Of a stretch of DNA of 42,236 nt, positions 1 to 42,236 are shown piece by piece. The notes beneath the pieces are model-generated. The model was not told the DNA's origin. It searched no databases and saw only the letters and a list, made by a program, of their open reading frames with translations. This DNA is from an uncultured Rubrobacteraceae bacterium (lineage in GTDB: Bacteria; Actinomycetota; Rubrobacteria; Rubrobacterales; Rubrobacteraceae). Every line of letters starts with the position of its first letter. Position 1 is the stretch's first letter. The position numbers and the translations under genes are program-made. The stretch spans positions 1-42,236 of the forward strand of contig CADCVH010000034.1 of the NCBI GenBank assembly GCA_902806085.1, in the 5' to 3' direction.

Positions 1-39
1 CCGAAGATCCCCAAAACGGGGCCTCGTGAGACCCCGCAG

Positions 40-60
40 CGGCCCGGCCCGGGCCGTTTT
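40..60. terminator. Short GC hairpin followed by four T
   Basis: A 7-bp stem (40-46 with 50-56, loop 47-49) is followed by TTTT at 57-60. It resembles a weak intrinsic terminator for a plus-strand gene lying off the left edge. The stretch 61-181 beyond it shows no convincing gene. Confidence 0.3.
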
Positions 61-181
61 GGCGCCCGAACAGCGGCCAAATGCGTGCTCGGAGCCCTAC
101 TCGAACCCCTTTTCAGACAGTTTCAAGACGAAGTTCTGAGGGAGCTAGGCGGGCCGGACGCCAGCCCACCCGCACCCATCT

Positions 182-522
182 CTACGAGAGATCTGCCGGC
201 AGGACGGTAAATCCGCTCGCCGCGGCTGCCCTTCGTAACGTCCCGTCTAACGATACGAACTCGTAGCCACTAGGCAACTCCGCGGCCCACCTAAAGGCGG
301 CAGCGAGCTGCATCGCGTCGGGTGCCTTTAAGGGATACATGTCCATGAAGTCCTCCCCAAGTAACCGGACCCTTTCCGTTGGCTGCATCTCCGACCAGCT
401 ACCACTCAGATGGTCCAGGATAGTACGCGCGTTCGCTACATCCGTGGACGAAAGTGAGCCCTCGCGCCTACGACGGTTCAACGCCGAGATGCACTCTGCT
501 CTGGTGCCCCACCACGTGACCA
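182..522 (-). pseudogene. PIN-domain (VapC-like) toxin, 3' part, cut by a Tn3-type end
   Basis: The minus strand encodes the C-terminal two thirds of a PIN-domain protein. Visible landmarks are WWGTRAECISAL, the acidic helix APDAMQLAAAFRWA and the ending FVSLDGTLRRAAAASGF, a typical PIN C-terminus with its last acidic residue. The N-terminal strand carrying the first catalytic Asp is absent. The homology begins at LVTWWGT, exactly where the 38-bp transposon end starts (523), so the gene was interrupted there. The missing 5' part was not found on the far side of the transposon, so a later deletion or rearrangement is likely. PIN toxins are ribonucleases usually paired with an antitoxin; none is seen here. 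Confidence 0.75.
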
Positions 523-560
523 GGGGTCCGAGTATTACTCGAACGAAAACACCCGCTAAG
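523..560 (+). repeat. Left terminal inverted repeat of the Tn3-type element
   Basis: A 38-bp end starting GGGGTCC and finishing CACCCGCTAAG. The inner 31 bp (530-560) are identical to the inverted right end; the outer seven bases differ at three positions. Confidence 0.85.
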
Positions 561-609
561 CAATGATGTTTTTGTGTCAAGCACCTTGCTATCCGCCGAA
601 TCTTGAGGT

Positions 610-1020
610 TTACGCAGTGGTTGCATGTAGCTTCCGCGCAAGCTCGCAATAGGCCTGCGGCCCACGTTCAAACGTGTCGATCGGTCGCTGGCCGACGTCC
701 CGCGTCCCGGCATGATCGAAGCCTCGCAGTGGTCCGTCGATCGGGAGTATCGCGAGCCCATGCACCGCGGACCGGGCAATAAACTCCGCACCCGGACGTC
801 GCTCGCGGGGCAAAAGCTCCGCTTCGACGAGTTCGTCCAGCGCCGCGCCGCGTAGCCGGAAGGGTGTCCGCCCTCCCTCCCCGGCTCTGTCCGGACTGGC
901 GCCGCTTTGTAGGTTATCCGAGGCCGAGAACGTCGTCTGGAACAACCCCGGTTCCGACCGCGCGAACCGCGGGTAGTCCCGGAGACGGCGAATCCGCGTC
1001 CTGAGCCTGATTGCGTCGTA
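610..1020 (-). pseudogene. TetR-family regulator, C-terminal fragment
   Basis: The minus-strand frame reads DYPRFARSEPGLFQTTF, then LDELVEAELL and the motif FIARSAVHGLAILPIDGPL, which is typical of the WHG/TetR_C_33 ligand-binding domain. The frame is closed upstream by TAG at 1054-1056 and there is no N-terminal helix-turn-helix, so the DNA-binding half is lost. It lies between the left transposon end and the divergent intact TetR gene. That intact gene is a different TetR protein, not the missing half. The fragment is probably the stump of an earlier passenger. Confidence 0.65.
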
Positions 1021-1039
1021 ATCCTTGTCTAGATGATAT

Positions 1040-1089
1040 TTGGTAGTATATTGCTATTAACTATTAAAATACTAGGAAGGATGATCGTC
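1040..1089 (+). promoter_or_regulatory. AT-rich leader and ribosome binding site of the TetR gene
   Basis: This 50-bp stretch is strikingly AT-rich compared with its surroundings and holds several TA-rich -10 candidates (TAGTATATT, TATTAAAAT). AGGAAGG at 1074-1080 lies nine bases before ATG 1090 and sets the chosen start. The earlier in-frame ATG at 1033 would give an unlikely hydrophobic leader. Confidence 0.5.
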
Positions 1090-1767
1090 ATGAAGGACGC
1101 CGGTCACGGCGACACGACAAGCGAGCGAAGACGCGGGCCGATGAGTGCGGAGCGGCGCCAGCGGGTTCGTATGGAAATCTCTCGGGAAGCGGCGCGCCTG
1201 TTCTGGGATCAGGGTGTCGCTGATACGACCGGTGAACAGATAGCGCAGGGGGTGGGCCTCTCTGTGAGTAGCATCTGGCGGTACTTTCGCAACAAGGAGA
1301 GCTGCGCCGAGCCGGTCTTGGCGCGGGGCGTCGAGGAGTTCGCGGCGGTGTTGCGTCGCTGGCCGCGGGAGCTCTCCCTCGAAGATCACCTCGTCACGTG
1401 GGGGAGGGAGCGTCCTCGAGATCCCGATCAGTATGCCTACGACCTGGCCGAGATAAAGATGATCGCGCTGGCCGACACGGAGCCGGCGCTGCGCGCGGCC
1501 TGGCTGATGGCCTGCGATCAGGGGGAACGCCAGCTTGTCGCGGTCATCGCGGACCGCCTGCGGCGCCCGACCGACGATATCGAGGTGCGAACGCACGCGG
1601 CGGCGACCACCGCGGTTCTGCGGGTGCTCACCGAAGAGATCAGTGTCGCCGTTCTGACCGGCTCCGATCCCGCCACTTTCGGCAGCCCACTCGAACGCGC
1701 AGAACGCACGGTCCACGCTTTGCGCGTGGCCACCGGAGGGGTCGTCGGCGACCCCGTCGAATCCTGA
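1090..1767 (+). CDS. TetR/AcrR-family transcriptional regulator
   Basis: A 225-residue one-component regulator. The N-terminal helix-turn-helix is clear: ISREAARLFWDQGVADTTGEQIAQGVGLSVSSIWRYFRNKE covers roughly residues 30-70 in the usual TetR order (helix 1, then the GVGLS turn and the YFRNKE end). The rest is a variable ligand-binding domain. ATG 1090 is chosen because AGGAAGG sits nine bases upstream. It lies just ahead of, and in the same direction as, an SDR gene inside the same transposon, so control of that enzyme is a fair inference. A TetR protein normally represses and is released by a small ligand; the ligand is unknown. Confidence 0.88.
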   Translation: MKDAGHGDTTSERRRGPMSAERRQRVRMEISREAARLFWDQGVADTTGEQIAQGVGLSVSSIWRYFRNKESCAEPVLARGVEEFAAVLRRWPRELSLEDHLVTWGRERPRDPDQYAYDLAEIKMIALADTEPALRAAWLMACDQGERQLVAVIADRLRRPTDDIEVRTHAAATTAVLRVLTEEISVAVLTGSDPATFGSPLERAERTVHALRVATGGVVGDPVES

Positions 1768-2043
1768 ACCCATCGGCAACTGCAATCGGCGACTGCAATT
1801 AGCGACCAGATCCAAGGAGTTCATGACCATGTCCCAAGTTTCCCCCAACCACCCGCGGGAGTCGGCAAAGACCCCCGCCGCGTCCTCGGCCAGGTCGCCT
1901 CCATCAGATCCAGGGCGGTTCAACCCTTCCGGCCCCTTCACGCTTTGGGGTGACGAAACCATCGCTTGTAGCCGGTCCCTCGCGGATCGTCGAGATCCAG
2001 AGCAACACAATCACCGACCAATCCCGAGATCTAGGAGTTAGAG
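1768..2043 (+). other. Spacer between TetR and SDR genes, with a doubtful short ORF
   Basis: The 276-bp gap contains an ATG at 1823 preceded by AAGGAG and opening a 72-codon frame. The peptide (MTMSQVSPNHPRES...) is rich in Pro, Ser and Arg and matches nothing I recognise; its last third looks like out-of-frame sequence. It may be a frameshifted remnant. CTAGGAG at 2031-2037 is the ribosome binding site of the SDR gene. Confidence 0.35.
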
Positions 2044-3027
2044 ATGACCACAGCAACCCGAACCATCGTCATGACCGGCGCCACCCGCGGAATCGGTCTC
2101 GAAGCAGCACGAGAATTCCTGCGTCGCAGCCCCGATACGCACCTCGTGGTTCTTGGGCGAGGCTCCTCTGCCGCCCAGGTGCTGCCGAGCCTGCGAGAGG
2201 TCTCTCCGCACGTCTCGACGGTCGACATCGATCTGTCGAGCAAGGCGAGCGTCGCCGCTGCTGGCGCACAGCTGGAAGATCTTCTTGATTCCGGCGAGTT
2301 GCCTCCGCTGCGGGGCCTCGTGTTCAACGCGGGTGTCCAGTTCTCCAACGCGCTTGCGACCACGGTCGACGGATACGAGAAAACCTTTGCCGTGAACGTC
2401 ATGTCCACCCACCAGCTTCTCAGGCAACTACACCCCCACATTCAGGCGCCGGCACGCATCGTCGTCACGGTCAGCGACGCCCACTTCGGTGATCTTCGGC
2501 ACACCGGGGGGACCATGCCCGCGCCCCAATGGGCCATCCCGGAGATCTCCCGACCCGGAGCATTCCACCGTTCCGGAGATGTCCGAGCCGGCCGTCGTGC
2601 CTACGTGACGAGCAAACTCGGCGGCATCCACCTGGTCCACGAATGGGCCCGCCGATTGCCCGACGGCATCGACATCGTCTCTTACAACCCCAGCCTCGTG
2701 GTCGGAACCGGGCTCGCACGCGAAAGCGGTGGAGCCTTTCCCTTCTTGATGAGATGGATCATCCCGCTGCTGACGGTCACGCCCCTCGTGGATACCCCGG
2801 TCCCCGCGGGCGAGAAACTCGCCGACGCCATTCTCAGCGTCACCCCCGCCGCGACCGGCGCCTACATCCACCGGAAGAAGGCCACGGCGTCATCCACCGA
2901 GTCCTACGACACCGACCGCGAACGCGCCCTCTGGAACTGGCTGGAACAGGTCTATGGACAACCAACTGAGGGCGCCAAGAGCGCCTACGATATTCGTCCT
3001 TCGCCGGTCCGCGATCGCGACAGGTAG
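2044..3027 (+). CDS. Short-chain dehydrogenase/reductase
   Basis: A 327-residue NAD(P)-dependent oxidoreductase of the SDR superfamily. It shows the glycine-rich cofactor loop TGATRGIG (residues 11-18), NAGV near residue 97 and the catalytic pair in YVTSK near 190. The insertion around residues 150-180 and the C-terminal extension resemble protochlorophyllide-reductase/retinol-dehydrogenase-like SDRs, so the substrate may be a hydrophobic alcohol or carbonyl compound. ATG 2044 has GGAG eight bases before it. It is a passenger of the Tn3-type element and follows a TetR gene. The last ~20 residues look unlike the family and may have been added when the transposon was rearranged just downstream. 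Confidence 0.88.
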   Translation: MTTATRTIVMTGATRGIGLEAAREFLRRSPDTHLVVLGRGSSAAQVLPSLREVSPHVSTVDIDLSSKASVAAAGAQLEDLLDSGELPPLRGLVFNAGVQFSNALATTVDGYEKTFAVNVMSTHQLLRQLHPHIQAPARIVVTVSDAHFGDLRHTGGTMPAPQWAIPEISRPGAFHRSGDVRAGRRAYVTSKLGGIHLVHEWARRLPDGIDIVSYNPSLVVGTGLARESGGAFPFLMRWIIPLLTVTPLVDTPVPAGEKLADAILSVTPAATGAYIHRKKATASSTESYDTDRERALWNWLEQVYGQPTEGAKSAYDIRPSPVRDRDR

Positions 3028-3096
3028 CGGAGCTGCACGCGCCGGACCGGACGGGCCGACAGGCACCTTCACCCTCTGGGAGGGCGTGGATGTCCC

Positions 3097-3471
3097 GTGG
3101 TGACCGGGCGCAGGACCATCGGGGGGCAGCTCAACCTCCACGAGCAGCGCCACTCCCTCGCACGCGCCGTCTTCTTCGGCAAGAAGGGCGAGGTCCGCAA
3201 GCGCTACCGCGAGGGCCAGGAGGACCAGCTCGGCGCCCTGGGCCTCGTCGTCAACGCCGTCTCGCTCTGGAACACCCGCTACATCGGCCTCGCGCTGGAA
3301 ACCCTGGCGGCGGAGGGCTTCGAGGCGCGCGTGGAGGACGTGGAGCGCCTCTCGCCACTGCGCCACGAGCACGTCAACCTGCTCGGCCGCTACCAGTTCT
3401 CGCTCGCCGACGACCTCATGCAAGGCGGCCTGCGGCCCCTGCGTCGTCCGGGCATCCTGGAGGATGATTGA
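3097..3471 (+). pseudogene. tnpA: Tn3-family transposase TnpA, C-terminal fragment
   Basis: The frame reads QLNLHEQRHSLARAVFFGKK, then RYREGQEDQLGALGLVVNAV and LSPLRHEHVNLLGRY, the very conserved C-terminal end of Tn3-family (DDE_Tnp_Tn3) transposases. It includes the EGQEDQ segment that carries the last catalytic Glu. About 120 of some 1000 residues survive, and no upstream tnpA sequence remains. The stop at 3469-3471 is 15 bp before the right inverted repeat, as in complete Tn3 elements. It is certainly inactive alone. The start at 3097 is only the first in-frame GTG. Confidence 0.9.
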
Positions 3472-3486
3472 ATGTTTGTTCAAGTT

Positions 3487-3524
3487 CTTAGCGGGTGTTT
3501 TCGTTCGAGTAATACTCAGAGGCC
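3487..3524 (-). repeat. Right terminal inverted repeat of the Tn3-type element
   Basis: Inverted copy of 523-560 with three mismatches in the outer seven bases and a perfect inner 31 bp (3487-3517). It follows the tnpA stop directly. Confidence 0.85.
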
Positions 3525-3587
3525 GAAACGCGCCGGCCGGGACGCTTTGGCCGGCCAGCGCGAGCAAAGCTCGGACCCCGACTGCCG

Positions 3588-3992
3588 TTACGCGGTGGTC
3601 CTGCCGTCGGCACGACGGATGGGTGTGACGGCGGCCGTGGCCACGGCCGTGGCCGGGTCTGGTGGCATGGGTTTCACTCCTGTTGGGCGCCCCGCCCGCC
3701 AGACCCGGCCGCGCTCCTTCGCCCGCTCCGACACGAGGCCCCTTTGCCACAGGTCCGCCCGCTCGGCGCCGTGCGGCCCGAGCCTGAGTTCCTCCAACTG
3801 CCGGCCGGACTCCGTCCGGCGAACCGCGACCAGCGCGTCCCCGAACGGCTCGCCGGTCCTCCCGGCGCGGGCCTGTGCCTGCCGGGACAGGACCGAGTAG
3901 ACCATCTCGCGCACCAGTTGTCCGGTGTGCATCGGTTTCGCCTCTCCCGACTCTTGCTTCACGCCCGTCCGCTTCGTCGTTACCTCGGTCAA
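3588..3992 (-). CDS. Hypothetical protein
   Basis: A 134-residue protein with no family I recognise. The middle (GQLVREMVYSVLSRQAQARAGRTGEPFGDALVAVRRTESGRQLEEL) is charged and helical with good codon-position GC bias; the C-terminus is Pro/Ala/Thr-rich and looks disordered. TTG 3992 has CAGGAG six to seven bases upstream; an internal ATG at MHTGQL (with GGGAGAGG before it) is an equally good start and gives about 114 residues. It stands alone beside the right end of the Tn3 relic and may be part of the same accessory block. No membrane segment or signal peptide is seen. Confidence 0.45.
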   Translation of the reverse strand: MTEVTTKRTGVKQESGEAKPMHTGQLVREMVYSVLSRQAQARAGRTGEPFGDALVAVRRTESGRQLEELRLGPHGAERADLWQRGLVSERAKERGRVWRAGRPTGVKPMPPDPATAVATAAVTPIRRADGRTTA

Positions 3993-4352
3993 GAGCTCTC
4001 CTGCTCTCGTGGGCCCGGCCCTCGTTCGCCCACGTGGGTAATCTTCGGTGACACAAGTATGCGGGCCGGCGAAGCCGCTCCTGTTAGGAGGCGGCGATCG
4101 CCGGCCCGTGCGACAAACACCGGTCGCGCCACAACGCCGGTGCCCGCGGCTAGTTGTCTATCTCCCTGTACAGCGGTCTTTACCTCCTACTAGAGGTGCA
4201 ACAGGGATATTGTAGCACGAATTACTAATATTGTGGCGCGCTACCGGCGGGGGCGCCTCCTCGTGCCGGGGCCGATTCGCACTTTTCAGGAGATCTCCTC
4301 ATAGGTTTCTGCGAAGTTCGGCAATACAAGACGAAACTCGGCTCATTAGCAT

Positions 4353-4444
4353 GATACGTGTCCTTTGCGCAAGGAGTACAATGAAATTGTTATGTGGCCA
4401 ACACACCGCCGCGTGAGGGCGTAGGACCGCTACCTGCCTCCCTG
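4353..4444 (+). repeat. Direct repeat copy A (promoter-like)
   Basis: This starts with GATACGTG, continues through GGAGTACAATGAAATTGTTA and ends CTACCTGCCTCC. Copy B at 4658-4750 follows the same order with about 70 percent identity. TACAAT at 4377-4382 looks like a -10 element. An ATG here opens only an 11-codon frame, closed by TGA. Confidence 0.55.
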
Positions 4445-4657
4445 CTAGAGTTGGGTTAGCTTCCCACCATCATCATTGAGCCGGGCTCGCCACTCTACCC
4501 CCTCCAGGGAACGGCGGCCCGGTCTTCTTGCCATCGACGCGCTCGAACGCGTCGATGAGGCCTTCTAGGAACTTTGTCTGGACGGTTCTAAGAACTTCGG
4601 CTATAGAGCTATTCTCGGGCGTTAGCAGGGAAAGGTCCAAGACTGGTCCGTTTAGGG

Positions 4658-4750
4658 GATACGTGACCCTTGCTCGGGGAGTATGATGCAATCGTTACGT
4701 GGCCGAGACAACGCCGCGTCGAAGGCGCAGGGTCGCTACCTGCCCTCCTT
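4658..4750 (+). repeat. Direct repeat copy B (promoter-like) upstream of the oxidoreductase
   Basis: Second copy of the repeat at 4353-4444. TATGAT at 4682-4687 lies at the position of TACAAT in copy A and is a better -10. It is followed about 130 bases later by the oxidoreductase start, so copy B may be the working promoter and copy A a decayed duplicate. Confidence 0.5.
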
Positions 4751-4818
4751 CCGGACCGGGGTCAGCAACCTCCAACCACCCTCCGCCCGCGCGTGGGCGG
4801 GAGCAAGGAGACGCGACC

Positions 4819-5907
4819 GTGGCCACCAAAGGAAAAAGGACGGAAGCGGAACCGAGCGCGTCCGCGAGCGCGCCAACCAGGCTCTCCGAGCGAGAAGATC
4901 GTGCGGGCCCCGGCGGTCCTGCGGAACATATGAAAGCGATCGTCCAGGACGCGTACGGCTCACCCGATGTCCTGGAGCTTAGGGATATCGACAGGCCCGA
5001 GATCGGAGACGACGAGGTACTGGTTCGCGTGCACGCGGCCGGCGTGAACCCGGGCGACTGGGCGGTCATGGGCGGCCTGCCGTACATAGCCCGCCCGGTG
5101 TACGGGCTGCGCAGGCCGAAGAACGCCATCCGGGGGACGGACGTGGCGGGGACGGTCGAAGCCGTCGGCACCGGCGTGACTCGCTTCCGGCCGGGCGACG
5201 AGGTCTTCGGCTGGTGCGGCGGGCTCGGCGGGGCCTTTGCCGAGTACGCGGCCGTCTCCGAAGGCGCGCTGGCGCCCAAGCCTGCCAACCTCAGCTTCGA
5301 GCAGGCCGCGGCCGTTCCCATGGCCGGGCTCGTCGCCCTCCAAGCCCTTCGAGATCACGGCAATGTTCGAGCCGGGCAGAAGGTCCTGATCAACGGCGCC
5401 TCCGGGGGCGTCGGCACCTTCGCGGTGCAGATCGCCAAGGCGCTCGGCGCCGAGGTGACCGGCGTGTGCAGCACGAGGAACGTGGGCATGGTCCGATCTA
5501 TCGGCGCCGATCACGTCATCGACTACACCCGTGAGGACTTCACACAGAAGGATCAGCGCTACGACTTCATCCTCGACAACGTGGCAAACCATTCGCTGTC
5601 CGACCTCCGACGCGCGCTCACCCCGACGGGAATGCTCGTTCCGAACGGCGGAGGGTTCGACAACCACTGGTTCGCAAGCGGCGGTCGTGTGATCGGCGCG
5701 CACGTGTTGAACCGGTTCGTGGGCCACACACTGCGGCCGTTTCTCGTGTCGCCGAAGCTCGAGGACCTGCTCGTCCTCATGGAGTTGACCGAAGCCGGCA
5801 AGGTCACGCCGGTAATAGACCGCACCTTTCCGCTGGGCGAAGCCCCTAAGGCGATGGGCCATGTGGGAGGGGGACACGCCCGAGGAAAGGTCGCCGTCAC
5901 CGTGTGA
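4819..5907 (+). CDS. Zinc-independent quinone-oxidoreductase-like MDR protein
   Basis: A medium-chain dehydrogenase/reductase of the quinone oxidoreductase branch that probably uses NADPH. The N-terminal GroES-like fold begins at MKAIVQDAYGSPDVLEL; the cofactor site is INGASGGVGTFAVQIAKALGAEV, and the C-terminus GKVTPVIDRTFPL...GHARGKVAV is standard. The zinc-binding Cys/His residues are absent. GTG 4819 has AAGGAG at 4805-4810, eight bases before it, and gives 362 residues with a 37-residue polar extension. The family-like start is ATG 4930, which has no clear ribosome binding site. Neighbouring SDR and membrane-protein genes suggest a detoxification or redox-stress role; the substrate is unknown. 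Confidence 0.87.
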   Translation: MATKGKRTEAEPSASASAPTRLSEREDRAGPGGPAEHMKAIVQDAYGSPDVLELRDIDRPEIGDDEVLVRVHAAGVNPGDWAVMGGLPYIARPVYGLRRPKNAIRGTDVAGTVEAVGTGVTRFRPGDEVFGWCGGLGGAFAEYAAVSEGALAPKPANLSFEQAAAVPMAGLVALQALRDHGNVRAGQKVLINGASGGVGTFAVQIAKALGAEVTGVCSTRNVGMVRSIGADHVIDYTREDFTQKDQRYDFILDNVANHSLSDLRRALTPTGMLVPNGGGFDNHWFASGGRVIGAHVLNRFVGHTLRPFLVSPKLEDLLVLMELTEAGKVTPVIDRTFPLGEAPKAMGHVGGGHARGKVAVTV

Positions 5908-6036
5908 CGCATGTGACACACGTCCTGCGACGGATCGGGTGAACACGGCAACCGGGCAGACAGGAGAGCCGCCACGCGCCTCTTGCGCATCGAGGAATCA
6001 ACTTCTTGCCCCGAAGGCAGGTTGAAGGGAACTGAA

Positions 6037-6828
6037 ATGGCGAACCATCCGACAATCACGAAACGGCCCACCGCCGACATCTCCCCACGGAAGGTCGCGC
6101 TGATCGCAGGGATTGGCCTGCTGGTCATGGCGGTCCTCGCGCCCCTCGCACGCTTCGGTGTGCTCCAGAACCTTATTGTGCCAGCGGATGCGGCGGCAAC
6201 GGTCACGAACATCACTGCCTCCGAGGAGCTCTTTCGCGTCGCCATCGCGGCTCTCTTGGTAGTCACGTTCCTGGACATCCTGGTTGCCTGGGCGCTCTAT
6301 GTTCTGCTGAGACCGGTGAACGCGGCCCTCGCGCTCCTTGTGGGTTGGCTGCGGCTGGCAGCTCCAGCCGTGTTTGCGGTGGCGTTGGCGAACCTGCTCG
6401 ACGTCGCGCAGCTCGTGGGCGGCTCCGACGGCGCGGCGCTTCAACCGGCGCAGTTGCAGGCGCAGGTGATGGCATCCATATCCTCATTCGACAACGGCTG
6501 GGACATGAGCCTGGCGATCTTCGGACTCCACCTCCTTGGCCTTGGATACTTGCTGTTCCGGTCGGCACACTTCCCGCGGTTCCTCGGTGTGCTCGTGGCC
6601 ATCGCCGGCGGCGGATACCTGGCCGATTCGTTCGGCACCATCCTCATCCCCGACTACGCGTTGACCATCGGCGCGTTTACGTTCGTTGGCGAAGCGTTGC
6701 TCATCTTCTGGCTGTTCTATAGAGCCATCAAGGGATTCCCATCCGGATCGGACCCATCCGAATCGGAAAGCCCTGGCGCACCGGTGACGGAGCAACGGCT
6801 CACGCAACCGACCACCCTGGTCCCATGA
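6037..6828 (+). CDS. DUF4386-type integral membrane protein
   Basis: A 263-residue protein with about six hydrophobic segments (VALIAGIGLLVMAVLAPLA, VAIAALLVVTFLDILVAWALY, LALLVGWLRLAAPAVFAVALANLL, MSLAIFGLHLLGLGYLLF, LGVLVAIAGGGYLADSF, IGAFTFVGEALLIFWLFYRAIKG). The layout, with the GWDMSLAIFGLHLLGLGYL and FPRFLGVLVAIAGGGYL signatures, fits the DUF4386 family of unknown function. ATG 6037 follows GAAGGGA; an earlier in-frame ATG (5983) would add 18 polar residues. The C-terminal 30 residues are a Ser/Pro/Glu-rich tail. A second DUF4386-type gene lies at 11625, past the LuxR gene. Confidence 0.8.
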   Translation: MANHPTITKRPTADISPRKVALIAGIGLLVMAVLAPLARFGVLQNLIVPADAAATVTNITASEELFRVAIAALLVVTFLDILVAWALYVLLRPVNAALALLVGWLRLAAPAVFAVALANLLDVAQLVGGSDGAALQPAQLQAQVMASISSFDNGWDMSLAIFGLHLLGLGYLLFRSAHFPRFLGVLVAIAGGGYLADSFGTILIPDYALTIGAFTFVGEALLIFWLFYRAIKGFPSGSDPSESESPGAPVTEQRLTQPTTLVP

Positions 6829-6929
6829 GCCTGAAACCTCTAGCCCCGAATTCATAGATGTCTTGTGGATATAGGCGCGCTCGGGCTCGTCCGGAGTGAG
6901 GAGTGCGCTGGTGGAAGGAGACGATCACC

Positions 6930-7373
6930 ATGCAGGTACCTACATTCTCAGTGACCACTGCTAAGCGAACCGCCAAAGTAGCGGCGGCGGGCTTCGGCGT
7001 GGTCGCGGTCTTCCAGCTCCTCTTGGCACTCGGAGCCCCATGGGGGGAAGCCGCGTTGGGCGGCTACAACGAGGGGACGCTCCCACCAGAGCTTCGCGTC
7101 GTCAGCTTGGTCTCCATGGCCGTCTTCCTTGGAGCGGGATTCGTTGTCCTCGGTCGCGCGGGCCACTGGGGCGATCGACTCTCCGGCGCCTTCCGGGTGG
7201 GAACGTGGGCGCTCGCCGTGATTCTGCCGCTTGGCGCGCTCATGAACCTTGCCTCCTCGAGCCCGTGGGAGCGCTTCGGGTGGGCGCCGTTCACGTTTCT
7301 TCTTGCGGTGGCGACCCTCGTGGTCGCTCGCGGGCGGAGCCATGAGCATGCGCAGGTACACGGTGGCACCTGA
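6930..7373 (+). CDS. Small membrane protein, four predicted helices
   Basis: A 147-residue protein with hydrophobic stretches VAAAGFGVVAVFQLLLALGAPW, VVSLVSMAVFLGAGFVVLG, WALAVILPLGALMNLA and WAPFTFLLAVATLVVARG. The GAPWGEAALGG...LP segment after helix 1 recurs in uncharacterised actinobacterial membrane proteins; I cannot name a function. ATG 6930 is chosen because GGAAGGAG lies about nine bases upstream; the in-frame ATG at 6903 has none. Its 3' end overlaps possible upstream starts of the next SDR gene, so the two are probably co-transcribed. Confidence 0.72.
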   Translation: MQVPTFSVTTAKRTAKVAAAGFGVVAVFQLLLALGAPWGEAALGGYNEGTLPPELRVVSLVSMAVFLGAGFVVLGRAGHWGDRLSGAFRVGTWALAVILPLGALMNLASSSPWERFGWAPFTFLLAVATLVVARGRSHEHAQVHGGT

Positions 7374-7416
7374 GCATGGACGACTGTCCCCCGATGAGCC
7401 CGAAGCGAGCATAGGA

Positions 7417-8289
7417 ATGAGCCGCGTGACGCATTCGATGCACGGCAAGACCGTATTGATCACCGGTGGCACCGGCGGGATCGGCAGGGCGGCCGCGATC
7501 GGCCTGGCCTCAATGGGTGCCAGGGTGGGCATAACCGGTCGCGACCGGGACCGAGCCGGGCGGGCCGCCGCCGCGATCGCCCAGGAGTCGGGCAACCCCG
7601 CGGTGGACGTCTTCGTCGCCGACATGTCGTCGCAGACCGAGGTCCGGCGGTTGGCCCGCGAAGTTATCTCCGCGTACCCGAGGTTGGACGTGCTCGTAAA
7701 CAACGCCGGCGTATTCCGCAGCGAGCGGATCACGACCGCGGACGGGCTAGAGACGACGTTCGCGGTCAACCACCTGGCCTACTTCTTGCTAACCAACCTG
7801 CTACTGGACTCGCTCGAGGCCGGCGCCCCGTCCAGGATCGTCAACGTCGCTTCGGCGGACCACAGCAACGCGACCATCGCCTTCGATGACCTCCAGGGAG
7901 AGAAGGGGTACAGGGGAGCGAAAGCCTACAGCCAGTCGAAGCTGGCAAACGTCCTCTTCACCCACGAGCTAGCCAGGAGGCTCCGGGGAACCGGCGTCAC
8001 CGCCACCTGCCTGCACCCCGGGGTAGTCGGGACCAACCTCGGGAGCGGGGTTTCCGGGGCCTTCGGGTTCGTGGTGAGGGCATTGAGGCCCTTCATGAAA
8101 AGCCCCGCGAAGGGAGCGGAGACCTCCATATACTTGGCGTCCTCCCCTGAAGTCGAGGGCTCCAGCGGCAGGTACTTCGTCACGAAGGCCGAGGCCCGCT
8201 CATCGGATGTATCCTACGATGAGAGGTTAGCCAGACGACTGTGGGAGGCGAGCGCAGAGCTCACCAACCTGCCTGTCCAAAACCGGTAA
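7417..8289 (+). CDS. Short-chain dehydrogenase (retinol-dehydrogenase-like)
   Basis: An SDR of about 290 residues with cofactor loop TGGTGGIG, NNAGVF, and catalytic Tyr-Lys in YSQSKLANVLF. The ending GRYFVTKAEARSS...LARRLWEASAEL is characteristic of the retinol dehydrogenase/WWOX-like SDR group, which usually prefers NADP(H). ATG 7417 is the most family-like start, though GGA directly before it is a poor ribosome binding site; ATG 7438 (MHGKTVLITGG) is the alternative, and translation may be coupled to the membrane-protein gene ending at 7373. It is unlike the transposon-borne SDR at 2044 in its C-terminal half, so they are not recent duplicates. Confidence 0.88.
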   Translation: MSRVTHSMHGKTVLITGGTGGIGRAAAIGLASMGARVGITGRDRDRAGRAAAAIAQESGNPAVDVFVADMSSQTEVRRLAREVISAYPRLDVLVNNAGVFRSERITTADGLETTFAVNHLAYFLLTNLLLDSLEAGAPSRIVNVASADHSNATIAFDDLQGEKGYRGAKAYSQSKLANVLFTHELARRLRGTGVTATCLHPGVVGTNLGSGVSGAFGFVVRALRPFMKSPAKGAETSIYLASSPEVEGSSGRYFVTKAEARSSDVSYDERLARRLWEASAELTNLPVQNR

Positions 8290-8355
8290 GAAGAAACCTG
8301 CCGCGGTTGCCTCTGTGCAGGGAGAGCAAGTGCCAGAGGACTCGGAAGTTGATCC

Positions 8356-11100
8356 ATGTATACGCCGATTCTAGCCACCAAGCTCTACGTCCCCCGGCCT
8401 CGTCCTGGAGTCGTCCTCCGCCCACGCCTGATCGAGCGCCTCGACGAGGGTCTGAACCGCAGGCTGACCCTCGTCTCCGCCCCCGCCGGCTTCGGTAAAA
8501 CCACGCTCCTCGGCGAATGGGTAGCCGGGTGCGGCCGTCCGGCCGCCTGGCTTTCGCTGGATTCGGGGGACAACGACCCCGCACGCTTTCTGGCTTACCT
8601 CGTCGCCGCTTTGCAAACCATCGCGCCGAACATCGGAGAAGGGGTGTCGGGCATGCTCCAATCCCCCCGGCCGCCGCCAACAGAATCGGTTCTGACGGCC
8701 CTGCTCAACGAGATCGACACCGTCCCGGACGATTTCGTCCTCGTCCTCGACGACTACCACGTTGTTGATGCTAGAGAGGTCGACGATGCCCTCGCCTTTC
8801 TGATGGAGCACCTGCCGCCGCGGATGCACCTCATCATCGCCACCCGGGAGGACCCGCCGCTACCCCTGGCCCGGTTACGCGTCCGGGGCCAATTGGCCGA
8901 GCTGCGCGCAGCGGACCTGCGTTTTACCCCCTCCGAGGCCGCAGAGTTCCTCGAAGGGGTGATGGGCCTGAGCCTCTCTGAGGAAGACATCGCCGCGCTG
9001 GAGACCCGCACCGAGGGCTGGATCGCGGGGCTCCAGCTGGCGGCGCTCTCGATGCGGGGGAGAGAGGACGTTGCCGGGTTCATCAGGGCTTTCGCCGGAG
9101 ACAACCGGTACGTCGTGGACTACCTAGTCGAAGAGGTTCTGCAAAAGCAGCCCGAACGCATCCGGAGTTTCTTACTCCAGACCTCCATTCTCGACCGGTT
9201 GAGTGGCCCGCTGTGCGATGCCGTCACCGACCAGGAAGAAGGCAACGTGCTGTTGGGGGCCCTGGAGCGGGGCAACTTCTTTGTCGTTCCGCTGGACGAC
9301 AAGCGCCACTGGTATCGCTACCACCACCTCTTTGCCGACGTACTCTTTGCACATTTGATGGCGGAGCAGCCAGATCAGGCACCTACCCTGCATCGGCGGG
9401 CGAGCGAGTGGTACGAGCAGAACGGTCTGCGCGCCGATGCTATCCGCCACGCGCTGGCCGCCGAGGATTTCGAGCGGGCGGCGGACCTGGTCGAGCTGGC
9501 AGTGCCTTCAACGCGCCGGAGTAGGCAGGAGGCCACGTTGCTTGGCTGGCTGAAGGCGCTCCCCGAGGAGCTGTTCCGCTTCAGGCCCGTGCTGAGCCTT
9601 CACTATGTCGGGGCGTTACTGAGTAACGGTAAGCTCGAGGGCGTTGAGGACCACCTGCGGGACGCCGAACGGTGGCTGGACGCCACGTCAGATACGGGTG
9701 AGCGACCGGAAGCCCTGTCGGCCGAGATGGTCGTCGTGGACGAAGAGGAATTTCGCCGACTTCCGGGTTCGATCGCCATGTACCGTGCCGGACAGTCCCT
9801 GGTTCTGGGCAACGTGCCCGACACCGTGAAATACGCTCGGCGGGCGCTCGACCTCGTACCTGAGGACGACCATTTCCTGCGCGGAGCGGCGGCGGCAATC
9901 CTGGGGCTCGCATCCTGGGCTAGCGGGGATCTCGAGGCGGCCCACCGGTCCTATGCCGCCGGCATGGCCAGCTTGCAGAAGGCCGGGAACATCTCCGACG
10001 CGGTCGGGGGCGCAATCGCCCTGGCCGATATACGGATCGCGCAAGGCCGTCTCCGCGAGGCGATGCGCACCTACGAGCACGCCTTGCGGCTCGCGGCGGA
10101 GCAGGGCGACCCCGTACTGCGAGGAACGGCGGATATGCACGTGGGAATGGGCGAGCTCCACCGCGAGCGTGACGATCTGGAAGCCGCCACGCGGCACCTG
10201 CTGAGAAGCAAGGAGCAGGGCGAGCACACCGGGTTCCCGCAAAACCCGTATCGCTGGCGCGTCGCGATGGCTCGGATACTGGAGGCCCGGGGAGATCCGG
10301 ACGGCGCGCTCGACCTGCTCGACGAGGCAGAGCGCCTGTACGTGAGCGACTTCTACCCAAACGTGCGCCCTGTCGCGGCGCTGAAGGCACGGATGCGGGT
10401 CGCGCAGGGTAGGTTGGGTGAAGCCCTCGGCTGGGCGCGCGAGCGGGGCCTGTCCGCCCGTGACGACCTCCGCTACCTGCGCGAATTCGAGCACATCACC
10501 CTGGCGCGGGTGCTCTTGGCCCGGTACAAGAGCGATCGGGAAGAACGCTCCATTCACGAGGTAATGGGATTCCTGGAGCGCCTCCTGCAAGCGGCGGAAG
10601 CAGGCGGGAGGATGGGGAGCGTGATCGAGATCCTGGTGCTGCAGGCGCTCGCCCACCAGGCGCAAGGCGACAACCCTTCTGCTCTCGTGCCCCTGGAACG
10701 CGCCCTGACGCTGGCCGAGCCGGAGGGCTACGTCCGAGTCTTTGTGGACGAAGGTACCCCGATGGCTCGCCTGCTTTATGAAGCCCTCTCTCACGGGGTT
10801 GAGCCAGAGCATACTCGCCGGTTGCTGGCGGCATTCCCTGTTGCCGAATCCGAGCAAACTGCATCGTCGCGGTCGAGGGGTCCCGAATCCGAATTGGTCG
10901 AGCCACTCAGCGCGCGCGAACTCGAAGTACTTCAACTCATCGCCGAAGGGCTGACCAATCGGGACGCCGCTACCAGGCTTTATCTCTCGCCGCACACGGT
11001 CAAGGTCCACACCCGCAATATATTCACCAAACTTGCGGTCAAGAATCGCACCCAGGCTGTCGCCAGGGGCAAAGCCTTTGGGATCCTATCTCAAACGTAA
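8356..11100 (+). CDS. LuxR-family LAL transcriptional regulator (MalT-like)
   Basis: A 914-residue regulator. The N-terminus has the LAL signature TKLYVPRPR, then a P-loop APAGFGKTT (residues 42-50) and Walker B FVLVLDD (to residue 133), so it is a STAND ATPase. The region 400-830 is a helical TPR-like array (repeated A-x-G-x-L patterns) that usually senses an inducer. The last 60 residues hold the LuxR helix-turn-helix LSARELEVLQLIAEGLTNRDAATRLYLSPHTVKVHTRNIFTKL (written here as one stretch for location; key residues are E-L-E, G-x-T-N and H-T-V-K-V-H). It probably controls nearby oxidoreductase and membrane-protein genes. It contains at least three TTA leucine codons, rare in this DNA. Confidence 0.93.
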   Translation: MYTPILATKLYVPRPRPGVVLRPRLIERLDEGLNRRLTLVSAPAGFGKTTLLGEWVAGCGRPAAWLSLDSGDNDPARFLAYLVAALQTIAPNIGEGVSGMLQSPRPPPTESVLTALLNEIDTVPDDFVLVLDDYHVVDAREVDDALAFLMEHLPPRMHLIIATREDPPLPLARLRVRGQLAELRAADLRFTPSEAAEFLEGVMGLSLSEEDIAALETRTEGWIAGLQLAALSMRGREDVAGFIRAFAGDNRYVVDYLVEEVLQKQPERIRSFLLQTSILDRLSGPLCDAVTDQEEGNVLLGALERGNFFVVPLDDKRHWYRYHHLFADVLFAHLMAEQPDQAPTLHRRASEWYEQNGLRADAIRHALAAEDFERAADLVELAVPSTRRSRQEATLLGWLKALPEELFRFRPVLSLHYVGALLSNGKLEGVEDHLRDAERWLDATSDTGERPEALSAEMVVVDEEEFRRLPGSIAMYRAGQSLVLGNVPDTVKYARRALDLVPEDDHFLRGAAAAILGLASWASGDLEAAHRSYAAGMASLQKAGNISDAVGGAIALADIRIAQGRLREAMRTYEHALRLAAEQGDPVLRGTADMHVGMGELHRERDDLEAATRHLLRSKEQGEHTGFPQNPYRWRVAMARILEARGDPDGALDLLDEAERLYVSDFYPNVRPVAALKARMRVAQGRLGEALGWARERGLSARDDLRYLREFEHITLARVLLARYKSDREERSIHEVMGFLERLLQAAEAGGRMGSVIEILVLQALAHQAQGDNPSALVPLERALTLAEPEGYVRVFVDEGTPMARLLYEALSHGVEPEHTRRLLAAFPVAESEQTASSRSRGPESELVEPLSARELEVLQLIAEGLTNRDAATRLYLSPHTVKVHTRNIFTKLAVKNRTQAVARGKAFGILSQT

Positions 11101-11255
11101 TCGCAAGGACGCCTCCACTCAGCATCGTTGACCGATCCCCCCTTCCAGGCGAACGCGAATAACCCCCCGAATACCTCTTAAGGGGTATGACACTACTACC
11201 ACCTGGTGGCTACGCTCCTTGCACATGGAACAACGGCTACGAAAGGTGCAGGGGC

Positions 11256-11483
11256 ATGCCAAACAGACTCGATCAACCGATGGTCTACCAGATTAGGGTC
11301 AAGGGCCATCTGAATCGTCGATGGACGGAGTGGTTTGGGGACGTGACCATCACTCCAGAAGACAACGGCGAGACGCTTTTGACCTGCCCGCTCGTGGATC
11401 AGGCCGCGCTGCACGGATTGCTAAGGAAAGTGCGCGACTTGGGACTGCCATTGATCTCGGCCATTCGCGTCAACCCCCCCTAG
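11256..11483 (+). CDS. Small conserved hypothetical protein
   Basis: A 75-residue protein, MVYQIRVKGHLNRRWTEWF... to QAALHGLLRKVRDLGLPLISAI. I recall similar short proteins (GETLL.GPVVDQAALHGLL pattern) encoded near actinobacterial and chloroflexal LAL regulators, but no function is known to me. The ending LHGLLRKVRDLGLPLISAIRV suggests an alpha/beta fold that binds a partner. ATG 11256 follows GGTGCAGGGG; ATG 11281 is not in this frame, but a start at the internal Met of MVYQ is possible. It lies 155 bp after the LuxR gene on the same strand. Confidence 0.7.
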   Translation: MPNRLDQPMVYQIRVKGHLNRRWTEWFGDVTITPEDNGETLLTCPLVDQAALHGLLRKVRDLGLPLISAIRVNPP

Positions 11484-11511
11484 GCGGATGCCTCCGACGA
11501 CAAACAGTGAA

Positions 11512-11614
11512 TCGAGAGAGGAGAACGAAAGATGACTACCAACGAAAAAACGAGTACAGACAGAATGGCCGCGAGAGTCGAGCGAGGAGAACGAGAAATG
11601 GCGACCAGCGGAAA
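11512..11614 (+). repeat. Duplicated translation-start segment (11512-11547 and 11578-11614)
   Basis: Two roughly 36-bp copies each contain TCGAG, GAGGAGAACGA and an ATG eight bases after AGGAG, followed by ACCA and CGAAA or CGGAAA. The ATGs (11532, 11598) are in frame with each other and with a third good start at 11625 (AAGGAG six bases upstream). The initiation region of the next gene seems to have been duplicated in tandem. Confidence 0.6.
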
Positions 11615-11624
11615 GGAGAGCAGA

Positions 11625-12347
11625 ATGAAGATAACTGCGCCGAAACTCATCCGTTGGGCAGGTTTATCGGCTATGGCGGCAGGGATCATTTTCGTGGTCA
11701 TTCAGCCGATCCATCCACTTGACGTTCTTTCGTCGGTCACCACCGACCAATGGGTCATCATCCAGTCCTTGAAGACGGCCATGTGCCTCCTCGGCCTGCT
11801 CGGCTTGGCGGGGCTCTACGCCCGGCAAGTGGAAGAGGCCGGGTGGCTTGGCCTGGCCGGCTATCTCCTGTTTAGCCTCTTCTTTGCGCACACGATCGCC
11901 TTTGCCTTCACCGAAGCCTTTATCTTGCCGCAGTTGGCGACCGAGGCGCCGAAGTATGTGGAGAGCTTCCTGGGGATCATAAATCCGGAGTCTCCCGGCG
12001 AGATGAACCTCGGAGCCCTCCCGACGCTCTATGCGGTAGCAGGGTTTGGGTACGTGCTCGGCGGCCTGCTGTTTGGCATCGCGACGTTCCGCGCCGGCAT
12101 CCTGCCGCGCTGGGCGGCCGGTCTGCTCGCCGTCGGGGCCGTGTTGCCCATCTTATTGTCTTCGCTGGTCCCGCACCCGTTGGACCGGATATTCGCGGTG
12201 CCGGTGGGGTTGGCTCTGATTTGGCTGGGATATGCGCTCTGGTCAGAACGGCGCGCGCAAGCCGCCGAGCCCGATGATAGCGTTACGACGGGCGTTGAGC
12301 AGCCCGCCGTTGGGCCTTCTAACGGTCGTGTCCCTTCTAAGGCTTAG
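11625..12347 (+). CDS. DUF4386-type integral membrane protein
   Basis: About 240 residues with six hydrophobic segments, starting LIRWAGLSAMAAGIIFVVIQPIHP and including GLLGLAGLYARQVEEAGWLGLAGYLLFSL, TLYAVAGFGYVLGGLLFGIATF and RWAAGLLAVGAVLPILLS. The order and the ARQVEEAGWLGLAGYLLF motif fit DUF4386-like proteins of unknown function. Three in-frame ATGs, each with a good ribosome binding site, are available (11532, 11598, 11625). I chose 11625 because it starts just before the first helix, as in relatives; the others add 31 or 9 polar residues. The C-terminal tail is hydrophilic. Its gene closes the accessory block, followed by a strong hairpin. Confidence 0.8.
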   Translation: MKITAPKLIRWAGLSAMAAGIIFVVIQPIHPLDVLSSVTTDQWVIIQSLKTAMCLLGLLGLAGLYARQVEEAGWLGLAGYLLFSLFFAHTIAFAFTEAFILPQLATEAPKYVESFLGIINPESPGEMNLGALPTLYAVAGFGYVLGGLLFGIATFRAGILPRWAAGLLAVGAVLPILLSSLVPHPLDRIFAVPVGLALIWLGYALWSERRAQAAEPDDSVTTGVEQPAVGPSNGRVPSKA

Positions 12348-12370
12348 CGCCACATAGCGTCACGTAGCGC

Positions 12371-12408
12371 GAACAAGGGCCGGGGCGTAGCAGCCTCGGC
12401 CCTTGTTC
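12371..12408. terminator. Strong hairpin between membrane-protein gene and ISL3-type element
   Basis: A 16-bp stem (12371-12386 with 12393-12408) with one G-T pair and a 6-base loop, 23 bases after the stop at 12347. The stem begins GAACAAGG and ends CCTTGTTC, followed by TTGCCCC. It could stop transcription from the left and shield it from the right. Confidence 0.65.
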
Positions 12409-12536
12409 TTGCCCCTATTCACCCGAGTGCGTGGAAGGCGAATACTCCGAACTTTGCGCTGAGGGTTCTCAGAAGTTGGCTCCGAGGTTCGGCTGGTGGC
12501 ATCATGCTTGTGGTGGGAAACCTCGCCGTAATGTGT
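12409..12536. other. Short gap without a gene
   Basis: Nothing coding is supported between the hairpin and the ISL3-type end. It contains GAGGGTTCTC-type short inverted words only. Confidence 0.3.
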
Positions 12537-12598
12537 GGGTTCTGTCGCGCTTTTGGTGAAGCGACGGATCCTCTCCTGGACCGCCTTTCCGGAGCTCG

Positions 12599-14259
12599 TC
12601 AGGCTGCCAGCATCCTCGCCCTGAGCAGGTCGAAACCCGCCCGCCCGTACCCCTGCCTCTTGAGCAGCTTGAGCTTGTGGACGAACCCCTCCACCGGCCC
12701 GTTGGACCACTCTTCGGTGAGGCCGGCCCGTACCGCGTCGAGGTCCTTCCTGAGGCCTGCGGCGAAGCTCCGCATCGCGGGGGCTTTCGACGCCTCCGCC
12801 TCTTCTAGCCACCTGTCGAGCTTCTCGCCTTGGAGGTTCCTGGTCATCTCTGCGAACGCCTGGGTCAGTCGGCGCACGTCGCTGAGCGCTTCGTCGGCGC
12901 CGCAGAGTCTGCCCAGGTACTCCTTCTGCTCGGCGCTCAGCTTCTCCTCGCGGCGCATGAACAGGGCGGCCACGTTCTTGGAGGTCGAGGAGAGTCCGGC
13001 CACCGACCCCCTCCTGGCGTGCGGCACGGAAGACGGCGGTTTCCCTTCCGCCTCGGCGCGCCTCAGCTGGGCGACGAAACGGGCGCAGATCTCCTCGCTG
13101 TTTTGGTAGCCTTGCTCCCGGATCTCCCGGTAGAGCCTACTGCCGTTGCGGCACCCTTCGTTCCATCGGCGTACCAGGTACGGAACGTAGGGATCGAGGG
13201 CGCTGGTCCTTCTCTTGTAGACCGGGCGCGGCGGCGGCTCGGCGAGGTCCTTGTAGCGGTAGACGGTTCTCGGGCTCACGCCGAGCCTGCGGCAGATGTC
13301 CCTGAGGTCGGCGCCCGCGAGGTAGAGGCGGCGTATGTCCCTCCACCGCTCGACGAGGCGCTCGTGGCGCTTGCTCGCAGCCTCCTCCAGCTTCCGTTCG
13401 TGTCCCCTCGGGCGGTTGGGCATGATCGGCCCGGAACCGAAGTCGTCGACGCCCTTCTCCTCAGGCTCCGTCCCCGGCCTCGCCGCCTCGCCGCCTCGCG
13501 GAGGGCGGACCGTTTCTGGAGCAGGAACCCCTCCAGGGTCAGCGCGAGGTTGTGCAGCAGGTGCCAACGGTCGGCGATCTGCGCCGCGCTGGGGGCGCCC
13601 TTGGCGAGCGCCTCGCGGTAGGTGTTCGAGCGGTCCCGGGTGGCGGTCTCCACCCCGGGATGCCCCTCCAACCAGGCCACGAGGCTTTCCTGCGAGCGTT
13701 CTGGCAGCAGGTCCACCACCCTGCGGCGTTCGAGATCCACGAGCACCGTCCCGTAGGTGTGGCCTTTTCTGAAGGCGAAGTCGTCGACGCCCAGCACCTT
13801 CACCTGCTCAGGATCTGGAAGCGGTGCGGTTTTCGCCCTCCGGAGCAAGGCGTCTCGACTGACCACGAGGCCGAGTTCCTCGGCCAGCCTGGCGCCCGCC
13901 CTGCCGCCGAGCTCGAGCGCGATCGCCAGCAGCGCCCCCTCCAACCGGTCCGTCTTGCGGGCGTGGGCGGCCGCCTCCGGCAATCTCTCGCAGAAGACGG
14001 ACCGCTCGCAGCCGGGATCGTCGCAAAAGAACTTGCGGGCACGGACCTTCAGCGTTACTCCTATCCCTCGCCACGGCAGGTCGGATAGCGTGCGCACGTA
14101 CCGGCTGTGTACCCGTCGAGAGTCCGAACCACAGAGCGGGCAGCGGGCCGAAACCGCCGTCGGCTCGGCGCGCAGGGTGAGATCTGCAGACGATGCGTCC
14201 ACGCGTACGCCGCCGAGACCCCGCGGCAAGAGGCGCGAAGGACCCGTCTTCTTTCCCAA
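12599..14259 (-). pseudogene. ISL3-family transposase, split by an 8-bp repeat insertion
   Basis: The first frame (14259 to about 13480) has the N-terminal zinc-finger CPLCGSDSRRVHSRYVRTL, the first catalytic Asp in VLGVDDFAFRKG and the second in QIADRWHLLHNL. The second frame (about 13500 to 12599) has the TVYRYKDL region and the C-terminus WSNGPVEGFVHKLKLLKRQ with the catalytic Glu. The frames meet at 13478-13501, where the 8-bp unit CCTCGCCG occurs nearly three times. Removing one unit joins the reading frame exactly (...REAARPGTEPEEKG). The protein would be about 550 residues. The TTG start at 14259 is seven bases after the Nudix stop and is uncertain. Confidence 0.88.
13478..13501. repeat. 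8-bp tandem repeat causing the transposase frameshift
   Basis: CCTCGCCG, CCTCGCCG, CCTCGCGG in direct succession. Eight is not a multiple of three, so gain or loss of a unit switches the transposase frame. Confidence 0.8.
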
Positions 14260-14265
14260 AGCCAG

Positions 14266-14757
14266 TCACCCGGCCCGTCCGGCGTCGATGCGCAGGAACT
14301 CGTTGGGCGTTTCTTGGACGAAGCGGCGCTCTATGTCCCGGATCGCCAGGCGCTGATGCTCGAAGAGCAGGTAGCGGCCGGCGTCTTCGACGCCGATCCA
14401 CTCGAACGCGTCGTGCTCCTCGGAGATCTGCACCTCCCGGTCGGCGCCCACGAACCCCACGAAGACCGGGACCAGGTTGACGCAGTTCTGGGCCGGCTCG
14501 TAGAACTGCTCGATGAGTTCAGCCGAGTAGAACCTGTCGGGCACCAGCCCGGTCTCTTCCTCGATCTCCCTGAGGGCCGCCTCCCATCCGGTCTCGCCGG
14601 GCTCGACCCTGCCCGAGACCATCTGCCAGGTGCCCTTCAGGTACGGGGTGCTGCGCCTGACGACCAGGTAGCGCCCGCGCCCGAGGACGACCCTGCAGAC
14701 GTAGGCAGCGATCGAGAAAGACTTAATCGGTATCTCCTGTCGCACGTCCACGCGCAC
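14266..14757 (-). CDS. Nudix hydrolase
   Basis: A 163-residue NTP/NDP-X pyrophosphohydrolase. The Nudix box is complete: GRVEPGETGWEAALREIEEETGL at residues ~52-74 (G-x5-E-x7-REUxEExGU). The later YEPAQNCVNLVPVFVGFV and EEHDAFEWIGVEDA motifs resemble the dihydroneopterin-triphosphate/dATP pyrophosphatase group (NudB-like), but the substrate cannot be read from sequence. GTG 14757 is used as start; GTG 14751 or 14745 are possible. The stop lies seven bases before the transposase start and the gene is within the ISL3-type ends, so it may be a passenger that moves with the element. Confidence 0.85.
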   Translation of the reverse strand: MRVDVRQEIPIKSFSIAAYVCRVVLGRGRYLVVRRSTPYLKGTWQMVSGRVEPGETGWEAALREIEEETGLVPDRFYSAELIEQFYEPAQNCVNLVPVFVGFVGADREVQISEEHDAFEWIGVEDAGRYLLFEHQRLAIRDIERRFVQETPNEFLRIDAGRAG

Positions 14758-14845
14758 CCCCGCACTCGTCTTCGATTCCGTCGGCGAGACACCAGTCTAG
14801 GTAGGGGACGGCTCGGCCAGGTTCACCAACTTCGCGACAGAGCCC

Positions 14846-15004
14846 AGGGTTTGTGAGCAGGCTTGCCACAGACCGACCCGTAAAGTCGTGGACGCATGGC
14901 TGTCGCAACGCTGGCGGGTCTGTTACCTTGGCTAACAGCCAGTAGCCACAACGGCTACATCGCCAACTTGTGGTGCGTAGGGCTCCAGCGGGAGGCAGCG
15001 AAGT
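14846..15004 (+). promoter_or_regulatory. Region upstream of the Clp-N gene, with two small hairpins
   Basis: Besides the 40-bp inverted repeat (14874-14913) it contains two close inverted repeats: CTGTTA/TAACAG (14920-14938) and GTAGCC/GGCTAC (14942-14958). These could be operators or transposase-binding sites. GGGAGG near 14991-14996 is the ribosome binding site for ATG 15005. Confidence 0.4.
14874..14913 (+). repeat. Left 40-bp inverted repeat of the rve-type element
   Basis: Identical, inverted, to 17512-17551 over all 40 bases (CGACCCGTAAAGTCG ... GTCGCAACGCTG). The match stops abruptly on both sides apart from a few isolated identities. Confidence 0.85.
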
Positions 15005-15559
15005 ATGTTTGAGCGGAGATTTACCGAGCAAGCTCGCGAAGTGATGAGGCTGACCGTAGACGAGGTGGGTCGGTTCAATCATGAGCACGTCGACCCCGCG
15101 CACCTGCTCGTCGGGCTCCTACGGGAAGAGGAAGGGGTAGCCGCGCGGGTGCTCGCGGCCTCCGGGGTGACCCTCGAAGCGGCACGGGAGAGGCTGGGGG
15201 CCATACTCGGCCACGGCGAGGAGCCCGTCGGCGGCGGAACATTCACCGTGCGTTCGAAGAAGGTGTTGGACCTGGCGCTCGGGGCGGCGCGCAGGCTCGG
15301 GGACGACCGGGTGGACACCCACCATCTGCTGCTGGCGCTGGCCAGCGAGCCGGGGGGCGCGGCGGCGGAGATACTCGCCGACCTCGGGGTCGACCGACGA
15401 GAGCTCAGGGCAGAAGTGTTCTCGCTGCTCGGCAGGGAGGACGCCACCGGCATCGTCTCAGAAGGACTCGGCGATGAGGACAGCACGGGAACCCTCTGGA
15501 TACCCGGCAACGACGAACTGGACCCGGATCTCCCCATGCCTCCCCCGGCCAACTACTGA
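15005..15559 (+). CDS. Stand-alone Clp N-terminal-domain protein
   Basis: A 184-residue protein with two Clp-N repeats and no ATPase part. Repeat 1 is FTEQAREVMRLTVDEVGRFNHEHVDPAHLLVGLLREEEGVAARVL; repeat 2 starts FTVRSKKVLDLALGAARRLGDDRVDTHHLLLALASE. This matches the N-domain of ClpC, which binds adaptors and substrates (and phospho-Arg proteins in Gram-positives). Stand-alone forms such as ClpS-unrelated ClpC-N proteins occur in Actinobacteria, perhaps as ClpC modulators. The acidic Pro-rich tail (DELDPDLPMPPPANY) may be disordered. ATG 15005 has GGGAGG upstream. It lies within inverted repeats of an insertion element, which is unusual for this family. Confidence 0.9.
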   Translation: MFERRFTEQAREVMRLTVDEVGRFNHEHVDPAHLLVGLLREEEGVAARVLAASGVTLEAARERLGAILGHGEEPVGGGTFTVRSKKVLDLALGAARRLGDDRVDTHHLLLALASEPGGAAAEILADLGVDRRELRAEVFSLLGREDATGIVSEGLGDEDSTGTLWIPGNDELDPDLPMPPPANY

Positions 15560-15704
15560 CGGCAGGCAAGCCGCGGCGTTGGCGGCAGAGGTTCGTCCGT
15601 GGCATGCTTTCGGCTCTCGTAGGCATCGTGGCGGCGCCCGCTCGGGGGAGGGCGAAGCAGGGCGGGAGGACGGCCCGCGCCGCCCGGGACGGAGGGGGGA
15701 GCGC

Positions 15705-17483
15705 GTGGCCGCGAAGCGTCAGCGGGTCGAGCACACCGAAGACTTCCAAGAGATATTGCCGCTTTGCTGGTGGCCCGAGCAGGTCGAGTACGAGCGCATA
15801 CGCCAGCCCGTGCTCTTCGGCGACTCAGTGGCTGAGCGCGCCCGAGAGACCGGCGTCTCGGAGTCGACGCTGCGGCGCCGGATAGGGCGCTTCGAGGCCG
15901 CGGGGATGGAGGGCCTGTTCGTCGCGGATTCGGCCCGCAAGCGGAGGCTTCCGCCCAACATGCGCAGGCTCATCGTGGACCTGAAGGCGGAGTACCCGCC
16001 CTTCAACCTCAACGAGATCACCAACGTGGTACGCGCGGCCTTCGGCCGCAAGCCCGACGTGCGCTCCGTGGGGCGCGTCCTCGACGAGGAAGCCAGACCC
16101 CTCAAACTGGCGAGGAATTACCCCCTCTACCGCGAGATGGACCCCGGCGAAGGGAGGGCGGCCGTAGTGGAGTTGCGCGTGGCGGGCTGGAGCGCGAAGG
16201 CCATAGCGGGCTACCTGGGCATCGGGCGCTCCACCGTCTACAAGGCCCTGAAGAGGTTCGAAGAGGAGGGCGCGGAGGGGCTCGCGGACGGACCCCGCGG
16301 GAGGCCCGCCGGGGTGAGGAAGGTGACCCTCGCCGCGATCGAGGAGGTCAGGAAGCTCGCGCAGAACCCGCAGATCGGCGCTTTCCGGGTACATGCTGCC
16401 TTGAAACAGAAGGGCTTCGACCTGAGCCGCACCACCTGCGGCAGGATACTCGCCCAGGTCCGCGAACTCTACGGCTACGACAAGCCAAAGAGTGGCGGCG
16501 GTGCCAGGAAGCCGATGCCGTTCGCCTCCGAGAGGCACCACGAATACTGGACCGCCGATGTCCGCCACCTGGACATGCTCGACGAAAGCCTGCTCGCCGA
16601 AGGCATGGTCTACGCCGTCGCGATACTGGAGAACCACAGCCGTGCGGTGCTCGCCAGCTCGCTGACCCGCCGCCAGGACCTGAACGCCTTCCTCTCCGTC
16701 CTCTACCGGGCAATACAGGAGTACGGCCCGCCCGAGGCGTTCGTCACCAACTCCGTCTCCGTCTTCCTTGCCAACCGCGCGCGGGCCATCTACCGGGCAT
16801 TGGGCATACGCAAAGTGGAGATAGAGAAGGGTCGGCCCTGGCAGAGTTATCTCGAAACCGCATGGAACGTCCAAAGGAGGATGGCCGACCACCACTTCGC
16901 GAAAGCCGGAAATTGGTCCGATTTACTCGTCGAGCACGACAGGTGGATGGCCGACTACAACGTACAGGAGCACCACGCCCACCGGCACCGCAGGGAAGGC
17001 AGGCGCTCGCCCTCCGAGGTGCTCTCCTGGGTGAAGATGCCGCGCTACCGGGAGGAGGACCTCGCGCGGGCGTTCTTCTCCGCCCGCCACACGCGCACCC
17101 TAGACGGCCTCGGCTACCTCGTCCTGCAGCGCTTCAGGCTCTACGCCGAGGAGGAACTCGCGGGAACGGAGGTCGCGGTGTGGGTGCAGGAGGACGGGCT
17201 CACCGTCGAGTACGGCGGGGAAGCCCTAGCCCGCTACGAGGTCGAGTGCCATCCGGCGGCTGGCGTGGGCGCAGTCGGCAGGCTGCGGAAGGTGAAGGGC
17301 CACACGCTGTTCGAAACCTCGGCCGCGCTTGCGGCCAAGCCGCTCAGGCTCTTCGATCTCGGCGAGGTCCTAGGCGAAGAGGGATGGATGAAGTTCCTCA
17401 AACTGGACGAGTACGCCCCCCGGCGGCATCGTCGGCCCGAGATGCTGCAGCAAACCCTGTTCCCGTACACGGAAGCCATCTAG
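15705..17483 (+). CDS. rve-domain transposase (IS481-like), second catalytic Asp replaced
   Basis: A 592-residue DDE transposase with two helix-turn-helix domains: ERARETGVSESTLRRRIGRFEAAGMEGL near 45-75 and AGYLGIGRSTVYKALKRFEEEGAEGL near 165-195. The integrase core follows. Asp285 in YWTADVRHLDM is the first catalytic residue and Glu384 in YLETAWNVQRRMADHHF the last. At position 349, 35 residues before Glu384, the usual VTDxG motif reads VTNSV, so the second Asp is Asn. A C-terminal beta-rich domain (TEVAVWVQEDGLTVEYGGEAL) resembles Mu-transposase C domains. GTG 15705 follows GGAGGGGGGA at 15691-15700. It is full length but possibly inactive. Confidence 0.9.
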   Translation: MAAKRQRVEHTEDFQEILPLCWWPEQVEYERIRQPVLFGDSVAERARETGVSESTLRRRIGRFEAAGMEGLFVADSARKRRLPPNMRRLIVDLKAEYPPFNLNEITNVVRAAFGRKPDVRSVGRVLDEEARPLKLARNYPLYREMDPGEGRAAVVELRVAGWSAKAIAGYLGIGRSTVYKALKRFEEEGAEGLADGPRGRPAGVRKVTLAAIEEVRKLAQNPQIGAFRVHAALKQKGFDLSRTTCGRILAQVRELYGYDKPKSGGGARKPMPFASERHHEYWTADVRHLDMLDESLLAEGMVYAVAILENHSRAVLASSLTRRQDLNAFLSVLYRAIQEYGPPEAFVTNSVSVFLANRARAIYRALGIRKVEIEKGRPWQSYLETAWNVQRRMADHHFAKAGNWSDLLVEHDRWMADYNVQEHHAHRHRREGRRSPSEVLSWVKMPRYREEDLARAFFSARHTRTLDGLGYLVLQRFRLYAEEELAGTEVAVWVQEDGLTVEYGGEALARYEVECHPAAGVGAVGRLRKVKGHTLFETSAALAAKPLRLFDLGEVLGEEGWMKFLKLDEYAPRRHRRPEMLQQTLFPYTEAI

Positions 17484-17511
17484 CAGGCCACCCTGGCGGA
17501 CATTTTCCCGT

Positions 17512-17551
17512 CAGCGTTGCGACAGCCATGCGTCCACGACTTTACGGGTCG
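17512..17551 (-). repeat. Right 40-bp inverted repeat of the rve-type element
   Basis: Perfect inverted copy of 14874-14913, 29 bp after the transposase stop. Confidence 0.85.
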
Positions 17552-17627
17552 ATCTGCGGGGGGGGAGGAACTTCTTTAGTCCCTTGCCCAGGTACAGCCG
17601 ATCGCCACCGCGGCAAGAAGCTGACGG

Positions 17628-18371
17628 CTACCTGAACATGTCCCTCTCGGGCGGCATGAGCAGGTCTTTGCCCGTACCGCTCCCCCCTTCGTAGGCGTAG
17701 CCGCGCACGATGGCGAGGGGAACGGCGTCGGTCTTGCCCATCACTAGCTCTGCTGCTGCTGCGATTTCATCGGCGACGGCAAGCACGCTCGCCTCCATCG
17801 GGTAGCCGTGCGGGTCGTTCTGGCCGCGGTAGTCGGCCAGCGGATCCATGCCCGAGACGCCGATGGCGATGTCGGTTATGCCGAAGCGCCACGCCCGCCC
17901 GAAGGAGTCCGAGACGACGACCGGCACCTCCACGCCAAGCCGCCCGGCCAGGGCCCCGCGCAGCCTCGCCGCGCTCCCGTCCGGGTCCACGGGGAGCAGG
18001 CAGACGGTGTCCTCTCCCGGGACGTTCGAGGCGTCCACCCCGGCGTTGGCGCAGACGAAGCCGTGGTGGGTCTCGGAGATGACGACGCCGCGGTCCATGC
18101 GTACGACGCGCCGGCTCTCGCGCAGGACGACCTCGATCTGGCGCGGGTCCTTGCCCCACCGGGTCGCGTACCCCTTCGCCAGCGCGGAGGGCTCCACGGT
18201 TCGCAGGTCGACGAGCCGGCCCTCGGCCTTGCTCATTACCTTGTGCGTCACCACGAGCACGTCGCTGGGGCGCAAAGTGCCCCCGACGGCCTCCGCGATC
18301 AGCGCGTCCAGATCGTCCCCCGGGCGGACCTCGGGGAAGCCCTCGACGGGTATCAGCTCGATCCCCTTCAC
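17628..18371 (-). CDS. cofE: Coenzyme F420-0:L-glutamate ligase CofE
   Basis: A 247-residue enzyme adding glutamates to F420-0 (GTP-dependent) to form F420 with a gamma-glutamyl tail. Family motifs are VVTHKVMSKAEGRLVDL, ESRRVVRMDRGVVISETHHGFVCANAGVDASNVPGEDTVCLLPVDPDGSA (residues ~85-135) and VVVSDSFGRAWRFGITDIAIGVSGM, with the GTP/metal-site acidic residues in place. It is a stand-alone CofE, without the nitroreductase-like C-terminal domain fused in mycobacterial FbiB. The GTG start overlaps the cofC stop as GTGA, so translation is coupled. It is the last gene of the operon. Confidence 0.95.
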   Translation of the reverse strand: MKGIELIPVEGFPEVRPGDDLDALIAEAVGGTLRPSDVLVVTHKVMSKAEGRLVDLRTVEPSALAKGYATRWGKDPRQIEVVLRESRRVVRMDRGVVISETHHGFVCANAGVDASNVPGEDTVCLLPVDPDGSAARLRGALAGRLGVEVPVVVSDSFGRAWRFGITDIAIGVSGMDPLADYRGQNDPHGYPMEASVLAVADEIAAAAELVMGKTDAVPLAIVRGYAYEGGSGTGKDLLMPPERDMFR

Positions 18372-18985
18372 GGCCGTCCGGCCCCCTCTCCCCTGTACTT
18401 CGCCAGGTCCCCCGCCGTGTCCAGGTCGAAGGAGAGGTGCCCGTTCTCGCAGACCCGCGTTTCCGCGTCGCGTTCGCGGGCGGCCCGGAGGTGCGCCTCG
18501 AAGCTGTCCGGTCCGAAGAGGAAGGGCAGGGCGTCCGGCGGCCTGAGAAGCAGGGCGTTCGTTCCGGAGCGGGCGCCGTCCGGCGAGATCACGACCGGCG
18601 CCCCGTCGGCCGCCTCGGCGAGCACGGCCCGGACGTCTTTGGCCTCGATGAGGGGCAGGTCGGCCGGGAGGACGAGCAGGGCCGCGGCCCCGCTCTGCGC
18701 CGCCCAGGTTCGTCCCTCCTCCAGGGCCGGGTTCAGGCCCCGGCTCTTCTGCGCGAGCGGGGTGGCCTCGCGCTTGAGGGCCTCGTCGAGCACTATCGGG
18801 TCCGGGCTGACCACGCCTACCGCGTCCACCCCGGCCTCCAGCGCCCGCGAGACGACGCGGCCCATCATGTAGAGGGTCAGGCCGGCGCGGGCGGCGGGGT
18901 CGAGCACCGGGGCCAGGCGGCTCTTGGTGCCGCGCAGGTCCTTTACCGGCACGACCGCGTAAACGCTTCCACCTGCGCCCGTCAC
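18368..18985 (-). CDS. cofC: 2-phospho-L-lactate guanylyltransferase CofC
   Basis: A 205-residue nucleotidyltransferase that activates 2-phospholactate (or phosphoenolpyruvate) with GTP for F420 synthesis. It has the N-terminal VYAVVPVKDLRGTKSRLAPVL nucleotide-binding loop, LVLPADLPLIEAKDV with the metal-binding Asp pair, and PDGARSGTNALLLRPP, all standard for CofC/FbiD. GTG 18985 overlaps the cofD stop (GTGA), and its own stop overlaps cofE (GTGA). Length agrees with the family (about 200-215). Confidence 0.95.
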   Translation of the reverse strand: MTGAGGSVYAVVPVKDLRGTKSRLAPVLDPAARAGLTLYMMGRVVSRALEAGVDAVGVVSPDPIVLDEALKREATPLAQKSRGLNPALEEGRTWAAQSGAAALLVLPADLPLIEAKDVRAVLAEAADGAPVVISPDGARSGTNALLLRPPDALPFLFGPDSFEAHLRAARERDAETRVCENGHLSFDLDTAGDLAKYRGEGAGRP

Positions 18986-19920
18986 GCCCCCAGCCCGGCG
19001 CCGAACTCCAGGACCTCCCGCGCGAGCCGCCCGCGGTCCGGCCGGTCGCGCATCACGGCGTCCGTCGCGAGGACACGCATCCCGAGACGCTCGATGTCCT
19101 CCCCCTCGTCCTCGTCGGCCCGGTCCACGACCATCCCGTCGAGAAGTCCCTCGTACATGGCGGCGACGCCCGTGGAAGAGACCGCGTGGCCCAGAGAAGA
19201 AAGCATCCTGTCCGCCGGGCCCTTCAAGGCCTTGCCGCCCACGATCGGGCTGACGGCAACCTTGGGAGCCGGGGCCGCGGCGAGTGCCCCGCGCATCCCC
19301 GGTAACGACAGGATGGGGCCGAGGCTCACCACCGGGTTGGACGGGCAGAACACGATGACGTCGGCCCCCGAGACGGCTTCCAGAACGGCCTCGGTGGGCC
19401 TGGCGTCCTCTATCCCCTTGAGGTCCACGCCGAGGACCTCGTCGCCCTGGCGCCGGCGCACGAAGTATTCCTGGAACTCCAGCAGGCCAGCCGGCGTCTT
19501 GAGCAACGTGGAGACCTTCTCGTCGCACATCGGGAGGATCCGGCCCGGTACGCCGAGGGCGCGCGACAATTCGGCCGTTACCCCGGTCAACGTCTCTCCC
19601 GCGCCGAGCTTTTGGGTCCTCAGGACGTGGGTCGCGAGGTCCCTGTCCCCGAGCTTGAACCAGGTGTTCTCGCCGTAGCCGGAGAGCATGCCGAGAAACG
19701 CGAAGGACTCGTTCACGAGGCCCCAGCCGGTCTCTGGGTTGGCGACGCCGGCGAGGGTGTACATAACGGTGTCGAGGTCCGGGCACACGCGCAGGCCCCA
19801 GGGGTCGAAGTCGTCGGCGGTGTTCACGACGACCGAGAGGTCGCCGGGGGCGAGCGCGTCCTGCAGGCCGACCGAGAGCTTGGCCCCGCCGACCCCGCCC
19901 GCCAGCGCGCAGACCTTCAC
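18982..19920 (-). CDS. cofD: 2-phospho-L-lactate transferase CofD
   Basis: A 312-residue enzyme that transfers the phospholactate (or phosphoenolpyruvate) group from the GDP-activated donor made by CofC to the deazaflavin Fo, giving F420-0. Motifs: ALAGGVGGAKLSVGL at residues 5-19, VVVNTADDFDPWGLRVCPDLDTVMYTLAG (binds Fo and Mg) and VSPIVGGKALKGPADRML. GTG 19920 overlaps the upstream Nudix stop as GTGA, and its stop overlaps cofC the same way. Fo synthase genes are not in the window. Confidence 0.96.
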   Translation of the reverse strand: MKVCALAGGVGGAKLSVGLQDALAPGDLSVVVNTADDFDPWGLRVCPDLDTVMYTLAGVANPETGWGLVNESFAFLGMLSGYGENTWFKLGDRDLATHVLRTQKLGAGETLTGVTAELSRALGVPGRILPMCDEKVSTLLKTPAGLLEFQEYFVRRRQGDEVLGVDLKGIEDARPTEAVLEAVSGADVIVFCPSNPVVSLGPILSLPGMRGALAAAPAPKVAVSPIVGGKALKGPADRMLSSLGHAVSSTGVAAMYEGLLDGMVVDRADEDEGEDIERLGMRVLATDAVMRDRPDRGRLAREVLEFGAGLGA

Positions 19921-20480
19921 GCCGGGCTTCTATCTGCCAGCCCCGCGGCGTACCCGAGGAGGGCGAGCTGGCTGAGGGCGTCGCGCATCCTGCCGTCACG
20001 CGCCATCGCGAGCGCCTCATCGAGCGGCACGCGGCGCACGCCCAGGACTTCGGTGCCCTCAGGCTGCCTCTCGCCCGCGACCAGCCCGGTCGCCAGAAAC
20101 CAGACCGCCCGCTCGTCGGCGACGGAGTTCGAGAGGTCCGCCTCGCCGAGCTTCTCCCAGCGGTCCGCCTCGAAGCCCGTCTCCTCCTTGAGCTCGCGCC
20201 GGGCGGCTTGCAGGGGGTCTTCGTGCTCCGGGCAGCCGCCTTCCGGTATCTCCCAGGAGTACCGTTCGAGCGGGTAGCGGTACTGGCCGACGAGGTAGAC
20301 GTGGTCGTCCTCGACGGGCAGGACGCCGACGGCGGTGTTCTTGTAGTGGACGACGCCGTAGATGCCGGGGTCGCCGTCGGGGCGGACGACCTCGTCCTCG
20401 CGGACGGAGATCCAGTCGTTCTCGTAAACGGGCCTCGACCCTAGCACGCGCCAGGGGTTGGCCGTCTCGTCCGGGCTCAC
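19917..20480 (-). CDS. Nudix hydrolase, ADP-ribose-pyrophosphatase type
   Basis: A 187-residue Nudix protein, first gene of the F420 operon. It has the ADPRase-type N-terminus (GSRPVYENDWISVREDEVVRPDG), VGQYRYPLERYSWEIPEGG and a Nudix box in EHEDPLQAARRELKEETGFEA. The QYRYP...EIPEG pattern is typical of ADP-ribose and related nucleotide-sugar pyrophosphatases. GTG 20480 has GGAGG upstream. The GTGA overlap with cofD implies a fixed stoichiometry with the F420 enzymes. A role in cleaning up a nucleotide by-product or precursor of that pathway is an inference. Confidence 0.92.
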   Translation of the reverse strand: MSPDETANPWRVLGSRPVYENDWISVREDEVVRPDGDPGIYGVVHYKNTAVGVLPVEDDHVYLVGQYRYPLERYSWEIPEGGCPEHEDPLQAARRELKEETGFEADRWEKLGEADLSNSVADERAVWFLATGLVAGERQPEGTEVLGVRRVPLDEALAMARDGRMRDALSQLALLGYAAGLADRSPA

Positions 20481-20550
20481 GCCGCCTCCGGGCGCGTGGT
20501 CTCGATCTGTCGCTGGAGCATTGCCCTCCGTGCTCTGGTGCGTTCCGGGT

Positions 20551-20566
20551 TGCTATCTTAGCATCG
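20551..20566. promoter_or_regulatory. Palindromic TGCTATCTTAGCATCG motif, copy 1
   Basis: TGCTA-tct-TAGCA is an inverted repeat. On the minus strand it supplies TAAGAT as a -10 about 75 bases before the Nudix-cofDCE operon. The same 16 bases recur at 21172-21187. It overlaps the stop codon region (20558-20560) of the restored GNAT gene. Confidence 0.45.
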
Positions 20567-21125
20567 CCCGTGCTCGGGTCCGCGCAACTCGTAACCGTAC
20601 TCGTCGCTGGGCGCGCCCTTGAAGTGGTCAGCGTTTCCGCGGAGGAAGACGCGCCCGAAACCCAGGGACTCGACGAGCGCCATGGACGCGGCGTTGCGGG
20701 TGTCTATCTCGACCACGACCGCCGAAACCCCCGAACAGGTGCGCGAGCACGCGTTCGCAGCCCTCCGCGGCGAAGCCCCTCCGCCTGTACGGGACGAATA
20801 CGGCGTAGGCGATCGCGGCGGTCCGGTTCCCGTGGACCGTCGCCTCCAGGGTGCCCACGTACCCGCCGGTGGCGCGTTCGCGCGCCGCCCAGTTCAGCCA
20901 CGCCTCGCTCCCGTCAGGCGAGCGTCGCGCGGACAGACTCAGGTAGCGGTCTTCCAGCGCCCGCCGGGTGGCGGGAGGATCTTGCGGGACAAAGTCGTAC
21001 AGCCGGCGGTTCAGCAGGGGTCCGTAGAGCCCGGCGGCGTGGGCCACGGTGAGGGGCTCCAGGAGCAGCCGCCGCGTCTCTAGCACCCTCTCCGGGGCGA
21101 CCGGGCGAATCTCATCGCAAGGCAT
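20558..21125 (-). pseudogene. GNAT-family N-acetyltransferase, single-base frameshift
   Basis: The frame from ATG 21125 reads LETRRLLLEPLTVAHAAGLYGPL and ends, at the acetyl-CoA site, with YAVFVPYRRRGFAAEGCERVLAHLF (RimJ/RimL-type GNAT). After that it becomes nonsense. Dropping one base from the CCCCC run at 20728-20732 restores GVSAVVVEIDTRNAASMALVESLGFGRVFL, the typical GNAT C-terminus, down to TAA at 20558-20560. The restored protein would be about 188 residues. It is either a real inactivation or a homopolymer sequencing error. Confidence 0.85.
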
Positions 21126-21171
21126 CGGGGCCTCACGTCGGGATCGGGTCCAAACCGGCTTCTGCCGCGCC

Positions 21172-21187
21172 TGCTATCTTAGCATCG
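21172..21187. promoter_or_regulatory. Palindromic TGCTATCTTAGCATCG motif, copy 2, in a divergent gap
   Basis: Same 16 bases as 20551-20566. It lies between the GNAT gene (minus, starts 21125) and the methyltransferase gene (plus, starts 21226), and provides TATCTT on the plus strand and TAAGAT on the minus strand, so it could be a two-way -10 or an operator. Confidence 0.45.
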
Positions 21188-21225
21188 GGCTGTTTTGGGC
21201 AGCGAAGACGGGACCGGAGGCGGGA

Positions 21226-22020
21226 GTGTCGTACGACGACCCGGGTTACGTGTCGGAGCAATACCGCAACGCGTCGAACCTGGACGCGCGGGTGGCCCTG
21301 CACGAGCGCTTCAGCACGAACAGGCGTCCCTGGCAGCGGTGGGTCTTCGACGCGTTCGACCTGCCCGGCGGGGCTCGGATACCGGAGGTAGGCTGCGGCC
21401 CCGGCAACCTCTGGGCCGAGAACCTGGACCGTATGCCGGAAGGGTGGAACGTGACCCTCACCGACGCCTCCCAGGGCATGATCCGGGAGGCCAGGGACCG
21501 CCTCCCCGACGACGGGCGCTTCCGGGTTGCCGACGCCCAGAAGTTGCCGTTCGAGGCCGGCGCCTTCGACGCCGTCGTCGCCAACCACGACCTCTACCAC
21601 GTGCCCGACAGGGGGCGCGCCATCTCCGGGATGTCGCGGGTGCTCGGCCCCGCAGGCGTCCTGTACGCCGCGACCAACGGCCGGGACCACGACCGCGAGA
21701 TGGGCCCGATGCTGCGCGTCCTCTTCCCCGCCTGTCCTGACGACGACTACCCCCAGGCCCGCGTCGGTTTCAGCCTGGAGAACGGGGAGGAGCAGCTCTC
21801 GCGGTTGTTCGGCGATGCCCGCCTTCTCAGGCGGGAGGACTCGCTCTTCGTCGCCGAGGTGGGCCCGCTCCCGGACTACCTTGTGTCGGGCCCGGCGGCG
21901 CACGACGCGGGGCGCGCCGGGGAGGTTCCCGCGCTCGCCGGGCTGCTGGAACGGGAGCTGGCGGCGCGCGGGGGCATCCACGTCACGAATGACACCGGCA
22001 TGTTCGTGGCCCGCAAGTGA
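21226..22020 (+). CDS. Class I SAM-dependent methyltransferase
   Basis: A 264-residue methyltransferase. SAM motif I is IPEVGCGPGNLW near residues 48-59; motif II/III regions are VTLTDASQGMIREAR and FRVADAQKLPFEAGAFDAVVANHDLYHVPD. It belongs to the Methyltransf_11/25 group that acts on small molecules; the acceptor is unknown. GTG 21226 follows GGAGG at 21216-21220. The stop overlaps the next start as GTGA, so it is co-translated with the lipoate ligase-like gene. Confidence 0.9.
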   Translation: MSYDDPGYVSEQYRNASNLDARVALHERFSTNRRPWQRWVFDAFDLPGGARIPEVGCGPGNLWAENLDRMPEGWNVTLTDASQGMIREARDRLPDDGRFRVADAQKLPFEAGAFDAVVANHDLYHVPDRGRAISGMSRVLGPAGVLYAATNGRDHDREMGPMLRVLFPACPDDDYPQARVGFSLENGEEQLSRLFGDARLLRREDSLFVAEVGPLPDYLVSGPAAHDAGRAGEVPALAGLLERELAARGGIHVTNDTGMFVARK

Positions 22021-22775
22021 CGGTGGAGATCCTGGTGGCCGGCCCTCTCGACAACCCCGAGGACGGCTTCGGCCTGCAGCAAGCGATTTTGGAGGAGGTG
22101 GCTTCGGGGGAGCGGGTCCCCACCGCCCTGATCTGGTCCTCCTCCCCCTACGTCGGCGCGACCCGCCCGGAGACGAGGCTGGAAGGCTTCGCGGGGGCCG
22201 CGGAATCGGTCGAGGATCTGGGCTTCCCGGTCCTGGTGCGAAACTCCGGCGGCGGGGCGGTCGCGGCGAACCGGGGCTCGCTCTCTTTCTCCCTCACGAT
22301 GCCCGTGCGGGACCTGCGCCACGGCCTCTACGAGCGCTACGCGCAGGGCGTCGAGCTCGTGGCCTCGGCGTTGCGCAAGCTCGGGGTGGAGGCCGAGGGC
22401 GGAGGAGTCGAGGGCGAGTTCTGCCCGGGGGCGTACTCGGTAAGGTCGGGCGGGGAGCGCGGCGTCAAGCACGCCGGGTTGGCCCAGAGGGTGACGCGGC
22501 GGGCGGCGCGCCTCGAGGCGCTGGTGCTGGTGGAGGATACTGCCCCCGTCCGGGAGGCGCTCGCGCGCTTCTACGGCGGCCTCGGGCTCCCGTTTCGCCC
22601 CTCGGGCGTGGCCGACCTGCCGGCCGGTCTGCCCGAGGTGGTGGCCGCCCTCTCGGAGGAGGTGGTCGGGCGGTACGGGGGCCGGAGGGGCAGCGTGGAC
22701 GGGGAAGTGTTGGAAAAAGCGCGCGCCCTGCGGGAAAAGTGGCGTTTTATCCCGGGAACCGGGTCCTCGCTGTGA
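22017..22775 (+). CDS. Lipoate-protein ligase/octanoyltransferase-like protein
   Basis: A 252-residue protein of the BPL/LplA/LipB fold. It shows ALIWSSSPYVGATRPETRLEG, then the lipoyl-binding-site motif VRNSGGGAVAANRGSLSFSLTMP (R-x-S-G-G-G-A-V), and EGEFCPGAYSVRSGGERGVKHAGLAQRVTRRAARLEALVLVE, matching the RxGGx...KxxGxAQ pattern with the catalytic-site Lys. Such proteins attach lipoate or octanoate to lipoyl domains, but actinobacterial members of this subgroup are little studied. GTG 22017 overlaps the methyltransferase stop (GTGA). Confidence 0.85.
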   Translation: MTVEILVAGPLDNPEDGFGLQQAILEEVASGERVPTALIWSSSPYVGATRPETRLEGFAGAAESVEDLGFPVLVRNSGGGAVAANRGSLSFSLTMPVRDLRHGLYERYAQGVELVASALRKLGVEAEGGGVEGEFCPGAYSVRSGGERGVKHAGLAQRVTRRAARLEALVLVEDTAPVREALARFYGGLGLPFRPSGVADLPAGLPEVVAALSEEVVGRYGGRRGSVDGEVLEKARALREKWRFIPGTGSSL

Positions 22776-22777
22776 GG

Positions 22778-22790
22778 TAGAGTAGGCGCC
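22778..22790 (+). promoter_or_regulatory. Possible leaderless promoter of the marC gene
   Basis: TAGAGT at 22778-22783 ends seven bases before GTG 22791, and no ribosome binding site fits. This spacing would place the transcript start at or next to the start codon. Confidence 0.4.
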
Positions 22791-23408
22791 GTGCCGGAGC
22801 TCGTGTTCAACTCGTTCGTGACGTTGCTGGTGGTCGTCGACCCTTTGGGGCTCGCGCCGATCTTCGCGGCGCTTACCCGCGGCTACCCGGCAAAGCGCAA
22901 GCGCGAGACGGCCATCAGGGGGACCGTGCTCGGGACCGTGATCCTGCTCATCTTCGCCCTAATAGGCGACGTGCTGCTCGAAGCGCTCGGCATCGGCATC
23001 CCCGCCTTCAGGATAGCGGGCGGCATCCTCCTCTTCTTTCTCTCGCTCGACATGGTCTTCGCGAGCCCGGCCGGGCTCCGCTCGCGGACGGTGCGCGAGC
23101 AGGAGGAGGACGACTACGTTCAGGACGTCTCGGTCTTCCCGCTCGCCATCCCGCTGGTCGCCGGCCCCGGCGCGATAACGACGGTCCTCCTCTACACGGG
23201 CGAGAGGAGCCCGGCGGAACTCGGGATCTTCGTCGCCGTCCTCCTCTTCGTCCTGCTCCTCACGCTCTTCTCCCTGCTGCTTGCGCCCCGCATCATGGCC
23301 CTCTTCGGCGAGACCGGGGCCAACGTCCTCTCCCGCGTGCTCGGCGTGCTCCTCGCCGCCCTCGCCGTCCAGTTCGTCCTTGACGGTCTCCAGTCTAGCC
23401 TCGCATAG
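22791..23408 (+). CDS. MarC-family integral membrane protein
   Basis: A 205-residue UPF0056/MarC protein with six hydrophobic helices. Landmarks are LLVVVDPLGLAPIFAALTRGY at the N-terminus, AFRIAGGILLFFLSLDMVFA, and FPLAIPLVAGPGAITTVLLY, all typical of the family. The function is unsettled (once linked to multiple antibiotic resistance, later disputed). GTG 22791 is preceded only by a -10-like hexamer. The stop TAG (23406-23408) is the first three bases of a TAGGTTTTGAGG repeat. Confidence 0.92.
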   Translation: MPELVFNSFVTLLVVVDPLGLAPIFAALTRGYPAKRKRETAIRGTVLGTVILLIFALIGDVLLEALGIGIPAFRIAGGILLFFLSLDMVFASPAGLRSRTVREQEEDDYVQDVSVFPLAIPLVAGPGAITTVLLYTGERSPAELGIFVAVLLFVLLLTLFSLLLAPRIMALFGETGANVLSRVLGVLLAALAVQFVLDGLQSSLA

Positions 23409-23424
23409 GTTTTGAGGTTCTAGG
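23406..23424 (+). repeat. G/T-rich repeat, arm at the marC stop codon
   Basis: TAGGTTTTGAGGTTCTAGG; the first TAG is the marC stop. Same word family as 23529-23586, 25954-25973, 26058-26090, 36407-36442 and 36573-36600. Confidence 0.75.
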
Positions 23425-23528
23425 TCGCCTCCTTCGGAGGCTTTCAGGCATTACAGTGGCTTTCATAAACTTTGAGAGGCTTGCTGGACGGGAGGAAGAT
23501 CTGCCAGGTCGAGGTACTCGGAGGCGCA

Positions 23529-23586
23529 AGGCTTTGAGGTTCAAGGTTCCAGGTTTTAGGTTTTGAGGTTTTAGGTTTTGAGGTTA
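23529..23586 (+). repeat. G/T-rich repeat block with 15-bp tandem units
   Basis: Begins AAGGCTTTGAGG and contains two tandem copies of the 15-mer GGTTTTAGGTTTTGA. The inverted arm CCTCAAAACCTCGAACCTC lies at 23698-23725. Confidence 0.75.
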
Positions 23587-23697
23587 TTGCTGAGGCCTGT
23601 GGCCCGAAGCCGGGACCCTCGAGGGCATCCTTTCCGCAAGCCGCTGTGGGGGTGTGCGTCTGGGGCCGGCTTCTCCTGGGACGGCTTCTCCTGGCGC

Positions 23698-23725
23698 CCC
23701 TCAAAACCTCGAACCTCAAAACCTG
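23698..23725 (-). repeat. G/T-rich repeat, inverted arm
   Basis: Reads CCTCAAAACCT twice around CGAACCTC, the complement of the forward arms at 23529-23586. It ends 24 bases before the next start codon. Confidence 0.7.
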
Positions 23726-23737
23726 ATTTCGGGCGGA

Positions 23738-23749
23738 TATACTGCCAGC
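23738..23749 (+). promoter_or_regulatory. Possible leaderless promoter of the hydrolase gene
   Basis: TATACT at 23738-23743 is six bases before ATG 23750, with no ribosome binding site between. Confidence 0.4.
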
Positions 23750-24469
23750 ATGGCTGGCGAACCTGTCGTGATCGTGGGTGGTGTCACCCAGTGGCCGGGA
23801 AGTTACCGGGGGCTGGCGGACCTGTTGGGAGAGGTGTCGGGGGCGGAGGTGCACGTCGCGGGCGTTACGCCGCTGGATTGGGTCTCCGGGTATTACCGGG
23901 GCTTCGGGCAACTCGTGTTCGAGGTGGCAAGCGCCGTGGACCGGGCGCTGTTGGGCCATTCGGCGAAGAGGGTGGTGCTGGTCGGGCATTCCGCGGGGGG
24001 GCTTGCCTGCCGGGTGTATATCGGGGGGGAGCCGCCTTATGGGGGGCGGCGGTACTCGGGGCACAGGCGGGTGTCGGGCCTGATCACGCTCGGCACGCCC
24101 CACGCGACCCCGCCCAAAGGGCGGCTGGCTGAACCCGTCTCGCGCGTGAACGGCCTCTTTCCCGGCGCCCTCCACGCGGACTCGGGCCTGCGCTACCTCT
24201 CCGTGGCGGGCGACGCCGTGGACGGGGCCTCCTCGGGGAGAGCCCGCCGCCGCTACGAGGGCTTCGTCGGGGACGGGAGGACCGCCGGGGACGGCGTCGT
24301 TCCGGTGGAGGCGGCGTTGCTGCCGGGCTCGGAGACGCTGGTCCTTGACGGGCTGCACCACAACCGCCGGCTGGGGCACTGGTACGGGTCGGACGCGGCG
24401 ACCGTGCGGCGCTGGTGGCTGGAAGAATCGCCCGCGGACGGCTCCCTTGTGGGAAAGACCGGCGCGTAG
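23750..24469 (+). CDS. Alpha/beta hydrolase (lipase/esterase-like)
   Basis: A 239-residue hydrolase. VVIVGGVTQWPGSYRGLADLL forms the first strand, VVLVGHSAGGLACRVYIGG holds the nucleophile elbow GHSAGG (Ser near residue 84), GDGVVPVEAALLPG probably the catalytic Asp, and LDGLHHNRRLGHWYGS the His. ITLGTPHATPP resembles PGAP1/LipA-like lipases. No signal peptide is seen, so it is cytosolic. ATG 23750 begins six bases after TATACT. The next gene (flavin reductase) starts 38 bases downstream and is probably in the same operon. Confidence 0.87.
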   Translation: MAGEPVVIVGGVTQWPGSYRGLADLLGEVSGAEVHVAGVTPLDWVSGYYRGFGQLVFEVASAVDRALLGHSAKRVVLVGHSAGGLACRVYIGGEPPYGGRRYSGHRRVSGLITLGTPHATPPKGRLAEPVSRVNGLFPGALHADSGLRYLSVAGDAVDGASSGRARRRYEGFVGDGRTAGDGVVPVEAALLPGSETLVLDGLHHNRRLGHWYGSDAATVRRWWLEESPADGSLVGKTGA

Positions 24470-24507
24470 TAGCCTCCAGAAGCCCGGCAGACGAGAAGGG
24501 ACCAAGG

Positions 24508-25134
24508 ATGCCGCCCGAAGGCCGTCGAGGAGAAAAGAAGGGGGAAGACACCTGGGAGACCCTCGGGGCGGACGCCGACGCGCTCAGGAAGGCCATGGGC
24601 TACTTTCCGACCGGGGTTACGGTGGTTACGAGCGGGCGCGGGGAGCGGGTCGAGGGCATGACGGCGAACGCCGTGGTCTCGGTCTCCCTCGACCCGCTGC
24701 TCTTCCTGGTGAGCGTCCACAAAGAGGCGCGCCTCAACGGCCGCATCCGGGAGGAGGGCCACTTCTCCGTCAGCCTGCTCGCTGACGATCAGGAGGGCCT
24801 CTCGAGGCTCTTCTCCTCGCCGGAGCGCTCCAGCGGCCTGCAGGCCGAGAGCTCGCTCGGCGGCGGGTACGGCTCCACGGGCGACCCGCTCGCCGCGGGG
24901 GCCCTCGCCGCCATCGAGTGCGAGGTGGCCGAGGTCTACGCCGGGGGCGACCACGACCTCTTCCTGGGGCGCGTGGTCGGGGTGAAGCTCGGCGACACCC
25001 GCAAGGGCCCGCTCGTCTTCCACGAGGGGGACTACCCCACGCTCTCCTCCAGGGCGCGGGCGGAGGACTCGGGGGCGTTTATGGACTCCGTCAGGGGCTT
25101 CGACGCCCGCATCGGCCGCAGAAGCCGGCGATAG
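24508..25134 (+). CDS. Flavin reductase-like domain protein
   Basis: A 208-residue protein of the flavin reductase (HpaC/RutF-like) family that reduces FMN or FAD with NAD(P)H. The signature is ALRKAMGYFPTGVTVVTSG, EGMTANAVVSVSLDPLLFLVSVHKEARLNGRIREEGHFSVSLL, and the C-terminal DHDLFLGRVVGV. It could serve a two-component monooxygenase; none is next door. ATG 24508 has AGAAGGG upstream. Its stop abuts the next GTG directly (TAG GTG), so the two are coupled. Confidence 0.9.
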   Translation: MPPEGRRGEKKGEDTWETLGADADALRKAMGYFPTGVTVVTSGRGERVEGMTANAVVSVSLDPLLFLVSVHKEARLNGRIREEGHFSVSLLADDQEGLSRLFSSPERSSGLQAESSLGGGYGSTGDPLAAGALAAIECEVAEVYAGGDHDLFLGRVVGVKLGDTRKGPLVFHEGDYPTLSSRARAEDSGAFMDSVRGFDARIGRRSRR

Positions 25135-25962
25135 GTGTTCCGCCGGTCCCTCCTGCCCCTCGTCAGGCCCAGGCCGGCCGACGAGCCTGGCCTCGTCTAC
25201 GACGAAGGCGTCGAGGAGAACGGCGCGATCCTGGCCGGCCGGACCCGCCTCCCCGCCACCGGCGAGACGTACCCCGTAAAGAACGGCTACCTCGACCTGC
25301 TCAAGGGCCGCCTCGGCGGGGACAACGTGGCGAACCTGACCAACTTTCTCCCTGGCGCGGGCCGCGGCTACGAACCGCTGTGGCGGGTCCGGTCCCTGAA
25401 CCTGCTAACCGGCGAAACATTCTCCAACGAGCGCGAGCTCGAGATCATCGCGGAGGCGGTCGGCCTCAGGCGCGGCGGCCTCTACCTGGACCTCGGCTGC
25501 TCCGCGGGGCTCTACACCCGCAAACTCGCCCGAGCTTTGGGCGATTCTGGGGACGTGATCGGGGTGGACATCTCCCCCTCCATGCTCAAGGAGGCCTCCC
25601 GCCGTACCCGGAACGAAGGCGTAATCGCCTCCCTCGTTCGCGCCGACGCGGCCTCCCTCCCCTTCGCGGACGCCTGCATGAACGGCGCGGTCTGCGGCGG
25701 CACCCTGAACGAGCTGGGCGACCCGGCCCGCGTCCTGCGCGAGACCCACCGCGTCCTCGAGCCCGGCTCCCGCCTCGCCATCATGGGCATCCTCCAGGCC
25801 CGAACCGCGAACGGGCGTCGCCTCCAGCGCCTCCTCTCCACCGGCGGCATCCGGTCTTTCAACCCAGACGAACTGACGGGCCTGCTCGATGCAGCCGGCT
25901 TCGACCCGGACCCCCTGACGACCCACGGCGCCGTCTTCTTCGCCGCCGCGACGAGGCTTTAA
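25135..25962 (+). CDS. SAM-dependent methyltransferase
   Basis: A 275-residue methyltransferase. The first ~55 residues (ENGAILAGRTRLPATGETYPVKNGYLDLL) look like the Trm112-like cysteine-poor front seen in UbiE/COQ5-like proteins. SAM motif I is LYLDLGCSAGLYTRKLA, followed by DVIGVDISPSMLKEAS and LVRADAASLPFADACMNGAVCGGTLNELGDPARVLRETHRVLEPG. The acceptor is unknown; lipid or quinone is likely for this group. GTG 25135 follows the flavin-reductase stop. The TAA stop lies within a G/T-rich repeat arm. Confidence 0.88.
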   Translation: MFRRSLLPLVRPRPADEPGLVYDEGVEENGAILAGRTRLPATGETYPVKNGYLDLLKGRLGGDNVANLTNFLPGAGRGYEPLWRVRSLNLLTGETFSNERELEIIAEAVGLRRGGLYLDLGCSAGLYTRKLARALGDSGDVIGVDISPSMLKEASRRTRNEGVIASLVRADAASLPFADACMNGAVCGGTLNELGDPARVLRETHRVLEPGSRLAIMGILQARTANGRRLQRLLSTGGIRSFNPDELTGLLDAAGFDPDPLTTHGAVFFAAATRL

Positions 25963-25973
25963 GGTTTTGAGGA
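25954..25973 (+). repeat. G/T-rich repeat arm at the methyltransferase stop
   Basis: AGGCTTTAAGGTTTTGAGGA; the TAA at 25960-25962 is the stop codon of the preceding gene. It pairs with the inverted arm at 26058-26090. Confidence 0.7.
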
Positions 25974-26057
25974 AGTTGGCGGGTTAAGTTGGCGGGCTCT
26001 TTCTTCGCGGGGGCTCCCGCAAAACGGAAGGCCGTCGGTTCCGGGGGCGTCCCCGGT

Positions 26058-26090
26058 ACCTCAAAGCCTTGGAGCCTCAAAACCTAGAAC
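26058..26090 (-). repeat. G/T-rich repeat arm overlapping the rbsD stop
   Basis: On the minus strand it reads GTTCTAGGTTTTGAGG, then AAGGCTTTGAGG. TAG at 26084-26086 is the stop codon of rbsD. Confidence 0.75.
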
Positions 26091-26470
26091 GCCACCCCGC
26101 AGCGCAGGATCACGTTAGAAAACGGCGTGGCCTCGCCGGTGCGGACCACGAGCTTCGCGTTGGCGGACATGCGCTTGAGTTCTTGATGGGTCACGAGCCC
26201 GAGGTCGGGCAGGGTTTCGCCGAGAAGACTGGCGGTGTCCGGGTTGTCCCGGATCTCCTCGGCCGCGGTGGCGCTTTCCACGACTATCTCTTCGAGTATC
26301 CCGAAGAGCACGGTCCCGAAGGACGGGACGCCGAAGGTGAAGGCGAGGTCGACGACGACGGGGCCGGGCGGGATCGGGAACCCCACGTCGCAGATCACCA
26401 CAAGATCGGTGTGCCCGAGCCCGGCAAGCTCCCCGGCGAGCCGCGAGTTGACCACACCCCCGCGCTTCAC
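26084..26470 (-). CDS. rbsD: D-ribose pyranase RbsD
   Basis: A 128-residue enzyme converting beta-D-ribopyranose to the furanose form that ribokinase uses. It starts VKRGGVVNSRLAGELAGLGHTDLVVICDVGFPIP, with the catalytic His20-type residue in GHTD, and ends LVVRTGEATPFSNVILRCGVAF, all standard. The GTG start at 26470 overlaps the rbsK stop as GTGA. No ribose transporter genes are in the window. Confidence 0.94.
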   Translation of the reverse strand: MKRGGVVNSRLAGELAGLGHTDLVVICDVGFPIPPGPVVVDLAFTFGVPSFGTVLFGILEEIVVESATAAEEIRDNPDTASLLGETLPDLGLVTHQELKRMSANAKLVVRTGEATPFSNVILRCGVAF

Positions 26471-27372
26471 GCGGGCCCCAGAACGTCCGGGGTGGGCAGC
26501 GCGCCCTGCGCGCCCTCCCTCGTCACGGCCGCCGCGCCGGCCCGGACGGCGTAGGAGACGGCCTCCCCCAGGGCGTCTCCGCGCGCGAGCCGGAACGCGA
26601 GCGCCCCGACGAAGGCGTCGCCCGCGCCGGTGGTGTCGACGACCTCGGCCCGCGGGGCAGGGACGTGCTCGGCGTCCTCGCCCTCCGCGTAGACGGCCCC
26701 GTCGGCCCCGACCGTTACCACGACGCACCCCGGCCCGAGGGCGAGAAGCTCCGGGGCGGCGTCCAGCGCGCCCTCGACGCCCTCCACGCGACCGCCGAGC
26801 AGAAAGGCGGCCTCGTGCTCGTTGACGACCAGGGTGTCCAGGCCCTCCAGCACGGCCCGCGGGACCTCGAACGGGGGCGCCAGGTTCAGGACCACGCGGG
26901 TCCCCTCTTGCCCGGCGACCTCCACGGCCCGCCCGATGGTCTCGCGCGGAATCTCCATCTGGGCGACGAGGACGCGGGCCTCGCGGATGGCCCCACGGGC
27001 GCCGTCCACGTCTTGCGGGGTGAGGCGCCGGTTCGCACCGGGGGCTACGGTGATGGCGTTCTCCCCGTCTGCGGTGACGGTTATAAAGGCCGTGCCGGTC
27101 GACGCGCCTTCGGCCTCCCGCACGAGGGCCGTGTCCACGCCCTTCTCCCGAAGTGCCCGTACGAGCGGTTCTCCGAACCCGTCGTCGCCGACCCTCCCGA
27201 GAAAGGCGACCGACGCGCCGAGCAGGGCCGCGGCGGCGGACTGGTTCGCGCCCTTGCCGCCGTTGTGGGTCGAGAGCACGGCGTCTGTCACGGTCTCGCC
27301 CGGCCTCGCGCGGCGCTCGACCTTCAGGACGAAGTCCTGGTTTATGGAGCCCATGACGAGAACGTCCGTCAC
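26467..27372 (-). CDS. rbsK: Ribokinase RbsK
   Basis: A 301-residue PfkB-family kinase making ribose 5-phosphate from ribose and ATP. It has MGSINQDFVLKVERRARPGETV, NGGKGANQSAAAALLGA (PfkB signature 1) and VVDTTGAGDAFVGALAFRLARG (signature 2 with the catalytic Asp). GTG 27372 is the start. The stop overlaps rbsD (GTGA). The upstream gene on the same strand ends 36 bases before it, so a larger minus-strand operon beginning at 28239 is likely. Confidence 0.94.
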   Translation of the reverse strand: MTDVLVMGSINQDFVLKVERRARPGETVTDAVLSTHNGGKGANQSAAAALLGASVAFLGRVGDDGFGEPLVRALREKGVDTALVREAEGASTGTAFITVTADGENAITVAPGANRRLTPQDVDGARGAIREARVLVAQMEIPRETIGRAVEVAGQEGTRVVLNLAPPFEVPRAVLEGLDTLVVNEHEAAFLLGGRVEGVEGALDAAPELLALGPGCVVVTVGADGAVYAEGEDAEHVPAPRAEVVDTTGAGDAFVGALAFRLARGDALGEAVSYAVRAGAAAVTREGAQGALPTPDVLGPA

Positions 27373-27408
27373 GCGGGGGCCTTTACGACGGTGCGTCCCG
27401 AGGGACTC

Positions 27409-27951
27409 CTACCCTCTCCGCCTGAGGGCCAACTGCCGCACGAGGATGGAGGCCAGGGAGAGCGCGACCGCGCGGGCGAGTCCTTTGAGCACCGCCTCCA
27501 GCACGTCGTCCCTCACACCCCTGCGCTCGGGTATCTGCTCCCCGATAAACCTGGTCAAGGGACGGGCCAGGATCTGGGACCCCACTATGCCTATCGCCGT
27601 CACGAGCATCTTCTGCGTCCCGTCGCTCAAACCTGTCCTTTCCGATGGTCCGGGCCCGTCGAGGCCGCGCATCTGGCGCACGCGGTCGAGGCCCGCCACC
27701 GTGAGCTCGTAGTCCTGGCCGCCCCCGGTGGACGGGTCCCCCGCCGCCCGGACGTACTCCTGATCCACCAAGTACCTCAAGGCGACCTCGTTTTCGGTCG
27801 TGTCGGCGTCCACGCCGGCCTTGGGCGCCGCGCCCATGGCGGGCTCGCCCGGCACCACGACCGGGACCGGCTCGTAGAGCTTGCTGCCCGAGAGGTCGTA
27901 TATCGCCCCAAGCAGCCTCAGTGCCGCGTCTTCTACCCCGCTGTTAGCCAA
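27409..27951 (-). CDS. Hypothetical protein with winged-helix-like N-terminus
   Basis: A 180-residue protein I cannot name. Residues 1-95 (ALRLLGAIYDLSG..., ENEVALRYLVDQEYVRAAGDPSTGGGQDYELTVAGLDRVRQM) resemble a winged-helix module in which the wing carries GQDYELTVAG. Residues 110-175 hold an amphipathic or weakly hydrophobic stretch (KMLVTAIGIVGSQILARPLTRF, AVALSLASILVRQLAL) that may meet the membrane. It lies between the coiled-coil gene and rbsK, all minus strand, with short gaps. Confidence 0.7.
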   Translation of the reverse strand: MANSGVEDAALRLLGAIYDLSGSKLYEPVPVVVPGEPAMGAAPKAGVDADTTENEVALRYLVDQEYVRAAGDPSTGGGQDYELTVAGLDRVRQMRGLDGPGPSERTGLSDGTQKMLVTAIGIVGSQILARPLTRFIGEQIPERRGVRDDVLEAVLKGLARAVALSLASILVRQLALRRRG

Positions 27952-27972
27952 CCCTTTCTCCTCCCACCAAAC

Positions 27973-28239
27973 CTACCGCCCGCCGCCACCGCCGGATCGC
28001 CCCTCCATCTGGGCTTCGATCCTCTCCAGGCGCTGCTCCAGGCGGTCCAGCCGCCCATCCGTCCGCTCCCTGTGCTGCCTGAAGTGCTCCCTGAGATCGT
28101 CCACCCCGCCCGGCCGGTCCCCGTCCCCGCCGCGACCCTGCCCGCGGCCCTCGCCACGGCCCTCGCCACGGCCCTCGCCACGGCCTTCGCCACGGCCTTG
28201 CCCGCGCCCCTCCGGGCCACCTCTGCGCCCTTGCCCCAT
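27973..28239 (-). CDS. Small Gly/Arg/Glu-repeat and coiled-coil protein
   Basis: An 88-residue protein. Residues ~8-40 are a low-complexity stretch, mostly the tetrapeptide GRGE, encoded by the 12-bp tandem repeat at 28146-28193. Residues ~48-80 form a clear heptad coiled coil (VDDLREHFRQHRERTDGRLDRLEQRLERIEAQM), then a Gly tail. ATG 28239 is used; the ribosome binding site is weak. It is divergent from the PASTA kinase gene 150 bp away. No known family. Confidence 0.65.
   Translation of the reverse strand: MGQGRRGGPEGRGQGRGEGRGEGRGEGRGEGRGQGRGGDGDRPGGVDDLREHFRQHRERTDGRLDRLEQRLERIEAQMEGRSGGGGGR
28146..28193. repeat. 12-bp tandem repeat, four units, in the coiled-coil gene
   Basis: Unit GGCCCTCGCCAC (plus strand), three perfect copies and one with a single change. 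It encodes repeated Gly-Arg-Gly-Glu on the minus strand; unit changes keep the frame. Confidence 0.85.
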
Positions 28240-28334
28240 CTCGACCTCCGCATCGTTCGTATCGCCCCGACAAGCGTACCCGGCCCCGGCCCGGCCTAAC
28301 CCTGCCGGCGGCGGGAGGGCGCCGATCGGGTGTG

Positions 28335-28340
28335 TAGAAT
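28335..28340 (+). promoter_or_regulatory. -10-like element upstream of the PASTA kinase
   Basis: TAGAAT, 50 bases before GTG 28390. No good -35 is seen. A similar TAGAAT precedes the QOR gene at 30300. Confidence 0.35.
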
Positions 28341-28389
28341 AGCGTCCCACAGGCAGCGTTTTCGAGGCGAGACACAGAGAGAGCGTGAC

Positions 28390-30204
28390 GTGCAGGGAAG
28401 CGTCGTGGACAACCGTTACGACGTCGTCCGGCCTCTGGGCAGCGGGGGCATGGGAGAGGTGTACCTGGCCCGCGACATGACCCTGGGCCGCGACGTGGCG
28501 CTGAAGCTGCTCAGGAGCCAGTTCGCCAACGACAGGGAATCCGCCGAGCGGTTCAAGCGAGAGGCCATGAGCGCCGCCAGGCTCTCCCACCCGAACATCG
28601 TGCAGGTCTACGACCGCGGGGTCACCGAAGACGGAACCTCCTACATAGCGATGGAGTACGTCCCGGGCGGCACCCTCAAGGAGCGCATCACCCACGACGG
28701 CCCGCTGGACGCGAAGGACGCGGCCTCGTTCGGCTACCAGGTGGCCGAAGCCCTCGGGGCCGCGCACGCCAAGGGCGTGATCCACCGCGACATAAAGCCC
28801 CAAAACGTCCTGATCACGGCCCCCGGCGAGGCGAAGGTCGCGGACTTCGGCATCGCTAGGGCCCTCTCGGCCGCGGCCGACTCCCGGACAAAGACGGGCG
28901 CGGTGATGGGAACCGCGGGCTACATGTCCCCCGAACAGGCCCTCGGCGAGCCCGCCACCCCCAAGAGCGACCTCTACTCTTTGGGCATCGTCCTCTACGA
29001 GGCTCTCACGGGCAAACTGCCCTTCACGGCCGACAACCCCATCGCCGTCTCCATGAAGCACGCCAACGAACCGCCCAGCCCCCCGCAACAGATCAACCCC
29101 AGCGTCCCGGACGGCATGAACGCCATAATCCTGAAGCTTCTAGCCAAGGCCCCCGAAGACCGCTACGCCGACGCCGACGAGCTCGCCGAAGACCTCTGGC
29201 GGGCGCGGCGCGGGACGCCGCCAGCCGCGGCGGCCGTGCCGGGGGAGGCCGAGACAGTCGAGACCCCGACCCGCCGACCCGCCACCACCGCCCCGCAGCC
29301 GGCGGTGGGCCGGTCCCGCAGGCGACGGGGCCGGGGACGGAGCCGGGGACGGAGCCGGGGACGGAGCCGGGGACGGAGCCTGGCGCCCCTGCTCCTCGGG
29401 ATACTGCTCCTCCTGCTCGGCCTCCTCGGGATCGCCTGGGCGCTCTTCGGGCAGGGGTTCGACCCGCTCGGGGGGCCGGGCGTAAGCGTTCCTTTCGTGG
29501 AGGGCCTCCAGAGGGAGCGGGCGGAGGGAAGGCTGGACGACGCGGGCCTGGCGTCCGAGGTCCGGACGCGGGAGGCCCCCGATGCCGAGGCCGGGACCGT
29601 GATCTCCCAATCGCCGACGGCCGGGGAGAGCGTGGTCCGGAACTCTACCGTGACCCTGACGGTGGCCCGCCCCTCCACGGTGGCGGTCCCGGAGATCGTC
29701 GGCCTGAACGAATCGGACGCCGAGGCGGAGCTCCAGGGGGCCGGCCTCACGGTGGGCAGCCGGTACGACGTGCAGAGCGAGACCGCCGCCGAGGGCATCG
29801 TGGTGCAACAAGGCATCGCCGCCGGGCAGGAAGTCCCCGGCGGCACCGCCGTCAACATCGGGGTCAGCTCCGGGGCCGCAATACCCGCGTCCGCCTCCCC
29901 GACCTCCTCGGCGAGCCCGCCGTCCTCCCAACAAACCGTCAACTCCCCGGCGCCCGACGACGCCCCGGCCCCCGACGATGTCCCGGCCCCGGACGATGCC
30001 TCCGCGAGTTCCTCCGCCTCTCCCCAGGCCGCCCCCGAAGCACAGGAATCGGAGGCCGCAGAAGACGGAGCGCGGGCAGGACCGCCGGAGGCGCAAGGTC
30101 CCAAAGCGAAAGCGCCCAAAGCGAAAGCGCCCAAAGTGAAGGCTCCGAAGGTGAAAGAGCCGAAAGCGGGGGCGGCCAAGCCTTTCGAGGGCGAGGGCGA
30201 CTAG
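28390..30204 (+). CDS. Ser/Thr protein kinase with two PASTA domains
   Basis: A 604-residue membrane kinase of the PknB/StkP type. Kinase domain ~10-275: glycine loop GSGGMGEVYLA, Lys39 in VALKLL, HRDIKPQN (Asp134), DFG at 152-154, and GTAGYMSPEQ. A basic repeat (GRSRGRSRGRS, from the 12-bp repeat at 29331-29378) precedes the single helix LAPLLLGILLLLLGLLGIAWALFG. Outside are two PASTA domains (VSVPFVEGLQR..., VAVPEIVGLNE...), then a long Ala/Pro/Asp-rich and Lys-Pro repeat tail (PAPDDVPAPDD, PKAKAPKVKAP). PASTA domains bind muropeptides, so it probably couples cell-wall state to phosphorylation. GTG 28390 is the best start. Confidence 0.94.
   Translation: MQGSVVDNRYDVVRPLGSGGMGEVYLARDMTLGRDVALKLLRSQFANDRESAERFKREAMSAARLSHPNIVQVYDRGVTEDGTSYIAMEYVPGGTLKERITHDGPLDAKDAASFGYQVAEALGAAHAKGVIHRDIKPQNVLITAPGEAKVADFGIARALSAAADSRTKTGAVMGTAGYMSPEQALGEPATPKSDLYSLGIVLYEALTGKLPFTADNPIAVSMKHANEPPSPPQQINPSVPDGMNAIILKLLAKAPEDRYADADELAEDLWRARRGTPPAAAAVPGEAETVETPTRRPATTAPQPAVGRSRRRRGRGRSRGRSRGRSRGRSLAPLLLGILLLLLGLLGIAWALFGQGFDPLGGPGVSVPFVEGLQRERAEGRLDDAGLASEVRTREAPDAEAGTVISQSPTAGESVVRNSTVTLTVARPSTVAVPEIVGLNESDAEAELQGAGLTVGSRYDVQSETAAEGIVVQQGIAAGQEVPGGTAVNIGVSSGAAIPASASPTSSASPPSSQQTVNSPAPDDAPAPDDVPAPDDASASSSASPQAAPEAQESEAAEDGARAGPPEAQGPKAKAPKAKAPKVKAPKVKEPKAGAAKPFEGEGD
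29331..29378. repeat. 12-bp tandem repeat, four units, in the kinase gene
   Basis: Unit CCGGGGACGGAG, four perfect copies, encoding Arg-Gly-Arg-Ser repeats just before the transmembrane helix. Unit gain or loss would lengthen or shorten the basic juxtamembrane linker without a frameshift. Confidence 0.85.
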
Positions 30205-30299
30205 GGCGGTCCGGGCCACCGGAAAGGCCAGAGGAATCCAGTAGCTGGCGCCGAAAACCGGCTGCTTCGGAATCGGACGCGGGCCGGTCCGCGTCCCGC

Positions 30300-30305
30300 T
30301 AGAAT
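30300..30305 (+). promoter_or_regulatory. -10-like element upstream of the QOR gene
   Basis: TAGAAT, 38 bases before ATG 30343. The ribosome binding site GAGGAGG lies between. Confidence 0.35.
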
Positions 30306-30342
30306 GATCGGGGCGTCGGGAGAGCGAAGAGGAGGAGCGGGG

Positions 30343-31314
30343 ATGAAGGCGATCAGGGTGAACGAGCATGGCGGGCCGGAGTCGTTGGCCTACGAGGAAC
30401 TGGAAGCCCCCGAGCCCGGGCCGGGCCAGGCGCGCGTAAGGCTCGCCGCCTCGGGCGTCAACTTTATCGACGTGTACATGAGGAGCGGCGTCTACCCCGG
30501 CGAGCCCCCCTTCACTTTAGGCCTCGAGGGCGCGGGCGAGGTAGAGGCCGTCGGGGAGGGTGTCGAGGAGATCTCCGTCGGGGACCACGTGGCCTGGGCG
30601 GGCGTGCCGGGCTCCTACGCGGAGCAGGTTGTGGCACCGGCGGACAAGCTCGTGGCGTTCAACGTCACGATGGTCGAGGCGCGGGTCGCCGCGGCGATAA
30701 TGCTGCAGGGGATGACCGCCCACTACCTCACCCACAGCACCTTCCCGCTCGGGGAGGGCCAAACCGCCCTCGTCCACGCCGCCGCCGGCGGTGTCGGCCT
30801 GCTCCTGTGCCAGATGGCGAAGATGCGCGGCGCCAGGGTCATCGGCACGGCCGGCACCCAGGAGAAGGCCGCGCTCGCGAAAGAGGCCGGGGCCGACGAG
30901 GTGATCCTGTACAGGGAGCAGAATTTCTCCGAGGAGGCGAACCGCCTGACCGACGGCGAGGGCGTCGACGTGGTCTACGACTCCGTCGGCAAGGACACCT
31001 TCGACGGGGGCCTCGACTGCCTGAAGACGCGCGGCTACATGGTCCTCTTCGGCGGGTCCAGCGGCCAGGTCCCCCCCCTCGACCCGCAGGTCCTCAACAG
31101 AAAGGGCGGCCTCTTCCTTACCCGCCCGGCCCTCGCCCAGTACACCCGCACCCGCGAGGAGCTGCTGTGGCGCGCGGAGAGCCTGTTCTCCTGGATCGGC
31201 CAGGGCAACCTCGACGTCCGCATCGGCGGCTCCTACGCCCTCGAAGACGCCGCCGGGGCCCACCGGGACCTCGAAGCGCGCAGGACCACCGGCAAGCTCC
31301 TCCTCATCCCGTAA
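30343..31314 (+). CDS. Quinone oxidoreductase (zinc-free MDR)
   Basis: A 323-residue NADPH:quinone-reductase-like protein (QOR/zeta-crystallin type). MKAIRVNEHGGPESLAYEELEAPEPG, then SGVNFIDVYMRSGVYPGEPPFTLGLEGAGEV (family signature) and the cofactor loop VHAAAGGVGLLLCQMAKMRGARVIGTAG. It has no zinc ligands. ATG 30343 has GGAGG upstream; 30304 would add an unlikely 13 residues. It contains one TTA codon. The LLM-oxidoreductase gene starts one base after its stop, so they are one operon. Confidence 0.92.
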   Translation: MKAIRVNEHGGPESLAYEELEAPEPGPGQARVRLAASGVNFIDVYMRSGVYPGEPPFTLGLEGAGEVEAVGEGVEEISVGDHVAWAGVPGSYAEQVVAPADKLVAFNVTMVEARVAAAIMLQGMTAHYLTHSTFPLGEGQTALVHAAAGGVGLLLCQMAKMRGARVIGTAGTQEKAALAKEAGADEVILYREQNFSEEANRLTDGEGVDVVYDSVGKDTFDGGLDCLKTRGYMVLFGGSSGQVPPLDPQVLNRKGGLFLTRPALAQYTRTREELLWRAESLFSWIGQGNLDVRIGGSYALEDAAGAHRDLEARRTTGKLLLIP

Positions 31315-31315
31315 C

Positions 31316-32344
31316 GTGCCCGTGAAACTTGACGTCGGGCTCGGCACCGAGGGCGATTACCTCAAAGGGATGGACCTGACCGCCCGCGCAGCCGAGGACC
31401 TCGGCTTCGCCGGCCTCTGGACGAGCGAGACGAAGCACGACGCCTTCCTCCCGCTCGCCGTCGCGGCCAGCACTACCGAAAGGATAGACCTCGGCACCTC
31501 CGTCGCCATAGCCTTCTCCCGCTCCCCGATGGCGACCGCCCAGACGGCCTGGGACCTGCAGGGCCTCTCACAAGGCCGCTTCGTCCTCGGCCTTGGCACC
31601 CAGGTGAGGGCCCACGTCGAGCGCCGCTTCTCCATGCCCTTCGACAGGCCCGCAGCCCGCCTGCGCGAGTACATCCTGGCGCTGCGCGCCATCTGGGAAT
31701 CGTTCCAGGCCGAAGGCCGGCTAAAGTTCGAGGGCGAGTTTTACCGGCACACCCTTATGACGCCGTTCTTCAACCCCGGTCCCATAGAACATCCCGGCAT
31801 CCCGGTCTACATCGCCGGCGTCAACACGAGGCTGGCGCACCTCGCCGGCGAGCTCTGCGACGGCTTCCACGTCCACCCCTTCCACTCCCCCGAGTACGTG
31901 AGACGGACGGTCAAGCCGGCCATCGCGGAGGGGGCGGAGAGCTCGGGCCGCGCGGCCGGAGACGTGGAGCTCGCGACGAGCGTCTTCGTCGTCTCGGGCC
32001 AGGGCGAAGAAGAAACCACGGAGCAGCGCGAATCCGTCCGGGCCCAGATAGGCTTCTACGCCTCCACCCCGACCTACCGCACCGTCCTCGAAGCCCACGG
32101 CTGGGAAGAGGTCGGCGAGCGGCTCGGCGCCCTTGCGAGGGAGAGAAAGTGGCGCGAGATGCCGGACCTCATCACCGACGAGATGCTGCGCGCCTTCGTC
32201 GTCGAGGCGGCGCCGGAGGAGTTGGGCCCGACGCTGCAGGAGCGCTACGAGGGGCTCATCGGCCGCGTAACCCTGTACCTCCCGTTCGCTGCGGGGCAGC
32301 GAGACGACTTCTGGCGAAAGGTTGTCGCGTCGGTGCGCGGGTAG
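31316..32344 (+). CDS. F420-dependent LLM-class oxidoreductase
   Basis: A 342-residue luciferase-like (TIM-barrel) protein. The LLM F420 pattern is clear: LTARAAEDLGFAGLWTSETKHDAFLPLAVAA, IDLGTSVAIAFSRSPMATAQTAWDLQGLSQGRFVLGLGTQV and GIPVYIAGVNTRLAHLAGELCDGFHVHPFHSPEYV. I recall this form from an F420-dependent family near TIGR03617. It probably uses F420H2 made by the operon at 17.6-20.5 kb to reduce an unknown substrate. GTG 31316 follows the QOR stop by one base. Confidence 0.92.
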   Translation: MPVKLDVGLGTEGDYLKGMDLTARAAEDLGFAGLWTSETKHDAFLPLAVAASTTERIDLGTSVAIAFSRSPMATAQTAWDLQGLSQGRFVLGLGTQVRAHVERRFSMPFDRPAARLREYILALRAIWESFQAEGRLKFEGEFYRHTLMTPFFNPGPIEHPGIPVYIAGVNTRLAHLAGELCDGFHVHPFHSPEYVRRTVKPAIAEGAESSGRAAGDVELATSVFVVSGQGEEETTEQRESVRAQIGFYASTPTYRTVLEAHGWEEVGERLGALARERKWREMPDLITDEMLRAFVVEAAPEELGPTLQERYEGLIGRVTLYLPFAAGQRDDFWRKVVASVRG

Positions 32345-32499
32345 GAGCGGCGGATCTCCCGACTGCCGCCCCTACCGGACGTTCGGGGGTTCTGGCCGCC
32401 GTCGGAATTTCACAAAGCGGGCCAGGGATGCGACAACAGCGACCGCGGCGGAACCCGCGTTCCGCAGGGAGTAGCGTCTCGGTCGAAGGATTTGCATAA
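32345..32499. other. Gap between the LLM gene and a pseudogene
   Basis: No intact gene. The minus strand keeps a short open stretch (LRNAGSAAVAVVASLARFVKF) that could be the tail of the sulfotransferase pseudogene or another decayed gene. Confidence 0.3.
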
Positions 32500-33091
32500 C
32501 GGTGATCGCGCCGGGCAACGTCCCGGAGAGAAACGGGCGGCAGCAGGTGAACATAGAGATCGTGGATCTCCCTCACGGTATGCGCGCCGGGGAGGAAGGG
32601 CGTCTCGTCGCCCACGATCATCTTGCCCGTCCCGGACGGGCCTCTGTTCTAGAAAGTAGTCGAGGGCCAACCGGGTCGGGTTGGCGATGTGCTCGTCGGC
32701 GTTTCCCCGCCCCCAGACGGACCTCTTCACCCACAGCTTGAGGTCCCTGGAGTTGACGAGGGCGCCGGAGAGCGTTCGGGGCGGCACCTTCGCCCCCCGG
32801 CCCTCAGGTCTTCCCTGTACCATTTCTTACCGAAAAACCTCCCCTCCCACAAGCACAGTATCTCGGGGTGGGAGCCGAGGAGCCTCGCGAGCCACGTGGT
32901 GCCGGACTTGCCGTGACCCACGATAAAGAAGACCGTCCGCCCCTCCTCCGCGGCCGGCGTACCGGCCCGCCGGTTTCGCCCCCGCGCGTCCGCGAACCTC
33001 GGTCCCGGGGCCATCGCACCCCGGGCAACCACCCACGAGCGGCCCGGAGCCCGGAGTCCAGGTGGGCGCGTAGCCTGCGCGGTAGCTTCAC
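32500..33091 (-). pseudogene. Sulfotransferase, several frameshifts
   Basis: Pieces of one sulfotransferase-like protein lie in order on the minus strand in different frames: VKLPRRLRAHLDSGLRAARG (from GTG 33091), then TVFFIVGHGKSGTTWLARLLGSHPEILCLWEGRFFGKKW (PAPS 5'-phosphosulfate loop), then GALVNSRDLKLWVKRSVWG...ANPTRLALDYFLEQ and finally KMIVGDETPFLPGAHTVREIHDLY. At least three frame changes separate them, and the C-terminal part is unrecognisable. It is beyond a simple sequencing slip and is a decayed gene. Confidence 0.8.
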
Positions 33092-33191
33092 GTCGCCGGG
33101 GTTGGCATAAAGAGGCGTACCACGCGCCGGCGGCGCGGTGGAAACCGTCTCCCCGCCCGAAAACGCGCGGTTCTGCGGGGTGCTCCGGGGG

Positions 33192-34361
33192 TTAAGGTTT
33201 CAGGACGCACTTGATGGCGCCGTCCTGCTTTTTCTGGAAGATCTCGTACCCAAGCGGGGCGTCTTCGAGGGGCATCGTGTGGGTCTTGAGGTCCTCCACG
33301 CCCAGGACGTCCTCGTCGGTGAGGAGCGGCACGATGTCGTCGGTCCACTGGCGGACGTTGGCCTGGCCCATCCGGATCTGGATCTGCATGTCGAAGAGGT
33401 CGCCCAGGGGAAAGGCCTGTATCGGCCCCGCGTAGACCCCCGACACGGAGAGCGTGCCGCCGCGGCGGATGGAGGACATCGCCTCGCGCAGCGCCGTGCC
33501 GCGGTCTAGCTGGACCTTCGTGGTCTGGAGGATGGAGCCCACGACCGAGCCGCTCGCCTCCATGCCGACGGCGTCGATGGCCGCGTCGAGGCCGCGGCCG
33601 TCCGTGAGGTCCAGGATCACGTCCCGCACGTTGTCCACGGCGGAGAAGTCGACCGTCTGGACGCCGTGCCTGGAGGCCATCGCCAGGCGCTCGCCCACCC
33701 TGTCTATACCTATAACCCGTCCCGCGCCCTGGTGGAACGCGATCCTCGCGCAGATCTGGCCTATCGGGCCGAGGCCCCAGATCCCGACCGTCCCGCCCTC
33801 GGGCACGTCCGCGTACGCGACCGCCTGCCAACTCGTCGGCAGCACGTCGGAGAGGTAGAGGAACCGCTCGTCTGACGGCCCTTCCGGCACCTTTATGGGC
33901 CCGAAGTGGGCCTGCGGGACGCGCAGGTACTCGGCCTGCCCGCCAGGCACCGCGCCGTAGACGTGGGTGTAGCCGAAGAGGCTAGCGCCCCTGCCCCGAC
34001 CGAGCAGGTTGACGCCCTGTGCGAGCTTGCCCGTATCGCGCGTGGTTTCGCACTGGGAGTAGAGGTCCTGGGCGCAGAAATAGCAGTGGCCGCAGGAGAT
34101 GTTGAAGGGTATGACGACCCGGTCGCCGGGCGAGATGTGCTCCACCTCCCTGCCCACCTCCTCAACCACCCCCATCGGCTCGTGCCCGATGATGTCCCCC
34201 TCGCGCATGAGCGGGGAGAGCTTGGAGTACAGGTGCAGGTCCGAGCCGCAGATGGCGGTCGAGGTCACGCGGATTATGGCATCGTTCGGCTCCTGGATGA
34301 TCGGGTCGGGTACGTTGTCCACCCGGACGTCTTCCTTGCCGTGCCAGACTACGGCTTTCAG
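33192..34361 (-). CDS. Zinc-dependent alcohol/formaldehyde dehydrogenase, CTG start
   Basis: A 389-residue zinc MDR of the formaldehyde/threonine-dehydrogenase-like group. Catalytic zinc ligands are in ICGSDLHLY and GHEPMGVVEEV; the four structural-zinc cysteines are in CGHCYFCAQDLYSQC; the NAD loop is GIWGLGPIGQICARIAF. The family N-terminus (LKAVVWHGKEDVRVDNVPDP) is present but begins at CTG 34361: an in-frame TAG lies three codons upstream and no ATG/GTG/TTG precedes GTG 34322. AGGAGG at 34371-34376 lies nine bases before the CTG, and the upstream epimerase stop overlaps it as CTGA. Starting at GTG 34322 would remove the first beta strand. Confidence 0.88.
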   Translation of the reverse strand: MKAVVWHGKEDVRVDNVPDPIIQEPNDAIIRVTSTAICGSDLHLYSKLSPLMREGDIIGHEPMGVVEEVGREVEHISPGDRVVIPFNISCGHCYFCAQDLYSQCETTRDTGKLAQGVNLLGRGRGASLFGYTHVYGAVPGGQAEYLRVPQAHFGPIKVPEGPSDERFLYLSDVLPTSWQAVAYADVPEGGTVGIWGLGPIGQICARIAFHQGAGRVIGIDRVGERLAMASRHGVQTVDFSAVDNVRDVILDLTDGRGLDAAIDAVGMEASGSVVGSILQTTKVQLDRGTALREAMSSIRRGGTLSVSGVYAGPIQAFPLGDLFDMQIQIRMGQANVRQWTDDIVPLLTDEDVLGVEDLKTHTMPLEDAPLGYEIFQKKQDGAIKCVLKP

Positions 34362-35413
34362 GGCTCCCTACCTCCTACTCCCGTGAGGAACTCGCGGATG
34401 CGGAACGGCCCGCCCGTCTTCGGCGAGAGCGGCGGCGTGTCGAGGCCCGCCCCGCTGCGCAGGCCCTCCAGTATGTCCAGCAAGGCCTCGTCGGCCGAGA
34501 ACCGCGGCGTCCAGCCGAGCCCTGTCCGGGCCTTCTGGGTATCCATGATCGGGACGTTGAGCGAGAGGTCGAGCCACCCCGGCGGCACCGGCTGCAGCCT
34601 GAACCGCCACGAGAGGCCCGCCCCGGCCCGCGCCAGCCGCGCCGGGAAGGGCACCGGCCTGGCGTTCAGTATGCGCCCGATCTCCTTGGCGTCCAGCACC
34701 GGCTCCGCCGCGAGGTTGTAAGCCCCCCGCGCCTCCTCGTTCAAGATGGCCAGCCGGAACGCCTCCCCCACGTCGTAGGAATGGACCACCTGGGAGCGCA
34801 GGTTCTCTATCTCGGGCACGAAGTTGATGAGGCCCGGGTTGGCGAGCACGCTCGGGAAGAGGGGCCCTGCGAAGAGCCGGCGCACGCCCTCGGCCGCCTC
34901 GCGCTTGAAGACGAGGCCGGGCCGCATCCTGGTGACGCGTACCCCCGGCGACTCCGCTTCGAAGCGGTCGAGCCTGCGCTCTACCTCTGCCTTGTGGCGG
35001 CCGTAGTAGGAGGTCGGGATGCCGCCGGTGGGCCAGCTCTCGTCCACGGCCCGGTCCTTCGGCCCCGGCGAGTAGGCGCCGATCGAGGAGGCGTAGTGCA
35101 GGGCCGGAACGCCGGCCTCGGCGGTGGCCCTGGCGACCCGCGTGGTCCCCTCGACGTTGGTCATCCACTGCTTGTTCAGGTCGCGGGAGGGCTGGATGAT
35201 CCAGGCCAGGCACACCACCGCGTCCGCGCCCCGAAGATGCGGCACGAGGTCGTCGTTCACGACGTCCGCCGTGCCCCATTCGACCTTGGGTATCGTCAGG
35301 TCCGGCAGCCTGCGCGCCAGGCCGAGGACGGACTCGACCGCAGGTTCCGTCGAGAGCGAGCGCAGCACGCTCGTCCCGACGTTTCCGGTTGCACCTACGA
35401 CCACGACCCTCAT
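34358..35413 (-). CDS. NAD-dependent epimerase/dehydratase (extended SDR)
   Basis: A 351-residue extended SDR. The cofactor loop is VVVVGATGNVGTSVLRSL (residues 4-21), ALHYASSIGAYSPG holds the Ser-region and TSYYGRHKAEVER the catalytic YxxxK. The ending DTQKARTGLGWTPRFSADEAL is typical of sugar-nucleotide epimerase-like SDRs; the substrate is unknown. ATG 35413 is the start, with a weak GGCCGG before it. The TGA stop overlaps the CTG start of the next gene (CTGA). It is divergent from a second epimerase 87 bp away. Confidence 0.9.
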   Translation of the reverse strand: MRVVVVGATGNVGTSVLRSLSTEPAVESVLGLARRLPDLTIPKVEWGTADVVNDDLVPHLRGADAVVCLAWIIQPSRDLNKQWMTNVEGTTRVARATAEAGVPALHYASSIGAYSPGPKDRAVDESWPTGGIPTSYYGRHKAEVERRLDRFEAESPGVRVTRMRPGLVFKREAAEGVRRLFAGPLFPSVLANPGLINFVPEIENLRSQVVHSYDVGEAFRLAILNEEARGAYNLAAEPVLDAKEIGRILNARPVPFPARLARAGAGLSWRFRLQPVPPGWLDLSLNVPIMDTQKARTGLGWTPRFSADEALLDILEGLRSGAGLDTPPLSPKTGGPFRIREFLTGVGGREP

Positions 35414-35500
35414 GTACCGGCCTTTACCCGGCCTCCCGGCGCCCGAAACGCCCGGATGTTGTACTATCGCCTGCAACCTATACGGAGAGCGGGGAGAGAG
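35414..35500. promoter_or_regulatory. Divergent promoter gap between two epimerase genes
   Basis: The 87-bp gap must hold both promoters. GTACTATCG near 35461 and CCTATACGG near 35478 are possible -10 sites for the plus gene; GGGGAGAG at 35491 is its ribosome binding site. Confidence 0.35.
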
Positions 35501-36409
35501 ATGCGCGTACTGGTAACGGGTGCTAGGGGCAAGGTCGGTCGGGCGACCGTGGCGGCGCTGCAGGAGGCAGGCCACGACGTGAGGGCCACGGACGTCCTGC
35601 CGCCGGTCTTCGAGCGGCCGGAGCCGGGCGAGGCGGACTACTTCCAGGCCGACCTCACCGACGCGGGCGACGCCTTCGCGGTGGTGCGCGGGGCGGAGGC
35701 GGTCGTCCACGCGGCGGCGATCCCGGAGCCGACGAGGAACCCGCCGCACGTGGTGTTCGGGAACAACCTCATGGCGACCTTCAACACGCTTGAGGCCGCG
35801 ATCCGTTTCGGGGCCTCGCGGTTCGTCAACCTCTCCAGCGAGACCGTCCCCGGGTTCTTCTTCCCCGAGCGGCCGGTTTTGCCCGAGTACGTGCCGGTGG
35901 ACGAGGAGCACCCGATCCGGCCCCAGGACCCCTACGCCACCGCCAAGCACTTCGGCGAGCAGCTCATGGACGGCGCTTTACGCCGCTCGGACATCCGGTG
36001 CATCTCGATCCGTCCCTCCTGGGTCCAGCACGAGGGCAACTACGAGCGAAACCTCGGGCCCATGATCCGGGACCGCTCCGAGACGAGCCCCGGCTTCTGG
36101 AGCTACATAGACGTCTACGACCTCGCGGACGCCATAGTACTTGCCACCGGGAGCGACCTCCCCGGCCACGAGGTCTTCTACATAGCCTCCCCCGACAACG
36201 TCGGCGGCCGACCCTTCGAAGCGGCCGTCCGCGAACACTACGGGGACCAGGTCGAGGTCAGAAAACCCCTCCCCCGCGAAGACGCCGGCGGCATCTCCAT
36301 CGACAAAGCGAGGCGCATGCTCGGCTACGACCCGAAGCGCTCGTGGAGCGACTACCTGGACGACGAGGGGCACCTGAAGCCGGGCGTGACCGGGCTGTTC
36401 AGCGGGTAG
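35501..36409 (+). CDS. NAD-dependent epimerase/dehydratase (extended SDR)
   Basis: A 302-residue extended SDR with VLVTGARGKVGRATVAALQEAGH (cofactor loop), VVHAAAIPEP, FVNLSSETVPGFFFPE and YATAKHFGEQL (YxxxK). The SPDNVGGRPFEAAVREHYG and ISIDKARRMLGYDPKRSWSDYL segments near the C-terminus resemble uronate/sugar dehydrogenases such as UDH-like SDRs, but I cannot fix the substrate. ATG 35501 has GGGGAGAG upstream. The stop TAG at 36407-36409 is the start of a G/T-rich repeat arm. Confidence 0.9.
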   Translation: MRVLVTGARGKVGRATVAALQEAGHDVRATDVLPPVFERPEPGEADYFQADLTDAGDAFAVVRGAEAVVHAAAIPEPTRNPPHVVFGNNLMATFNTLEAAIRFGASRFVNLSSETVPGFFFPERPVLPEYVPVDEEHPIRPQDPYATAKHFGEQLMDGALRRSDIRCISIRPSWVQHEGNYERNLGPMIRDRSETSPGFWSYIDVYDLADAIVLATGSDLPGHEVFYIASPDNVGGRPFEAAVREHYGDQVEVRKPLPREDAGGISIDKARRMLGYDPKRSWSDYLDDEGHLKPGVTGLFSG

Positions 36410-36442
36410 GTTCGAGGTTTTGAGGTTCTAGGCTTTGAGGTT
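36407..36442 (+). repeat. G/T-rich repeat arm at the epimerase stop
   Basis: Starts TAGGTTCGAGGTTTTGAGG and continues TTCTAGGCTTTGAGGTT; its TAG is the stop codon. It pairs with the inverted arm at 36573-36600. Confidence 0.78.
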
Positions 36443-36572
36443 GGGGCAGGAGGGGACGGGTGGAGACGGTCGCGTCCCCGATGGGTTTTGCGATCGCCCC
36501 ACCCGTCCCAGGGGCAGGCAGCCAGCACCCGAGGCGGCGCGTTCGCGCCGAACGTCGAGGCACGGACGAAGA

Positions 36573-36600
36573 AGCCTAGAACCTCAAACCTCAAAACCTC
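36573..36600 (-). repeat. G/T-rich repeat, inverted arm next to the CBS-gene stop
   Basis: On the minus strand it reads CGAGGTTTTGAGG, TTTGAGG, TTCTAGGCT. The CBS gene stop (36607-36609) is six bases before the arm, read in the direction of that gene. Confidence 0.75.
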
Positions 36601-36606
36601 GTGCCT

Positions 36607-37269
36607 CTACGCCTCTTCCAGCGTCGGCTCCGGGTTATGCGAGGCCTCCACGGTCGTGACCGTGTAGTCGGCGTTCTCGAGCGCCTTCACGATGCCGGAG
36701 GGGTTGGTGGTTTCGAGGCGGAGGACTATTAGGCGGTTGCTCGCGCGTCCGGCCGGGGAGAGGAAGACGCCTCCTATGTTGACCTTTTTCTCCCGGATCA
36801 CGTCGGTCACGTTGGCGAGTTGGCCAGGCTCGTTGGGGACCTCGACCTCGACCCAGCTCCCGCGGTCGCGCGCGCCGACGAGCTCGATGAGGGTCTGCAT
36901 CATGTCCGAGGAGGTGATGATGCCGACGAGGCCGCCGTCGGCGACGACGGGGAGGCAGCCGATCCGGCGGTCGTGAAGCTCCCTCGCGGCGTGGTCTATG
37001 GTGTCCAGCGGGTGGATAGTGGCGAGGTCGGTGCTCATGATGTCCCCGAGCCGGCTCCAGTTGAGCGCGTCCCGCTCCCCGGTCGAGCCGCGCGGCGGGC
37101 TCGTGTCCCTGAGGTCCCGGTCCGAGACGAGCCCGACCAGGCGCCCCCCGTCTACGACCGGCAGGTGCCGGATGTTCCTCTCCCTGCACAACCTCCACGC
37201 CTCGGCCGCGCTCGCGTCCGGCCCCAAACTCACCACGTCCCGCGTCATGGAATCCCTTACCCGCAGCAT
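36607..37269 (-). CDS. Two-CBS-domain protein with C-terminal ACT domain
   Basis: A 220-residue AcuB-like protein. CBS 1 is MTRDVVSLGPDASAAEAWRLCRERNIRHLPVVDGGRLVGLVSDRDL; CBS 2 is IMSTDLATIHPLDTIDHAARELHDRRIGCLPVVADGGLVGIITSSDM; the ACT part starts VEVEVPNEPGQLANVTDVIREKKVNIGGV. CBS pairs bind adenosine nucleotides and ACT domains small metabolites, so a sensor or regulator is likely. ATG 37269 has AAAGGA upstream. It converges on the epimerase gene. Confidence 0.9.
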   Translation of the reverse strand: MLRVRDSMTRDVVSLGPDASAAEAWRLCRERNIRHLPVVDGGRLVGLVSDRDLRDTSPPRGSTGERDALNWSRLGDIMSTDLATIHPLDTIDHAARELHDRRIGCLPVVADGGLVGIITSSDMMQTLIELVGARDRGSWVEVEVPNEPGQLANVTDVIREKKVNIGGVFLSPAGRASNRLIVLRLETTNPSGIVKALENADYTVTTVEASHNPEPTLEEA

Positions 37270-37313
37270 AAGCCCGGTCCTTTCCCTCGCAACCCACACG
37301 TCCTCTCGGCAGC

Positions 37314-37850
37314 TTACCAGAAGCCGGCCGACAACCGGGCGCGGTCGAGCACTTCCCGCGCCACCTCGATCACGGACCGCCCGGAAGTGTCGACGACGAG
37401 CGGGCCCGCGGCGGGCCCCCGCGCCATGCGCCTGGATTGCTCGATGGTGCGCGGCGCCTGGTAGCCGTAGCCCGAGCCGACCTCCCGCCCGCGCACCCGC
37501 CCCAGCAGGGCGTCCTCCGAAGCGCGCAGCCGGATCGCGACGACGCGCGCCCCCGGAACGGCCTCGTGGACGTGCGCCAACTCGTCCTCCAGGGAGACGG
37601 CGACCATAGTCAAGATCAGGCGCGGGGCGCCCGCCTTGCGGAGGTTCTCCCACACGGCCGCCAGGTTTCGCCGGGAGAGGTCCGCCCTGTGGGGATCATC
37701 GACCGGCGCCGGGTAGACGCGGTCCAGCTCGTCGGTGTCGACCATGGCGTGGGGGACGCCCGCCGCTTCGAGCTGCCGGCAGACCTCGTGGGCCACCGTG
37801 GTCTTGCCCACGCCTCCGGGGCCGGTTAAGACGAGCGTCGGTACGGGCAC
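37314..37850 (-). CDS. P-loop nucleotide kinase-like protein
   Basis: A 178-residue small P-loop NTPase: TLVLTGPGGVGKTTVAHEVCRQL (Walker A), HAMVDTDELDRVYPAP (acidic DxD position), a later RLRASEDALLGRVRGREVGSGYGYQAPRTIEQSRRM lid-like Arg-rich segment and VVDTSGRSVIEVAREVL. It resembles shikimate/adenylylsulfate-type kinases, but no substrate can be fixed. GTG 37850 is the first start; no ribosome binding site is obvious. It ends 44 bases before the CBS gene start, probably in the same operon. Confidence 0.82.
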   Translation of the reverse strand: MPVPTLVLTGPGGVGKTTVAHEVCRQLEAAGVPHAMVDTDELDRVYPAPVDDPHRADLSRRNLAAVWENLRKAGAPRLILTMVAVSLEDELAHVHEAVPGARVVAIRLRASEDALLGRVRGREVGSGYGYQAPRTIEQSRRMARGPAAGPLVVDTSGRSVIEVAREVLDRARLSAGFW

Positions 37851-37985
37851 CGCTGCTTCTCAGGCCCGGTCGGCCTCGCGGCATCGTCAGCGTATCTCAC
37901 TGAAGTCGAAAGGTCCCGGGTTCGGGGCCCTGCGTACGGACCCTGTCGGCAGGCTCATCGGTCCGTTCGATGCGCACGAGCCTCC
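37851..37985. other. Short gap, no gene
   Basis: Nothing supported in 135 bp beyond an AT-poor presumed promoter for the P-loop gene. Confidence 0.3.
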
Positions 37986-39104
37986 TCATCCCCAGATGTT
38001 CTCCGCCGTCTGTACGATGGCCCGAAGCTTGCGCTCCTCGTCCTCGATGCTCAGGGCGTTGCCCACGATGGAGGTCGCGAAGCCGCACTGGGGGCTGAGG
38101 GCGAGGCGTTCGAGGGGGACGTACCCGGACGCCTCCCGAAGCCGGGACTCCAGATCCTCCGGCGTCTCGGGCCTGCCGGATTTGGTGGTGACGAGGCCCA
38201 AGACGGCCGTTTTGTCCTCCGGGACGTGCGCCAGGGGCTCGAAGGTGCCGCTGCGTTCGTCGTCGTACTCCAGCATGAGCCTGTCGGCGTTGACGTTGGC
38301 GAAGAGGTGGCGGGCGAGCGGCTCGTAGGAGCCCGAGACGAGCCAGCGGCTCCCCTGGTTGCCCCGGCACAGGTGAAAGGCGAAGGTGACGCCCGGGTGG
38401 GCCCCGATCACGTGGTTGTCGAGCTCGACGCCGCGGGACATCCAGCGGTCGAAAGACCAGCCCCGCTCCTCGTAGAAGCGGAGGGTCTTCGGGTCGAGCA
38501 GGAGCGGGTAGTGCGGCGCGTCGAGCTGGATGTACTCCGCGCCGAGGCGGACCAGCTCCTCGACCTCCTCGCGCAGTATCCCCGCGACGTCCTCCAGGAA
38601 CCCGTCCAGCGTCGGGTAAGCCTCTTTGGAGAGCTCGGGCGACCACAGGTTTGCGTACATGCTAGGGCTCGGCAGCGTCACCTTGACGACCCTGTCCGTG
38701 CGCGCCCGGGCGTAGACGAACTCCTCGACCGAGAGGTGGCGCCGGCGCCGGAGCTTGCCGACGACGCCGAGCTCCGGGGGGCGCTCCGTGTTCTTGTCCC
38801 CGACCGCCGCGTCGCCGTGCCAGTCGCCCCACAGCCAGGCGTCGATGGTGTGCCCGGCGAAGCCCTCCACCGCCTCCACGAGCTGGCTCTGGAACGACTC
38901 GCGGCGCATCTCGCCGTCGGTCACCACCGGGAGGCCGGCGCGCTCCTGCAGCGAGATCGCCCAGTCGACCGCCCGGTCTTCGACCCGCTTGAACTCCGGC
39001 GCCGCGATCTCCCCGGCCGCGTACCTCTTCCGCGCCTCCAAAAGCTCGGGCGGCCTTAGCAGGCTCCCGATGACGTCCGCCCGTATGCTCCCCGCGCCGC
39101 TCAC
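37986..39104 (-). CDS. Cobalamin-independent methionine synthase-like (MetE C-terminal family)
   Basis: A 372-residue protein with the MetE C-terminal barrel fold. VIGSLLRPPEL at the N-terminus, VVTDGEMRRESF, LGAEYIQLDAPHY and the zinc ligands in HLCRGNQGS and LSPQCGFA are visible. It lacks the N-terminal half of full MetE, as in archaeal-type core MetE proteins that take methyl groups from another donor, or in related UroD/MetE-like enzymes. GTG 39104 begins six bases after TAGACT (complement of 39111-39116) with no ribosome binding site, suggesting a leaderless mRNA. Confidence 0.9.
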   Translation of the reverse strand: MSGAGSIRADVIGSLLRPPELLEARKRYAAGEIAAPEFKRVEDRAVDWAISLQERAGLPVVTDGEMRRESFQSQLVEAVEGFAGHTIDAWLWGDWHGDAAVGDKNTERPPELGVVGKLRRRRHLSVEEFVYARARTDRVVKVTLPSPSMYANLWSPELSKEAYPTLDGFLEDVAGILREEVEELVRLGAEYIQLDAPHYPLLLDPKTLRFYEERGWSFDRWMSRGVELDNHVIGAHPGVTFAFHLCRGNQGSRWLVSGSYEPLARHLFANVNADRLMLEYDDERSGTFEPLAHVPEDKTAVLGLVTTKSGRPETPEDLESRLREASGYVPLERLALSPQCGFATSIVGNALSIEDEERKLRAIVQTAENIWG

Positions 39105-39116
39105 GAGCCCAGTCTA
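39105..39116 (-). promoter_or_regulatory. Possible leaderless promoter of the MetE-like gene
   Basis: TAGACT on the minus strand (39111-39116), six bases before GTG 39104. Confidence 0.4.
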
Positions 39117-39138
39117 GCACCGGGCTTCGAGGGCGGCA

Positions 39139-39675
39139 CTAGGAGCTTGGGCGCCGGTCTATTCGAAGCACCCTTTCGCAATCCGCCGCGACCCGGTCGG
39201 CCTCGTGGGCCACGACCCTGTCGTTGCCGGGCCCGCAGAAGATGGCGTCGGACTCGAACGGCAGGCCGGGCGGCCCCGGGCCGAAACCCGGGACGGTGAT
39301 CAGGTCGTTCCCGTCGCCGCCGGAGAAGACGTCCAGGCCCGCGTCGTCCAGGAGGACGTCGTCCCCCCGCCCCCCGAGGAGCGCGTCGTCGCCGGGGTTG
39401 CCCGCGAAGGTGTCGTTGCCGGTGCCGCCGCGCAGGACGTCGTCCCCGGCGAGATCTAAGAGCGTGTCGTTGCCGGCCTCGCCCCGGAGCAGGTCGTCGC
39501 CGCCCCGGCCGTCCATCCGGTCCCCGCCCGCCCCGCCAAGCAGCTTGTCCCCCGCGTTAGTTCCGGCGAGGTCGTCCGCGCCCGGCGTGCCGCCGACGAC
39601 CGCCGCGGACGCGGCCCCGCCGCCGAGGGCGAGCAAGACCGCCGTCAGCGTGGCAATAAGGATCATGCGCCTCAT
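39139..39675 (-). CDS. Secreted RTX/hemolysin-type calcium-binding repeat protein
   Basis: A 178-residue protein with a signal peptide (MRRMILIATLTAVLLALGGGAASA, cleaved after ASA) and about eight nonapeptide-like GGxGxDxL repeats (GGAGGDRMDGRGGDDLLRGEAGNDTL, GGRGDDVLLDDAGLDVFSGGDGNDLI). These form calcium-binding beta rolls. Near the end CGPGNDRVVAHEADRVAADCERV has two Cys that may bridge. ATG 39675 has GGGAGGAG upstream. No type-I secretion genes are nearby; Sec export is implied. Confidence 0.9.
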   Translation of the reverse strand: MRRMILIATLTAVLLALGGGAASAAVVGGTPGADDLAGTNAGDKLLGGAGGDRMDGRGGDDLLRGEAGNDTLLDLAGDDVLRGGTGNDTFAGNPGDDALLGGRGDDVLLDDAGLDVFSGGDGNDLITVPGFGPGPPGLPFESDAIFCGPGNDRVVAHEADRVAADCERVLRIDRRPSS

Positions 39676-39759
39676 CTCGCTCCTCCCGGAAGACGGACTA
39701 AGATCTGACCCCCGGATTCTACGCAGCGCAGCACCCGGGCGCCAGCGCTACCGCCAGCG

Positions 39760-40095
39760 CTACCCGTATGTCTGCTCGGTCTGGACTGTCCCGTCCTTCT
39801 TGTAGACGAGGAGCTGGCTCGGCCGGCGGTCCCCCGCCAGCTTCTTCGCCCTGGAGACCGCCTCGTCCTTGGCGTCGTGGACGCTCGTCGCCCGGCTGGC
39901 GCCCGCGGCCTGCACGCTCCACCCTCCCCCGTCGCGGGGCGTCACCGTGTAGGTCGTCCTGTCCGCGCTCCGCGCCTCCGTCCTGCCCTCTGCCTCCAGG
40001 TCCGCGTTCCCGGACATCATCCCGGCCGTCTGCGTCAACTGGCCCCTGATCCTGTCCGCCGCCTTCTCTGCACCGCTCTTTCTCTTCCTGCCCAC
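39760..40095 (-). CDS. DUF2188 protein with CsbD-like N-terminus
   Basis: A 111-residue protein. Residues 1-45 (KAADRIRGQLTQTAGMMSGNADLEAEGRTEARSADR) resemble CsbD-like stress proteins; residues 48-108 (TYTVTPRDGGGWSVQAAGASRATSVHDAKDEAVSRAKKLAGDRRPSQLLVYKKDGTVQTEQTYG) are a DUF2188 domain. The fusion suggests a general-stress protein, but the role is unknown. GTG 40095 is used; a purine-rich GAGGGAGAGG lies ten bases upstream. Confidence 0.85.
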   Translation of the reverse strand: MGRKRKSGAEKAADRIRGQLTQTAGMMSGNADLEAEGRTEARSADRTTYTVTPRDGGGWSVQAAGASRATSVHDAKDEAVSRAKKLAGDRRPSQLLVYKKDGTVQTEQTYG

Positions 40096-40470
40096 CAGCG
40101 TACCGCCTCTCCCTCGCCAGAGCCCTATCCTGTTGCCGCTTTAGACGCCTAGCGGTAGCCCGGACGTTACACCCTGGCCTGCGGACCACCTCCGCAACGC
40201 AGGCCCCCTCGATCTGTAGCCGTGGCGGATAAACCGGCTTCCCGTCTCGCCGCCGAGCACTGGCCGTTGTCTAAACGGTCTTCTGTCGGGAACCGAAACT
40301 CGTTTTTTCGGCGACTTTTTCTCGATCCCTCCACGCGTGGCGCGGGCCGGCTCCGGGTTACACAACATCTCGTATTAGGACGGTTCTGGTGGGTCTTTCG
40401 GCGGGGCTCGCGTGGTTCACGCGGGGTTTATCATGCGGTCGTGCGCCCGGGGTTGGGGGGCGAGATCGTG
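40096..40470. other. Divergent non-coding interval
   Basis: About 375 bp without a supported gene. The plus-strand frame open from 40222 gives low-quality protein before ~40441. CTCGTTTTTTCGGCGACTTTTTCTC (40302-40327) has two T tracts; TTACACAACATCTCGTATTAGG near 40357 is a possible promoter for the next gene. Confidence 0.35.
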
Positions 40471-40797
40471 GGTTTTTTGCGCTGTGAGGGAGATGTTCGA
40501 GACGAGAGCGGGACGGTGATGCTGGGGCTCCCTTTCTTCGGGAGGCGTGCTCGTGTGCCGGATCCCGGCCAGTGCGTGGGCCTGCTCCTGGAGAACGGCT
40601 CGTGGCGGCAGGGGTTCCGGGCGGTCTCCCCACCCACGACCGCCGAGACCGGGGAGGTGGTGATCTGGGTAGCCACCGAGGACGAGTACAGGTCCGCCTG
40701 CTGGTCTGACCGGGAAGCGGTCGGCATGCCGTGGCCGGTGGACCGCATCTCGATCTGCGAGGCCCCCGCCCACCACCTACCCTCGAGGCACGGATGA
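40471..40797 (+). CDS. Hypothetical protein
   Basis: A protein of about 108 residues, VGFLRCEGDVRDESGTVMLGLPFFGRRARVPDPGQCVGLLLENGSW..., with ATEDEYRSACWSDREAVGMPWPVDRISI. I recognise no family; it has beta-strand character and no membrane segment. GTG 40471 has GGGGGG seven bases upstream; GTG 40441 is an alternative. The stop overlaps the next start as ATGA, which supports the gene being real and coupled to it. Confidence 0.6.
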   Translation, partial: GFLRCEGDVRDESGTVMLGLPFFGRRARVPDPGQCVGLLLENGSWRQGFRAVSPPTTAETGEVVIWVATEDEYRSACWSDREAVGMPWPVDRISICEAPAHHLPSRHG

Positions 40798-41081
40798 CCG
40801 AAGAGACGCGGGAGAACGTACAGGCGCCCCGGGAGACGGGGTTCAGGGAAGAGGCCCGACAGCTCCTGTCCGCGGCATACAGGCGCCAGGTCGAGATCTG
40901 GGGCAAGGTAACGCAGATGGACCTCGGGGTCGGCGCCGACGAGCTGGGGCTGGACGCCGACCGCACCGCCGCCCTGGGGGACTTCATGGAGGTGGCCGGG
41001 TGGATCGAGGGCGACCCCTACTCCGCCAACGCCTCGCGCCGCATCACCGCCCGCGGCCTCGCCGTGCTGCGCGAAAACTAG
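40794..41081 (+). CDS. Small winged-helix-like hypothetical protein
   Basis: A 95-residue protein. ELGLDADRTAALGDFMEVAGWIEGDPYSANASRRITARGLAVLREN is a typical short winged-helix segment with a wing and final helix; the N-terminus is a charged helix. It could be a small DNA-binding or protein-binding regulator. Its ATG overlaps the preceding stop (ATGA). It converges on the nucleotidyltransferase gene with a 44-bp gap. Confidence 0.7.
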   Translation: MTEETRENVQAPRETGFREEARQLLSAAYRRQVEIWGKVTQMDLGVGADELGLDADRTAALGDFMEVAGWIEGDPYSANASRRITARGLAVLREN

Positions 41082-41125
41082 GGGGACCTGCGCCCGCTTG
41101 CAAACCCTTTTAGGGAGGAGATTGG

Positions 41126-42054
41126 CTACCGTCCGGAGGCTCCGACCCCGAAAAAGTTCCCCAGTATGCTCACCAGGAGACGTTCGGCCGCTTCCCTGTT
41201 CGGCTTCTCCGGCAGGTTCGAGGATAGGAGGGCGTCTTCGGCTTCGGCGAAGAGCCGTTCGCTCGTTGCCTGCACCCGTTCGAGGGTCCAGAGGTCGCGT
41301 TTGATCTCTTTGAGCTCTTCGGCGTCCACGCCCGTCCTGTCCACCCTGAACTCGCCCGTGCGCAGGAACTCCACCCCCATGCGTAAGAGCCGGATCGCGT
41401 GCGCGCCGTGCTTCACGTCGTAGCCGAACCTCTCGACGTTCCTGCGCCGCTTCTCCCCATGTACCCGGAGACCCCCCGGAGGTCGTTGAGCCGCTTCCTG
41501 AGCGATTTCGCGGACCGGCCCCCGTAAACCCCGCGCGCGTATTCGCCCGGGCCGTGAACCCGCTCCATGTCCCTGCGGTGCTGGATCTCCGCGTTGAGCG
41601 CCTCCATCTCCAGATCCCGCTCCGGGTTGTCGTCCGCCAGCCGGGTCATGCGCCGGAGTTGGCCGTTGGCGTAGCCGCAGAACGAGCGGTAGACGGCCTT
41701 TGACGCCAAGAGGCTGCGGTTCTCGACCAGCCGCTCGTGGGCGGGTGAGGAGACGAAGACGCTCTTCGGGGGCAGCCAGAGCAGGGAGATCACGTTCGGG
41801 TTGCTCTTGAGCAAGAGGGAGAAAAACTTCCCAAGCTCGTACTCGACGATGTCGTACTCGCCCACCCATCGCCCGAGCGTGGCCCTCCGGCCGAACCCGA
41901 GGTAGTGCTCCAGCGGGTGGACGAAGGCCCCCATCAGGTCCACATCATCCGTCCCGAACTCGTCCTCCGGCGGCAACGTCGTCCCGTGCGACTCCGAACC
42001 CCGATAAGACAGGAACACCGTGCCCGGCCGAACGAGGTCCGGCACGCCATCCAA
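41126..42054 (-). pseudogene. Predicted nucleotidyltransferase (DNA polymerase beta-like), frameshifted
   Basis: The first part reads GTVFLSYRGSESHGTTLPPEDEFGTDDVDLMGAFVHPLEHYLG, a GS...D-x-D nucleotidyltransferase site of the pol-beta superfamily (YcgL/RlaP-like). Its frame ends after RKRLNDLRGVSGYMG. The other frame continues EKRRRNVERFGYDVKHGAHAIRLLRMGVEFLRTGEF...LLVSILGNFFGVGASGR. One G missing at the CCCC run (41455-41458) explains the switch. The start must lie after the tRNA (42115); TTG 42054 or GTG 42045 are likely. It may be intact in the real genome if the base is a sequencing slip. Confidence 0.82.
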
Positions 42055-42114
42055 CGGATTCCCCAAACCGACCAAGAAGCTCCCCCAAGTACCGGAGACC
42101 GTGACTTTTCTAGG

Positions 42115-42198
42115 TAGGGGCGGTGGGGTTCGAACCCACAATCCTTCTCAGGAACCGGATTTTAAGTCCGGCGCGTATGCCGATTCCGCCACGCCCCC
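42115..42198 (-). tRNA. tRNA-Leu (anticodon UAA)
   Basis: On the minus strand: acceptor GGGGGCG (42198-42192) pairs with CGCCCCT (42122-42116); TGGCGGAATCGGCATA is a D-arm; the anticodon stem-loop CCGGACTTAAAATCCGG has anticodon TAA; a long variable arm follows (TTCCTGAGAAGGA), and GTGGGTTCGAACCCCAC is the T-arm. Discriminator A is at 42115. CCA is not encoded (CCT follows). It reads UUA codons, which are rare in this DNA. Confidence 0.95.
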
Positions 42199-42236
42199 GC
42201 GCTTCTTGTTCCGCCAAGTGTCGGTAGTGCTATGAC

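Follow-up and report, generated by a model that had tools for sequence, protein, structure and literature searches.

Gene ends in an uncultured Rubrobacteraceae bacterium (GenBank assembly GCA_902806085.1, genome G000) and its relatives carry oriented arrays of a short repeat unit. The direct evidence is that the words are enriched, are organised as heptads, sit at stop codons and face inward, that they are scarce in divergent gaps, and that orthologous gaps hold different words. In addition, the arrays are predicted to fold into hairpins. The explanation we favor, to which we give about an even chance, is that these gene-end heptad arrays are oriented and read by sequence, and together form a two-way stem-loop that is terminator-like or marks the 3' end. 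The initial annotation had proposed a mobile unit or a type of terminator; the first proposal was abandoned, and the second survives as the leading reading.

The window (the whole 42,236-nt stretch of DNA that was analysed) has three intergenic regions with such elements, whose coordinates and words are as first described. In the marC gap, a sense array of TAGGTTTTGAGGTTCTAGG (23406-23424, plus strand) lies at the end of the gene, and the TAG within it (23406-23408) is the marC stop. A second forward array (23528-23585, plus strand) alternates units of 8 and 7 bases, giving a 15-bp period, and a facing array with AGGTTTTGAGGTTCGAGGTTTTGAGG on the minus strand (23699-23724) lies upstream of the next gene. 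The facing arms identified by repeat search, 23558-23583 and 23699-23724, are 26 nt long, 92% complementary and separated by 115 nt (fold of 23528-23726, z -4.56). In the second region, a sense array of GAGGCTTTAAGGTTTTGAGG (25953-25972, plus strand), supported by the repeat search and by orthologous gaps, lies over the methyltransferase stop (TAA, 25960-25962). It is faced by an array (26059-26086, minus strand) that is sense for rbsD, a minus-strand gene with its stop at 26084-26086. Here the arms (25953-25972 and 26059-26078) are 20 nt long and 85% complementary with 86 nt between them (fold of 25953-26087, z -4.26). The third region opens with the stop TAG of the epimerase (36407-36409), which begins a sense array (36407-36442, plus strand) of the units AGGTTCG, AGGTTTTG, AGGTTCT and AGGCTTTG. 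Its facing array (36572-36606, minus strand) is sense for a CBS/ACT gene, and the arms (36408-36435 and 36572-36599) are 28 nt long, 82% complementary and 136 nt apart (fold of 36407-36609, z -6.48). The flanking genes MarC, methyltransferase, RbsD, epimerase and CBS/ACT protein were all checked with Pfam. That the stops of marC, methyltransferase, rbsD and epimerase lie on arms was borne out, and the one exception originally made, the CBS stop (36607-36609, minus strand), was not: between the last named word and this stop the plus strand reads CGTGCCT, which is AGGCACG on the minus strand. GGCACGA is among the units tallied elsewhere, and thus the CBS arm also reaches its stop, through the unit AGGCACG. 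At gathering score, Rfam gave no match in 22000-38000.

The word AGGTTTTGAGGTT, with up to one mismatch, has 133 matches in the 4.41-Mb genome (71 + 62) as compared to 1 (1 + 0) for the reversed-word control, and so is commoner than chance. The proposal that a single family of repeats is distributed across the genome, is located on stop codons and forms inverted pairs whose interiors are unrelated is upheld. The units of G000 are mostly 7 or 8 bases long (AGGYWNN and AGGYTTTG); of 285 units tallied, 174 have 7 bases and 111 have 8. Filtering left 91 runs, against 8 on reversed text. The seven-base period is evident in relatives, with AGC recurring at lag 7 in 283 cases in G006 (median 55) and 150 in G083 (median 22), and AGG in 104 in G003 (22). 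The lag signal of G000 is weak by itself (149 vs 94), a control word, CGA, giving 157 vs 107 at lag 12. Words of the form GCCGAAAGC in G000 were considered as a possible second dialect and gave a mixed listing.

Genes were called with a home-made caller, which replaced an earlier model that mis-called genes such as the epimerase. In 725 kb of G000 on five contigs, all 29 strong arms fall outside called genes, while 33 of 44 weak single-word matches fall inside and look like background. Strong arms within genes number 0 of 29 and 0 of 26, G006 has 2 of 78 runs in genes, and a looser definition of the unit places 7 of 65 runs there. The arms are concentrated at gene ends: 16 of the 18 sense arms in G000 start within 12 nt of the stop of their own gene, where uniform placement in the same gaps gave a mean of 3.3 and none of 5000 trials reached 16. 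The corresponding fractions are 14/16 in G003 and 22/48 in G006, neither of which was reached in 5000 uniform trials. A strong preference for particular stop codons, as initially suggested for TAG and TAA, was rejected. TAG is found at 13 of 17 arm-bearing gene ends and at 350 of 690 others (p=0.048), a modest preference, and in part a consequence of the presence of TAG, TGA and TAA within the words.

Arms are scarce between divergent genes. The four contigs of G000 are large ones known to hold matches, and stretches of G003, G005, G019, G083 and G105 were partly picked for holding matches or syntenic genes. G000 has arms in 7 of 91 convergent, 12 of 314 tandem and 0 of 108 divergent gaps (divergent vs rest, p=0.018), and G006 in 19 of 48, 24 of 177 and 2 of 55, respectively (p=0.0036); in G003 the divergent count, 1 of 19, is not significant (p=0.30). 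Neutral short tandem repeats, made by slippage and surviving past stops and away from promoters where little else is coded, would also be absent from genes and scarce in divergent gaps. The tandem runs with 15-bp and 7-bp periods are consistent with such an origin, as are the arms in one gap (C79) of G001, which look decayed. Slippage does not account for a single genome-wide word in each genome, the fixed orientation to the gene, two arrays that face each other, or a unit of five constant and two free bases, and we consider it unlikely.

The tallied paired arms all point inward. The ratio of inward to outward pairs is 30:0 in G000 and G003 (27 distinct right-hand arms; a sample partly selected by word matches), 24:0 in G006, 6:0 in G083 and 3:0 in G019. 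Outward arms would form a hairpin equally well, yet none of the tallied pairs is outward, which points to reading in one direction. Both arms were marked in 12 of 19 gaps of G000, and 7 of these are tandem gaps with no gene pointing the opposite way. The elements of the window have RNA fold z-scores of -4.26 to -6.48. Convergent gaps with arms fold more strongly than those without, the median z being -5.29 (n=5) vs -0.98 (30 of 38) in G000 and -3.94 (17) vs -1.78 (16) in G006; in the tandem gaps of G000 the gain is slight (-1.17 vs -0.63).

Co-evolution of the hairpin arms was absent in G000 and G006 and weak in G003. In G000 the within-element likeness is 228, as compared to 242.6±9.1 between elements (4779 of 5000 shuffles reach 228), and G006 has no excess (52 vs 49.6±3.6). 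Arms in these two genomes are thus no more alike within than between elements, which gives no sign of co-evolved pairing; in G003 the likeness is somewhat raised (152 vs 133.9±7.5; 65 of 5000 shuffles). Nor did the elements qualify as intrinsic (rho-independent) terminators, a class with a short GC hairpin ahead of a T-run. Hairpins with a T-run occur in 0 of 5 convergent and 1 of 7 tandem gaps with arms in G000 (5 of 38 and 25 of 177 without), and in 1 of 17 and 3 of 18 in G006 (0 of 16 and 8 of 75 without), showing no enrichment. The region 23350-36700 has 5 intrinsic-terminator-like signals where 6.5 are expected. One such signal (26105-26089, minus strand) abuts an arm.

The arrays could instead be oriented DNA or RNA binding sites for a conserved factor whose role is other than transcript ending, for instance in translation at gene boundaries or in the organisation of the nucleoid, with both sides sharing one word and the hairpin a by-product. 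The strict orientation, and the constant positions and free NN without co-variation inside elements, fit this, as does the NN make-up, near-identical in G006 and G083 of another family (G019 differs). Set against it are the second arms in tandem gaps (7 of 12), where only pairing seems to require them, and we regard a factor of this kind as a possibility of lower probability.

For a gene-end signal count the inward-only pairs, the scarcity in divergent gaps, the second arms in tandem gaps, the strong folds of the window elements and of convergent gaps, the GC hairpins found in place of arrays in two relatives, and the transcript starts and stops reported for Xanthomonas repeats able to form G-quadruplexes (PMC4692102). 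Against it count the lack of T-run enrichment, the lack of arm co-variation in G000 and G006, the slight gain in folding of the tandem gaps of G000 and the gene ends that have only an antisense array (8 in G000, 3 in G003 and 14 in G006, where 18, 16 and 48 ends, respectively, have a sense array). The arrays are short runs of a species-specific seven-base unit that start on or beside the stop codon in the direction of the gene, and a second array usually faces the first about 35-150 bases away. In the favored mechanism, each array would be read in one direction by a sequence-specific reader, which could be RNA polymerase or a factor that binds RNA or DNA. The second array would supply the stem-loop, and the gap would end, insulate or protect transcripts arriving from either side. 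The net effect would resemble that of a terminator acting in both directions, or of a mark at the 3' end, in either case with no U-tract.

In relatives, the corresponding gaps are occupied by other words. The word of G006 is AGCNNTC, with 923 paired-unit matches and none for the control. GCTGANNGCTGANNGC is not specific everywhere, the reversed control also being high in G020, G023, G026, G015, G044 and G047. The NN positions of G006 are mostly T (0.53) or C (0.30), then A (0.35), T (0.30) or G (0.24), and those of G083, which has 47% GC, are close to this (T 0.52, C 0.28; then A 0.48, T 0.24, G 0.21). G019 has G 0.35, T 0.30 and C 0.26. In G006, G083 and G019 the AGC dialect keeps the same geometry and has no G-tract. 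G-quadruplexes, as proposed for GGGAATC repeats, therefore cannot be the shared property. The AGG dialect does have GG runs every 7-8 bases, but these tracts are of two Gs rather than three, and G-quadruplex elements are the least credible explanation that we considered.

Comparison of orthologous gaps, as the initial annotation had suggested, showed arrays in some relatives and a 5-bp gap or overlapping genes in others. The 5-bp gaps of G001 (TAA AGCCT CTA and TAG GACCT TTA) were dropped as empty sites; the five bases in each resemble an arm's outer end, and so the gaps may have arisen by deletion. The overlapping genes of G002 and G008 appear to be better candidates for truly empty sites. 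Elsewhere a compact GC hairpin stands in place of the arrays (27 bp at the epimerase-CBS gap of G007; 101 bp at the C102 gap of G005).

Gaps with and without arrays, and dispersed inverted intergenic pairs, are also what REP/BIME- or MITE-like elements would leave if a transposase mobilised them in trans. Such a unit was rejected. A DNA search found no second copy of the spacers, no target-site duplication was seen by eye in the orthologous gaps compared, and neither the number and composition of units nor the ends are constant. Fixed terminal repeats with a shared interior and target duplication, as in MITEs, were thus not found. Among nine genomes of the genus, Y1_Tnp (PF01797), the transposase of REP/BIME and RAYT systems, is present in two, G005 and G008, and was not found in G000, G001, G002, G003, G004, G006 and G007 (G003 being 82% and G004 88% complete). 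The genomes with most arrays, G000, G003, G004 and G006, are all among the latter. With no second spacer copy found by DNA search, no arm co-variation in G000 or G006 and no Y1/RAYT transposase found in these two genomes, fixed-ended units that move or copy themselves are unlikely, and REP- or MITE-like elements are highly improbable.

The initial annotation knew no named repeat of this kind; the available text of Rehm et al. (2015, PMC4692102) describes the closest, the GGGAATC heptad repeat of Xanthomonas. These heptameric repeats (GGGAATC or GGGGA(C/T)T, in Xanthomonas and Nostoc) lie on the sense strand overlapping the stop codon or at most 50 bp from it, and also, ahead of the following ORF, on the non-coding strand. 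They are dispersed, mostly intergenic, few between divergent genes and variable in unit number. Two Xanthomonas genomes contain 70 and 75 inverted pairs of convergent orientation. The authors report that G-quadruplex-capable repeats in Xanthomonas show transcript starts and stops more often than control repeats. The present arrays share the heptads, intergenic dispersal, stop-codon siting, facing pairs, divergent-gap scarcity and variable unit number. Tandem seven-base units, sense-strand position near or over the stop codon and rarity between divergent genes and within genes were all found; GGG tracts for G-quadruplexes were not, GG occurring in the AGG dialect only. The arrays differ in their words (AGGYWNN/AGGYTTTG or AGCNNTC), their frequent eight-base units, their phylum and their differing dialects within one orthologous gap.

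Other known repeats are more distant, as far as the accessible portions of these reports go. The TAACTGA direct repeats of Beggiatoaceae and Cyanobacteria (MacGregor 2015, PMC4679880), proposed as translational regulator sites, are likewise intergenic heptads, some overlapping the end of the upstream gene, and in our own comparison TCAGTTA, the reverse complement, fits the frame TC-AG-NNN. They differ in forming direct arrays toward start codons (Table 1 of that paper), with one inverted repeat reported. DNA uptake sequences of Neisseriaceae (PMC3630211) also use a short word with species dialects and occur in inverted pairs, associated with terminators, but are a single non-tandem word and not heptad arrays. 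REP/BIME and REPIN elements (PMC3733652, PMC3116915) are similarly intergenic, palindromic and of high copy number; the present arrays have no conserved short palindrome unit, and their richest genomes no Y1/RAYT transposase. Among the matching papers listed, none by title concerned such repeats in Rubrobacter.

More broadly, and tentatively, a widespread oriented heptad punctuation with the frame (A/G)G(C/G)NNTC, or dialects of it, might mark bacterial gene ends and be read by a conserved factor. GGGAATC in Xanthomonas, AGGNNTC and AGCNNTC in Actinomycetota, and perhaps AGTTATC (reverse complement of TAACTGA, Beggiatoaceae) would then be dialects of one transcript-ending or insulating signal. 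The repeat class described in 2015 now extends to another phylum, with words that lack G-tracts. G-tracts were the basis of the sole structural explanation for that class; position, orientation and pairing persist without them, which narrows the choice of shared property. The Rubrobacter group offers natural swaps, because neighboring species place different words in the same gap, some almost gapless. If the arrays end transcripts, they would provide a recognisable signal for the U-tract-free terminators of high-GC actinobacteria.

The words of the initial annotation were found in all three gaps on inspection of the window, and a repeat search delimited the facing arms. The element after marC (23528-23726) has arms of 26 nt each with 92% complementarity, 115 nt apart. 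In the methyltransferase-rbsD gap (25953-26087) the arms are 20 nt each, 85% complementary and 86 nt apart, and in the epimerase-CBS gap (36407-36609) 28 nt each, 82% complementary and 136 nt apart. Pfam identifies the flanking genes as MarC, PGAP1/thioesterase-like, flavin reductase, methyltransferase, RbsD, epimerase and a CBS/ACT protein. At the protein level, marC has its nearest named relatives in Rubrobacteraceae assemblies (91-92% identity). The stop codons of marC, methyltransferase, rbsD and epimerase lie within arms, as first described. The CBS stop had been placed off its arm, a reading that falls if the unit AGGCACG is counted, since that arm then also reaches the stop. The spacers contain additional short direct repeats at 23663-23692 and 25973-25996, a 15-nt unit (GGGCCGGCTTCTCCT / GGGACGGCTTCTCCT) and two copies of AAGTTGGCGGG. 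A perfect 11-nt inverted repeat, GGGACGGGTGG / CCACCCGTCCC, is nested within the outer arms at 36453-36509, and inner GC hairpins occur in other elements too.

The words are commoner than chance across the assembly (4,410,221 bases in 133 contigs, the window being contig C34): allowing one mismatch at most, AGGTTTTGAGGTT matches 71 times forward and 62 times in reverse, compared with 1 and 0 when the word is reversed. GGY(T/A)-units spaced 7 or 8 bases apart, every unit ending in A, form 91 runs versus 8 on reversed text; the ends-in-A filter matters, since without it the runs are 295 versus 237. Of 285 units, 174 have 7 bases and 111 have 8, the commonest being GGTTTTGA (45), GGTTCTA (31), GGTTCGA (24) and GGCTTTGA (23). 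The 15-bp tandem period reported at the outset is thus an alternation of 8- and 7-base units. Paired arms of AGG-type runs face inward in 30 cases and outward in none (own genome and G003 together), in a sample partly selected via word matches and with three right-hand arms counted twice, giving 27 distinct right-hand arms. On another contig, C94, 17 of the 18 TGTGGATAA/TTATCCACA words cluster at ~112.8-115.4 kb; four other own contigs examined have none. We take this cluster to be, probably, the DnaA boxes of the replication origin.

Positions relative to genes were analyzed in 725 kb (the window contig, C53, C79, C94 and C102), with genes from a home-made caller. None of the 29 strong arms lies inside a called gene. 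Of 44 weak single-word matches, the 33 that fall inside genes were taken as background, and a looser unit-run definition places 7 of 65 runs within called genes on the gene-called contigs. The strong arms occupy 19 gaps, 7 convergent and 12 tandem, and none of the 108 divergent gaps; 12 of the 19 have both their arms marked. The proposed enrichment at gene ends holds: of 18 sense arms here, 16 start no more than 12 nt from the stop, as do 14 of 16 and 22 of 48 in two genomes of the same genus, G003 and G006 (median distance in G006, 19 nt). Uniform placement expects 3.3, 1.2 and 6.1 such arms, and the observed numbers were reached in 0 of 5000 trials each. A counter-observation is that only an antisense array follows 8, 3 and 14 gene ends, respectively. 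The divergent-gap deficit is significant in the own genome (p=0.018) and G006 (p=0.0036) and not in G003 (1/19, p=0.30). Relative to tandem gaps, convergent gaps are favoured in G006 (p=1.4e-4), not significantly in the own genome (p=0.16).

Among 40 relatives, AGGTTTTGAGGTT is high only in G003 (56), G004 (90) and G006 (32), with lower counts in G014 (15) and G001 (8), the control being 0 in each; four further genus genomes are at control level (0-3 vs 2-3). G006 (two contigs, 4.6 Mb) has other words over-represented in its gaps, GCTGAAAGC and its relatives, AGCNNTC when read from the gene. GCTGANNGCTGANNGC has 476+447 matches there, and is abundant within the family in G014 (108) and G019 (42) and outside it in G083 (61) and G115 (43), control 0 throughout. 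It is not specific in G020, G023, G026, G015, G044 and G047, where the reversed control is high too; the frequency of that control (34 in G020, 20 in G026, 60 in G044) hints at another periodic repeat. AGGNNTCAGGNNTCAGG counts are 180 in G044, 112 in G003, 102 in G006, 40 in G005, 39 in G015 and 31 in G002, with control 0 in each. TCAGC pairs are inward rather than outward by 24:0 (G006), 6:0 (G083) and 3:0 (G019). The make-up of the two free bases is nearly equal in G006 and G083 (sampled GC 47%) and differs in G019. In G006 C1:1400001-1800000 (loci L169-L188), inner modules rich in CGGCTTCGCC lie between AGC heptads. These modules seem to keep heptad phase, because AGC-to-AGC lags of 14, 21 and 28 are frequent (206, 160 and 107 vs a median of 55).

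Orthologous gaps were counted only for genomes with both gene ends on one fetched locus. The methyltransferase-rbsD gap, 121 bp here, is 132 bp in G003 and 872 in G004 (AGG words), 101 in G006 (mainly AGC words) and 5 in G001. The epimerase-CBS gap is 197 bp here, 127 in G004 (AGG), 260 in G006 (AGC) and 27 in G007, a compact GC hairpin; in G002 the genes overlap. A second epimerase-CBS pair, on own contig C55 (5627-7959; L148, L157), has a 737-bp gap and 88-89% DNA identity to the window, and may reflect an assembly mixing two strains, or duplication. A C53 gap is 199 bp here, 208 in G003 and 188 in G004 (AGG), and 269 in G006 and 101 in G005 (AGC); the genes overlap by 4 in G002 and G008. 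A C102 gap is 135 bp here, 140 in G003 and 122 in one G004 contig (AGG), 158 in the other G004 contig (AGC), 365 in G006 and 181 in G002 (both word kinds), 101 in G005 (a hairpin, no arrays) and 5 in G001. One gap is thus present twice in the G004 bin (C400, C349; L263, L272), once with AGG and once with AGC words, through mixed strains or duplication. A C79 gap is 164 bp here, 159 in G001 (decayed), 152 in G004, 1097 in G006 (AGC) and 1361 in G002. Among 13 named loci, the marC gap has heptads in L060, L061 and L068, is short and heptad-free in L062, L064, L065, L066, L067 and L069, and has other sequence in L063, L070, L071 and L072. Therefore what occupies one orthologous gap can vary: words of one or the other dialect, a hairpin without arrays, or nothing at all.

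The initial suggestion of a mobile or self-copying unit was not supported. DNA searches with the gaps and their flanks matched other arms in the genome and found no second copy of a spacer. Genome searches for Y1_Tnp found it in G005 and G008, and not in the own genome, G001, G002, G003, G004, G006 or G007. The lack of a second spacer copy in these searches and the Y1_Tnp result also speak against a transposon relic. Rfam has no match at 22000-38000 of the window.

Nor is the arrangement without a named counterpart, as had been thought. GGGAATC repeats, as described in the available part of PMC4692102, have a geometry identical in kind to the arrays here: they form 70 and 75 inverted pairs, few in divergent gaps, overlap stop codons and are of unknown function. 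G-quadruplexes were proposed for them, and G4-capable repeats are reported to coincide with the start or stop of transcripts more often than control repeats do (PMC4692102). In our reading, AGGNNTC, AGCNNTC, GGGAATC and AGTTATC would share one frame. The available portions of other papers describe TAACTGA heptads near start codons (PMC4679880), uptake sequences forming inverted pairs at terminators (PMC3630211) and bacterial inverted repeats enriched 3' of stop codons (PMC13155455, with no mention of Rubrobacter in that portion). The matches listed in literature searches on Rubrobacter repeats or on the words included nothing on point.

The window elements are predicted to fold strongly (z of -4.56 for the marC gap, -4.26 for methyltransferase-rbsD and -6.48 for epimerase-CBS). 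In convergent gaps arms go with stronger folding, the median z with vs without arms being -5.29 (n=5) vs -0.98 (30 of 38) in the own genome and -3.94 (n=17) vs -1.78 (n=16) in G006; for tandem gaps the values are -1.17 vs -0.63 and -2.29 vs -0.27. Hairpin plus T-run signals are not enriched in gaps with arms, nor at 23350-36700 of the window (5 observed, 6.5 expected). Arm likeness within one element does not exceed that between elements in the own genome, or in G006 at the NN bases; G003 has some (65/5000 shuffles). Arm orientation appears to go beyond what pairing accounts for, because outward arms would pair equally, and a one-sided signal alone seems insufficient to explain the second arm in tandem gaps. 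Because pairing alone misses the orientation and a one-sided signal misses that second arm, each array would be a word read in one direction, combined with a stem-loop.
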